Assembly (NCBI GenBank): GCA_947044365.1
Contig: OX345651.1
Span: 4,803,926-4,867,925 of the forward strand
DNA: 64,000 bases
Reading direction: 5' to 3'
Source: Petrosia ficiformis
Lineage: Eukaryota; Porifera; Demospongiae; Haplosclerida; Petrosiidae
A model generated the notes under the pieces. It searched no databases and was not told where the DNA came from. It worked only from the letters and a program-made list of their open reading frames with translations. The translations under genes were made by a program, and so were the position numbers. Each line of letters opens with the position of its first letter. Within the stretch, counting starts at the first letter, position 1. Shown piece after piece: positions 1 through 64,000 of the stretch.

Positions 1-2
1 AG

Positions 3-302
3 TTCTTCTTCTTTGCAGCTGCCATTGTGGCTGTCTGTATTCTCTTTGCTGTAATGTCTTATTTTTATAAATACATTGATCCTGCCAAGCTGTTAGCTAA
101 TCAGACGGATTACAACCCTAAATTTGAAGAAAGTGGAGGTAACAATGCTTCTGTGATACCAGAAAACAGTCCTCTAATCTATCGATCCCCTTACAATGGA
201 GATGAGAATGTTATGAGTGATTTTGAACCAGAAACTCACACACCTGTTGATCCAAAGCTTGACTTGTCTGTAAAAGAAACTGATTCTGAAAGCAAGTTTT
301 AG
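3..302 (+). CDS. 3' end of a plus-strand transmembrane protein gene (partial)
   Basis: An open frame runs from the window edge (frame of base 3) to a TAA at 300-302. It reads as a hydrophobic TM stretch (FFFFAAAIVAVCILFAVMSY) followed by a cytoplasmic tail of about 75 residues with acidic and Asn/Ser-rich sequence and tyrosines in YNPKF, LIYRSPY. The frame is open to base 3, but the pyrimidine run ending in AG at 17-18 could be a splice acceptor, so the last exon may begin at 19. It is the only likely real gene on the plus strand and converges on the minus-strand array, so it probably marks the array border. I do not recognise the family. The tail does not resemble the tails of the array. Confidence 0.55.
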   Translation, partial: FFFFAAAIVAVCILFAVMSYFYKYIDPAKLLANQTDYNPKFEESGGNNASVIPENSPLIYRSPYNGDENVMSDFEPETHTPVDPKLDLSVKETDSESKF

Positions 303-618
303 TTTGGCTAATCTCGCTGAAATTTTTAATCGCTAATTGAGTCTCATAATTATGATCATATAGATGTAATAATTGCAATGATATGAAGTATTATTGTAAT
401 ATATGTCTATATATAAATGATTACAAAAAAAAATACACACATACTGGTTTGATTATAATATAATTATATAATATAATTTCTGGAGTGATTTTTAAAATAT
501 GCTACATCTTTTTTTTAATGCTTATATGATTATATACATGTATATATATATATATATATATATGCTATTTTATAATTAATAATTCTTTGTACATTCTCAT
601 TAAAGGGGTTCTCTTTTG
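303..618. other. Spacer between convergent genes
   Basis: AT-rich 3' flanking DNA between the plus-strand gene end and the G1 stop. It contains a (TA)n run at about 539-562. I see no coding potential on either strand. Confidence 0.6.
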
Positions 619-3600
619 TTAAATATACATTCCAAGACCCAGTGGTGCTTGCATATACGTGGGATTCCATTCGTAATCCCATTTTTCTTTGGTGAACACA
701 ATCTTTATTGTGTCGTCCTCTTCCTGTTCAGTTCTCACTAAATCAGTTGGTATATAAGTATATTTGGACTGTGTATCATCTACCATGGTATCTTCCTCAG
801 ATGAAGAACCTCTTTCACTCTCATATTGAAAGCTTAGTTTATTGTATGGTCCTGTTGGCTGATCTAACAAGTTATATGCACCTCCAAACCAATTTGAGGA
901 GTTTCTAGAATGATCTAGTTTACTGTAATGTCGATTAGGGCTGTTGAGAGAAGAGTCGGGGTCCTCTGGATTGGTAGGTGTGTTTGTTCCTAAACATTCA
1001 GATTCTCTCGATCCACTATAATCGGTTTCACTTGTTGAAGTGGGAACTGCTAATAGCAGAGGAGGAGGAAGTGGAAGGGAAGGAAAAGGTTTTGAATCTT
1101 CATTTAAAAGTTTCTCAGCAGGTTTTGTAGATGTTTTATAACAATTACTCTTAGATTCCATTGATGCAACGAATGTATCGCTAATTGTTGAATAACGATG
1201 ATCTATTGGAGGTGTCATTTCAGGTTGTGTATCAATTACGCCTCTATTATTTTCACTGAAATGATTAAGTTCATAAGGCGTTTGAAGGGTAGTCCCATCT
1301 GGAAACCCACGACTGTCATCCAAGAGATGTTTTGCAGAAGATCTATAGAAATGGTGAAGTGATACTAAATATTCATATATTATAATTATTATAAACATTG
1401 GCTGTCAGAAAAGAAGCACTCTATCATTAAATTGTAATGTTTACAAACTACAATCAAATTAATTAAAATTAATTACACATAAAAGGCATATATTATGCTC
1501 TAATCACTTTAAATTTAATACCAAGTTAATACAGAAACCTACCAGGACTCCCGGCCCTGTTAGGCTGATGGGGCTTCCTGGTAAAATATTTTGCAAAAAA
1601 ATTGTGATTATATATAATAGCAAATCAGTCTAACCTTACTGAAGACATTCTATAGAAATTGCTATCTCTATTCCCACCTGTTAAAAAAAGATTTTAAAAT
1701 AATGCATTTTGTTGTGATATATATCGTTAGGTAAAGGGGAGGGGCCATTAATAATACAAGTGGTGTCACATGACCAGATAAACCTAATGAAGGATTTTGA
1801 TGTACCCATGGTTGTCAAGAACTAGGATGTAGTTATAATTATGCTACTATCAAAAACCACATATTTACAAGAATGCTGCTACTAGTCTCATCCCCAGACT
1901 CCACCCCTTTTTGAGATCAAATGGTGGAGAGGAGTCTGGGGACGAGACTATGCTGCTACCAGAAATGGATGATTCGTTATATACTATGTAATTTATCTGT
2001 ATTGTGATACAAACGCATGTGTTTATGCTTTTGTAAATGCTATCTTGATGTTATCATCAACTACACCCTTCCCTGCTAGGTATATTTGGCTGGCTCTATA
2101 AGATTATGTTATGTTTAGTTGCAAACATCATCCATACATGTATCCCTAAAGTTGTTTGATGTGGCCACAATATATTGTTCTGTTATAATTGAATATATTA
2201 CATAATGTAACATGATATGCTGACTGATGTTGATGAGTGCATAGTACTAAGGTGTATTGCTAATTGTGTGGGCTTTCATCCATATATGAATGATTATCGT
2301 GGGTGGGAATTCATTTGGAAGTCTAGTGGTTAATTAGTCAGTTAATTACATTATAATACTAAATTAGTGTTTCTTGTATTGGTGGATAATTTAATCAATT
2401 AGTGAAAGTCTTGCTGTGCCAGGATAAACATTTTCTCACAACAGAGAGGAAATGCCCATCATACCCACTCTCTGTTGACAATTAAAGACATTTGTTGATC
2501 ATATCAACTCGATATATAAACACAATTAAAGTGTGCTTACTTTCAACTTTTGTTTTTCTTGGCCTGGGTCTCTTCCATGTAAGTAGAACAATAATCACTA
2601 CTAATAGCACTATGACTAATATCAGCATCACTATTAACATACACACGGCTAATATTAACAGGTCTGATCCATCATCATTCGATTGTCCTTCAACTGGTGT
2701 TTGAGAGGCTAATGGATTTGTAGTAGATGTTGTGTCAGCGAACATTATAGTTGTAGTGTGTGTTGTGATTGGTTCACTGGTTGACATCACAGGTGTATTG
2801 GTCAGGGGACTATTGATCAATGACACAACCGATGATATTGGTGGTACACGGGTTGATGGTATTGCTACAATAGTTGATGTAGTTGATATTGATACACTGG
2901 GTGATATAAGTATACTGGTTGATGATATTGGTACACTGGCCATGGGTGATGTAAACATACTAGTTGATGACGTTGGTACGCTAGTTAATGTAGGTATACT
3001 GATTGGTATACTAGTTGATAATGGTACACTGGATAATGGTAAAATTGTACTGGTTGATGTCACAGGTATACTGGTTACTATTGTATTAACACTGTTTGGA
3101 GAGGGTGACTCTATTAAAATTATAAATAATTGTTAATATTTATTAACTTCATAATATATATACAAACCTATTGTATGACTTGATGATGTAGCTACTGGTG
3201 GAGATTCTGATAACATCATTCCAGCAGGTCCACTTAATGAGGGACTTAGAGGTTGATTTGTAGTTGTCATGACAACTGGCATTGATGTTGTGATAGTAGG
3301 AGGACTGGTTGGTGGTTGGTCTTCACATACAGAAACAACGTTATCAAATTTGGCATCAGAACAAGTATTCAATTGATTGTCGTATTCTTCAGGTCTTAGT
3401 ATAGTGATTCCATCACTGTACACACCTGTTGGCATTCCATTAACAATTACTTGACACCAGTAGTCACCCAACATGTTATCAGTAAATCCATGATTTATTA
3501 ATTGTCCACCAAAATAACTTGTCTCACTTTCAATACCTGATGAACGAAACTCTGGTGTACCATGATTTTTAATCGTGTTATTGATATATCTTTGGAACCA

Positions 3601-4060
3601 GTGTACTTCAAACTCATCTGACCCACTCAGTCTTTCTGCTCTACATGAAACTTGTAGTCTCCAGACAGGAGGATTGACTCTAGTATCAAACGGATTACAG
3701 TTTAAATCAGCAGGTGGTTGCCTGATAAACTGAAATGTCGTGCATTGACCTGAATATATATATAAACATGTACATATTATATAATTTATCTTCCTGACTT
3801 GACAATTATATAATATTTGTTATACAACTTTTGGCTCAAGATTCAATTTTACTACATAAAATTCCATAATGGTAAATCTAGTCCAAAAACATCAATTGAA
3901 TTTCATATACAATAATATATAAACTATATATAACTAATAGTGTATTAGTCTTTACAAATAATTCATATATACAAGATTAGTTAACAAACTCACCATAACA
4001 TCTGTGACTACACAGCAAGGTCAATAGTAGCAGAAGTGAAATCAGTTTTTTAAGCACCAT
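619..4060 (-). CDS. G1: type A single-Ig receptor with long YxxL tail
   Basis: Exons on the minus strand, 5' to 3': 4060-3994, 3749-3168, 3110-2541, 1677-1635, 1342-619; total 1986 nt, 661 residues. Residues 1-22 are a signal peptide (MVLKKLISLLLLLTLLCSHR). The Ig exon has the type A framework: QCTTFQF, LNCNPFD, a Cys in VSCRAERL, the core Trp in EVHWFQ and the GDYWC motif, then an extra Cys pair (NTC...SVC). Residues 217-366 are a Ser/Thr/Pro stalk. TM is about 367-395, followed by basic KRPRPRK. The 43-nt linker encodes the SNFYRMSSV segment. The tail (about 240 residues) carries YSTI, YSKL, YNLL, YNKL and YTYI, typical SH2-docking motifs. It is the only type A ectodomain here with a long tail. 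The plasma-membrane signalling role is inferred from architecture. Donors and acceptors all fit GT/AG and phases agree. Confidence 0.8.
1541..1582. repeat. GC-rich hairpin in G1 intron
   Basis: A 42-nt GC-rich island in AT-rich intron DNA. ACCAGGA at the left pairs with TCCTGGT at the right, and an inner CCGGCCC faces GGGGC. It may be a repeat fragment or a structured RNA element. A shorter similar string (GGAGTCCCGGCTG) occurs near 57282 in a G21 intron. Confidence 0.4.
1874..1959. mobile_element. 68-bp miniature inverted-repeat element with 9-bp target duplication
   Basis: Bases 1883-1950 have near-perfect terminal inverted repeats: TAGTCTCATCCCCAGACTCC against GGAGTCTGGGGACGAGACTA. They are flanked by the direct repeat TGCTGCTAC at 1874-1882 and 1951-1959. 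This is the structure of a non-autonomous DNA transposon inserted in the G1 intron. An 8-9 bp duplication suggests a hAT- or Mutator-like source, which is inference. Confidence 0.7.
2800..3070 (-). repeat. Minisatellite encoding the G1 Ser/Thr stalk
   Basis: The stalk exon is made of imperfect units of about 24-30 nt. On the plus strand they read as variants of GTATACTGGTTGATGATATTG and encode runs such as STSILISPSVSIS. The same units appear in the stalk exons of G4 (12451-12672) and G7 (22615-22836) in smaller number. The stalk is therefore longer in G1 (570-nt exon) than in G4 and G7 (222 nt). Such stalks are usually O-glycosylated. Confidence 0.6.
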
Positions 4061-4445
4061 CTTTAGTTCAGCTACTAGTACTGATAGCAATGCAGTCACT
4101 AGAACATCAACAATTATATTCAGGGTGTGTGAATGAGTTTGTGTTGTTGATGTAACATATATGTATTCTACATTTAAATGGCTTTATGACACTATTTGGC
4201 TCCCCTTGTTCAACTGCTTGCTTTACATATTATAATTACATTAGGAATCTGTTGATATTTTAATATGGAGGTGTATCTTTGTGGACAATTAATTTCACTA
4301 AACAATAAAAACAGTTATATAGCATCACACAAAATCATGTACTATTATTAATAAACTATATGCACATTATTATTGGAATACAACACATAATCTACAGCAG
4401 TAATACAGTTTATCCTTAATGTGTGTATTGAGTTGAATATTAAAA
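4061..4445. other. G1 upstream / G2 downstream spacer
   Basis: Non-coding AT-rich spacer. The part at 4070-4270 is repeated almost unchanged upstream of the other type A genes (13630-13840, 16820-16990, 23795-24010), so it probably holds the type A promoter. I cannot place a clear TATA box or start site. Confidence 0.45.
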
Positions 4446-7243
4446 TCAGTTCTTCTTTACTGGTACATAGTTAGGATCTCGTTCATAGTTTCCCAAATGT
4501 CTTGTAGAAGGAGGTACCAGTGGAATAGCCTTGGTGCCACTTGTTTTTGTAACTCCATCATGTGATTCTGAAATGGTTGAATAATCATAATGTTCTAAAT
4601 CTGCTGAGTGCAGGCTATCAGTCTTTACTGATTCAATGGTTGAATATCGAGGATCATCAAATAATTTCTCCAGAGAATGTTTTGAATGTGGAGATTGACG
4701 TAATGGCACCTCCATTGTATTATATACCTCCTTACCAACATATCCTTCGTGATCTAGTTTCCTGTAATCCTGTGTAGATTGTGATTCATTTCCCATTGAA
4801 TAGTGCATTTGATTGTAATCTTGAAGGGGTAGTCTGTCTTGTGGTCGGCTGTGGCAATCACCATCACCTGAGAAGGCTTCCATACTATTATATATTTCTT
4901 TGCTAGAGTTTCCACTACGATCTAGTTTACTGTAATATTGTATAGATGGTGGCTCATTTACCATTGAATAAGGGGTGCTGTAGTGATCATCATGACCCAA
5001 TGTATCTTTGTCAAAGTTTCCACTGCGATCTAGTTTCCTGTAATCCTGTGTAGGTTGTGATTCATTTCCCATTGAATAGTCCAGTTGATTGTAATCTTGA
5101 AGGGGTGGTCTGTCTTGTGGTGAGTGGTGGTGATCACCATGACCCGAGGAGACTTCCATACTGTTATACATTTGTTTGCTAAAGTTTCCACTACGATCTA
5201 GTTTACTGTAATCTTGTATAGGTGGTGGATCATTTACCATTGAATAAGGAGTGCTGTAGTGATCATCATGACCCAATGTATCTGTGTAAATGTTTCCAGT
5301 GCGATCCAGTTTACTGTAATCTTGTATTGGTGATAGTTCCTGCTTCGTTGAATGTTCTAGTTGATTGTACACTTGTGTAGGCAATATGTCTGGCTGTCCT
5401 ATAGTAGTGTAGTGATCGACACGAAGTATACTGTACTCTTCTGTACGAACAGGTTTTATTGATAAAGGTGACGGTTGTCTTAAGGAGCTGTAGCTTTGCT
5501 CAATTGGAACATCAGAATCAACAAAGGTGGTAGTAGATGGAAGAGAAGGTGGATATTTTATTCCAGACCATGGGTTTTCTTGAGTTGGGTTAGGTGGAAA
5601 GGAATCACTGATGGTTGGGTAACGATGGACTAATGGAGGTGTTAGTGCAGTTCCTTGTTGAGTAACATCATTGGAGTTGTTAACAAGAGGACGTGTAGAT
5701 GATCTGTTATATGACATAGGGGAAAAATAGAAGATACAAAATAATATGTACTATGATTTATACATAATTGTGTTAATATGTACTATATAGCTACATATAT
5801 GGATCATAACTCATTTTGTCTGACTCAGCTTACCGCATTAGTGCTAGTATTTATTACCTGAATTACTTTTCTATGGCTCACCTGATTGAAGACATACGAA
5901 GTATATGTCCATTACTATCTGTATATTGTATGTGTATGTGAGAACATTATGTATGTGCGTGTTATGTACATATGTGTATGTACATAATATGTTTATGTGT
6001 GTGTGTAGGTGTATGTGTGTTTTGTACATATGTGTACATGTGTGTATGTACATATATGTGTATGTGTGTGTGTGTCAAAAGGGAATTCATTATGAAGGAT
6101 GTTTATAGTAAATAATTATACTCTACATATAGTTTATTTCTGTATTATGCAGTTTAATACAATACAATACAGTACTACACAAACCTGATTTTCTGTTATT
6201 TTTCCGTCCATTTTTGATACATATCAAAACACCAATTATAATTAGTAGTATTATAATAAGTAAGAACATAGCCCCTCCAATAGAACCAGCTATTATTATT
6301 AATTGTGTATTATCACCACTATTTGACTGACTTGGAACTATACTAGAACTCGGACTGGAACTAGGACTAGAACTAGGACTGGGGGTATCAGAGGAAGAGG
6401 AAAACGAATATGCTTCAGAACTCAAAGTCACTAATTTTTGAATTGATGAACAATCAGACATATCTGTTGCACTTGCTCGTATTACTTGTTCAGTGGTTAT
6501 ATAATTAGTTTCACTAGGAATAAGTTGAGAAAAAGGAGACATATTTTCTGTTAAACTTTTAGTTTTTGATGGTTGACCTATAACGTATTGAGATGAGGAA
6601 GACGTACTCTCTGTTAAACTTAGTTGTACTCCTTCATTCGTTGTTGGATTAGTACGTTGTTGAGATGAAGAGAAGGAAGAGCATAAGGAAATGGAAGATT
6701 GAATACCATCAGCACATTTTGAAGTAGTCACTGTAATGATTCCACTACATGTTGATAGTGTGTCATAATCTTCAGGATCACGTATCACCAGTATATCACT
6801 CTTTCCAAGGTATATATTTGGTTGTGTGCTTGTGACAATCACCTGACACCAGTATTCACCCAACATAGACTCATCAAATGGTGTATTAACCCATTGTCTT
6901 CCGAATTCAACTAATTCTCTGTTAGGAGTTTTTTGAACCTTAACTTGACCAAGATCAATTATTTCATTTTCATTGTTCTTATGAAACCAATGTACATCAA
7001 ACTGATTTGTTCCTGATATTCTTCGTACATCACATGATACTATCAGATGCCATGTAGCTGTCTTTACATCATACGGGTTACAATTGAGTTCAGTTGGTGG
7101 TTGAGAAGTAAATTGAAACTGTATACACTGACCTACATATGATAATAATATAATAAACAGTTATTATAAATACATTTATACTAACCTGATCCTTTCTGAG
7201 TCAGTTTCAAAATTAACAGAATCAAAACCAGCCAGAACTTCAT
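4446..7243 (-). CDS. G2: type B single-Ig receptor with repeat-rich tail I
   Basis: Exons 7243-7186, 7132-6185, 5918-5882, 5703-4446; 2301 nt, 766 residues. Signal peptide 1-19 (MKFWLVLILLILKLTQKGS). The second exon encodes the type B Ig domain (GQCIQFQF, LNCNPYD, Cys in IVSCDVRR, Trp in FDVHWFHKNN, LGEYWCQV), the Cys pair (TCSG...KCAD), a Ser-rich stalk and a TM at about 297-325. The 37-nt linker gives DSNGHILRMSSI. The tail of about 420 residues holds two copies of a 92-residue unit with YSKL, YNQL, YRKL and YSTPYSM, then FDDPRYSTI and an invariant C-terminus ending YVPVKKN. Its closest paralog is G6 (tail exon of equal length), then G8 (one more unit). Tyrosine-dependent signalling is inferred. 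Confidence 0.82.
5925..6080. repeat. TG-rich microsatellite in G2 intron
   Basis: Imperfect TGTATGTGTG / GTACATATG repeats between the linker and Ig exons. The same repeat sits at the same place in G6 (about 18670-18820) and G8 (about 25940-26090) with different lengths, so it predates the duplications. Confidence 0.75.
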
Positions 7244-7306
7244 CTTGTAGTTGTAGAATAGCTTGCAGAATGTGTGTCACACAGGAAAATATTGTACTTG
7301 TTGTAC

Positions 7307-7322
7307 TAGTATATATGTATAG
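7307..7322 (-). promoter_or_regulatory. Putative TATA-type core promoter of G2
   Basis: On the minus strand an ACTATACATATATACTAG-like element lies about 65-80 bp before the ATG. It sits in a block that is conserved upstream of G2, G3, G8 and G9. Conservation in recent duplicates is weak proof, and no start site can be read from sequence. Confidence 0.35.
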
Positions 7323-7751
7323 TGTTTGATGTGGCTTCTGATTGTTATTTTTGGGTATTATATACTATCACATTTGTGTGTATGAATCCACAAAACTAAC
7401 TAATAGACTGGACATCACGCTACAACATTTCACCCAATCCATAAAGAGCAAAACAGTTATAATCATTACTTCCATTATGAATCTAAAAACAATAAGCCTA
7501 GTATATTGTATAGACATGTTTATTATTATAATATATATATATCCTGATATGGCAAAATCTCAAAGTAATCACAGATAGAAAACCACAGCATCACAAACTA
7601 CAAGACTACAACACTCACCTGGTCCAAACTCAATAGAAGCTACACACAGCTACATATACATACATAGAATATAATACTTGTATATACATCACACTTAATT
7701 ATAGAATGTAAGTAAGAAACTAGTTCATTCAAATGTAATAAAATTAATCAG

Positions 7752-8126
7752 ATCTTCATTTGACGTCGTTTTGATTTAGGTGTGTAACCTGGGTCTCGTT
7801 CATAATTTCCTGAAGATTTGAATTTTAATGATTTGGCAGAGGAGGATTGTTCACAACTTAACTCCACCCATTTCTGTAGCTTCATTGTAAGACTGCTGTG
7901 ATCTTAAATCTGTTGAATATTCATAATGTTTCAAACTTTGCTATCACTAAGCAATTATTGATCCCACCAGTGGATATGAGTGACATTTCAAAAGGTTTAT
8001 GTTAAACTTTGCTGACATTTTCAAGATTACTGTTAAAAGTTGTGATTCATTGAAACTAATGAGCTAATTAATTGTATTCTTCATGAGGTGGTCTCACTGG
8101 TCTGTTGGTGTCATGTCACAGTTTGA
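7752..8126 (-). pseudogene. Broken copy of a type III receptor tail exon
   Basis: Minus-strand similarity to the 3' half of the intact G10 tail exon (29851-30997). It includes HYEYSTDLRSQQSY and EATEMGG, then a premature stop and a run of indels toward the 5' side. The match resumes at 8537-8580, beyond the transposon. No other exon of that gene remains. Similar fossils lie at 14370-14765, 20532-20960 and about 27690-27830, always just upstream of the spacer leading into the next receptor. Confidence 0.7.
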
Positions 8127-8536
8127 GGGCTGATTCTAAAACGCGGAACGGAATGCAAAACGGAACGGAAACGGAATGATATTTTTGGGCGTGGCACGTT
8201 GCATTTTGTTACCTGTTTCTGTAGAAGTGTGTCAATGGTATAGTTAGGACGAAAATTGTGTAACTTTGTCGTCGAATGGCATGCTAATTCATCGAGTGGA
8301 AACAACATGGATGATATCCCTAACGATCCCAGGGCCTAAACTGGTTTGCCAGGTACAGCACTGGGGAGCCACCTTTATCCTAATTTTGGCACTATTCACC
8401 CCTCATAGGCTTGTCTTCGTCCTTTTAGACAGCGGCGAGTTGTCACTTGGTGTCGATGTCATACGTGCCACGCCCCAAAATATCTTTCCGTTCCGTTTTG
8501 CATTCCGTTACGCGTTTTAGAATCAGCCCAGTTTGA
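8119..8536. mobile_element. 402-bp MITE with about 65-bp inverted termini and 8-bp target duplication
   Basis: Element 8127-8528 begins GGGCTGATTCTAAAACGCG and ends with the inverse, CGCGTTTTAGAATCAGCC. The inverted termini extend about 65 bp each, through GGAACGGAATGCAAAACGG and GGGCGTGGCACG. The direct repeat CAGTTTGA flanks it at 8119-8126 and 8529-8536. The interior is more GC-rich than the surroundings and has no transposase. The paralogous place near 14733-14745 (GCAGTTTGACC) is an empty site. An 8-bp duplication suggests a hAT-type mobiliser (inference). Confidence 0.85.
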
Positions 8537-8813
8537 CAGAGTATTAATTATCATAAATATGTAATGCAAAATAATCGATCCAATTTGTCAGTCACTGAAT
8601 TAATAATTCATTCAGTGACTCAATATTCAGAGAATATTGTACTTATTGATCTGTTCACGTACTGAAAATTAAAACTATTATGAATGAAGCTATAGATAAG
8701 ACACACACTTTTATAATTTATGCATGTTAATAATATTATAAATATTAAATTTTATAACTACAGCAAAGCTAACTTCACTTGTAGTATTTACAAAGTAGTT
8801 TGTGTAATATATT

Positions 8814-10172
8814 CTATTTCGTTAAAGTTGTATAGATGTTATCAAAGGTTTGTTTAGTACAATCTAATGATTGATATCTCTCCTCTTGTGTTGTGATTAA
8901 AGTTGTATAGTTGTTATCAGAGGTTTGTTTAGTACAATCCAATGATTGATATCTCTCCTCTTGTGTTGTGACTATCTCTTTATTAATTACACTGTAGTAG
9001 TGACTGTTATCACTCACAGGGGTTCTGGTAATATTATTAGACTCATCTAGAATGGTCACATATTCAACTGGTTCCACTGGAGTAATTGTTTTCAACCTGT
9101 AATACAAATATATGTTCATCTATTAAGAGACGTACATTATTATTGTAACTCACTGATTACAAGGGTCTGATGATTTTATATCCTCAGGAGTTACTGTATA
9201 TATTCCACATACATAAAAAATGATAAATTATACATAAGGTTATTATTAACTTACCATAATATATTGTATCTTCAATATTTTTCTTTCTTTTAATACAAAG
9301 AATCACGAGACAAGAAATGACTAACAATACTCCTAACATCATTATTATTATAAATACTATTATAATAACAATATAGTAACTTGCTAATCCACTGTCATTA
9401 CTTTTCACAGGAGAGTTGGAGGGAGTGTTAATTTGTATTGAAGAATATGTTTTTATGTTAGAAGACATATTCTCTGTTGCACTTGTAGTTGTTGTTTGTT
9501 GAGATATAAGATGTTGAGATAAGAAAGACATACTCTCCGTTGAACTTATAATTAGTTGCACTTCTCCAGTTGTAGTACAGGAAGAGCTTGAGGAAACACA
9601 CAAAGAAGATTGAATACCATCAGCACATTTTGAAGTAGGCACTGAAATGATCCCGCTACATCTTGGTAGTTCTGTGTCATAATCTTCAGGATCACGTATC
9701 ATCAGTATATCACTCTTTCCAAGGTATATATTTGGTTGTGTGCTTGTGACAATCACCTGACACCAGTATTCACCCAACATAGACTCATCAAATGGTATAT
9801 TATTATCTCTCCGTTGTGTTCCGAATACAACTAATTCTCTGTTAGGAGTTTCTCCTTGAACCTCAACTTGACCAAGATCAATTATTTCATTTTGATTGTT
9901 CTTATGAAACCAATGTACATCAAACTGATCTGTTCCTGATATTCTTTGTACACCACATGATACTTGTAGATTCCATACTGCAGGATCTACTCTCACATCA
10001 TATGGGTTACAATTGAGTTCAGTTGGTGGTTGAGAAGTAAATTGAAACTGTATACACTGACCTACATATGATAATAATATAATAAACAGTTATTATAAAT
10101 ACATTTATACTAACCTGATCCTTTCTGAGTCAGTTTCAAAATTAACAGAATCAAAACCAGACAGATCATCAT
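8814..10172 (-). CDS. G3: type B single-Ig receptor with short ITAM-like tail
   Basis: Exons 10172-10115, 10061-9255, 9193-9154, 9096-8814; 1188 nt, 395 residues. Signal peptide 1-19 (MMICLVLILLILKLTQKGS). The Ig domain has the core Trp (FDVHWFHKNN) and GEYWCQV, then the CSG...KCAD Cys pair and a Ser/Thr stalk. TM is about 249-276, followed by KRKKNIEDTIYY. The linker gives TPEDIKSSDPCNQ. The tail has an ITIM-like VEYVTI, then HYYSVI and two copies of the 25-residue module. In each module YQSL and YTTL are 10 residues apart; modules follow each other with 7 residues between tyrosine motifs. The ligand is unknown. Receptor signalling is inferred from the tyrosine motifs. Confidence 0.82.
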
Positions 10173-11236
10173 CCTGTAGTTGTAGAATAGCTTGCAGAAT
10201 GTGTGTCACACAGGAAAATATTGTACTTGTTGTACTAGTATATATGTATAGTGTTTGATGTGGCTTCTGATTGTTATTTTTGGGTATTATATACTATCAC
10301 ACACCTGTGATTTGTGTGTATGAATCCACAAAACTAACTAATAGACCAGACATCATGCTACAACATTTCACCCACTACCAATCCCATAAAGAGTAAAACG
10401 GTTATAATCATTACTTCCATTATGAATCTAAAAATAGTATATTGTATAGACATGTTTACTATTATTATATATATATCCTGATATGGCAAAACTTCAAAGT
10501 GATCACAGATAGAAAACCACAGCAACACAACTACAACACTCAATAGGAGAAGCTACACACAGCTACTTATAATATATAAACGTTACAATATATAGTAGTT
10601 AAAATAATCATTTTATTGGTTAGTACAGTTGCATGGAATAGCATGAGTTTCCATTTAGTTTGTTAATGTCATAGAGGGGAAATGTTGTAGCTTCATTCAT
10701 GATGTTACTACAACATAATATCCACTGAGTATTGAAAGGTATAAATTAAATTATGTGTTTACGGGTTTACAAACCCTTTTGATCGCCGGATACAATTACA
10801 TGTACTTTAGTATAAAATATACTGACATGAAATATGAATAGACAGTACCCTAAAATTATAGTACTTCAACTATAATTAGTACAAAGTACTTGTGGTATAA
10901 GATGTATGTATCCTGAACAATCAACCAATTGTTTAATCCTTGCTTGCAACTCTACTAACCACTAAATTAGTTATTTTAACTATTTTGTTTTTACAGTATA
11001 CTGATGATTCAATCAGTATTTAGTATTAATAATCCATCCAGTGACTCAATGTTGGGTGAATGTGTATTTATGATCTGTTTGTATACTGAAAATTAAAATT
11101 ATAAAGAATGATGCTATAGACAAGTATACCATATGTACAAATGTACACATATGGATTTTGTGCATGTTAATGAAGTATACAACTACAGCAAAGCTAACTT
11201 GTAATATTTATTACAAATGTTTGTGTATAAGTTCTA
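10173..11236. other. Spacer between G3 and G4
   Basis: 10173-10560 is the conserved type B upstream block. 10590-11236 matches 20990-21640 downstream of G7 almost base for base, including the string GATCGCCGGATACAATTACA. No open frame here is conserved between the copies. Confidence 0.6.
10237..10252 (-). promoter_or_regulatory. Putative TATA-type core promoter of G3
   Basis: The same TATA-like string as upstream of G2, about 65-80 bp before the G3 ATG, in the shared upstream block. Based on paralog conservation only. Confidence 0.35.
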
Positions 11237-13619
11237 TTACATTAAAGTTGTATAGTTGTTATCAGAGGTTAGTGTAGTACAATCCAATGATTGATATCTC
11301 TCCTTTTGTGTTGTGATTAAAGTTGTATAGTTGTTATCAGAGGTTTGTTTAGTACAATCCAATGATTGATATCTCTCCTTTTGTGTTGTGATTAAAGTTG
11401 TATAGTTGTTATCAGAGGTTTGTTTAGTACAATCCAATAATTGATATCTCTCCTTTTGTGTTGTGATTAAAGTTGTATAGTTGTTATCAGAGGTTTGTTT
11501 AGTACAATCCAATGATTGATATCTCTCCTCTTGTGTTTTGATTAAAGTTGTATAGTTGTTATCAGAGGTTTGTTTAGTACAATCCAATAATTGATATCTC
11601 TCCTTTTGTGTTGTGACTATCTCTTTATTAATTACACTATAGTAGTGACTGTTATCACTCACAGGGGTTCTGGTAATATTACTAGACTCATCTAGAATGG
11701 TCACATATTCAACTGGTTCCACTGGAGTACTTGTTTTCAACCTGTAACACAATTATATGTTCATTTATTAAGAGACGTACATTATTATTATAACTCACTG
11801 ATTACAAGGGTCTGGTGATATTATAACCTCAGGAGTTACTGCATATACATAAAAATAATAAATTACGTATATATACATAATTTATTAACTTACCATAATA
11901 AATCCTATCTTCAATTGTTTTCTTTCTTTTAATAAAAAGAATCACAAGACAAGAAATGACTAACAATATTCCTAACACTATTATTATTATAGTTGTTGCT
12001 ATTATAATAACAATATAAAAACTCGTTAATCCACTGTCATCACTTTCTAAAAGAGAGTTGGAGGGAGTGTTAATTTGTATTGAAGAATATGTTTTTGTGT
12101 TAGTCTGTGAATTACTACATAAATGTTATTGAGTTCCAAGTATAGAATTTCAAGTAGGGTAATTTTGGCTGTATTAAGGCCATTAAGGATTTCAAGCAGG
12201 GCACCAATCCCTTCAAAAGAAGCATGAACTAATAAGTATACTGATTGGTATACATACTGGTTGATAATGGTACACTGGATAATTGTACTGGTTAATGTCA
12301 CAGGTATACTGGTTACCATTGTATTGACAATGTTTGGATAGGGTGTAAAATTATTAATGTTAACTTCATATTATGTTATAATATTTATAATTTATATATA
12401 ATAATATTATATATAATTTTATATTATATATAAAATTATACTATACAAACCTATACTGGTTGATGGTATTGCTACAATGGTTGATGTAGTTGATATTGAT
12501 ACACTGGGTGATATAAGTATACTGGTTGATAATATTTGTACACTGGGTGATGGAAGTATACTGATTGGTATACGGGGTACACTGGATAATGTTACAATTG
12601 TACTGGTTGATGTCACAGGTATACTGGTGACCATTGTATTAACACTGTTTGGAGAGAGTGACTCTTCGACTTCTATTAAAATTATAAATAATTATTAATA
12701 ATAATTATTATAAGCCTCATAATATATATACAAACCTATTGTATGACTTGATGGTGTAGCTACTGGTGGAGTTTCTGATAACACCATTCCAGCTGGTCCA
12801 CTTAATGAGGGACTTAGAGGTTGATTTGTAGTTGCCATAACAACTGGCATTGATGTTACATTAGTAGGGGGACTGGTTGGTGGTTGATCTTCACATACGG
12901 AAACAACGTTATTAAATAGAGCGACAGAACAAGTATTCAATTGATCATCGTATTCTTCAGGTCTTAGTATAGTGAATCCATCACTGTACACACCTGTTGG
13001 CATTCCATTAACAATAACTTGACACCAGTAGTCACCCAACAAGTCATCACTAAATCCATGATTTATTAATTGTCTACCAAAATAACTTGTCGCAAATGTA
13101 ATACCTGATGAATAAAACTCTGGTGTACCAAGATTTTCAATCGTGTTATTGATATATCTTTGGAACCAGTGTACTTCAAACTCATCTGACCCACTCAGTC
13201 TTTCTGCTGTACATAAAACACTTAGTCTCCAGACAGCAGGATTGACTTCAGTATCAAACGGATTACAGTTTAAATTAGCAGGTGGTTGCCTGATAAACTG
13301 AAATGTCGTGCATTGACCTGAATACATATATAAACATGTATATATATATATAATTTATCTTCCTGACTTGACGATTATATAATATTTGTAATACAACTTT
13401 TGACTCAAGATTCAATTTTACTACCATAATGGTACATCTAGTCCAAAACATCAATTGAATTTGATATACAATAATATATAAACTATATATAACTAATAGT
13501 GTATTAGTCTTGACAACTAATTCATATATACAAGATTAGTTAACAAACTCACCATAACATCTGTGACTACACTGCATGGTCAATAGTAACAGAAGTGAAA
13601 TCAGTTTTTTAAGCACCAT
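11237..13619 (-). CDS. G4: type A single-Ig receptor with five ITAM-like modules
   Basis: Exons 13619-13553, 13317-12736, 12672-12451, 12046-11894, 11838-11799, 11741-11237; 1569 nt, 522 residues. Signal peptide 1-22; the Ig exon (582 nt, same length as G1) has EVHWFQRY and LLGDYWCQV plus the NTC...SVC pair. A 74-residue Ser/Thr stalk is on its own exon. The TM exon starts at the acceptor CTCTTTTAG before AAAGTGATGAC and gives TM about 300-329 and KRKKTIEDRIYY. The tail has VEYVTI, YYSVI and five near-identical 25-residue units, so ten YxxL motifs with alternating 10- and 7-residue gaps. It joins a type A ectodomain to the tail otherwise found on type B genes. I chose the TM acceptor because only it restores phase 1. 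Confidence 0.78.
11242..11616 (-). repeat. Five 75-bp tandem units encoding YQSL/YTTL modules
   Basis: Direct 75-bp units (25 codons) with only a few differences between copies, mainly YQSL/YQLL and QEER/QKER. Other short tails carry one or two units. Near identity points to recent unequal exchange or slippage. Confidence 0.85.
12047..12340 (-). pseudogene. Intronised coding remnant in G4
   Basis: Directly upstream of the G4 TM exon the reading frame continues through about 23 codons that match type B coding sequence (KTYSSIQINTPSNS), but the inferred acceptor excludes them. Further upstream comes a piece encoding ALLEILNGLNTAKITLLEIL in another frame, then a duplicated stalk-exon start. Copies of the middle piece lie at about 15640-15750, 22290-22420 and 27525-27660. 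The origin of the middle piece is unknown. Confidence 0.5.
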
Positions 13620-14369
13620 CTTTAGTTCAGCTACTAGTACTGATAACAATGCAGTCACTAGAACATCAACAATTATATTCAGGGTGTGTGAATGAGTTTA
13701 TGATGTTGATGTAACATATAAGTATTCAACATTTAAATGGCTTTATGACACTATTTGGCTCCCCTTGTTCGACTGCTTGCTTTACATATTATAATTACAT
13801 TAGGAATCTGTTGATATTTTAATATGGAGGTGTATCTTTGTGAACAAAGCTAAGCAAAACTTCATTTTGTTTTTGTATCACACAAGAGAATAGCTTCCAG
13901 AATATGTATCATGTATCACAGGAAAATATTGTACTTGTTGTACTAGTATATATAGTGGCTTCTGATTGTTATTTTGGGTATTATATTCTACCACACATCT
14001 ATGATTTGTGTGTATGAAAACTAACTAATAGACCAGACATCACGCTACAACATTTCACCCACTAGCAATCCATAAAGAGTAGAACAGTTGTAATCATTAC
14101 TCCATTATGAATCTAAAAACAACAAGTCTAGTATATTGTATAGACATGTTTACTATATATATATATCCTGATATGGCAAAACTTCAAAGTGATCACAGAT
14201 AGAAAACCACAGTGACACAAACTACAAGACCACACTCACCTGGTTCAAACTCAATAGAAGCTACACACAGCTACATGTACATACATAGAATATAATACTT
14301 GTATATACATCACACTCAATTATAGAATGTAAGTAAGAAACTAGTTCATTCAAATGTAATAAAATTAAT
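13620..14369. other. Spacer upstream of G4
   Basis: 13630-13840 is the type A upstream block. From about 13870 it switches to the type B upstream block (compare 7260-7680) although no type B gene follows, so a deletion or unequal-exchange junction lies near 13840-13880. Confidence 0.5.
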
Positions 14370-14765
14370 CAGATCTTCATTTGACGTCGTTTTGATTTAG
14401 GTGTGTAACCTGGGTCTTGTTCGTTCATAATTTCCAGAATATTTGGATTTTATAGACCCTTTAGAATTTGGCATAAGAACATTATTAGGATTGTGCACAA
14501 CTTCAACTCCACCCATTTCTGTAGCTTCATCATATGACTGCTGTGATCTTAAATCTGTTGAATATTCATAATGTTCCAGAAAGAATCCCACAACATTGAC
14601 ACTTCAAAACGTTTGTATTTAACTTTACTAACGTTTTCAAGTTTACTGTTACAGGTTGTGATTTATTGAATACTAATGCTTCATGAGGTAGCCTGTTCGT
14701 ATCATGACTATAATGACATGTGGGAGCAGTTTGACCTAATGACATCTCCAGAGTAGTATATTATA
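14370..14765 (-). pseudogene. Broken copy of a type III tail exon
   Basis: Similar to the G10 tail C-terminus. The reading frame is kept for about 60 residues (HYEYSTDLRSQQSY, GGVEVVHNPNN, KSKYSGNYER), but the last part is frameshifted and the 5' half is degenerate. There is no linked ectodomain. It contains the empty target site for the MITE at 8127-8528. Confidence 0.7.
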
Positions 14766-15069
14766 AATATGTAATGGAAAATGATTTATACTAATGATCC
14801 AATCAGTATTTGTCAGTCACTGGATTAATAATCCATTCAGTGACTCAATGTTCAGAGAATATTGTACTTATGATATTGTATTTAATCATCTGTTCATATA
14901 CTGAAATCAAGAATGATACTATAGCGTACCACATGTACACATGTACAAATGTACACAACTTAAAAAAATTCTGCATATTAATAAGTATTAAATTTTATAG
15001 CTACAGCATAACTTCGACTTCACTTGTAGTGTGTACAAAGTTATTACTAATGTTTGTGTATAAGTTCTA

Positions 15070-16808
15070 TTACATTAAAGTTGTATAGTTACTATCAGAG
15101 GTTAGTTTAGTACAATCCAATGATTGATATCTCTCCTCTTGTGTTGTGACTATCTCTTTATTAATTACACTGTAGTAGTGGCTGTTATCACTCACAGGGG
15201 TTCTGGTAATATTACTAGACTCATCTAGAATGGTCAAGTATTCAAGTGGTTCCACTGGAGTACTTGTTTCCAACCTGTAGCACAATTAATGTCCATCTAT
15301 TAAGAGACGTACATTAATAATGTAACTTACTGATTACAATGGTCTGGTGATTTTATAACCTATACATAAAAATAAAACATTACATATATATACGTAATTT
15401 ATTAACTTACCATAATAAATCCTATCTTCAATTTTTTTCTTTCTTTTAATAAAAAGAATCACAAGACAAGATATGACTAACAATATTCCTAACAACATTA
15501 TTATTATAGTTGTTGCTATTATAATAACGATATAAAAACTCGTTAATCCACTGTTATCACTTTCTAAAAGAGAGTTGGACGGAGTGTTAATTTGTATTGA
15601 AGAATATGTTTTTGTGTTAGTCTGTGAATTACTACATAAATGTTATTGAGTTCCAAGTATAGAATTTCAAGTAGGGTAATTTTGGCTGTATTAAGGCCAT
15701 TAAGGATTTCAAGCAGGGCACCAATCCCTTCAAAAGAAGCATGAACTAGTAAGTATACTGATTGGTATACATACTGGTTGATATTGGTACACTGGATAAT
15801 GTTATAATTATTACTGATTACCATTGTATTGACAATGTTTGGAGAGAGTGACTCTTCGACTTCTATTAAAATTCTAAATTATTAATAATTATTAACTTCA
15901 TAATATATATACAAACCTATTGTATGACTTGATGATGTAGCTACTGGTGGAGTTTCTGATAACACCATTCCAGCAGGTCCACTTAATGAGGGACTTAGAG
16001 GTTGATTTGTAGTTGCCATGACAACTGGCATTGATGTTGTGATAGTAGGGGGACTGGTTGGTGGTTGGTCTTCACATACTGAAACACTGTCATCAAATAG
16101 AACACCAGAACAAGTATTCAATTGATTGTCATTTTCTTCAGGTCTTAGTATAGTGAATCCATCACTGTACACACCTGTTGGCATTCCATTAACAATTACT
16201 TGACACTAGTAGTCACCCAACAAGTCATCACTAAATCCACGATTTATTAATTGTCCACCAAAATAACTTGTCGCAAATGTAATACCTGATGAACGAAACT
16301 GTGGTGTACCATGATTTTTAATCGTGTTATTGATATATCTTTGGAACCAGTGTACTTCAAACTCATCTGACCCACTCAGTCTTTCTGTTGTACATGAAAC
16401 TCTTAGTCTCCAGACAGCAGGATTGACTCTAGTATCAAACGAATTACAGTTTAAATTAGCAGGTGGTTAACTGATAAACTGAAAAGTCGTGCACTGACCT
16501 GAATATATATATAAACATGTATATATATATAATTTATCTTCCTGACTTGACGATTATATAATATTTGTTATACAACTTTTGGCTCAAGATTCAATTTTAC
16601 TACATAAAATTCCATAATGGTAAATCTAGTCAAAATACATCAATTGAATTTGATATACAATAATATATAAACTATATATAACTAATAGTGTATTAGTCTT
16701 TACAACTAATTCATATATACAAGATTAGTTAACAAACTCACCATAACATCTGTGACTACACTGCAAGGTCAATAGTAACAGAAGTGAAATCAGTTTTTTA
16801 AGCACCAT
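15070..16808 (-). pseudogene. G5: type A receptor pseudogene
   Basis: Recognisable exons: signal peptide 16808-16742 (intact), Ig 16498-15917 (582 nt), TM 15563-15411 (intact), linker 15359-15331, short tail 15274-15070 (one YQSL/YTTL module). Breaks: a stop replaces the Gln-Pro context after the FI of the Ig start; the Trp codon of GDYWC is TAG; the linker lacks 11 nt, which shifts the frame; and the stalk exon has collapsed into the upstream intron fossil. The signal and TM exons look functional, so loss is recent. Confidence 0.85.
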
Positions 16809-17187
16809 CTTTAGTTCAGCTACTAGTACTGATAACAATGCAGTCACTAGAACATCAACAATTATATTCAGGGTGTGTGAATGAGTTTATGATGTTGATG
16901 TAACATATAAGTATTCAGCATTTAAATGGCTTTATGACACTATTTGGCTCCCCTTGTTCGACTGCTTGCTTTACATACTATAATTACATTAGAATCTATT
17001 GATAGTGTATCTTTGTGGACAATTAATTTTAATAAACAATAAAAACAGTTATATAGCATCACACAAAATCATGTACTATTATTAATAAACTATATGCACA
17101 TTATTATTGGAATACAACACATTCAATTATAATCTACAGCAGTAATACAGTTTATTCTTAATGTGTGTATTGAGTTGAATATTAAAA
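16809..17187. other. Spacer between G5 and G6
   Basis: Type A upstream block followed by the G6 3' flank. AATAAA on the minus strand (TTTATT at about 17151-17156) lies about 35 bp past the G6 stop and may be its polyadenylation signal. Confidence 0.4.
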
Positions 17188-20003
17188 TCAGTTCTTCTTT
17201 ACTGGTACATAGTTAGGATCTCGTTCATAATTTCCCAAATGTCTTGTAGAAGGAGGTACCAGTGGAATAGCCTTGGTGCCACTTGTTTTTGTAACTCCAT
17301 CATGTGATTCTGAAATGGTTGAATAATCATAATGTTCTAAATCTGCTGAGTGCAGGCTATCAGTCTTTACTGATTCGATGGTTGAATATCGAGGATCATC
17401 AAATAATTTCTCCAGAGAATGTTTTGAATGTGGAGATTGACGTAATGGCACCTCCATTGTATTATATACCTCCTTACCAACATATCCTTTGTGATCTAGT
17501 TTCCTGTAATCCTGTGTAGATTGTGATTCATTTCCCATTGAATAGTCCAGTTGATTGTAATCTTGAAGGGGTGGTCTGTCTTGTGGTGAGTGGTGGTGAT
17601 CACCATGACCTGAGGAGACTTCTATACTATTATATATTTGTTTGCTAAAGTTTCCACTACGATCCAGTTTACTGTAATTTTGTATAGGTGGTGGCTCATT
17701 TATCATTGAATAAGGGGTGCTGTAGTGATCATCATGACCCAATGTATCTTTGTCAAAATTTCCACTGCGATCTAGTTTCCTGTAATCCTGTGTAGGTTGT
17801 GATTCATTTCCCATTGAATAGTCCAGTTGATTGTAATCTTGAAGGGGTGGTCTGTCTTGTGGTGAGTGGTGGTGATCGCCATGACCCGAGGAGACTTCCA
17901 TACTATTATATATTTGTTTGCTAAAGTTTCCACTACGATCTAGTTTACTGTAATCTTGTATAGGTGGTGGATCATTTACCATTGAATAAGGAGTGCTGTA
18001 GTGATCATCATGACCCAATGTATCTGTGTCAATGTTTCCAGTGCGATCCAGTTTACTGTAACCTTGTATTGGTGATAGTTCCTGCTTCGTTGAATGTTCT
18101 AGTTGATTGTACACTTGTGTAGGCAATATGTCTGGCTGTCCTATAGTAGTGTAGTGATCGACACGAAGTATACTGTACTCTTCTGTACGAACAGGTTTTA
18201 TTGATAAAGGTGACAGTTGTCTTAAGGAGCTGTAGCTTTGCTCAATTGGAACATCAGAATCAACAAAGGTGGTAGTAGATGGAAGAGAAGGTGGATATTT
18301 TATTCCAGACCATGGGTTTTCTTGAGTTGGGTTAGGTGGAAATGAATCACTGATGGTTGGGTAACGATGGACTAATAGAGGTGTTAGTGCAGTTCCTTGT
18401 TGAGTAACATCATTGGAGTTGTTAACAAGAGGACGTGTAGATGATCTGTTATATGACATAGGGGAAAAATAGAAGATACAAAATAATATGTACTATGATT
18501 TATACATAATTGTGTTAATATGTACTATATAGCTACATATATGGATCGTAACTCATTTTGTCTGACTCAGCTTACCACATTATTGCTAGTATTTATTACC
18601 TGAATTACTTTTCTATGGCTCACCTGATTGAAGACATACAAAGTATATGTCCATTACTATCTGTATATTGTATGTGTATGTGAGAACATTATGTATGTGT
18701 GTGTTATGTACATATGTGTATGTACATAATATGTTTATGTGTGTGTGTGGGTGTATGTGTGTTTTGTACATATGTGTACATGTGTGTATGTACATATATG
18801 TGTATGTGTGTGTGTGTCAAAAGGGAATTCATTATGAAGGATGTTTATAGTAAATAATTATACTCTACATATAGTTTATTTCTGTATTATGCAGTTTACT
18901 ACAATACAATACAGTACTACACAAACCTGATTTTCTGTTATTTTTCCGTCCATTTTTGATACATATCAAAACACCAATTATAATTAGTAGTATTATAATA
19001 AGTAAGAACATAGCCCCTCCAATAGAACCAGCTATTATTATTAATTGTGTATTATCACCACTATTTGACTGACTTGGAACTATACTAGAACTCGGACTGG
19101 AACTAGGACTAGAACTAGTACTGGGGGTATCAGAGGAAGAGGAAAACGAATATGCATCAGAACTCAAAGTCACTAATTTTTGAATTGATGAACACTCAGA
19201 TGAATCACGAGTTGAAAAAGACATATTCTCTGTTGCACTTGCTCGTATTACTTGTTCAGTGGTTATATAATTAGTTTCACTAGGAATAAGTTGAGAAAAA
19301 GAAGACATATATTCTGTTAAACTTTTAGTTTTTGATGGTTGAGTTATAACATATTGAGATGAGGAAGACGTACTCTCTGTTGAACTTAGTTGTACTCCTT
19401 CAGTTGTTGTTGGATTAGTACAGGAAGAGCTTGGGGAAACAGACAAAGAGGATCGAATACCATCAGCACATTTTGTAGTAGCCACTGTAATGATTCCACT
19501 ACATGTTGATAGTGTGCCATAATCTTCAGGATCACGTATCATCAGTATATCACTCTTTCCAAGGTATATATTTGGTTGTGTGCTTGTGACAATCACCTGA
19601 CACCAGTATTCACCCAACATAGACTCATCAAATGGTGTATTAACCCATTGTGTCCCTAATACAATGCGTTCTCTATTAGACATTTCTTGAACCTCAACTT
19701 GACCAAGATCAATTATTTCATTTTGATTGTTCATATGAAACCAATGTACATCAAACTGATCTGTTCCTGATATTCTTAGTACATCACATGATACTTTCGT
19801 TTGCCATACTGCAGGATCTACTCTCACATCATATGGGTTACAACTGAGTTCAGTTGGTGGTTGAGAATCAAACTGAAACTGTATACACTGACCTACATAT
19901 GATAATAATATAATAAACAGTTATTATAAATACATTTATACTAACCTGATCCTTTCTGAGTCTGTTTCAAAATTAACAGAATCAAAACCAGACAGAACTT
20001 CAT
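17188..20003 (-). CDS. G6: type B receptor with tail I, paralog of G2
   Basis: Exons 20003-19946, 19892-18927, 18660-18624, 18445-17188; 2319 nt, 772 residues. Signal peptide 1-19 (MKFCLVLILLILKQTQKGS). Ig domain with SCNPYD, Cys in KVSCDVLR, FDVHWFHMNN and GEYWCQV; TCSG...KCAD pair; long Ser-rich stalk; TM about 303-331. The tail exon has exactly the G2 length and two 92-residue units. The two genes differ mostly in the Ig segment between the core Trp and YWC and in the stalk, where G6 carries extra codons. The membrane signalling role is inferred. Confidence 0.83.
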
Positions 20004-20531
20004 CCTGTTGTTGTAGAATAGTCAAGGGAAATATTGTGCTTGTACTAGATATATGTATAGTGTTTGATGTGGGTTCTGATTGTTATTTTAGAGTATTATA
20101 TACTATCACACACCTGTGATGTGTGTGTATGAATCCATAAAACTAACTAATAGACCAGACATCACGCTACAACACTAGCAATCCATAAAGAGTAAAACAG
20201 TTTGTAATCATTACTTCCATTATGAATCTAAAAACAACAAGCCTAGTATATTGTATAGACATGTTTATTATTATAATATATATATATCCTGATATGGCAA
20301 AACGTCAAAGTAATCACAGATAGAAACCACAGCAACACAAACTACAAGACTACAACACTCACCTGATCCAAACTCAATAGAAGAAGCTACACACAGCTAC
20401 ATATACATACATAAAATATAATACTTGTATATACATCACACTACTTGTATTATAAATCACACTCAATTATGAAATAAAATTAATGTAAGTAAGAAACTAC
20501 GTAGTTCAAATGTAATAAAATTAATTAGTTC
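20004..20531. other. Spacer upstream of G6
   Basis: Degenerate copy of the type B upstream block, with small deletions relative to 7244-7680. No gene seen. Confidence 0.5.
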
Positions 20532-20960
20532 ACTTGACGTCGTTTTGATTTAGGTATAACAGGTGTGTAAACTGGGTCTCATTCATAATTTCCTGAATAT
20601 TTGGATTTTAAAGACCCTTTAGGATTTGGCAGAAGAACATTTTTAGGATTGTTCACAACTTCAACTCCACCCATTCCTGTAGCTTCATCATAAGACTGCT
20701 GAGATCTTAAATCTGTTGAATATTCATAATGTTCCAGTACCTTGCTGTCAATCTCAACATCCACATTTCCAAACATTTATATTTAATTTTGTTAATATTT
20801 TCAAGTTTACTGTTACAGGTTGTGATTCATTGAATAACAATGAGCTAATTAATTGTATTCTTCATTAGGTAGTCTGTTGTTGTCATGGTCATGATGATAT
20901 GTGTAAGCAATTTGACCTAATGACATCGCCAGAGTATCATATCATAAATATTTAATGGAA
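20532..20960 (-). pseudogene. Broken copy of a type III tail exon
   Basis: The C-terminal part matches G10 (KSKYSGNYE, LLPNPKGS, HYEYSTDLRSQQSY) in one frame for about 65 residues, with a stop where G10 reads through NYERDPG. The 5' part is degraded. Confidence 0.68.
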
Positions 20961-21640
20961 AATAATTTGAAATTCACTGCAAAAATTAAGTAGTTAAAAT
21001 AACCATTTTATTGGTTAGTACAGTTGCATGGAATAGCATGAGTTTCAATTTAGTTTGTTAATGTCATAGAGGGGAAATGTTGTAGCTACATGCATGATGT
21101 TACTATGACATAATATCCACTAAGTATTGAAAGGTATAAATTGAATTATGTGTTTACGGGTTTACAAACCCTTTTGATCGCCGGATACAATTACATGTAC
21201 TTTAGTATAAAATACACTGACATGAAATATGAGTAGACAGTACCCTAAAATTATAGTACTTCAACTATAATTGAATTTAATTAGTAAAAAGTACTTGTAG
21301 TATAAAATGTATGTATCCTGAATAACCAACTAATTGTTTAATCCTCGCTTGCAACTCTACTAACCACTAAATTAGTTATTTAACTATTTTGTTTTTGCAG
21401 TATAGTGATGATTGAATCAGTATTTAGTATTAATAATCCATCCAGTGACTCAATGCTGGGTGAATGTGTATTTATGATCTGTTTGTATACTGAAAATTAA
21501 AATTATGAAGAATGATGCTATAGATAAGCTTACCATATGTACAAATGTACACATATGGATTTTGTGCATGTTAATGAAGTATACAACTACAGCAAAGCTA
21601 ACTTGTAATGTTTATTACAAATGTTTGTGTATAAGTTCTA
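20961..21640. other. Duplicated spacer downstream of G7
   Basis: Near-identical to 10590-11236 downstream of G4. It contains no open frame kept between the copies. Confidence 0.6.
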
Positions 21641-23784
21641 TTACATTAAAGTTGTATAGTTGCTATCAGAGGTTAGTTTAGTACAATCCAATGATTGATA
21701 TCTCTCCTCTTGTGTTGTGATTAAAGTTGTATAGTTGTTATCAGAGGTTTGTTTAGTACAATCCAATAATTGATATCTCTCCTTTTGTGTTGTGACTATC
21801 TCTTTATTAATTACACTATAGTAGTGACTGTTATCACTCACAGGGGTTCTGGTAATATTACTAGACTCATCTAGAATGGTCACATATTCAACTGGTTCCA
21901 CTGGAGTACTTGTTTTCAACCTGTAACACAATTATATGTTCATCTATTAAGAGACATACATTATTATTGTAACTTACTGATTACAAGGATCTGGTGATTT
22001 TATGCCCTCAGGAGTTACTGCATATACATAAAAATAATAAATTACGTATATATACGTAATTTATTAACTTACCATAATAAATCCTATCTTCAATTGTTTT
22101 CTTTCTTTTAATAAAAAGAATCACAAGACAAGATATGACTAACAATATTCCTAACACCATTATTATTATAATAGTTGCTATTATAATAACGATATAAAAA
22201 CTCATTAATCCACTGTTATCACTTTCTAAAAGAGAGTTGGAGGGAGTGTTAATTTGTATTGAAGAATATGTTTTTGTGTTACTCTGTGAATTACTACATA
22301 AATATTATTGAGTTCCAAGTATAGAATTTCAAGTAGGGTAATTTTGGCTGTATTAATTATAAGGTCATTTAGGGTTTAAAGTAGGGCACCAATCTATTCA
22401 AAAGAAGCGTGAAAGTATACTGATTGGTATATATACTAGTTGATATTGGTACACTGGATAATGTTATAATTAATGTCACAGGTATACTGGTTACCATTGT
22501 ATTGACAATGATGTTTGGATAGGGTGTAAAATTATTAATGTTAACTTCATATATGTTATAATATTATAAATATATAATAATATTATATTATATATAAAAT
22601 TATACTATACAAACCTATACTGGTTGATGATAGTGGTACACTGGGTGATGTAGTTGATATTGATACACTGGGTGATATAAGTATACTGGTTGATGATATT
22701 GGTACACTGGGTGATGGAAGTATATTGTTTGGTATACTGGGTACACTGAATAATGTTACAATTGTACTGGTTGATGTCACGGGTATTCTGGTTATCATTG
22801 TATTAACAATTTTTGGCGAGGGCGACTCTTTAACTTCTATGAAAATTATAAATTACTAATAATTCTTCATAATATATATAAATATATACAAACCTATTGT
22901 ACGACTTGATGATGTAGCCACTGGTAGAGTTTCTGATAACATCATTTCAGCTGGTCCACTTAATGAGGGACTTAGAGGTTGATTTGTAGTTGCCATGACA
23001 ACCGACATTGATGTTGTGATAGCAGGGGACTGGTTTGTGGTTGGTCTTCACATACTGAAACACTGTCATCAAATAGAACACCAGAACAAGTATTCAATTG
23101 ATTGTCATATTCTTCAGGTCTTAGTATAGTGATTCCATCACTGTACACACCTGTTGGCATTCCATTAACAACAACTTGACACGAGTAGTCACCCAACACG
23201 TTATCACTAAATTGGTCACTTAATATGTGTCCACCAAAATAAGTATTCTCACTTTCAAAACCTGTTGAGGAAAACTCTGGTCTGCCATGATTTTTAATCG
23301 TGTTATTGATATATCTTTGGAACCAGTGTACTTCAAACTCATCTGACCCACTCAGTCTTTCTGCTCTACATAAAACCTTAGTCTCCATACAGCAGGATTG
23401 ACTCTAGTATCAAACGGATTACAGTTTAAATTAGCAGGTGGTTGCCTGATAAACTGAAATGTCGTGCATTGACCTGAATATATAATTATATATGAACATG
23501 TATATATAATTTATCTTCCTGACTTGACGATTATATAATATTTGTAATACCACTTTTAGCTCAAGATTCAATTTTACTACATGAAATTCCATAATGGTAA
23601 ATCTAGTCCAAAACATCAATTGAATTTGATATACAATAATATATAAACTATATATAACTAATAGTGTATTAGTCTTTACAACTAATTCATATATACAAGA
23701 TTAGTTAACAAACTCACCATAACATCTGTGACTACACTGCAAGGTCAATAGTAGTAGAAGTGAAATCAGTTTTTTAAGCATCAT
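21641..23784 (-). pseudogene. G7: type A receptor with two frameshifts in the Ig exon
   Basis: Exons 23784-23718, 23473-22894, 22836-22615, 22225-22073, 22017-21978, 21920-21641. All splice sites match G4. The Ig exon is 580 nt instead of 582: one base is missing near TGGAGACTAAGG, just before the first core Cys, giving a prompt stop, and another in the CCAGTCCCCTGC run after the second Cys pair. The canonical YWC Trp is also Ser (GDYSC). Signal, stalk, TM, linker and two-module tail are intact. Unless these are assembly errors in homopolymer-like runs, the gene cannot make a full receptor. Confidence 0.8.
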
Positions 23785-24185
23785 CTCTAGTTCAGCTACT
23801 AGTACTGATACCAATGCAGTCACTAGAACATCAACAATTATATTCAGGGTGTGTGAATGAGTTTATGATGTTGATGTAACATATAAGTATTCAACATTTA
23901 AATGGCTTTATGACACTATTTGGCTCCCCTTGTTCGACTGCTTGCTTTACATATTATAATTACATTAGGAATCTGTTGATATTTTAATATGGAGGTGTAT
24001 CTTTGTGGACAATTAATTTCAATAAACAATAAAAACAGTTATATAGCATCACACAAAATCAAACATCCATGTACTATTATTAATAAACTATATACACATT
24101 ATTATTAGAATACAACACATTCAATTATAATCTACAGCAGTAATACAGTATATCCTTAATGCGTGTATTGAGTTGAATATTAAAA
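23785..24185. other. Spacer between G7 and G8
   Basis: Type A upstream block followed by the 3' flank shared with G2 and G6. Nothing else seen. Confidence 0.5.
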
Positions 24186-27160
24186 TCAGTTCTTCTTTAC
24201 TGGTACATAGTTAGGATCTCGTTTATAATTTCCCAAATGTCTTGTAGAAGGAGGTACCAGTGGAATAGCCTTGGTGCCACTTGTTTTTGTAACTCCATCG
24301 TGTGATTCTGAAATGGTTGAATAATCATAATGTTCTAAATCTGCTGAGTGCAGGCTATCAGTCTTTACTGATTCGATGGTTGAATATCGAGGATCATCAA
24401 ATAGTTTCTCCAGAGAATGTTTTGAATGTGGAGATTGACGTAATGGCACCTCCATTGTATTATATACCTCCTTACCAACATATCCTTCGTGATCTAGTTT
24501 CCTGTAATCCTGTGTAGGTTGTGATTCATTTCCCATTGAATAGTGCATTTGATTGTAATCTTGAAGGGGTAGTCTGTCTTGTGGTCGGCTGTGGCAATCA
24601 CCATCACCTGAGAAGGCTTCCATACTATTATATATTTCTTTGCTAGAGTTTCCACTACGATCCAGTTTATTGTAATTTTGTATAGGTGGTGGCTCATTTA
24701 CCATTGAATAAGGAGTGCTGTAGTGATCATCATGACCTAATGTATCCTTGTCAAAGTTTCCACCGTGATCTAGTTTACTGTAATTTTGTGTAGGTTGTGA
24801 TACATTTCCCATTGAATAGTGCAGTTGATTGTAATCTTGAAGGGGTGGTCTGTCTTGTGGTGAGTGGTGGTGATCGCCATGACCTGAGGAGACTTCTATA
24901 CTATTATATATTTGTTTGCTAAAGTTTCCACTACGATCCAGTTTACTGTAATCTTGTATAGGTGGTGGCTCATTTACCATTGAATAAGGAGTGCTGTAGT
25001 GATCATCATGACCTAATGTATCCTTGTCAAAGTTTCCACCGCGATCTAGTTTACTGTAATTTTGTGTAGGTTGTGATACATTTCCCATTGAATAGTGCAG
25101 TTGATTGTAATCTTGAAGGGGTGGTCTGTCTTGTGGTGAGTGGTGGTGATCGCCATGACCTGAGGAGACTTCCGTACTATTATATATTTGTTTGCTAAAG
25201 TTTCCACTACGATCCAGTTTACTGTAATCTTGTATAGGTAGTGGCTCATTTACCATTGAATAAGGAGTGCTGTAGTGATCATCACAACCCAATGTATCCG
25301 TGTCAATGTTTCCAGTGCGATCCAGTTTACTGTAATCTTGTATTGGTGATAGTTCCTGCTTCGTTGAATGTTCTAGTTGATTGTACACTTGTGTAGGTGA
25401 TATGTCTGGCTGTCCTATAGTAGTGTAGTGATCAATACGAAGTATACTGTACTCATCTGTACGAACAGGTTTTATTGATAAAGGTGATGGTTGTCTTAGT
25501 GAACTGTAGCTTTGCTCAATTGGAACATCAGAATCAACAAAGGTGGTAGTAGATGGAAGAGAAGGTGGATATTTTATTCCAGACCATGGGTTTTCTTGAG
25601 TTGGGTTAGGTGGAAAGGAATCACTGACGGTTGGGTAACGATGGACTAATGGAGGTGTTAGTGCAGTTCCTTGTTGAGTAACATCATTGGAGTTGTTAAC
25701 AAGAGGACGTGTAGATGATCTGTTATATGACATAGGGGAAAAATAGAAGATACAAAATAATATGTACTATGATTTATACATAATTGTGTTAATATGTACT
25801 ATATAGCTACATATATGGATCATAACTCATTTTGTCTGACTCAGCTTACCGCATTAGCTATTTATTAATTGAATTACTTTTCTATGGCTCACCTGATTGA
25901 AGACATACGAAGTATATGTCCATTACTATCTGTATATTGTAGGTGTGTGGGTGTATGTGTGTGTTATGTACATATGTGTACATGTGTGTATGTGCATATA
26001 TGTTTATGTGTGTGTGTGGGTGTATGTGTGTTATGTACATATGTGTACATGTGTGTATGTACATATGTGTATGTGTGTGTGTGTGTCAAAAGAGAATTCA
26101 TAATGAGGGATGTTGTATAGTTCATTATTTTATATATACAATACAGTACAATACAAACCTGATTTTCTGTTATTTTTCCGTCCATTTTTGATACATATCA
26201 AAACACAGATTATAATTAGTAGTAGTATAATAAGTAAGAACATGGCCCCTCCAATAGAACCAGCCATTATTATTAATTGTGTATTATCACCACTATTCAA
26301 CTGACTTGGATCTGCACTAGGACTGGGACTGGAACTAGGACTAGAGGTATCAGATGAAGAGGAAAAAGAATCTACCTTTGAACTCGAAGTCGCTAATGTC
26401 ACTTGTTCAGTGGTTATAGGATTAGTTTCACTAGGAATATGTTGAGATGAAGAAGACATATTCTCTCTTAAACTTGTTGTCATTAATTGTTGAGTTATGT
26501 GATGTTGAGATGAGAAAGATGTACTCTCTGTTAAACTTAGTTGTACTCCTTCAGTTGTTGTTGGATTAGTACAGGAAGAGCTTGGGGAAACAGACAAAGA
26601 GGATTGAATACCATCAGCACATTTTGTAGTGGACACTGTAATGATTCCCTGACATCTTTGTAGTTCTCCATCATAGTCTTCAGGATCACGTATCATCAGT
26701 ATATCACTCTTTCCAAGGTATACATTTGGTTGCATGCTTGTGATAATCACCTGACACCAGTATTCACCCAACATAGACTCATCAAAATATGTGCCAGCCA
26801 ATTGCATTCCAAATATAACTTCTTTTCTATCAAATGCTTCTTTACTAACCTTAACTTGACCAAGATCAATTGTTATATTTTCTTTGTTTTTATGAAACCA
26901 ATGTACATCAAACTCATCTGTTCCTGATATTCTTTGTACATCACATGATACTTGTAGACGCCATACTGCAGGATTTACTTTCACATCATATGGGTTACAA
27001 TTGAGTTCAGTTGGTGGTTGAGAAGTAAACTCAAACTGTATACACTGACCTACATATGATAATAATATAATAAACAGTTATTATAAATGTATTTATACTA
27101 ACCTGATCCTTTCTGAGTCAGTTTCAAAATTAACAGAATCAAAACTAAACAGAACTTCAT
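24186..27160 (-). CDS. G8: type B receptor with expanded tail I
   Basis: Exons 27160-27103, 27049-26159, 25929-25893, 25719-24186; 2520 nt, 839 residues. Signal peptide 1-19. The Ig domain keeps FDVHWFHKN and GEYWCQV but has its own variable segment (KVSKEAFDRKEVIFGMQ). TM is about 278-306. The tail exon is 276 nt longer than in G2 and G6, which is exactly one extra 92-residue unit (three in all). Units carry YSKL, YNQL, YSKL and YSTPYSM spaced regularly. The last part, with FDDPRYSTI and the YVPVKKN end, is conserved. Membrane signalling is inferred. Confidence 0.83.
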
Positions 27161-28141
27161 CCTGTAGTTGTATCACACAAATGAATACCTTGCAGAATGT
27201 GTGTCACACAGGAAAATATTGTGCTTGTTGTACTAGTATATATATATAGTGTTTGATGTGGCTTCTGATTGTTATTTTTAGGTATTATATACTATCACAC
27301 ACCTGTGATTTGTGTGTATGAATCCACAAAACTAACTAATAGACCAGACATCACGCTGCAACATTTCACCCACTAGCAATCCATAAAGAGTAAAACAGTT
27401 ATAATCATTACTTCCATTATGAATCTAAAAACAACAAGCCTGGTGTATTGTATAGATATGTTTATTATTATTATATATATAATTTATATATATATATATA
27501 TATATCCTGATATGGCAAAACTTATGTTAGTCTGTGAATTACTACATAAATGTTATTGAGTCACAAGTATAGAATTTCAAGTAGGGTAATTTTGGCTGTA
27601 TTAAGCCCATTTAGGGTTTCAAGCAGGGCACAAATTCCTTCAAAAGAAGCATGAACTAGTAAGTATCAAGTAGCAATAGTATCAATCCCACAACACTGAC
27701 ACTTCAAAACGTTTTCAAGTTTACTATTACAGGTTGTGTTTTAATGCTTCATGAGGTAGCCTGTTCGTATCATGACTAAGATGACATGTGGAAGCAGATT
27801 GACCTAATGAGATCTCCAGAGTAGTATATTATGAATATGTAATAGAAAATAATTTATACTGATGACCCAATCAGTATTTGTCAGTCTCTAGATTAATAAT
27901 CCATTCAGTGACTCAATGTTCAGAGAATACTGTATTTAATATATTGTATTTCATCATCTGTTCATATACTGAAAATCAAGAATGATGCTATAGCGTACCA
28001 TATGTACACATGTACAAATGCACACGCCTTTATAATTTGTGCATGTTAATAAGTATTAAATTTTAAAACTATATACAATATAACTTCGAATTCACTTGTA
28101 GTATGTACACAGTTATTACTAATGTTTGTGTATAAGTTCTA
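27161..28141. other. Spacer between G8 and G9 with fossil joints
   Basis: Starts as the type B upstream block. At about 27525 it jumps into the type A intron fossil (compare 12110-12235), then at about 27690 into a tail III remnant, then into the short-tail 3' flank. Three paralogous blocks joined out of order suggest past deletions. Confidence 0.55.
27235..27250 (-). promoter_or_regulatory. Putative TATA-type core promoter of G8
   Basis: TATATATA-rich string at the same distance from the ATG as in G2, G3 and G9. The evidence is conserved position only. Confidence 0.33.
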
Positions 28142-29482
28142 TTACATTAAAGTTGTATAGTTGCTATCAGAGGTTAGTTTAGTACAATCCAATGATTGAT
28201 ATCTCTCCTCTTGTGTTGTGATTAAAGTTGTATAGTTGTTATCAGAGGTTTGTTTAGTACAATCCAATGATTGATATCTCTCCTCTTGTGTTGTGACTAT
28301 CTCTTTATTAATTACACTGTAGTAGTGACTGTTATCACTCACAGAGGTTCTGGTAATATTACTAGACTCATCTAGAATGGTCACATATTCAACTGGCTCC
28401 ACTGGAGTACTAGTTTTCAACCTGTAACACAATTATATGTTCATCTATTAAGAGATGTAGTACATTATTATTGTAACTCACTGATTACAAGGTTCTGGTG
28501 ATTTTATATCTTCAGAAGTTACTGTCAAATACATAAAAATGATAAATTATACATAAGGTTATTATTAACTTACCATAATATATTGTATCTTCAATTTTTT
28601 TCTTTCTTTTAATACAAAGAATCACAAGACAAGAAATGACTAACAATACTCCTAACATTATTATTATTATAAAGACTATTACAATTACAATATAGTAACT
28701 TGCTAATCCACTGTCATTTCTTTTCACAGGAGAATTGGAAGGAGTGTTGATTTGTATTGAAGAATAGTTGGTCTGTGAATTGCTAATTGTTAATGAGGGG
28801 AAGGAGGTAGTGAACACTGTGTAAGAAGAGGAAGATGAAGAACTTGCGGAGCAGGAAGATGAAGAACTTGCGGAGAAGGAAGATGAAGAACTTGAAGAGG
28901 AAGCAAATACTTGTATCATTGTATTTGTTTGTGAGCCATCAGCACATTTTGAAGTAGATACTGAAATTATTCCAGTACAGTACATTGTTGTGTTATAATC
29001 TTCAGGATCACGTATCACCAGTATATCACTCTTTCCAAGGTATATACTTGGCTGTGAGCTTGTGACAATCACCTGACACCAGTATTCACCCAACATAGAC
29101 TCATTAAATGGTTTATTAATCCATTGTGTTCCTAATACAATGCGTTCTCTGTTATCAGTATATCCTTCTACCTCAACTTGACCAAGATCAATTATTTCAT
29201 TTTCATTGTTCTTATGAAACCAATGTACATCAAACTGATCTGTTCCTGATATTCTTCGTACATCACACGATACTCTCAGACGCCATACTGCAGGGACTAC
29301 AGACACAATATATGGGTTACAACTTAGTTCAGTTGGTGGTTGAGAAGTAAATTGAAACTGTATACACTGACCTACATATGATAATAATATAATAAACAGT
29401 CATTATGAATGTATTTATACTAACCTGATCCTTTCTGAGTCAGTTTCAACATTAACAGAATCAAAACCAGACAGAACTTCAT
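28142..29482 (-). CDS. G9: type B receptor with short ITAM-like tail
   Basis: Exons 29482-29425, 29371-28574, 28521-28482, 28421-28142; 1176 nt, 391 residues. Signal peptide 1-19 (MKFCLVLILLMLKLTQKGS). The Ig domain shares the variable segment with G10 (EVEGYTDNRERIVLGTQ), which points to sequence exchange with its neighbour. It has GEYWCQV, a KCADG motif, a Ser-rich stalk with repeated SSSSSSCSASS-like runs, and a TM at about 246-273. The tail has VEYVTI, YYSVI and two YQSL-x10-YTTL modules. Signalling is inferred. Confidence 0.82.
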
Positions 29483-29850
29483 CCTGTAGTTGTAGAATAG
29501 CTTGCAGAATGTGTGTCACACAGAAAAATATTGTACTTGTTGTACTAGTATATATGTATAGTGTTTGATGTGGCTTCTGATTGTTATATTTGGGTATTAT
29601 ATCCTATCACACACCTGTGATTTGTATTAAAACTAACTAATAGACCGGATATCATACTACAGTGTTTCACCCACAAGTAATCCATGAAGAGTAAAACAGT
29701 TGTAATTATTATTACTTTCATTATGAATCTAAAAACAACAACACTGGTATATTGTATAGACATGTACATACAATATGAAAAACACATTCAATTATAGAAT
29801 AAAATTAATGTAAGTAAGAAACTAGTTCATTCAAATTAGAATAAAATTAA
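29483..29850. other. Spacer between G9 and G10
   Basis: Type B upstream block next to an intact type III gene end. This is the arrangement from which the four tail III fossils seem to derive. Confidence 0.5.
29547..29562 (-). promoter_or_regulatory. Putative TATA-type core promoter of G9
   Basis: Same element and spacing as upstream of G2 and G3. Confidence 0.33.
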
Positions 29851-32800
29851 TTAGTTCACTTGACGTCGTTTTGATTTAGGTATAACAGGTGTGTAACCTG
29901 GGTCTCGTTCATAATTTCCTGAATATTTGGATTTTAAAGACCCTTTAGGATTTGGCAGAAGAACATTTTTAGGATTGTTCACAACTTCAACTCCACCCAT
30001 TTCTGTAGCTTCATCGTGAGACTGCTGTGATCTTAAATCTGTTGAATATTCATAATGTTCCAGTACCTTGCTGTCAGTAGCTATGGATCCCAACATTGAA
30101 TATCGAGGATCATCAAACATCTTCTCTAGACCATTTTGTGGTAATTGTGGAGATTGCTCCAATGACATTTCCAAGGGTTTGTATTTTCCTTTGCTAACAT
30201 TTCCAAGTTTCCTGTAGTCTTGTACAGGATGTGATTCAAGCTTCGTTGAATGGTCTAATCGATTATATTCTTCATGAGGTGGTCGGTTGGCATCATGATG
30301 ATCAGACTGACCTAATGACATATCCACTTTTTTAAAGTTACCGCTTCGATCAAGTTTACTGTAGTCTTGTACAGGCTGTGATTCAAGCTTCATTGGATGA
30401 TCTAATTGATTGTATTTTTGCTTGGTGTCCTGATCATTATGAAACAAAGGGGGACATTGACCCAATGACTCTTCCAAAGTATTGGATACTTTTCCAAAGT
30501 TGCCACTTCGATCAAGTTTACTGTAATCTTGTACAGCTTGTGGTTGTTGCTTCATTGAATGGTCCAGTTGATGGTACTCATGATGTGGTGATTCATCTAG
30601 TTGTCTCAGAGAGCTCTGACTAGTATGAAGTTTACTGTACTCATCCGTATAAACAGGGCATATTGGTAAAGTAGATGGCTGGTTTAATGAGCCATAGGAT
30701 TGTTCTGGTGAAACTCCAGAACTGTCAAGATAATTATCAGACAGAAGAGGTGTGTGTTTCATACTTGACCATGGATTTTCCTGTGTTGAATAATGACCTA
30801 CATGATTTTGAGTGAACGAATCTCTAATAATAGAGTAACGATGGTCTAACAGAGGAACTGCCCTTGTCTGTGGTTCTGTATAAACTATTTCTCCTTCTTG
30901 TGGTGCATGTTGATAGTCTGTTTGGAATGTAGTGGAGTCATTGACTTGACGATTCAGGGATAAATGAGAATTGCTTGGAAGATGATGTGAAGAAGTCCTG
31001 AAAATAAAGAGGATTATTGTAACATATACATCAAAAACTGAAATGCTCTATTATTTTATTGTATTAGTATAAATGAAACTAATGGATGAAGATTAGAAAA
31101 ACAGCCATGAAATAGACATGTACTATCTTTTATCATGATAAAATTACATCATGTTATTTGTACACGGTATACATATATAGTTTATATCATCACATGATAT
31201 AGTATTGTACTTCTGTACATCGTAACTAATGATATACTTTATATCACATGTTACAATATAATGCTTCCATACATCGTAACTAATGATATCATTTATAATA
31301 TATACTTTATATCACATCCTACAATACCACATGCCCTACCTAATGGTATTATATAATATATGCTTTATATCACATGCTACAATATAATGCTTCCATACAT
31401 CGTAACTAACGACTTTATAGTATATACTACATGCTACAATAATAATGTTTCCATGCACCCTGTCTAATGATATTATAGTATATACTTTATATCATATGTT
31501 ACAATATAATGCTTCCATACATCGTAACTAATGATATCATTTATAATATATACTTTATATCACATCCTACAATACCACACACCCTACCTAATGGTATTAT
31601 ATAATATATGCTTTATATCACATGCTACAATATAATGCTTCCATACATCGTAACTAATGACTTTATAGTATATACTACATGCTACAATAATAATGTTTCC
31701 ATACACCTTAACTAATATCGCATGTATGTTTCCATACACCTTAACTAATGGTATTATAGTATATACTTCATATCACATGTGTGTTTCCATACACCTTAAC
31801 TAATGATATTATAGTAAATACACCATATCACATGTGTATACATACGCCCTAACTAATTATAATCCCCACTCAGTTAACCACATTGTCATAGTGTGTCCTA
31901 ATAGAGAGTTACATTATATGGCTTTTGGTTCTCACCTTATTGAAGACATGGGATACACATATCCATTACTACCTGTATATGTGTGTGAATGTTGATGTAA
32001 AAGAAATCTATAATTCAGTTGTGCATTTAGTAATTGCAGGTTTGAGTGAGAGTGATCTAACTGAAAAATGGAATACTAGATTAAAAGAAATTGTCTAAAT
32101 TTAATACCCACTAGGAATATTTTTGATTTCTTAAATCTTTCTCAACTCTACACATTTTGAGAGTATTTCGGTGTTATCCAGGGTATAATATTTGTTTTGT
32201 GCGTTAAATCACTCTAGCTCTCAGCCCTTCAATCATTATAACAGCTAGTTTGTCAATATTTCTGCATACATATTATAACACAAACCTGGTTGCTTGTTTT
32301 GTTTCCATCCATTTTTGATACATATCAAAACACAGATGATAATTAGTAGTAGTATAATAAGTAAGAACATGGCCCCTCCAATAGAACCAGCCATTATTAT
32401 TAATTGTGTATTATTACCACTGTTCAGTTGGCTTAAAGCTCCACTGGGATCAGGAGTATCAATTAACGGTGAAAAAGAATTTGCAAGCACCTCTGAATTT
32501 GCATTCGGTGGTGTCCGAGTTGCTATTGGGTTAGTTGGGCCAGGATTTAGTTCAGATGAGAAGGATGAAGTTAAGGATGGTGATGGCGATAATGATGAGG
32601 AGGATGTGGACATTGATGATAAACTTGTGGTTGGAGATGTTGAGGAAGTGATGATAGGAGATTGAAGAGTCATTGTTGTTGATATGCTAGTAATCTCATT
32701 TTGTTTGGTATCTGGAAGAAATGACATGCATTTGGTAAAATACGTATGAAAATTATTTGGAATTTTATTACCTGATGATTGTATTACAACTGAGGGAATC

Positions 32801-33551
32801 TTCGATGAACTTAAAACTGATATTGATGTTTGCATAATGACTAATGAGGTAATACTAGAATAGTGTACTGAGGGGGAGATAGATAATGGTCCGGTGAAGG
32901 AGGAGAGTGGCAATTTGAAGGAGGAGAAAGATGAATATCTGTACGAGGTGGAAGAAACATTTGCTGCGATTACCTGCATCTCTGGTACACTGATATTATT
33001 ATTTTTGTCTGCACATTTCAAAGTAGGTAGTGAAATTATTCCAGTACAGTACATTGTTGTGTTATAGTCTTCAGGATCACGTATCATCAGTATATCACTC
33101 TTTCCAAGGTATATATTTGGTTGTGTGCTTGTGACAATCACCTGACACCAGTATTCACCCAACATAGACTCATTAAATGGTTTATTAATCCATTGTGTTC
33201 CTAATACGATGCGTTCTCTGTTATCAGTATATCCTTCTACCTCAACTTGACCAAGATCAATTGTTTCATTTTGATTGTTCTTATGAAACCAATGTACATC
33301 AAACTGATCTGTTCCTGATATTCTTCGTACATCACATGATACTCTCAGACGCCATACTGCAGGATCTACTTTCACATCATATGGGTTACAATTGAGTTCA
33401 GTTGGTGGTTGAGAAGTAAATTGAAACTGTGTACACTGACCTACATATGATAATAATATAATAAACAGTCATTATAATTACATTTATACTAACCCGATCC
33501 TTTTTGAGTCAGTTTCAAAATTAACAGAATCAAAACTAAATAAAACTTCAT
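29851..33551 (-). CDS. G10: type B receptor with tail III
   Basis: Exons 33551-33494, 33440-32286, 31972-31936, 30997-29851; 2397 nt, 798 residues. Signal peptide 1-19. Ig with FDVHWFHKNN and GEYWCQV; Cys pair YCTG...KCAD; the longest stalk of the type B genes (Ser/Thr/Pro, about 200 residues); TM about 366-394. The linker gives SNGYVYPMSSI. The tail (about 380 residues) has HRYSII, YSKL repeats (QDYSKLDRSGNF), YNQL, YNRL, FDDPRYSML and EHYEYSTDL, ending in SKRRQVN. The 939-bp intron before the tail is filled by satellite DNA. This is the only complete copy of the tail whose fragments recur at 7.8, 14.4, 20.6 and 27.7 kb. Confidence 0.82.
31130..31860. repeat. Satellite array in G10 intron
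   Basis: Units of about 55-65 bp around TTTATATCACATGTTACAA, then GCTTCCATACATCGTAACTAA. A longer period is visible: 31255-31450 is repeated at 31520-31710 with few changes. The units decay toward 31860. It fills most of the intron. Confidence 0.8.
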
Positions 33552-33895
33552 CTTCACTAGCTTGTATCATACAAGTTAACTGAATGCAAGCCGTATGTAT
33601 ATCACAGGAAAACAGTGCTTGTAAACGTGTATGTTTCTGATGCCAATATTTAAGCGTGGATGTGAAGTGTGTGGGATTAGAACATGTGGCTTTCTTGTTA
33701 TGTAATGTTTGTATTACAATTTCAAACACAACCAAAAAGAGAAGTAATTTAATTATGAATTAAAATGTAAACGAGAAAGTATACTACATATACTGAATAA
33801 CAATTATGTATTTAGAAACCAATTATAACTGATATGATTAAAATGCACTGTTTATTATCTTGTGTCCACTGATATACATACGTTTGTGTGTATAC
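33552..33895. other. Spacer between G10 and G11
   Basis: AT-rich. Its first half resembles 51306-51480 upstream of G18. No gene seen. Confidence 0.5.
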
Positions 33896-34338
33896 TTAAA
33901 TGGCTGTGTAATTTGGATTATCAATTGCAGTTTCCATGACAACCATATCTCCTTTGTTTCCCAAATCACTGTATACATGATTGCTAACAGTAGAATACTC
34001 ATCATTAAAACGTGCGTAATCACTATCAGGTCCAGTGTTATTCCAATTTTCTTTTTGATTAGAAAGATGATTACGTTTCAATCTATCGTACCGTTCCTCT
34101 TCATTAATCACACTATAATATGGCTCATGATTTGGACTATGAGGGGCTTGGAGTTCATTACTACTAGATAGTAAAACAGTTTGGAATTCATCTTGAAGGG
34201 GTCTTTGAATGCTTACTGGATCACCATAAGTGTTCACATCTGACCTGTAGAAAAATTATAATATATATATTATATGTATGCATAAGTGTGTACATATGTA
34301 TGATGTATGTATGTATGTATGTATGCATGTATTATATG

Positions 34339-34374
<36 letters not shown>

Positions 34375-35805
34375 ACTATGTGTAGATATGTTTATATTGT
34401 AAGTGTGTACATTTGTATGTATGTATGTATATATGTATATATGTATGTATGTATGTATGTATGTAAGTATGTATGTATACAATGTACATGTATGTATTTA
34501 TAATTATAATTATGTATGTATGTAATTATGTTTGTATACTTTCAAGTCTGCTATGTATATGTTATTTGTTTATATGGACAAATTTGTGATTACATGTACC
34601 TAATAGAATAAACATGACATGATTACATTTTATTTGGCATTAATTCATGTGATATTGGCAATAGTACACTTCCTGTTACTCAAGGCAACATTTCCTGTTT
34701 ATATGTGTTATGAAATGTACACTTATTGAACTCACTGAGTTTTTAGGTCTAGTTCATTCACAGCTGTATTTTAGTATGGATAGAAAGAATAAAATGGTAT
34801 TATATTTAAACTTTAAAAATTCTATTCTGACTCACCATAGTTGGCATGACCTTTCCTTTCCTTCATAAAATAAACACAAATGATGACAACACCACTTGTT
34901 ATTATCAATATTCCTAGCAATATTACTAGTGCAATTATTATAATGACAATATGAGAACCTCTCAAATCAGAATTGCTGCTACTAATGATCATTTCGGTTT
35001 CCATTGGAGTATTTGTATTTATGTTTCCTGTATCTTGTGATGGAGATAATAAAAACGTATTACTTGATATTGAAAATGCTATCCCTGGAGGTATAGGAAA
35101 GTTCGATCTAATTATAGGAAAGTCTACACTTAGTACATTTGTATATATTTCATTACTCAATGTTGGTGTGTAGTATATATTCAATGATGAATTTGGCTGT
35201 ACTGAGAGACATACTGGTGGAAGAATGTAAGAGATTCCGTGAAATGCATCAATACACCTTCTATTTATTATGGATTGTACTCCACTACATGTATTGAGTG
35301 ACGTATTGTAGCATTCAGGTGCATGTATAGTTATTACTCTACTTCTTCCATGAATATCATACATATAATTTGGGTAGTAGTACACTACATGACACCAGTA
35401 CTCTCCCAACATTGACTCAGTAAATGTTTTATTAATCCACTTGCTTCCAAATCTTGATAGAATATGATAGTTTCTATAATCATACCATGATTGTGAATTT
35501 TCTACTTTTATATTTCCTTGTATATCTCTATGAAGCCAAAATACTCCGTAGCGATATAGCTTTCCAGCTATTACACTAAGTTCACATTCCATTTGTAATT
35601 TCCACAATTCAGTTTTGTCAAATGGTGTACATTGAAGCTCATTGGGAAGTTCTTTTTGAAACTCTACATACTTGCATCCTACATATAAAATAAAGAATAG
35701 ACTATAAGAACCAGAGAATTATCTGTAATACTGACCTGTTGAATCATCCAATATCATGACAGTTAATATTGTCACTGCAAGCATGGTCAGTGTATTCATT
35801 TTCAT
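33896..35805 (-). CDS. G11: divergent type C receptor with tail IV
   Basis: Exons 35805-35736, 35678-34836, 34763-34736, 34244-33896; 1290 nt, 429 residues. Signal peptide 1-23 (MKMNTLTMLAVTILTVMILD). Ig domain: CKYVEFQKELPNELQCTPFD, Cys in QMECELSV, Trp in FWLHRD, GEYWCHVV, then NTCSG...RCID. TM about 266-294. The 28-nt linker encodes VNELDLKT. The tail is short (about 115 residues) with YYSVI, YDRL, YSTV, YSDL and an end motif DNPNYTAI that fits the NPxY pattern bound by PTB domains. It is the most diverged of the type C ectodomains. Signalling is inferred from motifs. Confidence 0.76.
34262..34500. repeat. (ATGT)n microsatellite in G11 intron
   Basis: Long runs of TATG/ATGT tetranucleotides with a TG dinucleotide core. 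Open frames on both strands here are simple-repeat artefacts. Confidence 0.9.
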
Positions 35806-36358
35806 AGTGCTCCAATCATATGCTTTTCATATGCAGTACTAGTTTATGATATAGCGAGAGCTTATGAGTGGTTTCACAGCTGCTGGTATATTGAAAGCAA
35901 TCACGAGAAAGAATAACAAATGATATCATGATCAAAGGCAATGACTATACAATTATGCATATAACATGTGTACATGACAAATGATATCAAAATAAAAAAA
36001 CAATGACTAGACAATTATGCATATAACATGTGTAAACCATATATATATATATATACGTATATATATATATCAACAATACTATAATTAAATATAATATCTA
36101 ATAGACAAATACAATGATTTCATATGTAGTTTTACATGTCACTGGAAATAGTGTGTCGTCACTTTCTAGGACTTCACCACATAATAGTAAACAGTTAAAC
36201 ACATGATATAATACTATTTATCATACATAAAGTATATTAATAGGTGTAATACTTATTCACAACTGAACACATTATAATAGTCTGCAATATAATTATATGT
36301 ATAACATGATAAATGGTATGGTAATTCTGTTATTGTTTGTTGTATACTTTAGTATTAG
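35806..36358. other. Spacer between G11 and G12
   Basis: AT-rich with a (TA)n run at about 36035-36070 and a short direct duplication (ACAATTATGCATATAACATG at about 35950 and 36010). No gene seen. Confidence 0.5.
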
Positions 36359-38719
36359 CTAATTTTGATTATCTTGTGATTCAATCTTTTGTTCTTCCTC
36401 GCGTTCCAAAGTATGGTATATGTGACTGTTGGAATCTGGAACTGTGGAATAGTCATCATCAGAATGTGTACGATTATTACCAGACCCAGTGTGTGTCACA
36501 CTATCACATTCCTCTTTGGTATAGTACACATGTGAATTATCAACCGTATTTTCCAAATTAACTTCCAATGTACTTTGTTGTTTGTGGTTTATTGAAGGTA
36601 CTAGTGTAGAACTTTCAAGTACATTCTTCATTTCAACTTTATTTTCTTCCAAAGAATGGTATATGTGACTGCTGGCATCTGGGATTGTGGAATAGTCATC
36701 ATCAGAACCAATGTGATTATTGCCAGACCCAGTGTGTGTCACACTGTCAAACCCCTCTTTGGTATGGTAGACAAGTGAATTATTAATCATATTTTCGGTG
36801 GCAACAGAATCAGCATCAAGTGGACTGTATACATGTGCATTACCACTACCAATAGTAGAATATTCTTCACTGGACCCTTTATCAATGTTACCAGACCCAG
36901 TAATCTCTGATGAAACATTATGTCTTAATCGATCATAATCATCCTCCTTTGTTGTTATGACCCCTTCATTAATCACACTATAATTAGTTACAGTTCTTAG
37001 TTCATTGTATGTAGATTCATTACTAGTAAATGGTACGGAAATTCCTGATTCGTTTTGAAATGTCGTACGAATGGTTACTGGATCAAGATAATCGGCTGCT
37101 TCAGATGATGGAAATGAATTATTCATTTCTGACCTGTTGGAACTAAAATATCTGTTATCAGACTATCTGTATATTATATTGTGTTTATATACAGCATGAA
37201 CATCATATATTATATAAAATTATTATTATTCTGTGTGGTAATTAGTGTATAGTGTAACTGCTAAATATAAGAATAATTAAAGAACACTTACATGCATGTA
37301 TAATATGTCCTGTATATGTGTGTGTGTCTATTTATGTATTTATGTTGTAAATACACCATTTGAGATAACATGTACATACATGAATTTTGTATGTATGTAC
37401 ATGTGTATGTATGACAAAGTGATGTAGCTATGTCATTAATCTTTGTAGAAATACATAGTTATGTACATGTACATGCACACACACTAATGATAGAATGGGC
37501 TTCTGATATTTTACATACATCTATACATTAAGATGTATATAAAGCAATGCGTTGATGTTCCTCCTGTTATTATAACATATATGTTATTGAGGTACTTACA
37601 TGGAAATGAGTACATATACAATAAGATATAGTACACACATATAAGTCACTAATTAACATGTTGTTAGTTTATTTAACTTACTGATTAGTAATGTGTGTTG
37701 TTTGTATATCATCAACAGTTACTGTTTCATAGTGAAAAACAAATGATAAGAATTATATACAATATTTATTATAATAACTCACTGTAATTATTTGTGTCAA
37801 CATCATATTTTATCTTTTTCTTTTTCTTTGTCACATAAACACAAATTATCACAAGACATGATGTGATGATTATCACTATTCCTAATATCATTATAGGTGA
37901 GACTGTTATAATGATAATATGAACATCTGTTAATCCAGTGTTAGCTTCTGTATCAATGTGATATGTTGTAGAAGAACTAACCATTTCAGTAATATATGTT
38001 GTTGAAGCGCTATCATAACTGGATTGAGATATTGAGAAAGATATACTATTGCTAACAGCTGATTCAGTTTGCATGGAAGTGATTATGTCCGAGTCTAATT
38101 CTGTTTTGTCTGGTGATAAAACCATTGAAGGACATGTTGATGGTAGAATAGGGTTAGACAAGCTTAAAGATGTATTATCAATGCATCTATTACTATTTAA
38201 CATGAATTGTCCTCTTGTACAATTATGCATTGACATGTGATAGCACTCAGATTCATATACTGTAAGTACATTGCTTGTACCAATATGTTCTAGGCTTGAG
38301 TTGTTAAAAATGCGACACCAGTACTGGCCACCTATTGATGATCGATTAATCATTAATACTGCTTTGATTTTCGACTTTTCATTAATCTGAGCAAGATCCT
38401 TGAAGTCTATGGGTTCATTCTCCAGATATTGATGAAACCACTGAATTGTAATATTTGTAGTATTTGTTTGAATCTCACACACTAATTTCCTGTAGCCCAT
38501 ATTATATGGATTACACTCAAGTTCGTTTGGAGGCTCTATTATAAAACATGTAGTACAATTGCCACCTACAATAAATATTATGAAGCTCACAAAAGTTTAT
38601 AGAAATGAACTTATCACTAACACTGAAACAAATGTAATGTTTAACTCACATTGTGAATGAACAGTTCTTGATGTTACTAGTAGTATTGAAACAAATATGA
38701 TGACAATATCCATCTTCAT
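36359..38719 (-). CDS. G12: type D receptor with ITAM-bearing tail IV
   Basis: Exons 38719-38650, 38565-37783, 37721-37682, 37133-36359; 1668 nt, 555 residues. Signal peptide 1-23 (MKMDIVIIFVSILLVTSRTV). The type D Ig begins GNCTTCFIIEPPNELECNP and has Cys in LVCEIQ, Trp in QWFHQY and GGQYWCRI, then HNCTRG...NRCID. TM about 238-268, followed by TKKKKKIK. The linker encodes VDDIQTTHITNQ. The tail of about 258 residues has NYSVI, YDRL and three ITAM-like pairs with exactly 7 residues between the motifs: YSTI/YSPL, YSTI/YHSL and YSTV/YHTL. The last two are preceded by DDD, so they match D/ExxYxxI-x7-YxxL. A Syk-type kinase partner is a reasonable inference. Confidence 0.82.
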
Positions 38720-38971
38720 TATTTTTAAAATATAGAAGAAACTGGAAATGTCAGCAGCAAGAATTCTCTATGTCATAAATGTTGATTGTTATGGGAATAA
38801 AAGCCAACCACTCATAATAAACAACCTGTTAATATATTAACATAAATACATATAAAATATACTACACAGTATAATGTACATGTAATATATACATAGTTAG
38901 TTTTCATTTCGAAAACATACATGAAATTTATAGAATAACATTCACAGTAAAAGAAGTATAAATAATATTTA
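38720..38971. other. Upstream region of G12
   Basis: Non-coding. It is duplicated almost fully at 41370-41600 upstream of G13. Confidence 0.5.
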
Positions 38972-39099
38972 CGTAATAGAATGAGTGCATGAACCCTGGA
39001 GTCTGTACCATCCCCTTCAGCTAGTAGTTCATGTGGTTTTAGTAATAGTAATGTAAGTTGTTGAACTAGTATTGTAGAATTTACTTTTGAGCACTTCAT
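38972..39099 (-). other. Conserved short open frame upstream of G12
   Basis: ATG at 39099 opens about 42 codons (KCSKVNSTILVQQ, KPHELLAEGDGTDSRV). The copy upstream of G13 (ATG at 41732) keeps the frame although it carries a 12-bp in-frame insertion. A GTAAAT donor-like site follows here, but the G13 copy has ATAAAT. It could be an old exon, an upstream ORF or a repeat piece. No function assigned. Confidence 0.3.
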
Positions 39100-39345
39100 G
39101 ATCAGTTATAGTTTGATGGGATATATCTAAACATGACATGTTACTAATATAATTATCTCAGTGAATTAATAAACTATTCTAATAATCACTATTTGCACTA
39201 CTGAGTCACACTGCATCAATACTTTAATTTACATTTCAAAACCCACAAAATAACATAATGTAAATTAGCAATACTACAACCAAATAATTATTGGAAGGTG
39301 TATACAGTATGATATAAACTAGAAATAAAAATTACTAATAATTAG

Positions 39346-39765
39346 TGTTCCATCTATACAACAATTTGCCTATATTCCTATATGCCTGTATTTCATAATC
39401 CATATTGCCTATATGCAGATCCGATCCGATATTGTCTGTGTGAAATATATAGTTGTGTTTATCTATAAGTTTACAACTGTGCACACATGGTACAGTGTTA
39501 ATTATTCTATTGTTTGTGTGCTCTACATTCATCCCAAAGTACATGTAGTTATAGGCATATTCAGCCTTGGTTGGACATATCTTCAGATTGTACTTGTGCA
39601 GTGTGACAGTAATGTAATTTGCAAAGCCTGAAAAATATCGTGTAAGTTGTATAGGCAATGTATAGGCAATGCAGTTGCCTATACTGATACTCTGCCTATA
39701 TCTTCAATATAGGGAGTAGGGACCTATTCAGATCCCTATACTAGTATAGGTACAACCCTACTAAA
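39346..39765. mobile_element. About 420-bp insertion absent from the paralogous spacer
   Basis: The spacers upstream of G12 and of G13 align up to about 39345 and again from about 39766 (AACAGTTGTGTATTA), and the piece between is missing near 41950-41980. It holds several GCCTATA / TATAGGC strings in both orientations, mostly near its ends. ACTAA occurs at both borders and may be the target duplication. No coding capacity seen. The class is unknown. Confidence 0.5.
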
Positions 39766-39868
39766 AATCATGATAAACAGTTGTGTATTATGTAATATGT
39801 ATGTACAAATAACCTGTATTGTGTAATTATAATATTATTTTAACAGTGACATGTTTGTGACAAATATT

Positions 39869-41353
39869 CTATTTCATTAAAGTTGTATAGTTACTATCAG
39901 AGTTTGGTGTAGTACAATCCAATGATTGATATCTCTCCTCTTGTGTTTTGATTAAAGTTGTATAGTTGTTATCAGGGGTTTGTTTAGTACAATCCAATGA
40001 TTGATATCTCTCCTCTTGTGTTGTCACTATCTCTTTATTAATTACACTGTAGTAGTGACTGTTATCACTCACAGGGGTTCTGGTAATATTACTAGAGTCA
40101 TCTAAAATGGTCAGGTATTCAACTGGTTCCACTGCAGTACTTGTTTCCAACCTGTAAAACAATGTTCTAACATTAATATGCATCTATGTTTCATCCTGTT
40201 ATCATAACATAATATGTTATTGAGTTACTTATATGGAAGTGAGCACATATACAATAAGATACATATATGTCACTAACTGACATGTTGTTAGTTTATTTAA
40301 CTTACTGATTAGTAATGTGTGATGTTTGTATATCATCAACAGTTACTGTTTCATAGTGAAAAACAAATGATAAGAATTATATACAATATTTATTATAATA
40401 ACTCACTGTAATTATATGTGTCAACATCATATTTCATCTTTTTCTTTTTCTTTGTCACATAAACACAAATAATCACAAGACATGATGTGATGATTATCAC
40501 TATTCCTAATATCATTATAAGTGAGACTGTTATAATGATAATATGAACATCTGTTAATCCAGTGTTAGCTTCTGTATCAATGTGATATGTTGTAGAAGAA
40601 AAACTAATCATTTCAGTAATATATGATGTTGAAGCGCTATTATAACTGGATTGAGATATTGAGAAAGATATACTATTGCTAACAGATATTTCAGTTTGCA
40701 TGGAAGTGACTGTATCTGAGTATGATTCTGTTTTGTTTGTTAATGAAACCATTGAAGGACATGTTGATGGCAGAATAGGGTTAGACAAGCTTAAGGATCT
40801 ATTATCAATGCATCTACTACTATTTAACATGAATTGTTCACTTGTACAATTATGCATTGACGTCTTATAGCACTCAGATTCATATACTGTAAGTACATTG
40901 CTTGTACCAGTATGTTCTATGCTTGTTTTGTTTAAAATGCAACACCAGTACTGGCCACCTATTAATGATTGATTAATCATTAATACTGCTTTGATTTTTG
41001 ACATTTCCTTAATCTGAGCAAGATTCTTGAATTCTATGGGTTCATTCTCCAGATATTGATGAAACCACTGAATTGTAATATTTGTAGTATTTGTTTGAAT
41101 CTCACACACTAATTCCATGAAGTCCATATTATATGGATTACACTCAAGTTCATTTGGAGGCTCTATTATAAAACATGTAGTACAATTGCCACCTACAATA
41201 AATATTATAAAGCTCACAAAAGTTTAAAGAAATGAATTTATCACTAACACTGATAACTGATACAAATGTAATGTTTAACTCACATTGTGAATGAACAGTT
41301 CTTGATGTTACTAGTAGTATTAAAACAAATATGATGACAATATCCATCTCCAT
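39869..41353 (-). CDS. G13: type D receptor with short ITAM-like tail
   Basis: Exons 41353-41284, 41192-40407, 40345-40306, 40151-39869; 1179 nt, 392 residues. Signal peptide (MEMDIVIIFVLILLVTSRTV), Ig, stalk, TM and linker are nearly the same as G12. Differences include CCIL for CRIF after the core Tyr-Trp and a few stalk codons. The tail is unrelated to that of G12: VEYLTI, YYSVI and two YQSL-x10-YTTL modules as on type B genes. The switch falls between linker and tail exon. G12 and G13 are thus a pair with a shared ectodomain and different signalling ends. Confidence 0.82.
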
Positions 41354-42071
41354 TGTTAAAAGAAGAAACTGGAAATGTCAGCAGAAGGAATTCTCTATGT
41401 CATAAATGTTGATTGTTATGGGAATAAAAGCCAACCACTCATAATAAACAACCTGTTAATATATTAACACAAATACATATAAAATATACTACACAGTATA
41501 ATGTATATGTGATATATACATAGTTAGTTTTCGCATACATGAAATTTATAGGATAGCATTCACAGTAAAAGAATTATAAATAATATTTATGTAATAGAAT
41601 GAGTGCACGAACCCTGGAGTCTGTACCATCCCCTTCAGCTAGTAGTTCGTAAGCTAGTAGTTCATGTGGTTTTAGTAATAGTAATGTATGTTGTTGAACT
41701 AGTATTGTAAAATTTACTTTTGAGCACTTCATGATCAGTTACAGTTTGATCAGATATACCAAAACATGACATGTTACTATAATGAATTAATAAACTGTTC
41801 TAATAATCATTATTTGCAGTGTGCTACTACTGAATATCAATATTTTTATTTACATTTCAAAATCCACATAATGTAAATTAACAATACTACATTATTGGGA
41901 ATGTACTTGGTATGATGAAAACTGCAAATAATAATTACTAAAAATTAATAATCATTAAATAATAATTATGATAACAACAGTTGTGTATTAGGTAATAGGT
42001 ATGTACAAATAACCTGTATTGTGTAATTATAATATTATTTTAACAGTGACATGTTTGTGACAAATATTTTA
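41354..42071. other. Spacer between G13 and G14
   Basis: Duplicate of the G12 upstream region. It includes the short open frame starting at 41732 and lacks the 420-bp insertion. Confidence 0.5.
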
Positions 42072-43486
42072 TTACATTAAAGTTGTATAGTTGTTATCAG
42101 AGGTTAGTTTAGTACAATCCAATGATTGATATCTCTCCTCTTGTGTTTTGATTAAAGTTGTATAGTTGCTATCAGAGGTTTGTTTAGTACAATCCAATGA
42201 TTGATATCTCTCCTCTTGTGTTGTGACTATCTCTTTATTAATTACACTGTAGTAGTGACTGTTATCACTCACAGGGGTTCTGGTAATATTACTAGACTCA
42301 TCTAGAATGGTCACACGTTCAATTTGTTCCACTGGAGTACTTGTTTTCAACCTGTAACACAATTATATGTTCATCTATTAAGAGATGTACGTTATTATTG
42401 TAACTCACTGATTACAAGGGTCTGGTGATTTTATATCTTCAGAAGTTACTGTATATATTCCATATACATGAAAATGATAAATTATACATAAGGTTATTAT
42501 TAACTTACCATAATATGTTGTATCTTCAATTTGTTTCTTTCTTTTAATACAAAGAATCACAAGACAACAAGAAATGACTAACAATATTCCTAACATTATT
42601 ATTATTATAAATACTATTATAATAACAATATAGTAACTTGCTAATCCATTGCCATTACTTTTTACAGGAGAGTTGGAAGGAGTGTTAATTGAATATGTTT
42701 TTATGTTAGAAGACATATTCTCTGTTGCACTTGTAGTTGTTAGTTTTGCAGTGGTTGTAGGATTAGTTTCGCAAGGAATAAGTCGAGACGAAGAAGGTAT
42801 ATTCTCTTTTGAACTTGTGAGATGTTGAGATGAGGAAGACCTACTCTCTATTGAACTTAGTTGCATTCCTTCAGTTGTTGTTGGATTAGTACATTGTTGA
42901 GATGAAGAGAAGGAAGAGCTTGGGGAAACAGAAAAAGAAGATTGCATACCATCAGCACATTTTGAAGTAGCCTCTGTATTGATTCCACTACATGTTGATA
43001 GTGTGTCATAATCTTGAGGATCACGTATCACCAGTATATCACTCGTTCCAAGGTATGTATTTGGTTGTGTGCTTGTGACAATCACCTGACACCAGTATTC
43101 ACCCAACATAGACTCATCAAATGGTGTATTAATCCATTGTGTTCCTAATTTAATACGTTCTCTGTTAGGAGTTTCTTGAACCTCAACTTGACCAAGATCA
43201 ATTATTTCATTTTCATTGTTCTTATGAAACCAATGTACATCAAACTCATCTGTTCCATATATTCTTTGTACATCACATGATACATGTAGATTCCATACTG
43301 CAGGATCTACTCTCACATCATATGGATTACAATTGAGTTCAGTTGGTGGTTGAGAAACAAATTGAAACTGTATACACTGACCTACATAATTGTGATAATA
43401 ATATAATTATAAATACATTTATACTAACCTGATCCTTTTTGGGTCAGTTTCAAGACTAATAGAATCAAAGGTAAGCAAAACTTCAT
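42072..43486 (-). CDS. G14: type B receptor with short ITAM-like tail
   Basis: Exons 43486-43429, 43381-42509, 42448-42409, 42351-42072; 1251 nt, 416 residues. Signal peptide 1-19 (MKFCLPLILLVLKLTQKGS). Ig with FDVHWFHKNN and GEYWCQV, variable segment EVQETPNRERIKLGTQ, TCSG...KCAD pair, long Ser-rich stalk, TM in the last 40 residues before the linker (KRKKQIEDTTYY). The linker gives TSEDIKSPDPCNQ. The tail has a changed first motif (IERVTI in place of VEYVTI, so its ITIM-like tyrosine is lost), then YYSVI and two YQSL/YTTL modules. Signalling is inferred. Confidence 0.82.
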
Positions 43487-44261
43487 TTTCTTGTATTACT
43501 GAATTCTTCAAAGGAAAAGGACTTTATTTCAATATGTATGTCACTTGACTTTGTAATGGTTCATATAGCATGTAGGATCATATCAGTGGCTTCTTTGATG
43601 TTTTTAATGTACATACATGTATCTGTGTATATGCATACATACAAATCAATGTAGTGTGTATGTATGCATCAATTTGTATTTTCACAATGTATATAATTAT
43701 GGTAATATAATATGTTGTGAAAAGTATGGGTACAATATGTACATAACATATGTTTGTATTTGAGACATTATATAAGATACATGTGCCATATTAGGTCACT
43801 AAGTTTATAATGTGTAGTTGTTTATAATATAGTGAGCTAATATTGTATGTATATCTTATTGTATAATGTATATATAATGTCCCATAATAAGAAGGGGTAT
43901 GTGTACATTTCATTTGTTATTAGTTTAGTTTTATTTCATCAGGATAAATAAAACAAACAATATTAGACAACTTGTGATTATCATTGTACATATTAATAAT
44001 TATAATGTAACTAAATACATGTAATATTACTGCACATGTACATTATACATGTATACAATCATACACATATAAATAACTATGTATAAAGTACAATATGTGT
44101 TTAGCTAACTCTTTAGAAAGAAACACTGTAACATGATATGAGTTAATTGCTTTATAACTGGTATATTTCTTCTACTGATAACATGTAGTACACAGACATA
44201 CATTACTACGCAGAAGTATAAATTTGCCGTTCAACTGCATTTTTCATGACGACCTCATCTT
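43487..44261. other. Spacer between G14 and G15
   Basis: Very AT-rich with ACATGTA/TGTATA strings. I see no gene, fossil exon or clear repeat. It ends with degraded coding-like sequence past the G15 stop. Confidence 0.5.
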
Positions 44262-46051
44262 CTAATTGTTTCCCAAGACATCATATACATGACTGCTGAT
44301 ATCATTGGTAGTGGAATCATCATTAGAACCTGTGTGATTATTAACAGACCCAGTGTGTTTCAAACTATCATACTCGGCCTCCTTTGAGATAATGGTGTTG
44401 TATGGATACAAATTATCCATCCCAGTTTCCATAACGACAGAATCCAAATCCAATGTATTATATATTGATTTATTACCACCTGTAATACTGGAATACTCTT
44501 CATTGGACCCTTTGTCGATATTACCTGACCCGACATGATGAACCTTTGGTGGATGACTGTGTTTCAATCGATCATAATTATCTTCTTCAGTTGTCACATT
44601 GCCTTCAACAATCACACTATAATATGACTCATTACTTTGATTATGAGGGGCTGTGAGCTCATTATTAAGGGGATTACTAGTAGATAGTACAAGAGTTTTG
44701 GATTCATCTTGAAGGGCCTTTCGAAAACTTACTGGATCAAGATAATCAGCTGGTTCAGCTAATGGCAATGAAGAGTTTACTTCTGACCTGCAGGATGACA
44801 TAATTGATAACATAAGAGTATTAGTACATACATGTACTTTGATGTTACATTAGTGTGTATATATTTTATACATAAAGTGTTTTATGTTATGTACAGTTCA
44901 CTAAGTATACATTACTATAGCCTATTGATTTGACATTATACAAACAAAATGTGTTACTCTACTTACTGATAAATGGTAGGGAGCGTTTGTATCTCGTCAA
45001 CTGTTTCTATATACATATACAAAATAAACAATAATAAGTAATAATAACTTTTCTCACCATAAGCATCTGGTGATTTTAAATTGTATTTTATCTTCTTCTT
45101 TTTCTTTGTCAAATAAACACAAACCATCACAAGACTTGATGTGATTATTAGTATTCCCAATATCATTATAAGTGTGAATGTTATAATGACGATATGAATA
45201 TTTGTTAATCCACTGTTAGTTTCTTGATCATCTCGGGAAGGTGATGTGGATAAAGATGTACTATTAATAGTCATTTCAGATGTATGTACACTAGTAACGT
45301 ATACTGTTGAATGAATATTGTAAATTGTTAGTAGTGTAGAATTTTGTTTTGGAGAGCTGACTACTTCAGGTATAGTTTGTGTTCCAGTGTTAGACATTGC
45401 TGAGTCTTGTAGCATTGATGAAACTCTTGGTATTGCAGAGGATGGTACTAATGAACATATTGATATTGTATTGGTAACACTTTGAAATGAATCAGCACAT
45501 TTGCCCTTTGTCGATTGTACTCCACTACACATACTGAGTGACATGTCATAGCATTCAGGATGATGTATTGTAACTACATTACTAATACCATACATATTAG
45601 TGTTATCAGTATTCACCACTTGACACCAGTATTCTCCCAACATTGATTCATTGAATGGGTTATTAATCCATTGGTGACCAAATACTGATTGGATCATTAT
45701 ATTAGAGTTCATACTATCAGGCTCTAACACAATGGTAGTTACATTTAGATATTTATGATACCAGTTTATTGTGAAATGTGTACTTCTATTCATTACTGTA
45801 ACTTTACACTCCAGTTGTAATCTCCATACCCTTGGATTAACCTTTCGATCAAAAGGATTACATTGAAGTTCATCAGGAGGCTGTTTTGTAAACTTTACTT
45901 GATTACAGTCAGTGTTCCCTGACAGATAATTAACATCATTGTGTTTTCAAAATTAATACATAGTTTTATAATTATACTCACTTTTTGAATCAGCCAATAC
46001 TACTACAATTAATAGTATTAGTACATTTCTGAACAGAGCAATCATCTTCAT
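44262..46051 (-). CDS. G15: type C receptor with tail IV
   Basis: Exons 46051-45982, 45918-45058, 45000-44967, 44787-44262; 1491 nt, 496 residues. Signal peptide 1-23 (MKMIALFRNVLILLIVVVLA). Ig: CNQVKFTKQPPDELQCNPFD, Cys in ECKVTV, Trp in INWYHKY, LGEYWCQVV, then MCSG...KCAD. Ser/Thr stalk, TM, then TKKKKKIKYN. The 34-nt linker encodes DEIQTLPTIYQ. The tail has YYSVI, YDRL, an ITAM-like pair YSSI-x7-YNTL and YDSL. It stops at LGNN, whereas G19 continues to an FDNPNY motif, so the C-terminus is truncated relative to its relatives. Signalling is inferred. Confidence 0.8.
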
Positions 46052-46240
46052 AGTAGCATTCTTCGATCACGTAGTGTTTGTACGTAATTCACAAAATGAT
46101 TTTGTGTACTTATGATCTGTTTGTATACTTATACTGAAAATAAACTACTGACGTACATCAAAGAATGATATGATAGATAATTATGTACATGTATAATATA
46201 CAAATCTATATAAACGTATTGACATGTTTGTGTATACATT

Positions 46241-47588
46241 CTATTTCATTAAAGTTGTATAGTTGTTATCAGAGGTTAGTTTAGTACAATCCAATGATTG
46301 ATATCTCTCCTCTTGTGTTTTGATTATCTTTTTATTAATTACACTGTAGTAATGACTGTTATCACTCACATGGGTTCTGGTAATATTACTAGACTCATCT
46401 AGAATGGTTAAGTATTCAACTGGTTCCACTGGAGTACTTGTTTTCAACCTGTAACACAATCATATGTTCAGAGAGATGTAGTACATTATTATTGTAACTC
46501 ACTGATTACAAGGGTCTGGTGACTTTATAACCTCAGGAGTTACTGTATATTGAATGTGCATAAAACATAAATGACAAACTATAATATTGACTTACCATAG
46601 TTGGGTGTATCTCCGGTTTTTTTCTTTATTTTAATACAAAATACCAAAAGACAATATACGACAAACAATACTCCTAATATTATTATAATTGTGATAATGA
46701 TATGGAAACGTGTTAATCCACTGTCATCACTTTTTAAAGGAGAGTTGGGAGAAGTGTTAATTTGTATTGAAGAATATGTTTTTGTGTTAGTCAGTGAATT
46801 ATTATATGTTATTGAGGGGAAGGAAAAAGGCAAAGAATCTGAGGAGGAGGAAGATGACGAACTTGAGGAAGAGGAAGAGGAAGATGAAGAACTTGAGGAG
46901 GAGAAGGAAATAGTTGAAGCACTTGCAGAAGAGGAGGAAAAAAATCGCATGGAAGGAAAATTTGAAGTGGAAGTAAATGTTTCAGATGTTTTTGAGGTGA
47001 CTATTTTGTCACCACATTTTGAAGTAGGCACCGAAACGATTCCATTACATATTGGTAGTCTTGTGTCATAATCTTCAGGATCACGTATCACCATACAAAT
47101 CTATATAAACGTATTGACATGTATGTCACTCTTCCCAAGGTATGTATTTGGTTGTGTGCTTGTGACAATCACCTGACACCAGTATTCACCCAACATAGAC
47201 TCATCAAAATATGTGCCAATCAATTGTGTTCCTAATAGAACTAATTCGCTGTTAGGAGATTCTCCATAAACTTCAACTTGACCGAGATCAATTATCTCAT
47301 TTTGATTGTTCTTATGAAACCAATGTACATCAAACTGATCTGTTCCTGATATTCTTCGTACATCACATGAAACTACCAGATTCCATATTGCAATATCTAG
47401 ATTTGCAATCACAAAGTATGGATTACAATTGAGTTCAGTTGGTGGTTGAGAAGTAAATTGAAACTGTGTACACTGACCTACATATGATAATAATATAATA
47501 AACAGTCATTATAAATACATTTATACTAACCTGATCCTTTCTGAGTCAGTTTCAAAACTAACAGAATCAAGGCTAAATAAAACTTCAT
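46241..47588 (-). pseudogene. G16: type B receptor interrupted by a templated insertion
   Basis: Exons 47588-47531, 47477-46596, 46542-46503, 46448-46241; 1188 nt, so the frame is kept overall. After GKSDI in the region following the Ig domain, a foreign segment (47093-47122) introduces an in-frame TAG; the predicted product is only 144 residues, a signal peptide plus Ig without TM. The inserted 30 bases equal 46198-46227, just past this gene's own stop. Downstream of the stop the stalk (long Ser run), TM, linker and one-module tail are all intact. It is either a pseudogene or a source of a secreted Ig. The segment is too short to be an intron. Confidence 0.75.
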
Positions 47589-48084
47589 TTCAATGGTGTA
47601 CGATACAAGTGACTGCTATATGTACATCACAGCAAATCACTACATTTAGTAATTATTTGTAACATTTGTGAAAATGTGCATTGTTTGGGATTATACCTAG
47701 TGGCTGGCTTCATGCAGCCATGTTTTCTCACACCTGCATGTAATGTTTGTTTGCATACATATATCTATTACCATTTAAGTGTGATTGGTTTGTAGTGTGT
47801 GGGAAGTAATAATTTAATATTACATCAAATTAACTCATTAGTAAGTCATCATGTTTATATAACATCCATAGTAAATAGTAATATGTGACTTTAATTATAT
47901 ACATTTATAGCTTTCAATAATTGTTTTTTTATTTCATCTTCTGTTAAATCAACAAGACAATTACTTAATTCTGTTAACATGTCATAAGAGTGTCATATAT
48001 ACACAGTATAAATACATCTATATTCAAGTTAGTATCACGTGGGATATCACATTATAACTAGTATAGCAGTTTTAACTTTGACAT
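47589..48084. other. Spacer between G16 and G17
   Basis: AT-rich upstream DNA of G16. No exon or repeat recognised. Confidence 0.5.
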
Positions 48085-49368
48085 TTATGACATAGATACA
48101 TAATTTGGATCATCAAATATAACGTTCATTGTCATTTTATTTTTCAAGACATCATCAACACGACTTTCAGCTGTGGAGTATTCAACTGACTCCAATGTAT
48201 TGTATACAGTTTTAATACCAGCAATTCTAGAATACTCTTCATTGGACCCTTTGTCAATATTATCTGACCCAATATGATCATTTGATGAATGATTGTGTTT
48301 CAATCGATCATAAGTCTCCTCTTGAACTGTTAAACTGTTCTTAATAACCACACTATGGATTGTGGTGGCACTGTATACAGGTTCATTACTAGTGGACAGT
48401 ACAACGGTTTGGGATTCATTTTGAAGGGCACTCTGATCTGGTTCAGATGATGGTAACTGCAAGGAGTTCAATCCCAATCTGTAGTACATATTAACTATGT
48501 AGGATATTGACTATGTGGTTAGGTTTATATAGATTATAATGTAGTGAATGAGTCATACATATGTGTATGTATAATTATGTACATATACATGTTATTTAGT
48601 GCTTGTGACATGTTTGTGTTAGAATTGTCTAATGGATACCTTTCAGTTTGTGTTGTGATTAGCTTTTCCTTTTCTACTTTGTAGTATTCACTATTTTCAC
48701 TTCTGAGGGTTCTGTTAAAATCCAATTCATCATCTAAAATGGTCAAGTATTCAACTGGTTGAGGTGAAGTAATTTTTCTTAACCTGTAATAGTCTCGTAT
48801 TCATTTAGAGACATACATTATTATTGTGACTCACTGGTTAGAGGGGTCTTGTGATTTTATACTTCGAAGAGATTGTGTTCCTTGAGCAACTACTGTAACA
48901 TGAAATTAAATGCCATGTAAGAGTGACATTGACTTACCATAATACGAGGTATCTCTACTTTTCTTCTTTCTTTTTATAAAACAGATACAAAATATCAGAC
49001 AAGATATGATCATTATTATTTCTAAAATCATTACAATTATTATTATTATTATGACATTAGTTAATCCATTGTTAGCTCCTTGATCATCTTTAGGAAGTGA
49101 TGTTGACTGAGATGTGCTATTAATAGTCATCTCATATGTGTCTGTAGTAATAGTAATATACGTAGTATGATTATTAGTAAAGTAATATCATTTAAAAAAG
49201 CTGACAATGAGGGGCGAGTGAAATGAATTACAACTGAGTTCACTGGGAGGCTCTTTGTACTGAAAATAATGTTTTGTAACGATAATTTACATACTCACCT
49301 TGTGAATGAGCAACTGCTACTATCATTACAAGTATCATGCCATATCTGGATAGAGCATTCATCTTCAT
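48085..49368 (-). pseudogene. G17: receptor remnant lacking the Ig domain, with two tail exons
   Basis: A signal peptide exon 49368-49299 (MKMNALSRYGMILVMIVAVA) is intact. The next exon keeps only the Ig start (KEPPSELSCNSF) and the stalk; nearly the whole Ig domain is deleted and a TGA follows FFK. The TM exon part (to 48938), linker 48892-48835 and a short tail 48783-48534 (VEYLTI, no YQSL module) are readable. A second tail exon of type IV (48478-48085: YDRL, YSRI-x6-YNTL, FDDPNYVSM) lies directly downstream with a good acceptor in the same phase. The two tails could have been alternatives, or the second belonged to a deleted neighbour. Confidence 0.7.
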
Positions 49369-49593
49369 ACAAAATATTTAGTTTGATGTATCCGTATGTA
49401 TTCTAATCCCAATTGACAACACTATACAAAGTGTTTGTGAGTGTATTATATAATCTATGTGTATACTGTAAATTGAAAAAGTACAAACATAATCATTGAA
49501 TGATATGATAGATAATGGCATGTAGTATGTAAAATATATGCACTACAATATATTAATGTCTACAATATTATTATGTTTCTGTAATACATTTAT

Positions 49594-51305
49594 TTATTTC
49601 ATTAGAGTTGTATAGTCGTTTTCAGAGATTATTGTAGTACATTCCAATGGTTGATAACTCTCCTCTTGTGTTGCGACTATCTCTTTATTAAATACATTGT
49701 AGTAGTGATTGTTATCACTCACAGGGGCTCTGGTAGTATTATTTGATTCCAATGATTTATATTTCTCTTCTTGTGTTGTAATCATATCTTTATTAATTAC
49801 ACTGTAGTAATGATTGTTATCACTCACAGGGGCTCTGGTAGTATTATTTGATTCCAATGATTTATATTTCTCTTCTTGTGTTGTAATCATATCTTTATTA
49901 ATTACGCTGTAGTAGTGACTGCTTTCATTCACAGGGGTTTTACTTAGTTCCAACGATTTATGACTCTCCTCTTGTGATGTGACTATCTCATTATGAATTA
50001 CGCTGTAGTAGTGATTGTTATCGCTCACAGGTGTTCTGGTAAAATTATTTGACTCTTCTAATAAAATGGTCACATACTCTACTGATTCAGTTGGAGTACT
50101 TGTTTTAAACCTGTAACAGAGTTAATGTGTTTATCTTTTAACAGACATACATTATTATTGTAACTCACTGAGTACAAGGGTTTGGTGTTATTATATCGTC
50201 AGGAGTTACTAAATTTCAATAAAAGTATACGTAAAAATATCAAAATAGATTATTATTAACTTACAGTAATAAATCGTATCTTTATTTCTTTTATTTCGTT
50301 TAATGCAAACTATCAGAAAACAAGATATAACTAGCAATATTCCTAACATTATTGTTGTTATTGTAACTGTTATAACAATAATATGGGAACTTGCTAATCC
50401 ACTGTCAGAGGTCATGGAGGGAGTGTTAATTTGTATTGAAGAATATGTTTTTATGTTAGTCTGTGAATTGGTATGTGTTACCAAGAGAGAGGAAGAGGAG
50501 GAAGATGTAGTAAATGAGGAAGAGGAGTATGTTAACACTGTCCATTTTATTGAGGAAGAAAAGGAAGATGAAGAACTTGAGGAGAAGGAAGATGAAGAAC
50601 TTGAGGAGAATGAAGGTGAGGAGGAAAGTAATGAAAAACTTGAGGAAGAGGAGGAGGTAAAGAAAGAAGATGAGGAAAAAGAGGGCAAAAATATGGAAGG
50701 AGAGCTTGAGAATGAAGAAGAGGAAGTAAATGGTTGTATTGTTTGTAAGGTGACTTTTTCATCTGCACATTTTGAAGTAGGTACTGAAACAATTCCACTA
50801 CATGTTGATAGTGTGTCATAATCTTCAGGATCACGTATCATCAATATATCACTCTTTCCAAGGCATGTATTTGGTTGTGTGCTTGTGACAATCACCTGAC
50901 ACCAGTATTCACCCAACATAGACTCATCAAATGGTGTATTAATCCTTTGTGTTCCTAATACAACTAATTCTCTGTTAGAAGATTCTCCTTGAACCTCAAC
51001 TTGACCAAGATCAATTATTTCATTTTCATTGTTCTTATGAAACCAATGTACATCAAACTCATCTGTTCCTGATATTCTTCGTACATCACATGACATTCTC
51101 AGACGCCATACTGCAGGATCTACTCTCACATCATATGGATTACAACTGAGTTCAGTTGGTGGTTGAGAAGTAAATTGAAACTGTATACACTGACCTACAT
51201 ATGATAATAATATAATAAACAGTTATTGTAAATACATTTATACTAACCTGATCCTTTCTGAGTCAGTTTCAAAATTAACAGAATCAAAACTAGACAGAAC
51301 TTCAT
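49594..51305 (-). CDS. G18: type B receptor with a variant modular tail
   Basis: Exons 51305-51248, 51194-50265, 50208-50169, 50110-49594; 1545 nt, 514 residues. Signal peptide 1-19. Ig with FDVHWFHKNN and GEYWCQV; variable segment EVQGESSNRELVVLGTQ; KCAD motif; a stalk of Ser/Phe-rich low-complexity sequence; TM followed by KRNKRNKD. The donor after YY is T|GTAAGT instead of G|GTAAGT. In the tail the repeated unit differs from other short tails: it spans HYYSVIN...EEKYKSLESNN and is repeated about four times, so the YYSVI motif is multiplied rather than YQSL/YTTL. One YTTL ends the protein. Signalling is inferred. Confidence 0.8.
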
Positions 51306-52299
51306 TTTCTTTAGCTTGTATGTAGCATGCAAATTAACTGAATGCAGACTGTATGATATCATAGAAAACAGTGTACTATATACGTTTCTGATGCCAATAT
51401 TTAATTAGTGTTGATGTCAAGTGTGTGGGATCACAACATGTACTTTCCTTGTTATATATTAATGTTTGTAGTATAATTTCCAACTCAACCATAAGTAAAT
51501 CTCTTTTTTGGTGATAAAGCTGTAAATGGAGTATTTGAATTTACAAATCTAATGATCATACTATGTGTTTGTTTGAATGTGTGTAACATACTATATAAGA
51601 CTATGAACCGATAACATCCCATTTTAAGAACAGGCACAAAACAACACAACGTATACTACAGCGTGATATATATATATATGTACATCAAAAACATTGTACT
51701 TCTCATTATTGCACTATATATACCATAGTGTATGAATTGTTACCACAGTAACCTTTCATGTACCACAGCAGTTATATCCCAACCTGTAGATGCCAGACCA
51801 ATTTGTCAAGGATATATATTATAGATCAATAACCACACACATACATGACATATATAATATAATATATTATAATTATAGTGTGTGGGATCCCATCAGGGAT
51901 ATCCTAGTTGTGGTTAGTATACTTGAATGTACAGAAGTACAAGAACACTAAATCCAAACCATAAGCCTATGTATGGTTGTCCTGATGAATAAACATACAT
52001 ATTTGGTGTACTATATTATATACATTATAAAATAAGGAGTTCCAGCATTTACTACACAAATAAATTATTAATTTTATAGACTATGTGTACTATTGCTAAC
52101 ATGTTTACTTCTGATTCCTTAATATGCATAGTGTGTGAAATAGCAGTATATAATTTATGTAATGTATATATTTGTATCGATGTATGTTTGTTAATGTGTC
52201 GATATGTGTAATATGGATGATATAGGTGATACATGAATGTGAGTAAATTTATATATTTCATCTTTTTAAAAAAACATAAACAGTGATTCCATTCCAAAT
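51306..52299. other. Spacer upstream of G18
   Basis: 51306-51480 resembles the G10 upstream region. The rest is AT-rich with TATATA runs. No gene seen. Confidence 0.5.
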
Positions 52300-52700
52300 G
52301 TGTTCATACACACATTTATATATGTACATACTTATACACACAGCATATATACATACTTATACACACAGCATACATACATACATACATATATACACAGCCT
52401 ACTTATACACATGGCATACATACATACTTATACACACAACATACATGCATACTCATACATGCAGCACTTATGCACACAGCGTACATACATACTTATACAC
52501 GCAGCACTTATACACACATCATACATACATACATATATACACAGCGTACTTATACACACAGCATACATACATACTTATGCACACAGTATACATACATAGT
52601 TATACATGCAGCACTTATACACACAGAATACATACATACTTATACACGTCGCACTTATACACACAGCATACATACATACTTATTCACACAGCATAAATTA
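52300..52700. repeat. Minisatellite of ACATACATACTTATACACACAGC type
   Basis: About 14 imperfect units of roughly 25-31 bp, combining ACATACATAC, TTATACACAC and AGCAT/AGCACT. All forward frames stay open, giving meaningless His/Thr/Tyr-rich translations. It ends about 20 bp from the G19 stop codon. Confidence 0.85.
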
Positions 52701-52715
52701 TATCTATACTGATAA

Positions 52716-54500
52716 TTATTTACTACACACAGAAGTGTAATTAGGGTTATCAAATACAGTCCCCATATCCATTATCAAGACATCGAATACATGACTGTTA
52801 ATATCAATGGTTGTAGAGCCATCATTAGAACCCACGTGATTATTACCAGACCCAGTGTGTTCCACAATATCGCACTGTTCCTCTTTTGAGATATTGGTGT
52901 GGAATGAATGTAAATCAATGCTACTTGTTTTAGAATATTCTTCATTGGACACTTCGTCACGATGTGTCTTCATTTCATATGATAGTTCATTATGTTTCAA
53001 TCGATCATAACACTCCTCTCCAGTTCTCACATTGCCTTCGATAACCACACTATAATATGGTTCATTACGAGGGGCTCTGAGTTCATTATTAAGGGTTGGT
53101 TTATTATACACAGGTTCATTACTAGTAGATAATACAACGGTTTGAGATTCATCTTGAACGGCCATTTGAACACTTACTGGATGAAGATAATCAACTGGTT
53201 CAGCTAATGGTAATGAAGAGTTGAAACCTGACCTGTATAATACATAAGTATGTATTCATATAATTGTATTATAACTTAAATGTGCAGTCTATAATTATGT
53301 ACATGCATATGTATGTACATATATATTGCATGATGTACTTGTACTATAATGTATATATGTATTGTATATTGTATATTGGACATTATACACACACTAATAG
53401 TAGTATTTATTCCACTCACTGTTTACTCTGTTGTATCTCAGCAGTACTTTCTATGTGTCAATATACAAAAATAAACAATGATTAGTAAATATATATGTTT
53501 TAACTCACCACAGTTATCACCTTTAAACTTATATTTCTTTCTCTTTCTGAAATACAAACAAGACATCACAAGACAAGATGTGATCATCAATATTCCAAAT
53601 ATTATTATAAGAGCAGATATTATAATGACAGTTTGAGGATTTGTTAGTCCACTGTCAATTTCTTGATCATCTTGGGAATGTGATGTTGACAGAGAAGTAC
53701 TATTACTAGTAATTTCCAATACAATATGTGTAATACTAATGTACATTACTGAATGAGTACTGAAAATAGTTAGTAGTGTAGAATTTGTTTTTGAGGAGTT
53801 GAGCACTTCAGTTATAGTTGGTGAATTATCATTATTGGTTTGTGAATTACTATTTGATCCAGTGTTAGTTTGTGAATTTTGAAATGTGGAGTCTTTTAAA
53901 ACTCTGGAGACTGTTGATGATGGTGCTAAAGAACATATTGATGTTATACTAGTCAAATTAGTGAGTGAATCTGCACATTTGCTACTATTTATGTATTGTA
54001 CTCCACTGCATCTATCTAGTGACATGTAGCATTCAGGATCATGTATTGTAAGTACATTACTAATACCATACATATTAATGTTACTATTATTCACCACTTG
54101 ACACCAGTATTCTCCCAACATTGAATTATTGAATGTTGTATTAATCCATTGTTCACCAAATACTGATTTGATTTTCATATTAATTCTCTGTTCCTTAGAA
54201 ACCATAAGATCATTAGTTTCATTTAAATGTCGATGATACCAGTTTATCTTGTATGAGGTATTATCTAGGATTTCGATTTTACATTCTAATTGTAATCTCC
54301 ACATGCTCCGTTGATCAAATGGATTACACTTGAGTTCATCAGGAGGCTCTCTTATAAACTTCACATGACTACACGCACTATTTCCTACAAATAATTAACA
54401 ATACTGTGTTTTCAAGTCAAGAATGTATATACTCACCTTGGGAATCAGCAAATACTACCACAGTTAATAGTATTATTACTTGTCTAGAGAGAGCACTCAT
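52716..54500 (-). CDS. G19: type C receptor with tail IV
   Basis: Exons 54500-54437, 54384-53509, 53450-53420, 53232-52716; 1488 nt, 495 residues. The start ATG is one codon pair later than in relatives, because the usual ATGAAGATG reads ACGAAGATG; signal peptide MSALSRQVIILLTVVVFA. Ig: CSHVKFIREPPDELKCNPFD, Cys in ECKIEI, Trp in INWYHRH, LGEYWCQVV, then RCSG...KCAD. Ser/Thr stalk, TM, FRKRKKYK. Tail: YYSVV, YDRL, EEYSKT, HVFDVL and the end motif FDNPNYTSV, an NPxY-type site. The ITAM pair seen in G12 and G15 is degraded here (YSKT, HSFHTN). Signalling is inferred. Confidence 0.8.
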
Positions 54501-54690
54501 CTTCGTATCAAAATTGCGTCTAATATGTCATGTAGTTTATGCATGTATTCTTATGTGAATTAGCATTGATACTGAAACTAAAAATGACAAAAAATAATCA
54601 ATGAATGATATGATAGATAATTGCATGCTGTATGTAACTAATGTATGTATTATACACAAATCTAAACATATAATTAATTTGAAAAATATT

Positions 54691-56060
54691 CTATTTCATT
54701 AAAGTTGTATAGTTATTATCAGAGGTTAGTTTAGTACAATCCAATGATTGATATCTCTCCTCTTGTGTTTTGATTAAAGTTGTATAGTTGCTATCAGAGG
54801 TTAGCTGAGTACAATCCAATGATTTATATCTCTCCTCTTGTGTTGTGACTACCTTTTTAGTAATCATGGTGTAGTAATTACTGTTATCACTCACAGGGGT
54901 TCTGGTAACATTATTCAGTTCATCTAAAATGGTCAAGTACTCAACTGGTTCAGTCGAAGTACATGTTTTCAACCTGTAAAAATAGTTATGTATGTTTATA
55001 TCTTTAGAGGCCTATACTAATATTATAACTCACGGGTCTGGTGATTTTATACTCTCAGCAGTTACTGTATATATAAAAAATGCATGACAAACTAAACACA
55101 ATGTTATCACTCACTTACCATAATATGTTGTATTTTCAATTTCTTTCTTTCTTTTAACGCAAAGAATCACAAGACAAGAAATGACTAACAATATTCCTAA
55201 CATAATTACTGTAATTGAGACTATTATTATAACAATATAGAAATTTGTTAATCCATTACTAGTTTCCTGACTACTTTGTGGAGTAGATATAGAAAAAGAT
55301 AAAATACTGCCGATATTAATTTCCAAATGATGATCACCAATGCTAGAAGAAGTTATAAATTTTGATTGATAGCCAACACTTGCTTTGAGAGAGCTATATG
55401 CTTTTGTAATAAATAATGTTGATACTTCTATGTTTGTTCCTGCTGATGAAACTACTGTCATTATGTAGGAAGATACTGGTATTGAAGTACATAATGATGT
55501 TTTACTAAGGCTACCACTTCCAAGAGCTACATTAGCACATTTGCTACTCTTTTGAGATTGCATTCCACTGCACGTACTGAGTGACATGTCGTAGCATTCA
55601 GGATGATGTATTGTAACTACATTACTAATACCATTAGTATTATCAGTATTCACAACTTGGCACCAGTATTCTCCCAACATTGATTCATTGAATGATTCAT
55701 TAATCCATTGACTGCCAAACCATGATTGAACTATATTTGTGTTATGCTCAGATTTGACACTAACTGTAACTACAATCCCATATATATCTCTATGATACCA
55801 ATCCAACAAGAACATATTTATGTTTCCCATAACTCTGCATTCCATTTGTAAACTCCATGTATACTGGTCAAATGGATTGCACAAGAGCTCATTAGGTGGT
55901 TCTTTTAGATACCTTGGTTTATTACACTCTATATAATTAAAACTTGTGTAAAAATACAGTATTAATACTTAGTTTAATGAAAATTCTCACCCTCTGTCTC
56001 AGCATATACTAGCACAATTACTATTATCACCAGATGTTTGGTTATCGCAGTCATCTTCAT
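54691..56060 (-). CDS. G20: type C receptor with short ITAM-like tail
   Basis: Exons 56060-55991, 55928-55119, 55064-55034, 54973-54691; 1194 nt, 397 residues. Signal peptide 1-23 (MKMTAITKHLVIIVIVLVYA). Ig: CNKPRYLKEPPNELLCNPFD, Cys in QMECRVMG, Trp in LDWYHRD, LGEYWCQVV, then TCSG...KCAN. Its TM exon ends KRKKEIENTTYY, like type B genes, while the Ig is type C, so it looks like a chimera. The linker is 31 nt instead of 40; 9 bases were lost but a new donor (CCC|GTGAGT) keeps phase. Tail: VEYLTI, YYTMI, YKSL/YTTL and YQSL/YTTL modules. Signalling is inferred. Confidence 0.8.
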
Positions 56061-56248
56061 TTTAGATCGATATGCACTCCTTTTTGGTACTATTACAAAT
56101 GTATGTTTACCCCGCCGAACATTTTCCTGCGATTAATTATGTTTTATGGGGCGTTACGCGTATACGTCATTGTTGTCATAATTATTATTGCTGAAGATAT
56201 TTGGTCATAAATGTATACATGTGTTTGGTAAATTGCACTTAAATGAGT

Positions 56249-59200
56249 TTATTTGGTTACTGTAGTGTAGCTATTGTCAGGAGTCAGTTTAGTACGGTCT
56301 AAAGACTGATACCCATGAGATCCAAACTCGCTATTTATTAAACTCATCATCTCCATCTCAGTAGTATGCTTCATATGTTGAATTTTAGGAGGGACAGTAG
56401 GAAGACTGTTAGGTGTGCTCTCAGGAGTTACATCCTCCTCTTTGTCCTGTTTAGTACGAAGAGTTGATATAAAGTTAGGATCCATTTCATAAGTTCCTAG
56501 TGCAGCAATGCGAAGTATTTCTTCATTTTTATCAGTACCAGAACTAGCTATAGTACCTGGTACATTTGTATTTTTCTTTCTTTCTCTCAATCTTTGGCGT
56601 AGCTTGATCATATGAGCATATGCGTAAGCATACTCGGAATCTGATGGTTTGGGTTCAAGCTTGTCATACTCCTCAAGACTCTGCTGTTTAGCAGGACTCA
56701 CTCCATCTAAAGAGGATATTGAAGGAGGAGCTTTGGCCGTATATAAAGGAGAATAATTTGGATCATCAAATAAACGATCATATGAATCCTTTTTGCCATC
56801 TTTCTCCATATCTTTCCCTTTTTCTTCTTCAGTAAACATCAGCTCATCCAACTCCTCCATGTACTTATCAAGTGTCTGATAAATATGGCTACCTGGACTC
56901 TGAATTGATAAACGAGCTAAATTAGTATCCTGGGACAGCCGCGAGGAAGTAGTCAATGGGTGAATATGCAATGGTGTGTTATTATCCTTAATGGGAAGGG
57001 GTTTAGATCTGGTATTAGGGTATTCCATTATAGGGGGTGTGGTCTCATTTGAGACAGTTACTTCTTCCTCCTCCTCTTTCTTGTCATGTGGTTGTACTAA
57101 TGAGTAAGTGCCAATGTATTGTGACTGCTGCGGTACAATGACATGAGGGACGTTACCAGCTGCTGATGAATGGCTGCAGGATAGAACAAATAGCTATGTA
57201 ATTATATCTGTTTGTACAATAGCCCTTCGTGTACGTACATATACATATTTCTGGCTGTAATTGCCTTTCAAACATTTTAAGGAGTCCCGGCTGCATCAAT
57301 ATTGGATTTTACCAAATTGAATATTCTGACAACTGACAATATACGTAACTAGACAAATAACCAAATACCGATCCGATATAACCCTCTAGTATATATATAT
57401 ACATGTATATAACTATAATTATATATAACTGATTCAATCAATGTATTTCTCAATTATTATATTTGAACATGTGCAAGGAGAGTGACGTTCAAGAAAGGAA
57501 TGCATTTTGTATTGTATATAAATCATAATAAAGAAATGTATACATAATACTGATTTATGTGAGGTTAATCTCAATATCTCATTACTTAATAACTATAAAT
57601 ACATACATACAAGTTACATATATCTTTACCGAGTCTCATCTTTGTGATATATGTGCCTTATTTGGGTATCTCCTGTAATAAATAGGGATCATTATAAACT
57701 ATCATTAGTAAGGTAGTATGTTGACACATGAATATTTTGATATTTCTGCATTATATATAACAAACAATTGTATAATTTTAACAACATCTGCCAAGTTAAA
57801 TAGCCTACATATGCAAAACGTTTACATAGAATAGTCAAAACAAATGAGTATGTGTATAATTATGTATTCTAAAATACCTATTCAAAATTCACGTTTATTT
57901 TGCTTCCTTGCGTGTGATGTTGTATTAATAATATCAAAATAATAAACTATATATATAATTATGTGTATTCTGTCACAACAGGTTTTTACTATATATCAAA
58001 ATGCCTACATTATACATAGTGTACATATCAATACACTCGCTGACAAATGAATACTAAACATCATGATATTATACGTAAGTTATAAACCTTCAGTCAAAGT
58101 ACACAATAATACACAAATAAAGAAATGCCTTACCTACTTCATCCCTATGTGGCATTGTTTTCTTTTTCATTAATTTTTCACGACACAGATAGATTATAAT
58201 AATAGTAAGAACACATGTGATCAAACCCAGAAATACACACAAACCAACAAATAAGTAAAGCCATATTGAAAGATCTATATCATTTGATGTGTCTCGTGAA
58301 AAACCCCTGTAATTAAGAATAAACATTATTCACTTGGCATATCTTCATAATATATACACATACATATACATATATATATATAAGTACATACATACATAAG
58401 TATGTACATAAGTTTATGTATATACATATACATACGTACATACATACATACTTACATCATACATACATTCATACATACATACATACATACACACATACAT
58501 ACATACATGTACATACTTACATACATACATATATCTGTGCATGCATATATACGTACCTCTCTGGTGGCGGCAGAAGTGGAGAATGGAATATTGATTGCGA
58601 GGGATGAGGAGTAGATGAGGGAATAACTAGTGAACTACTACTGCTGTTCATGGAGATATTGCGTGATGGTTGACTACATGATAACATGTTTCGATAAGCT
58701 GACTCATTTTTCAAACAGAAAACATCACTGGATTGTTCAATCGAAATTGGTACTCCATTAAGCCATGGTCGGCAGTTGTAACAGCCTTGATCCATCTTAC
58801 TCACATTATTAATCACTAAATTCATTTTTCGATATACAGTAGTTTGATTTTGTTTCCCCTCTTTACTTGGGCTGTACCTTTTAAACACAAATTCATACTT
58901 ATCCTCTCCCACATATGTGTCACATTTGTGATAGGGATAAATTTGACAAGAATTTGTTTTTGGATTCATCCCGAGGGGGGTCCAATACCAAAACACGAAC
59001 AAGTCAAATGGAGAATTTAGGCCCTGTGGTTCTTCAATTGTACATAATAACTCAAGTTTTTCTCTATAGGGATTACATATGAGATCAAATGAAGAGGGAT
59101 CAACAGGATAGTTTTGGGTTTGAGATGCTGACAATGAAAAAAAAAGACACCATAATTATATATTTTATGCATAGTACATGTATATTCAATAAAAATGAAG

Positions 59201-59461
59201 ATGTAGGAATGTCAAAACCCAACAAGCATGTGAACAAGGTTGGGAGGCTAACATAGGACCCAAGATTAAACAAACCACTTCCATATAACCCAACATAAGT
59301 ACGTACACCGCTATAAAGCAAAATACAAAGAGCTGTACTTATGTAGGGTTATATATACAGCAATATCCGATAATACATTATGTTTATGTATATAATTATC
59401 ACTAACCTGTGAGTGTCCAAACACTTACAAAGACAACAAAACAGTATACAGTTAAAGCCAT
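56249..59461 (-). CDS. G21: divergent Ig receptor with canonical DxGxYxC signature
   Basis: Exons 59461-59407, 59127-58557, 58306-58134, 57672-57630, 57173-56249; 1767 nt, 588 residues. Signal peptide 1-18 (MALTVYCFVVFVSVWTLT). The Ig domain has LICNPY, LLCTIE, Trp in FVFWYW and MDQGCYNCRP, i.e. the classic D-x-G-x-Y-x-C, plus added Cys (NSCQ, HKCD, VFCL, LSC). The TM is on its own exon (IWLYLFVGLCVFLGLITC). The tail of about 310 residues has YSLV, IYQTL, YDRLFDDPNYSPL, YDKL, repeated AYAYAH, then ends with YQSL-x10-YTTV, the same module as the short tails. It may resemble the ancestor of the array. Signalling is inferred. Confidence 0.8.
58370..58550. repeat. (CATA)n microsatellite in G21 intron
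   Basis: Runs of CATA/ACAT tetranucleotides between the Ig and TM exons. The open frames here are artefacts. Confidence 0.9.
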
Positions 59462-60004
59462 TTTGTACTAAACATCAACAGATTCAAATGCTTCCTAAAC
59501 TTGCTTGCTATAGTTCACAAATTTGTTATCAAAATCACCCTTTTATCTGAATACACATCAAGTGAACATGTGGGTTTACGTAGACATAATCATGTCTGAG
59601 AATTCATTTTAATCAGCCATCCATTATTCGTAGCACAAACAAGACTCTCCCTTTGAAGGATGGTGTGTGTAAACACAATACTCTCACTATCAGTAGTATA
59701 GTAGATTTTAATAAATTTATGTAAATATTTTTAGAGTGGACATTTATAAGGTTTATGTTGATATGTGTGTATATATGTACATGTACTTGTAGTAGGGTGT
59801 GGTAGTACTGCAAAATTTCATAGAAAGACAACACAAATTAAATAAGTGATAACATTTTTACATTTGTAAGTTACTTTTCCCACTACAAAAGAGTTTATAC
59901 ACCAAAATAAAATACAACTATAACACAAAAACTACTTCATTATTATTATGTATGTATGTACATATGTACAGAAGTGAAGCATTAATGAATATTACAAGGT
60001 AATT
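59462..60004. other. Spacer between G21 and G22
   Basis: AT-rich. A short inverted pair CCATCC / GGATGG flanks 59619-59664. No gene seen. Confidence 0.5.
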
Positions 60005-61172
60005 TCAAAGGTTCACAACATCATATTGACTCTCCATATTCATGAGGTCCTCTGACTGACTTGGGATTTCGGGTATTTCTTCATTTGTTAATCTATTGTA
60101 AAGAGTTTCAAATGCAGAAAATGGAGCCGTTGAAGTTGTTGGATTGGATACATTATCATAAAAGCCTAGCACTTCTTTTTTATTCGTTTCAGTACTTTTT
60201 GGAGGGTTGAAGTCACGATGTAGCACATCGTAATCATCTTTATTAGTCATATCTTCATATGTCCCTACAGCTGATGGGGTGGGTGTGGTTGTTGGGAGAG
60301 CTGGGATGTTAAACTCCAGCGGTGATTTTTTCTTCTTTTTTGTTTTATCAACAGAAGCATACAGTACAGCTGAGGTATCTTGAGGTGTGGTACTTGATGC
60401 TATCAAAGGAGGAAGAGGAGGGGCAGGAGGTGGAACTCCCTCATTATTTGTAGATTTATACCCATAATTCGATACTTGTGCTTTATTGTCTTTACTGGAA
60501 GAAGTATCTATTATCATATCATACATTCCTTCCATTGGTTCATCTTGAAGAGTAGGAGCAGAGTTGGGAATTGCTTCTGATCTCACTAGGAGATCGTATG
60601 AACCCTCTTTCATATTTTCAATCTGTAGATCTGTACTATTTGTATGCATGAAATATATGTATGTACATACGTACATTCTTGTATATACGTATATATATAT
60701 ATATATATGCTATATGTACGTACATATAGATATTATGTACATGTGTATTAGTATGATTGTATGTATGTATATACATAATGTATGTATGTTAATATGTATA
60801 ACTATAATTATGACTACGAAAATGTTTTTACCTTTTCACTTCTTCGAGAACCAACCCATCTTCAGGTGTATCTGATAAATTGTATATAACCATGAATATG
60901 TATATATAAAATTATTATAATATAGGTTTAAATTTATAGTGATAAAAACTCTCACCTTTTCTTGATTGTATAGTATACTTCATTTTCTTTGTCCTTTTCT
61001 TTAAGATGTAACAGCAACAGGTGACTAATATAATTGATAGTATAACTACAGCAATTATTAGAGCTATATATGTCGCCAGTACAAATCGACCTAACCAATA
61101 ATCGTCACTACACAAGATATCACACGTTTCAGAATCCAGTGTATCTTCACATTTCGTTTCACAACCTGACAT
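60005..61172 (-). CDS. G22: Cys-rich single-pass protein with Pro/Tyr-rich tail, no Ig domain
   Basis: Exons 61172-60956, 60871-60832, 60635-60005; 888 nt, 295 residues from the ATG at 61172. The N-terminus has two CxxxC pairs (GCETKC and CDILCSDD), then a TM at about 30-57 (VLATYIALIIAVVILSII) ending in a Cys-Cys-Cys run, and basic KKRTKKMK. The linker exon (TPEDGLVLEEVK) enters phase 1 and leaves phase 2 like those of the Ig genes. The tail carries YDLL, YDMI, YASV, YDVL, YNRL and a proline run PPPAPPLPPL fit for SH3 or WW domains. No signal peptide is visible; the frame stays open without Met for about 180 bases upstream, so a missing 5' exon is possible. Confidence 0.62.
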
Positions 61173-61678
61173 GACCTTAGTAATTAATATATGTATTACA
61201 ATACTAAAAGAGCTAGCTATACTAACATTTAACGATCCAACAAGGGAACAAACAGCTGAAATGGTAAATGTGATTCTTGCTACTTCTTTTAAACCAGTAT
61301 TGTCAATATAGTGTATAATATACTGGTATGTATATTATTCATAATTGTAACATAATTATTATATACTTACACATGTTTGTTCTGCAGTATGGGGAATTTA
61401 CTTTCTGTTAGACAAACAGCTTATCATGCATGACAATCACAAACACATGATGTTGTTTGTTTTGGTAAATATATGTTATTTGAAAAATCAACATCACAAC
61501 ATGCTTATATGTACGTATACAGTTGTTGTGATGAACTGATTATTGAAAGTAAACACAATTCATGATATTAAACCTTGTTCATAACTTCATCATACCATAA
61601 AACTAAAAACAAATTAAACAACCTAATTAACAGCTAGGGATAATTAATTCTTTTAACGTTGCCATGGTGATGATGTGT
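61173..61678. other. Upstream region of G22
   Basis: The G22 frame remains open, without Met, to about 61335 (includes ARITFTISAVCSLVGS), which may be an unrecognised upstream exon. Beyond that, AT-rich DNA with no clear feature. Confidence 0.4.
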
Positions 61679-63855
61679 TTATACTTTCATTGGACGAAGA
61701 ACTCTTGGGCAATAAAGCTCCTCCTCTTTCTCCTCCCCCTCGATCTCAACAGAGGTTTCTCGACTGGGTATTTTACTCTCCATAATTTCCAGTAATTGTT
61801 GTAGGCTCATGTATTGCTTGTATTTTTTCTGATTCTCTATTAGGTCATCACCAGTTGGTGGTGTGGACTTTGAACGTACCATTATCGGTGAGGTGCTCTT
61901 GTTACCAATTGATACGTGTTCTTGAGTGTCCTGAAGATTGTGTAAGGTTAGATCATCTTCTGGAATTGGATTTAACATATGAGTAGGTGGAATGCAAGTG
62001 GGGGATATTAATGATAGTCTGGTGTATTTTGGATCATCAAAAATGTCATCTGCAGACTGCGATCTTATTATTTTATCCTGTCCTTCTAGTTCACTAGATT
62101 CATCCATAATTTGAGGAAGTTTTGGTGAAATGGTAACACGTCCAGTGATGTTCACATTAGCTTTATGAGGTTTTCTCTTAGGGGATAGATCCGTTTCTAG
62201 TTTGAGACCTTCCATCATAGGTTCCAATTCATCATAATCATGCGAATCATCCGATACATAACTTACAGTTGTACTCTTACCCAAAGAACTTTCAAAATCA
62301 CTGGACCCTCCGCTGAACAGTCGAGAATGGTAAGGGTTGCTTATCCTCCCATTACTCTTAGTAGATAACTCAAGGTCACCGGAAGGCGCGCCTGAAATAT
62401 GAGGCAATTGATGTGGGGGTGAATTGAATACAGATGAGTTACTTCGCACGGATGATTCCAAATTGTTAGAAGCCTCGGTTTTGGGAATGTCATTACTATT
62501 AGTGGATGATTCAAAATCACTACTACTAGACAATTTCATTTTACGAGCTTGATGTTGGCTAGAGTCATAGTTTTGTAAAACAAGACAGAGAAGTGGATAA
62601 TCAGACATTGAGCTGAAAAAGGAAATAATATTTAAACTAATGACATTACAAATCATCAAAATTTAATTTATATAGTGATATATATACACAACATTAAGTC
62701 ACATACTAAGCTAGGGGAACACCACAGAACATTAATTATAGACATAATATGGTACACCCTTAGTCCCATATACATATATAATTATGTATATATCAGTATT
62801 AGTGTGTTATTATAATTATAATACACACCTTGATTGTTGGACTTCATTAGATTTTGTGTTATCTGGAGAGGTGTAATGGGAAATACAGGTAATTAAAATT
62901 TATTTAGGTATAATTATGTGTATGTACATGTATAAGTACACATATATCTACTTATATGTGTACTTATAGGTGGTCACAAACATCCTCTCCTTTCAAAACT
63001 GCAGATTTATTGTTATAGACAAACATACATACAGTGAAGCTAAGCAAACATATACTCAAGACTAAATCTTTATATATGCCCTTAGTACAGAAGTGGCTGG
63101 AATAAATATATGTTAATGAGATATGTCAGTTTAAGAACCTGGCTGCTATGTATATAATTATATATATATGGAAATGTATACATACAAATCAGTATACACA
63201 TAATTAGTATATACATACAAACTATATATACCCTTATTTCTTTTTGGCGACAACAGAGGTTGTGTGTGTCTGTGTGGTGATGACTGAGGTTGTATCTGTC
63301 TTTTTGGTGATATTTGAGGTGGTGTTTGTCTCTTTGGTGACTGAGGCTGCGTTGTTTGTACTTGAACACTAGTTGGTGGCACAGGGGATCTTTTATGTTT
63401 GTTTCTTTTCCTTTTTCTGTCTGCCAAACTTCGTTGGCACATTATTCCAACAGCTGCCACCAATATTATTATTATTAACACTAGAAACATTATCACACCA
63501 GCTATAATGTATATATTTTTCAATTGAGAAAATACTGCAGGATCTTTGTTCCCTGAAGTTGACACTGGAGTAGAGGTTTGTGTTTGAGTAGTTGACATCA
63601 CTGTGCTTCGAGAATCAAAGGAAGAACTGGTAGAGAAAGGAGAGGAGGTGGAGAAGGAGGAGGCGGACATTGATGCTGATAGTAATGAAGAGGATGTCAT
63701 TGATTGTGCTTGTGTACCGGATGTAGTAATTGGATTGCTTGTTTGAGAGCTGCTAATAATTGTACTTAGCATTGATGAACTTATCATAAGACTTCTCGAT
63801 GGAATCAAAAAAGGAGTAAACATATCTGAACTTGGCAGCTGACTTGAAACAGACG
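61679..63855 (-). CDS. G23: 3' part of a stalk-TM-tail receptor (5' end missing)
   Basis: Exons 63855-63232, 62862-62829, 62612-61679. The first visible exon enters in phase 1, so signal and ectodomain exons must lie beyond the window or unrecognised before 64000. It encodes a Ser/Thr stalk, a TM (IYIIAGVIMFLVLIIIILVA) and a basic juxtamembrane stretch with four SPKR/SPHR repeats. The linker (NTKSNEVQQS) has the array's phases. The tail of about 310 residues has DFESS repeats, YDELEPM, FDDPKYTRL and YMSL, and ends in RPMKV. The FDDPxY motif links it to G2, G8, G10, G17 and G21. Whether it has an Ig domain cannot be seen. Confidence 0.65.
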
Positions 63856-64000
63856 CTGAGAGTAATTAAACAATGTAAACACATAAATTAGTGAAGATGT
63901 GTATGGACATCAATAAACTACACAAAGGCATAATGTGTTTGTTGTGTTTTATAATCCTCACGCATAAAAAAATAACATGCATTATATTATAATTATGTAT

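Follow-up and report, generated by a model that had tools for sequence, protein, structure and literature searches.

Clustered genes for single-pass (type I) proteins of the immunoglobulin superfamily (IgSF) make up the Alr complex of Hydractinia, in which literature passages describe V-set and I-set domains, ITAM/ITIM motifs and many pseudogenes. Salmonid NILT genes, a vertebrate family, are presented in such passages as a tightly clustered multigene family with one or two V-type Ig domains and ITAM or ITIMs, and the single-locus fuhc system of the tunicate Botryllus as an allorecognition locus with IgSF receptors carrying ITIM and hemITAM motifs. KIR/LILR and other paired receptors place related ectodomains on different signalling ends. 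Among sponge proteins, the passages propose aggregation factors and the Geodia Ig adhesion proteins for cell recognition; the aggregation factor is described there as an extracellular proteoglycan complex, unlike the receptors considered below.

The sponge locus described here would be closest in design to Hydractinia Alr and the fish NILT clusters, a likeness judged by design, and it resembles fuhc as that locus is described. It shares with Alr clustered single-pass IgSF genes interspersed with pseudogenes and, by pattern only, ITAM/ITIM motifs. However, Alr2 is described as having three extracellular Ig-like domains, versus one per gene in the sponge array, and Alr1 and Alr2 are proven allodeterminants, whereas the sponge array is known from one assembled haplotype. 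The first-pass annotation had likened the genomic style to KIR/LILR, NITR and Alr, a resemblance that holds, and had called the set of single-Ig genes unfamiliar. No sponge Ig/ITAM array is described among the literature matches listed (titles and abstract openings of open-licence papers). Published single-V ITAM/ITIM clusters, salmonid NILT for one, come close to it in design, as these are summarized there.

A minus-strand array of receptor units

The window, i.e. the whole stretch of 64,000 nucleotides that was analysed (C16:4803926-4867925), contains 23 units, all on the minus strand. This is the number given by the first-pass annotation, but only 19 units have an alignable Ig exon: the Ig of u21 is divergent, that of u17 is mostly deleted, none was found in u22, and u23 is cut by the window edge, with its ectodomain beyond. 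As recognized by profile search and reading of the window, 16 of the 19 exons are open and three are broken which, together with the relic u17, bears out the proposed mixture of intact and broken copies. The units are as follows (positions within the window).

u1, 622..4060, minus strand: T-class Ig 3316-3738; separate stalk/TM exon 2485-3132; type A tail 622-1404; signal peptide at 4060
u2, 4449..7243, minus strand: IQ-class Ig 6708-7124; N-type TM; type A tail 4449-5750
u3, 8817..10172, minus strand: IQ-class Ig 9619-10053; B-type TM; 40-nt linker; type B tail 8817-9119
u4, 11240..13619, minus strand: T-class Ig 12884-13306; B-type TM 11832-12125; type B tail 11240-11752 with five 75-bp repeats
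u5, 15073..16808, minus strand: broken; T-class Ig 16065-16487 with two stops; type B tail
u6, 17191..20003, minus strand: IQ-class Ig 19462-19884; N-type TM; type A tail
u7, 21644..23784, minus strand: broken; T-class Ig 23041-23462 with a frameshift; type B tail
u8, 24189..27160, minus strand: IQ-class Ig 26613-27041; N-type TM; type A tail with three 276-bp repeats
u9, 28145..29482, minus strand: mosaic; signal peptide and Ig u10-like; TM and type B tail u14-like
u10, 29854..33551, minus strand: IQ-class Ig 33004-33432; long stalk; N-type TM; type A tail 29854-31047; AlphaFold model m56c49d760e49
u11, 33899..35678, minus strand: Ig 35248-35670; C-type TM; type C tail; no signal peptide found
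u12, 36362..38719, minus strand: short-class Ig 38174-38557; type C tail; AlphaFold model md03cd34b512c
u13, 39872..41353, minus strand: mosaic; resembles u12 as far as the linker and u14 in its type B tail exon
u14, 42075..43486, minus strand: IQ-class Ig 42951-43373; B-type TM; type B tail
u15, 44265..46051, minus strand: Ig 45488-45901; C-type TM; type C tail
u16, 46244..47588, minus strand: broken; IQ-class Ig 47005-47469 with one stop; B-type TM; type B tail
u17, 48088..49368, minus strand: a relic that retains the signal peptide; Ig exon truncated shortly after its beginning; TM; adjoining B-like (48537-48800) and C-type (48088-48510) tail exons
u18, 49597..51305, minus strand: IQ-class Ig 50758-51186; B-type TM; long type B tail
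u19, 52719..54500, minus strand: Ig 53966-54367; C-type TM; type C tail
u20, 54694..56060, minus strand: Ig 55531-55920; B-type TM; type B tail; no linker exon found
u21, 56252..59155, minus strand: Ig divergent but with a CNPY signature, 58520-59155 (17.0 bits with V-set against a cut-off of 26); TM 58093-58329
u21 tail, 56252-57193, minus strand: ends in one B-like repeat
u22, 60008..61334, minus strand: Cys-rich exon with TM 60918-61334; tyrosine tail 60008-60709; no Ig found
u23, 61682..63865, minus strand: Ser/Thr stalk and TM 63161-63865; tail 61682-62662; ectodomain outside the window

All 19 profile-detected Ig exons lie on the minus strand. Their E-values (1e-48 to 1e-69 for 16 of them, 1e-39 to 5e-38 for u12 and u13, and 2e-32 and 9e-12 for the two pieces into which u7 falls) are partly so by construction, since 17 of the 19 exons, all except those of u5 and u7, were the profile's own seeds. 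Independently of the profile, the single u18 Ig protein used as a query against the whole genome (191.2 Mb, 29 contigs) retrieved all 19 exons at E <=5e-7. The same genome also has an atp9-like open reading frame and 25 tRNA genes in its mitochondrial DNA, and silicatein-like proteases, features indicative of a demosponge.

The array of receptor units is confirmed. Profile matches, invariant residues and the genome search with the u18 Ig rule out a chance pattern of open frames. Plus-strand profile matches in the window were weak (best E 0.005), and those at 8557, 14794 and 27862 were set aside as chance. The units carry signal peptides and tail exons of their own (save for u11 and u21, where no signal peptide was found, and u20, where no linker was found), which speaks against one gene with alternative exons. 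A mobile element was likewise rejected: in the whole-genome search the Ig family is confined to one contig, and segmental duplications account for the copies. On one point the first-pass annotation had to be corrected, as it ended the array at 63855: the family runs on beyond the window's right end, where a related gene scores 22.4 bits against the Pfam cut-off of 21.8. On the left, the flanking genes include a PTR2 transporter.

Gene anatomy and predicted Ig fold

The exons follow the order signal peptide, Ig with stalk and transmembrane (TM) segment, short phase 1-to-2 linker, and tyrosine tail, except that in the T-class units u1 and u4, which were read in detail, the Ig exon is separate from the stalk exon. 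A signal-peptide exon with a phase-1 donor is present in 9/9 IQ-class units and nine others; it was searched for and not found in u11 and u21. In a search that took in sites of these phases only, a linker exon of 28-40 nt, phase 1 to 2, was recognized in 14 of the 15 single-exon units, u20 being the one where none was found. The stalk is indeed rich in Ser+Thr (25-56% in 13/13 measured units), albeit not always inside the Ig exon as first proposed. The TM segment, taken per unit as the most hydrophobic 21-mer, is free of charge in 22 of the 23 units; that of the relic u17 has one E. Geodia Ig adhesion proteins carry two Ig domains and are not known to form an array, and VCBPs are secreted and combine two V domains with a chitin-binding domain; a VCBP was ruled out by the single Ig per unit and the TM of the sponge units.

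The motif expected to read GEYWC or GDYWC does so in 14 of the 16 open copies (12 and 2, respectively), but the other two read GQYWC; the broken u7 has GDYSC. The Cys pair first noted behind the Ig is invariant in all 16 open copies. So are C33, W48 and C96, which fall on modelled strands 30-39, 44-51 and 92-100, i.e. the B- and F-strand Cys and the C-strand Trp of the V-type immunoglobulin superfamily are present. Structure prediction bore out an Ig-like fold: AlphaFold gave a V-type beta-sandwich at pLDDT 93, two of five models being confident and the short-class Ig reaching 71.6. The closest structural matches of the modelled Ig are TCR, PD-1, CD8 and antibody V domains, at low TM-scores (0.38-0.47 by query length). 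None of the eight window Ig exons scanned reached a Pfam Ig cut-off (best 17.2 vs 21.8 bits), and a V-set search of the genome, which scored 150 of 296 candidates, had no window position among the 33 matches listed. The Alr family, too, was reportedly recognized by structure prediction and not by plain sequence match. The models support a predicted V-type Ig fold for the ectodomain.

Tyrosine tails, module exchange and selection

The tails are tyrosine-motif tails, as first proposed: YxxL/I/V/M motifs exceed shuffled expectation in 21 of 23, with no significant excess in u19 and u23. By pattern only, ITAM spacing occurs in 10/10 type B tails, and at least one ITAM-spaced pair in 18 of 23 tails (none in u11, u19, u21, u22 and u23). 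Type B tail matches, 16 in number, all lie inside the window. The genome encodes an SH2-SH2-phosphatase, and by eye we recognized a second one as well as SH2-kinase open reading frames. KIR-type paired receptors have activating forms with a charged TM segment. Such a form was rejected here, 22 of the 23 TM segments being uncharged and the exception, u17, a relic; because, in addition, all tail classes carry tyrosines, no adaptor-pairing form is seen.

Tail type is uncoupled from Ig phylogeny: it changes 8 times on the Ig tree, compared to 8.1 in shuffles; breakpoints are visible in u9, u13 and u4. The pN/pS of tails and TM is 0.46-0.53, with intervals below 1, while that of the Ig is 0.84 (0.61-1.18), which is not distinguishable from 1, lends no support to positive selection and exceeds that of type B tails at no better than P 0.066. 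These ratios point to constrained tails and Ig domains near neutrality. The comparison of u12 and u13 gave 22 nonsynonymous and 2 synonymous differences, but this signal of positive selection was dropped because neutrality, by our own reckoning from site counts, would already make ~20 of the 24 nonsynonymous.

Alternative readings and proposed role

The sequence itself shows the anatomy of the genes, their mosaic structure and the constraint on the tails, along with a predicted fold. We consider it probable (roughly 70%) that this is a multigene locus, in all likelihood from a demosponge, for type I cell-surface receptors, namely diversified, signalling recognition receptors. An intact gene would encode an anchored protein with one V-type Ig, a conserved Cys pair, a Ser/Thr-rich stalk, a single membrane helix free of charged residues and, on the cytoplasmic side, a tail rich in YxxL/I motifs, which in type B stand in tandem at ITAM spacing. 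We infer that the V-like domain binds a ligand, whereupon the receptors would cluster, Src-type kinases would phosphorylate the tail tyrosines, and SH2 proteins of the kinds encoded in the genome (SHP2-like phosphatases, SH2 kinases) would read the phosphotyrosines as either an activating or an inhibitory signal. As Ig modules are duplicated, lost and swapped among tail types, ever new head/tail combinations would arise, as expected for recognizing variable targets, be they allogeneic cells, microbes or both.

Two readings are more specific forms of this one, and their probabilities consequently overlap with it. The array may tentatively be seen as an allorecognition locus with polymorphic receptors that individuals compare when they touch, as in Hydractinia: the style that passages on the Alr complex report (clustered single-pass IgSF genes, many pseudogenes, V-set and I-set domains, ITAM/ITIM motifs) is consistent with this, as are head/tail shuffling and near-neutral Ig domains. 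However, the authors of the Amphimedon graft study found no enrichment of cell-adhesion genes, the words immunoglobulin and receptor are absent from its main text, and the present sponge candidates, according to the literature passages, are aggregation factors. No more and no less possible are innate receptors for microbes, pathogens or symbionts, in an array growing under shifting microbial pressure. The oyster CgIgIT2, described in a literature passage as an IgSF protein with an ITAM that binds microbes and signals, offers a parallel, but the pN/pS values show no positive selection. Gain, loss and conversion are common in immune-receptor arrays, which would also suit microbial receptors.

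Adhesion or tissue-identity receptors for development and cell sorting, with no self/non-self meaning, are unlikely. The best PDB profile match, at a non-significant E of 0.023, is DIP-theta, an adhesion protein of neurons, and passages reviewing sponge IgSF proteins treat them mostly as adhesion molecules, but pseudogenes among tandem copies, variable tail repeat numbers and swapped tails would, in our judgement, be unusual in conserved developmental genes. Even less credible is a largely decaying array with few expressed units, whose mosaics are by-products of unequal exchange: u5, u7, u16 and u17 are broken and the Ig pN/pS resembles neutrality, yet 16 of 19 Ig exons are open, tails and TM stay at a pN/pS of ~0.5 with intervals below 1, and phase-matched splice sites are kept.

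For the preferred reading, diversified and signalling recognition receptors, an immune or allorecognition role is an inference, as the first-pass annotation itself had marked it, and the array is a good candidate for a putative function in sponge self/non-self discrimination. We regard as tentative the fuller proposal of a combinatorial array in which three tail classes exchange V-type Ig heads, whereby contact with allogeneic cells or microbes would be read by the ITAM/ITIM logic of cnidarians, tunicates and vertebrates, which would take this logic back to the sponge split. The array is a clear case of receptor heads and tails reassorted inside one gene cluster, and a sponge V-type Ig array with ITAM-like tails would extend the convergence to sponges. 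If the proposal is true, this would be the long-sought cell-surface recognition locus of sponges, and it would offer a defined interval of at least 63 kb for direct tests of sponge self/non-self recognition.

Composition of the array and anatomy of its units

A profile seeded with 17 exons identified 19 Ig exons in the window, every one on the minus strand, and the same 19 were recovered when the Ig protein of a single unit, u18, served as query (units are numbered u1 to u23 from left to right). Sixteen of these exons are open, and three are broken: u5 has two stops, u16 one stop and u7 a frameshift. The total of 23 units is reached with u17, which retains its signal-peptide exon and just the start of its Ig exon, u21, whose more divergent Ig bears a CNPY signature, u22, in which no Ig exon was seen, and u23, whose ectodomain falls beyond the window. 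Segmental duplications were detected by blastn within the array, the longest being 5.2 kb at 91%.

In nine units of the IQ class of Ig domains the signal-peptide exon is open and ends in phase 1, followed by an intron of 47–53 nt; a signal-peptide exon of phase 1 was also identified in nine other units and, by eye, in u17. Splice sites (acceptor, donor and linker) were searched for in stated phases. All 15 single-exon units have a predicted phase-1 acceptor ahead of the Ig and a predicted phase-1 donor past the TM, and 14 of them have a linker exon of 28–40 nt running from phase 1 to 2; the same phase 1 to 2 search found no linker exon in u20. The linker exons are mutually similar in sequence too, and T-class units have a separate exon for the stalk. 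Stalks span 82–208 residues with 25–56% Ser+Thr (13 units measured), and the most hydrophobic 21-mer is uncharged in 22 of the 23 units. AT-rich tandem repeats with periods of 58, 126 and 248 bp lie at 31208–31837, between the tail and linker exons of u10.

Pairing of heads with tails, and selection

The cytoplasmic exons fall into three types: type A tails are long and rich in YSKL/YNQL (three have 276-bp repeats), type B tails are built of 25-residue repeats in which YQSL and YTTL are spaced by ten residues, and type C tails look, by eye, like type B. There are four Ig groups (IQ, T, the short class of u12 and u13, and the rest), each of them paired with two tail types. On an Ig tree of 19 rows, 8 of whose 16 inner branches are weak and whose long branches meet (a tool warning), the tail label changes 8 times versus a shuffled mean of 8.1, a value as low being reached in 122 of 200 shuffles. 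Taken singly, type B changes 7 times (shuffled 6.6), A 5 times (4.6) and C 3 times (3.8); tails A and C are confined to opposite halves of the tree. A single clade on this tree was rejected both for type B tails (p-AU 5e-62) and for type A tails (p-AU 4e-59).

Breakpoints are visible in three mosaic units. The signal peptide and Ig of u9 match u10 (93.6%) and its TM and tail match u14 (92.8%); u13 matches u12 as far as the linker (89.4%) but u14 in its tail exon (93.3%); the front of u4 matches u1 (88.9%) and its rear u14 (88.5%). In the relic u17 (48088–48800), a B-like tail exon lies next to a C-type tail exon, a possible clue to the mechanism of tail-type exchange.

Pooled pN/pS was 0.84 (0.61–1.18) for eight IQ-class Ig domains, with non-IQ classes and the broken u16 set aside, 0.53 (0.33–0.92) for nine type B tails (u18 omitted, first repeat only), 0.49 (0.41–0.59) for four type A tails (u1 omitted) and 0.46 (0.26–0.84) for five B-type TMs. 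The bootstrap P for the Ig ratio not exceeding the type B tail ratio was 0.066. Pairwise ratios were 1.14 for the T-class pair u1/u4 and 2.55 for u12/u13, both on few changes, and 0.95 for u2/u6, a pair of closely similar type A tails. These comparisons, pooled and pairwise, do not show positive selection. High and low values of pS come in blocks along the Ig, which fits gene conversion.

Genome setting and distribution of the family

The genome comprises 29 contigs totalling 191,215,263 bases, and the window lies on contig C16, at 4803926-4867925. Its flanks hold:

Left of the window, plus strand: PTR2-family transporter (PF00854, E 8e-37)
Right of the window, plus strand: further family member, over the Pfam Ig cut-off (22.4 versus 21.8 bits)
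Right of the window, minus strand: related-looking gene, recognised by eye, with no Pfam match

Bases 1 to 300 of the window, which have no Pfam match, may be the end of the left-hand transporter.

At E <= 0.01 the u18 Ig has 25 genome matches, exclusively on C16. Of these, 20 fall in the window (19 copies, with u7 split in two), and the remaining five lie beyond it at 3.50, 4.442, 4.445, 4.449 and 4.874 Mb. The 23 matches of the u19 Ig are likewise exclusive to C16, and the type B tail has 16 genome matches, all inside the window. Adjoining the outlying Ig copy near 3.50 Mb is a long open frame (L064:1899-3050, a locus read outside the window) with repeated EGYANLH-like and DYSHL-like tyrosine motifs, which is probably the tail of that copy. 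Among the 33 matches listed in the genome search, other V-set clusters over the Pfam cut-off lie at C14:4.51-4.78 Mb (at least eight), C2:13.86-13.95 Mb (at least four) and C12:5.99-6.01 Mb (at least four), and are possible further IgSF arrays.

Contig C29, of 18,887 bases, is mitochondrial: a COX1 match on it runs through ten TGA codons, it holds an atp9-like ORF, its recognisable genes share one strand (gene names by eye), and ARAGORN places 12 tRNA genes in one half and 13 in the other, the run with the bacterial code labelling the tRNA with anticodon tca as SeC. Nuclear genes on C15 resemble cathepsin L, and one of them has Ser in the catalytic position (CGCSYAFA). The silicatein-like genes of this group, read at L069 (C15:191900-196000) and at loci L057–L062, have Cys there in some cases and Ser in one. 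Together, atp9 in mtDNA and silicatein-like proteases point to a demosponge.

Signalling motifs and relation to known systems

YxxL/I/V/M motifs exceed shuffled sequences (P < 0.05) in 21 of 23 tails, the excess not being significant in u19 and u23. All 10 type B tails show ITAM spacing, as do 18 of the 23 tails when every type is counted; it was not found in the tails of u11, u19, u21, u22 and u23. The genome contains an SH2-SH2-tyrosine-phosphatase ORF and, by eye, a second similar gene as well as SH2-kinase ORFs. Tandem SH2 matches occur at C16:744547-768072 (five) and C18:3165672-3179564 (three), and one ORF read at each looks SH2-tyrosine-kinase-like by eye. Putatively, the receptors would bind a ligand, cluster, be phosphorylated on tyrosine and recruit SH2 proteins.

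Comparisons drew on the Hydractinia (PMC11067881) and Podocoryna (preprint, PMC13119343) genome papers, two reviews (PMC11999971, PMC10815962), a further review on Botryllus (PMC12065747), Amphimedon grafts (PMC5450542) and haplosclerid transcriptomes (PMC4704026). By analogy of design, the locus may work like the clusters of Alr, the Hydractinia allorecognition receptors, or of NILT, the salmonid single-V ITAM/ITIM genes. We file it among clustered IgSF receptors with tyrosine motifs, as a new variant.
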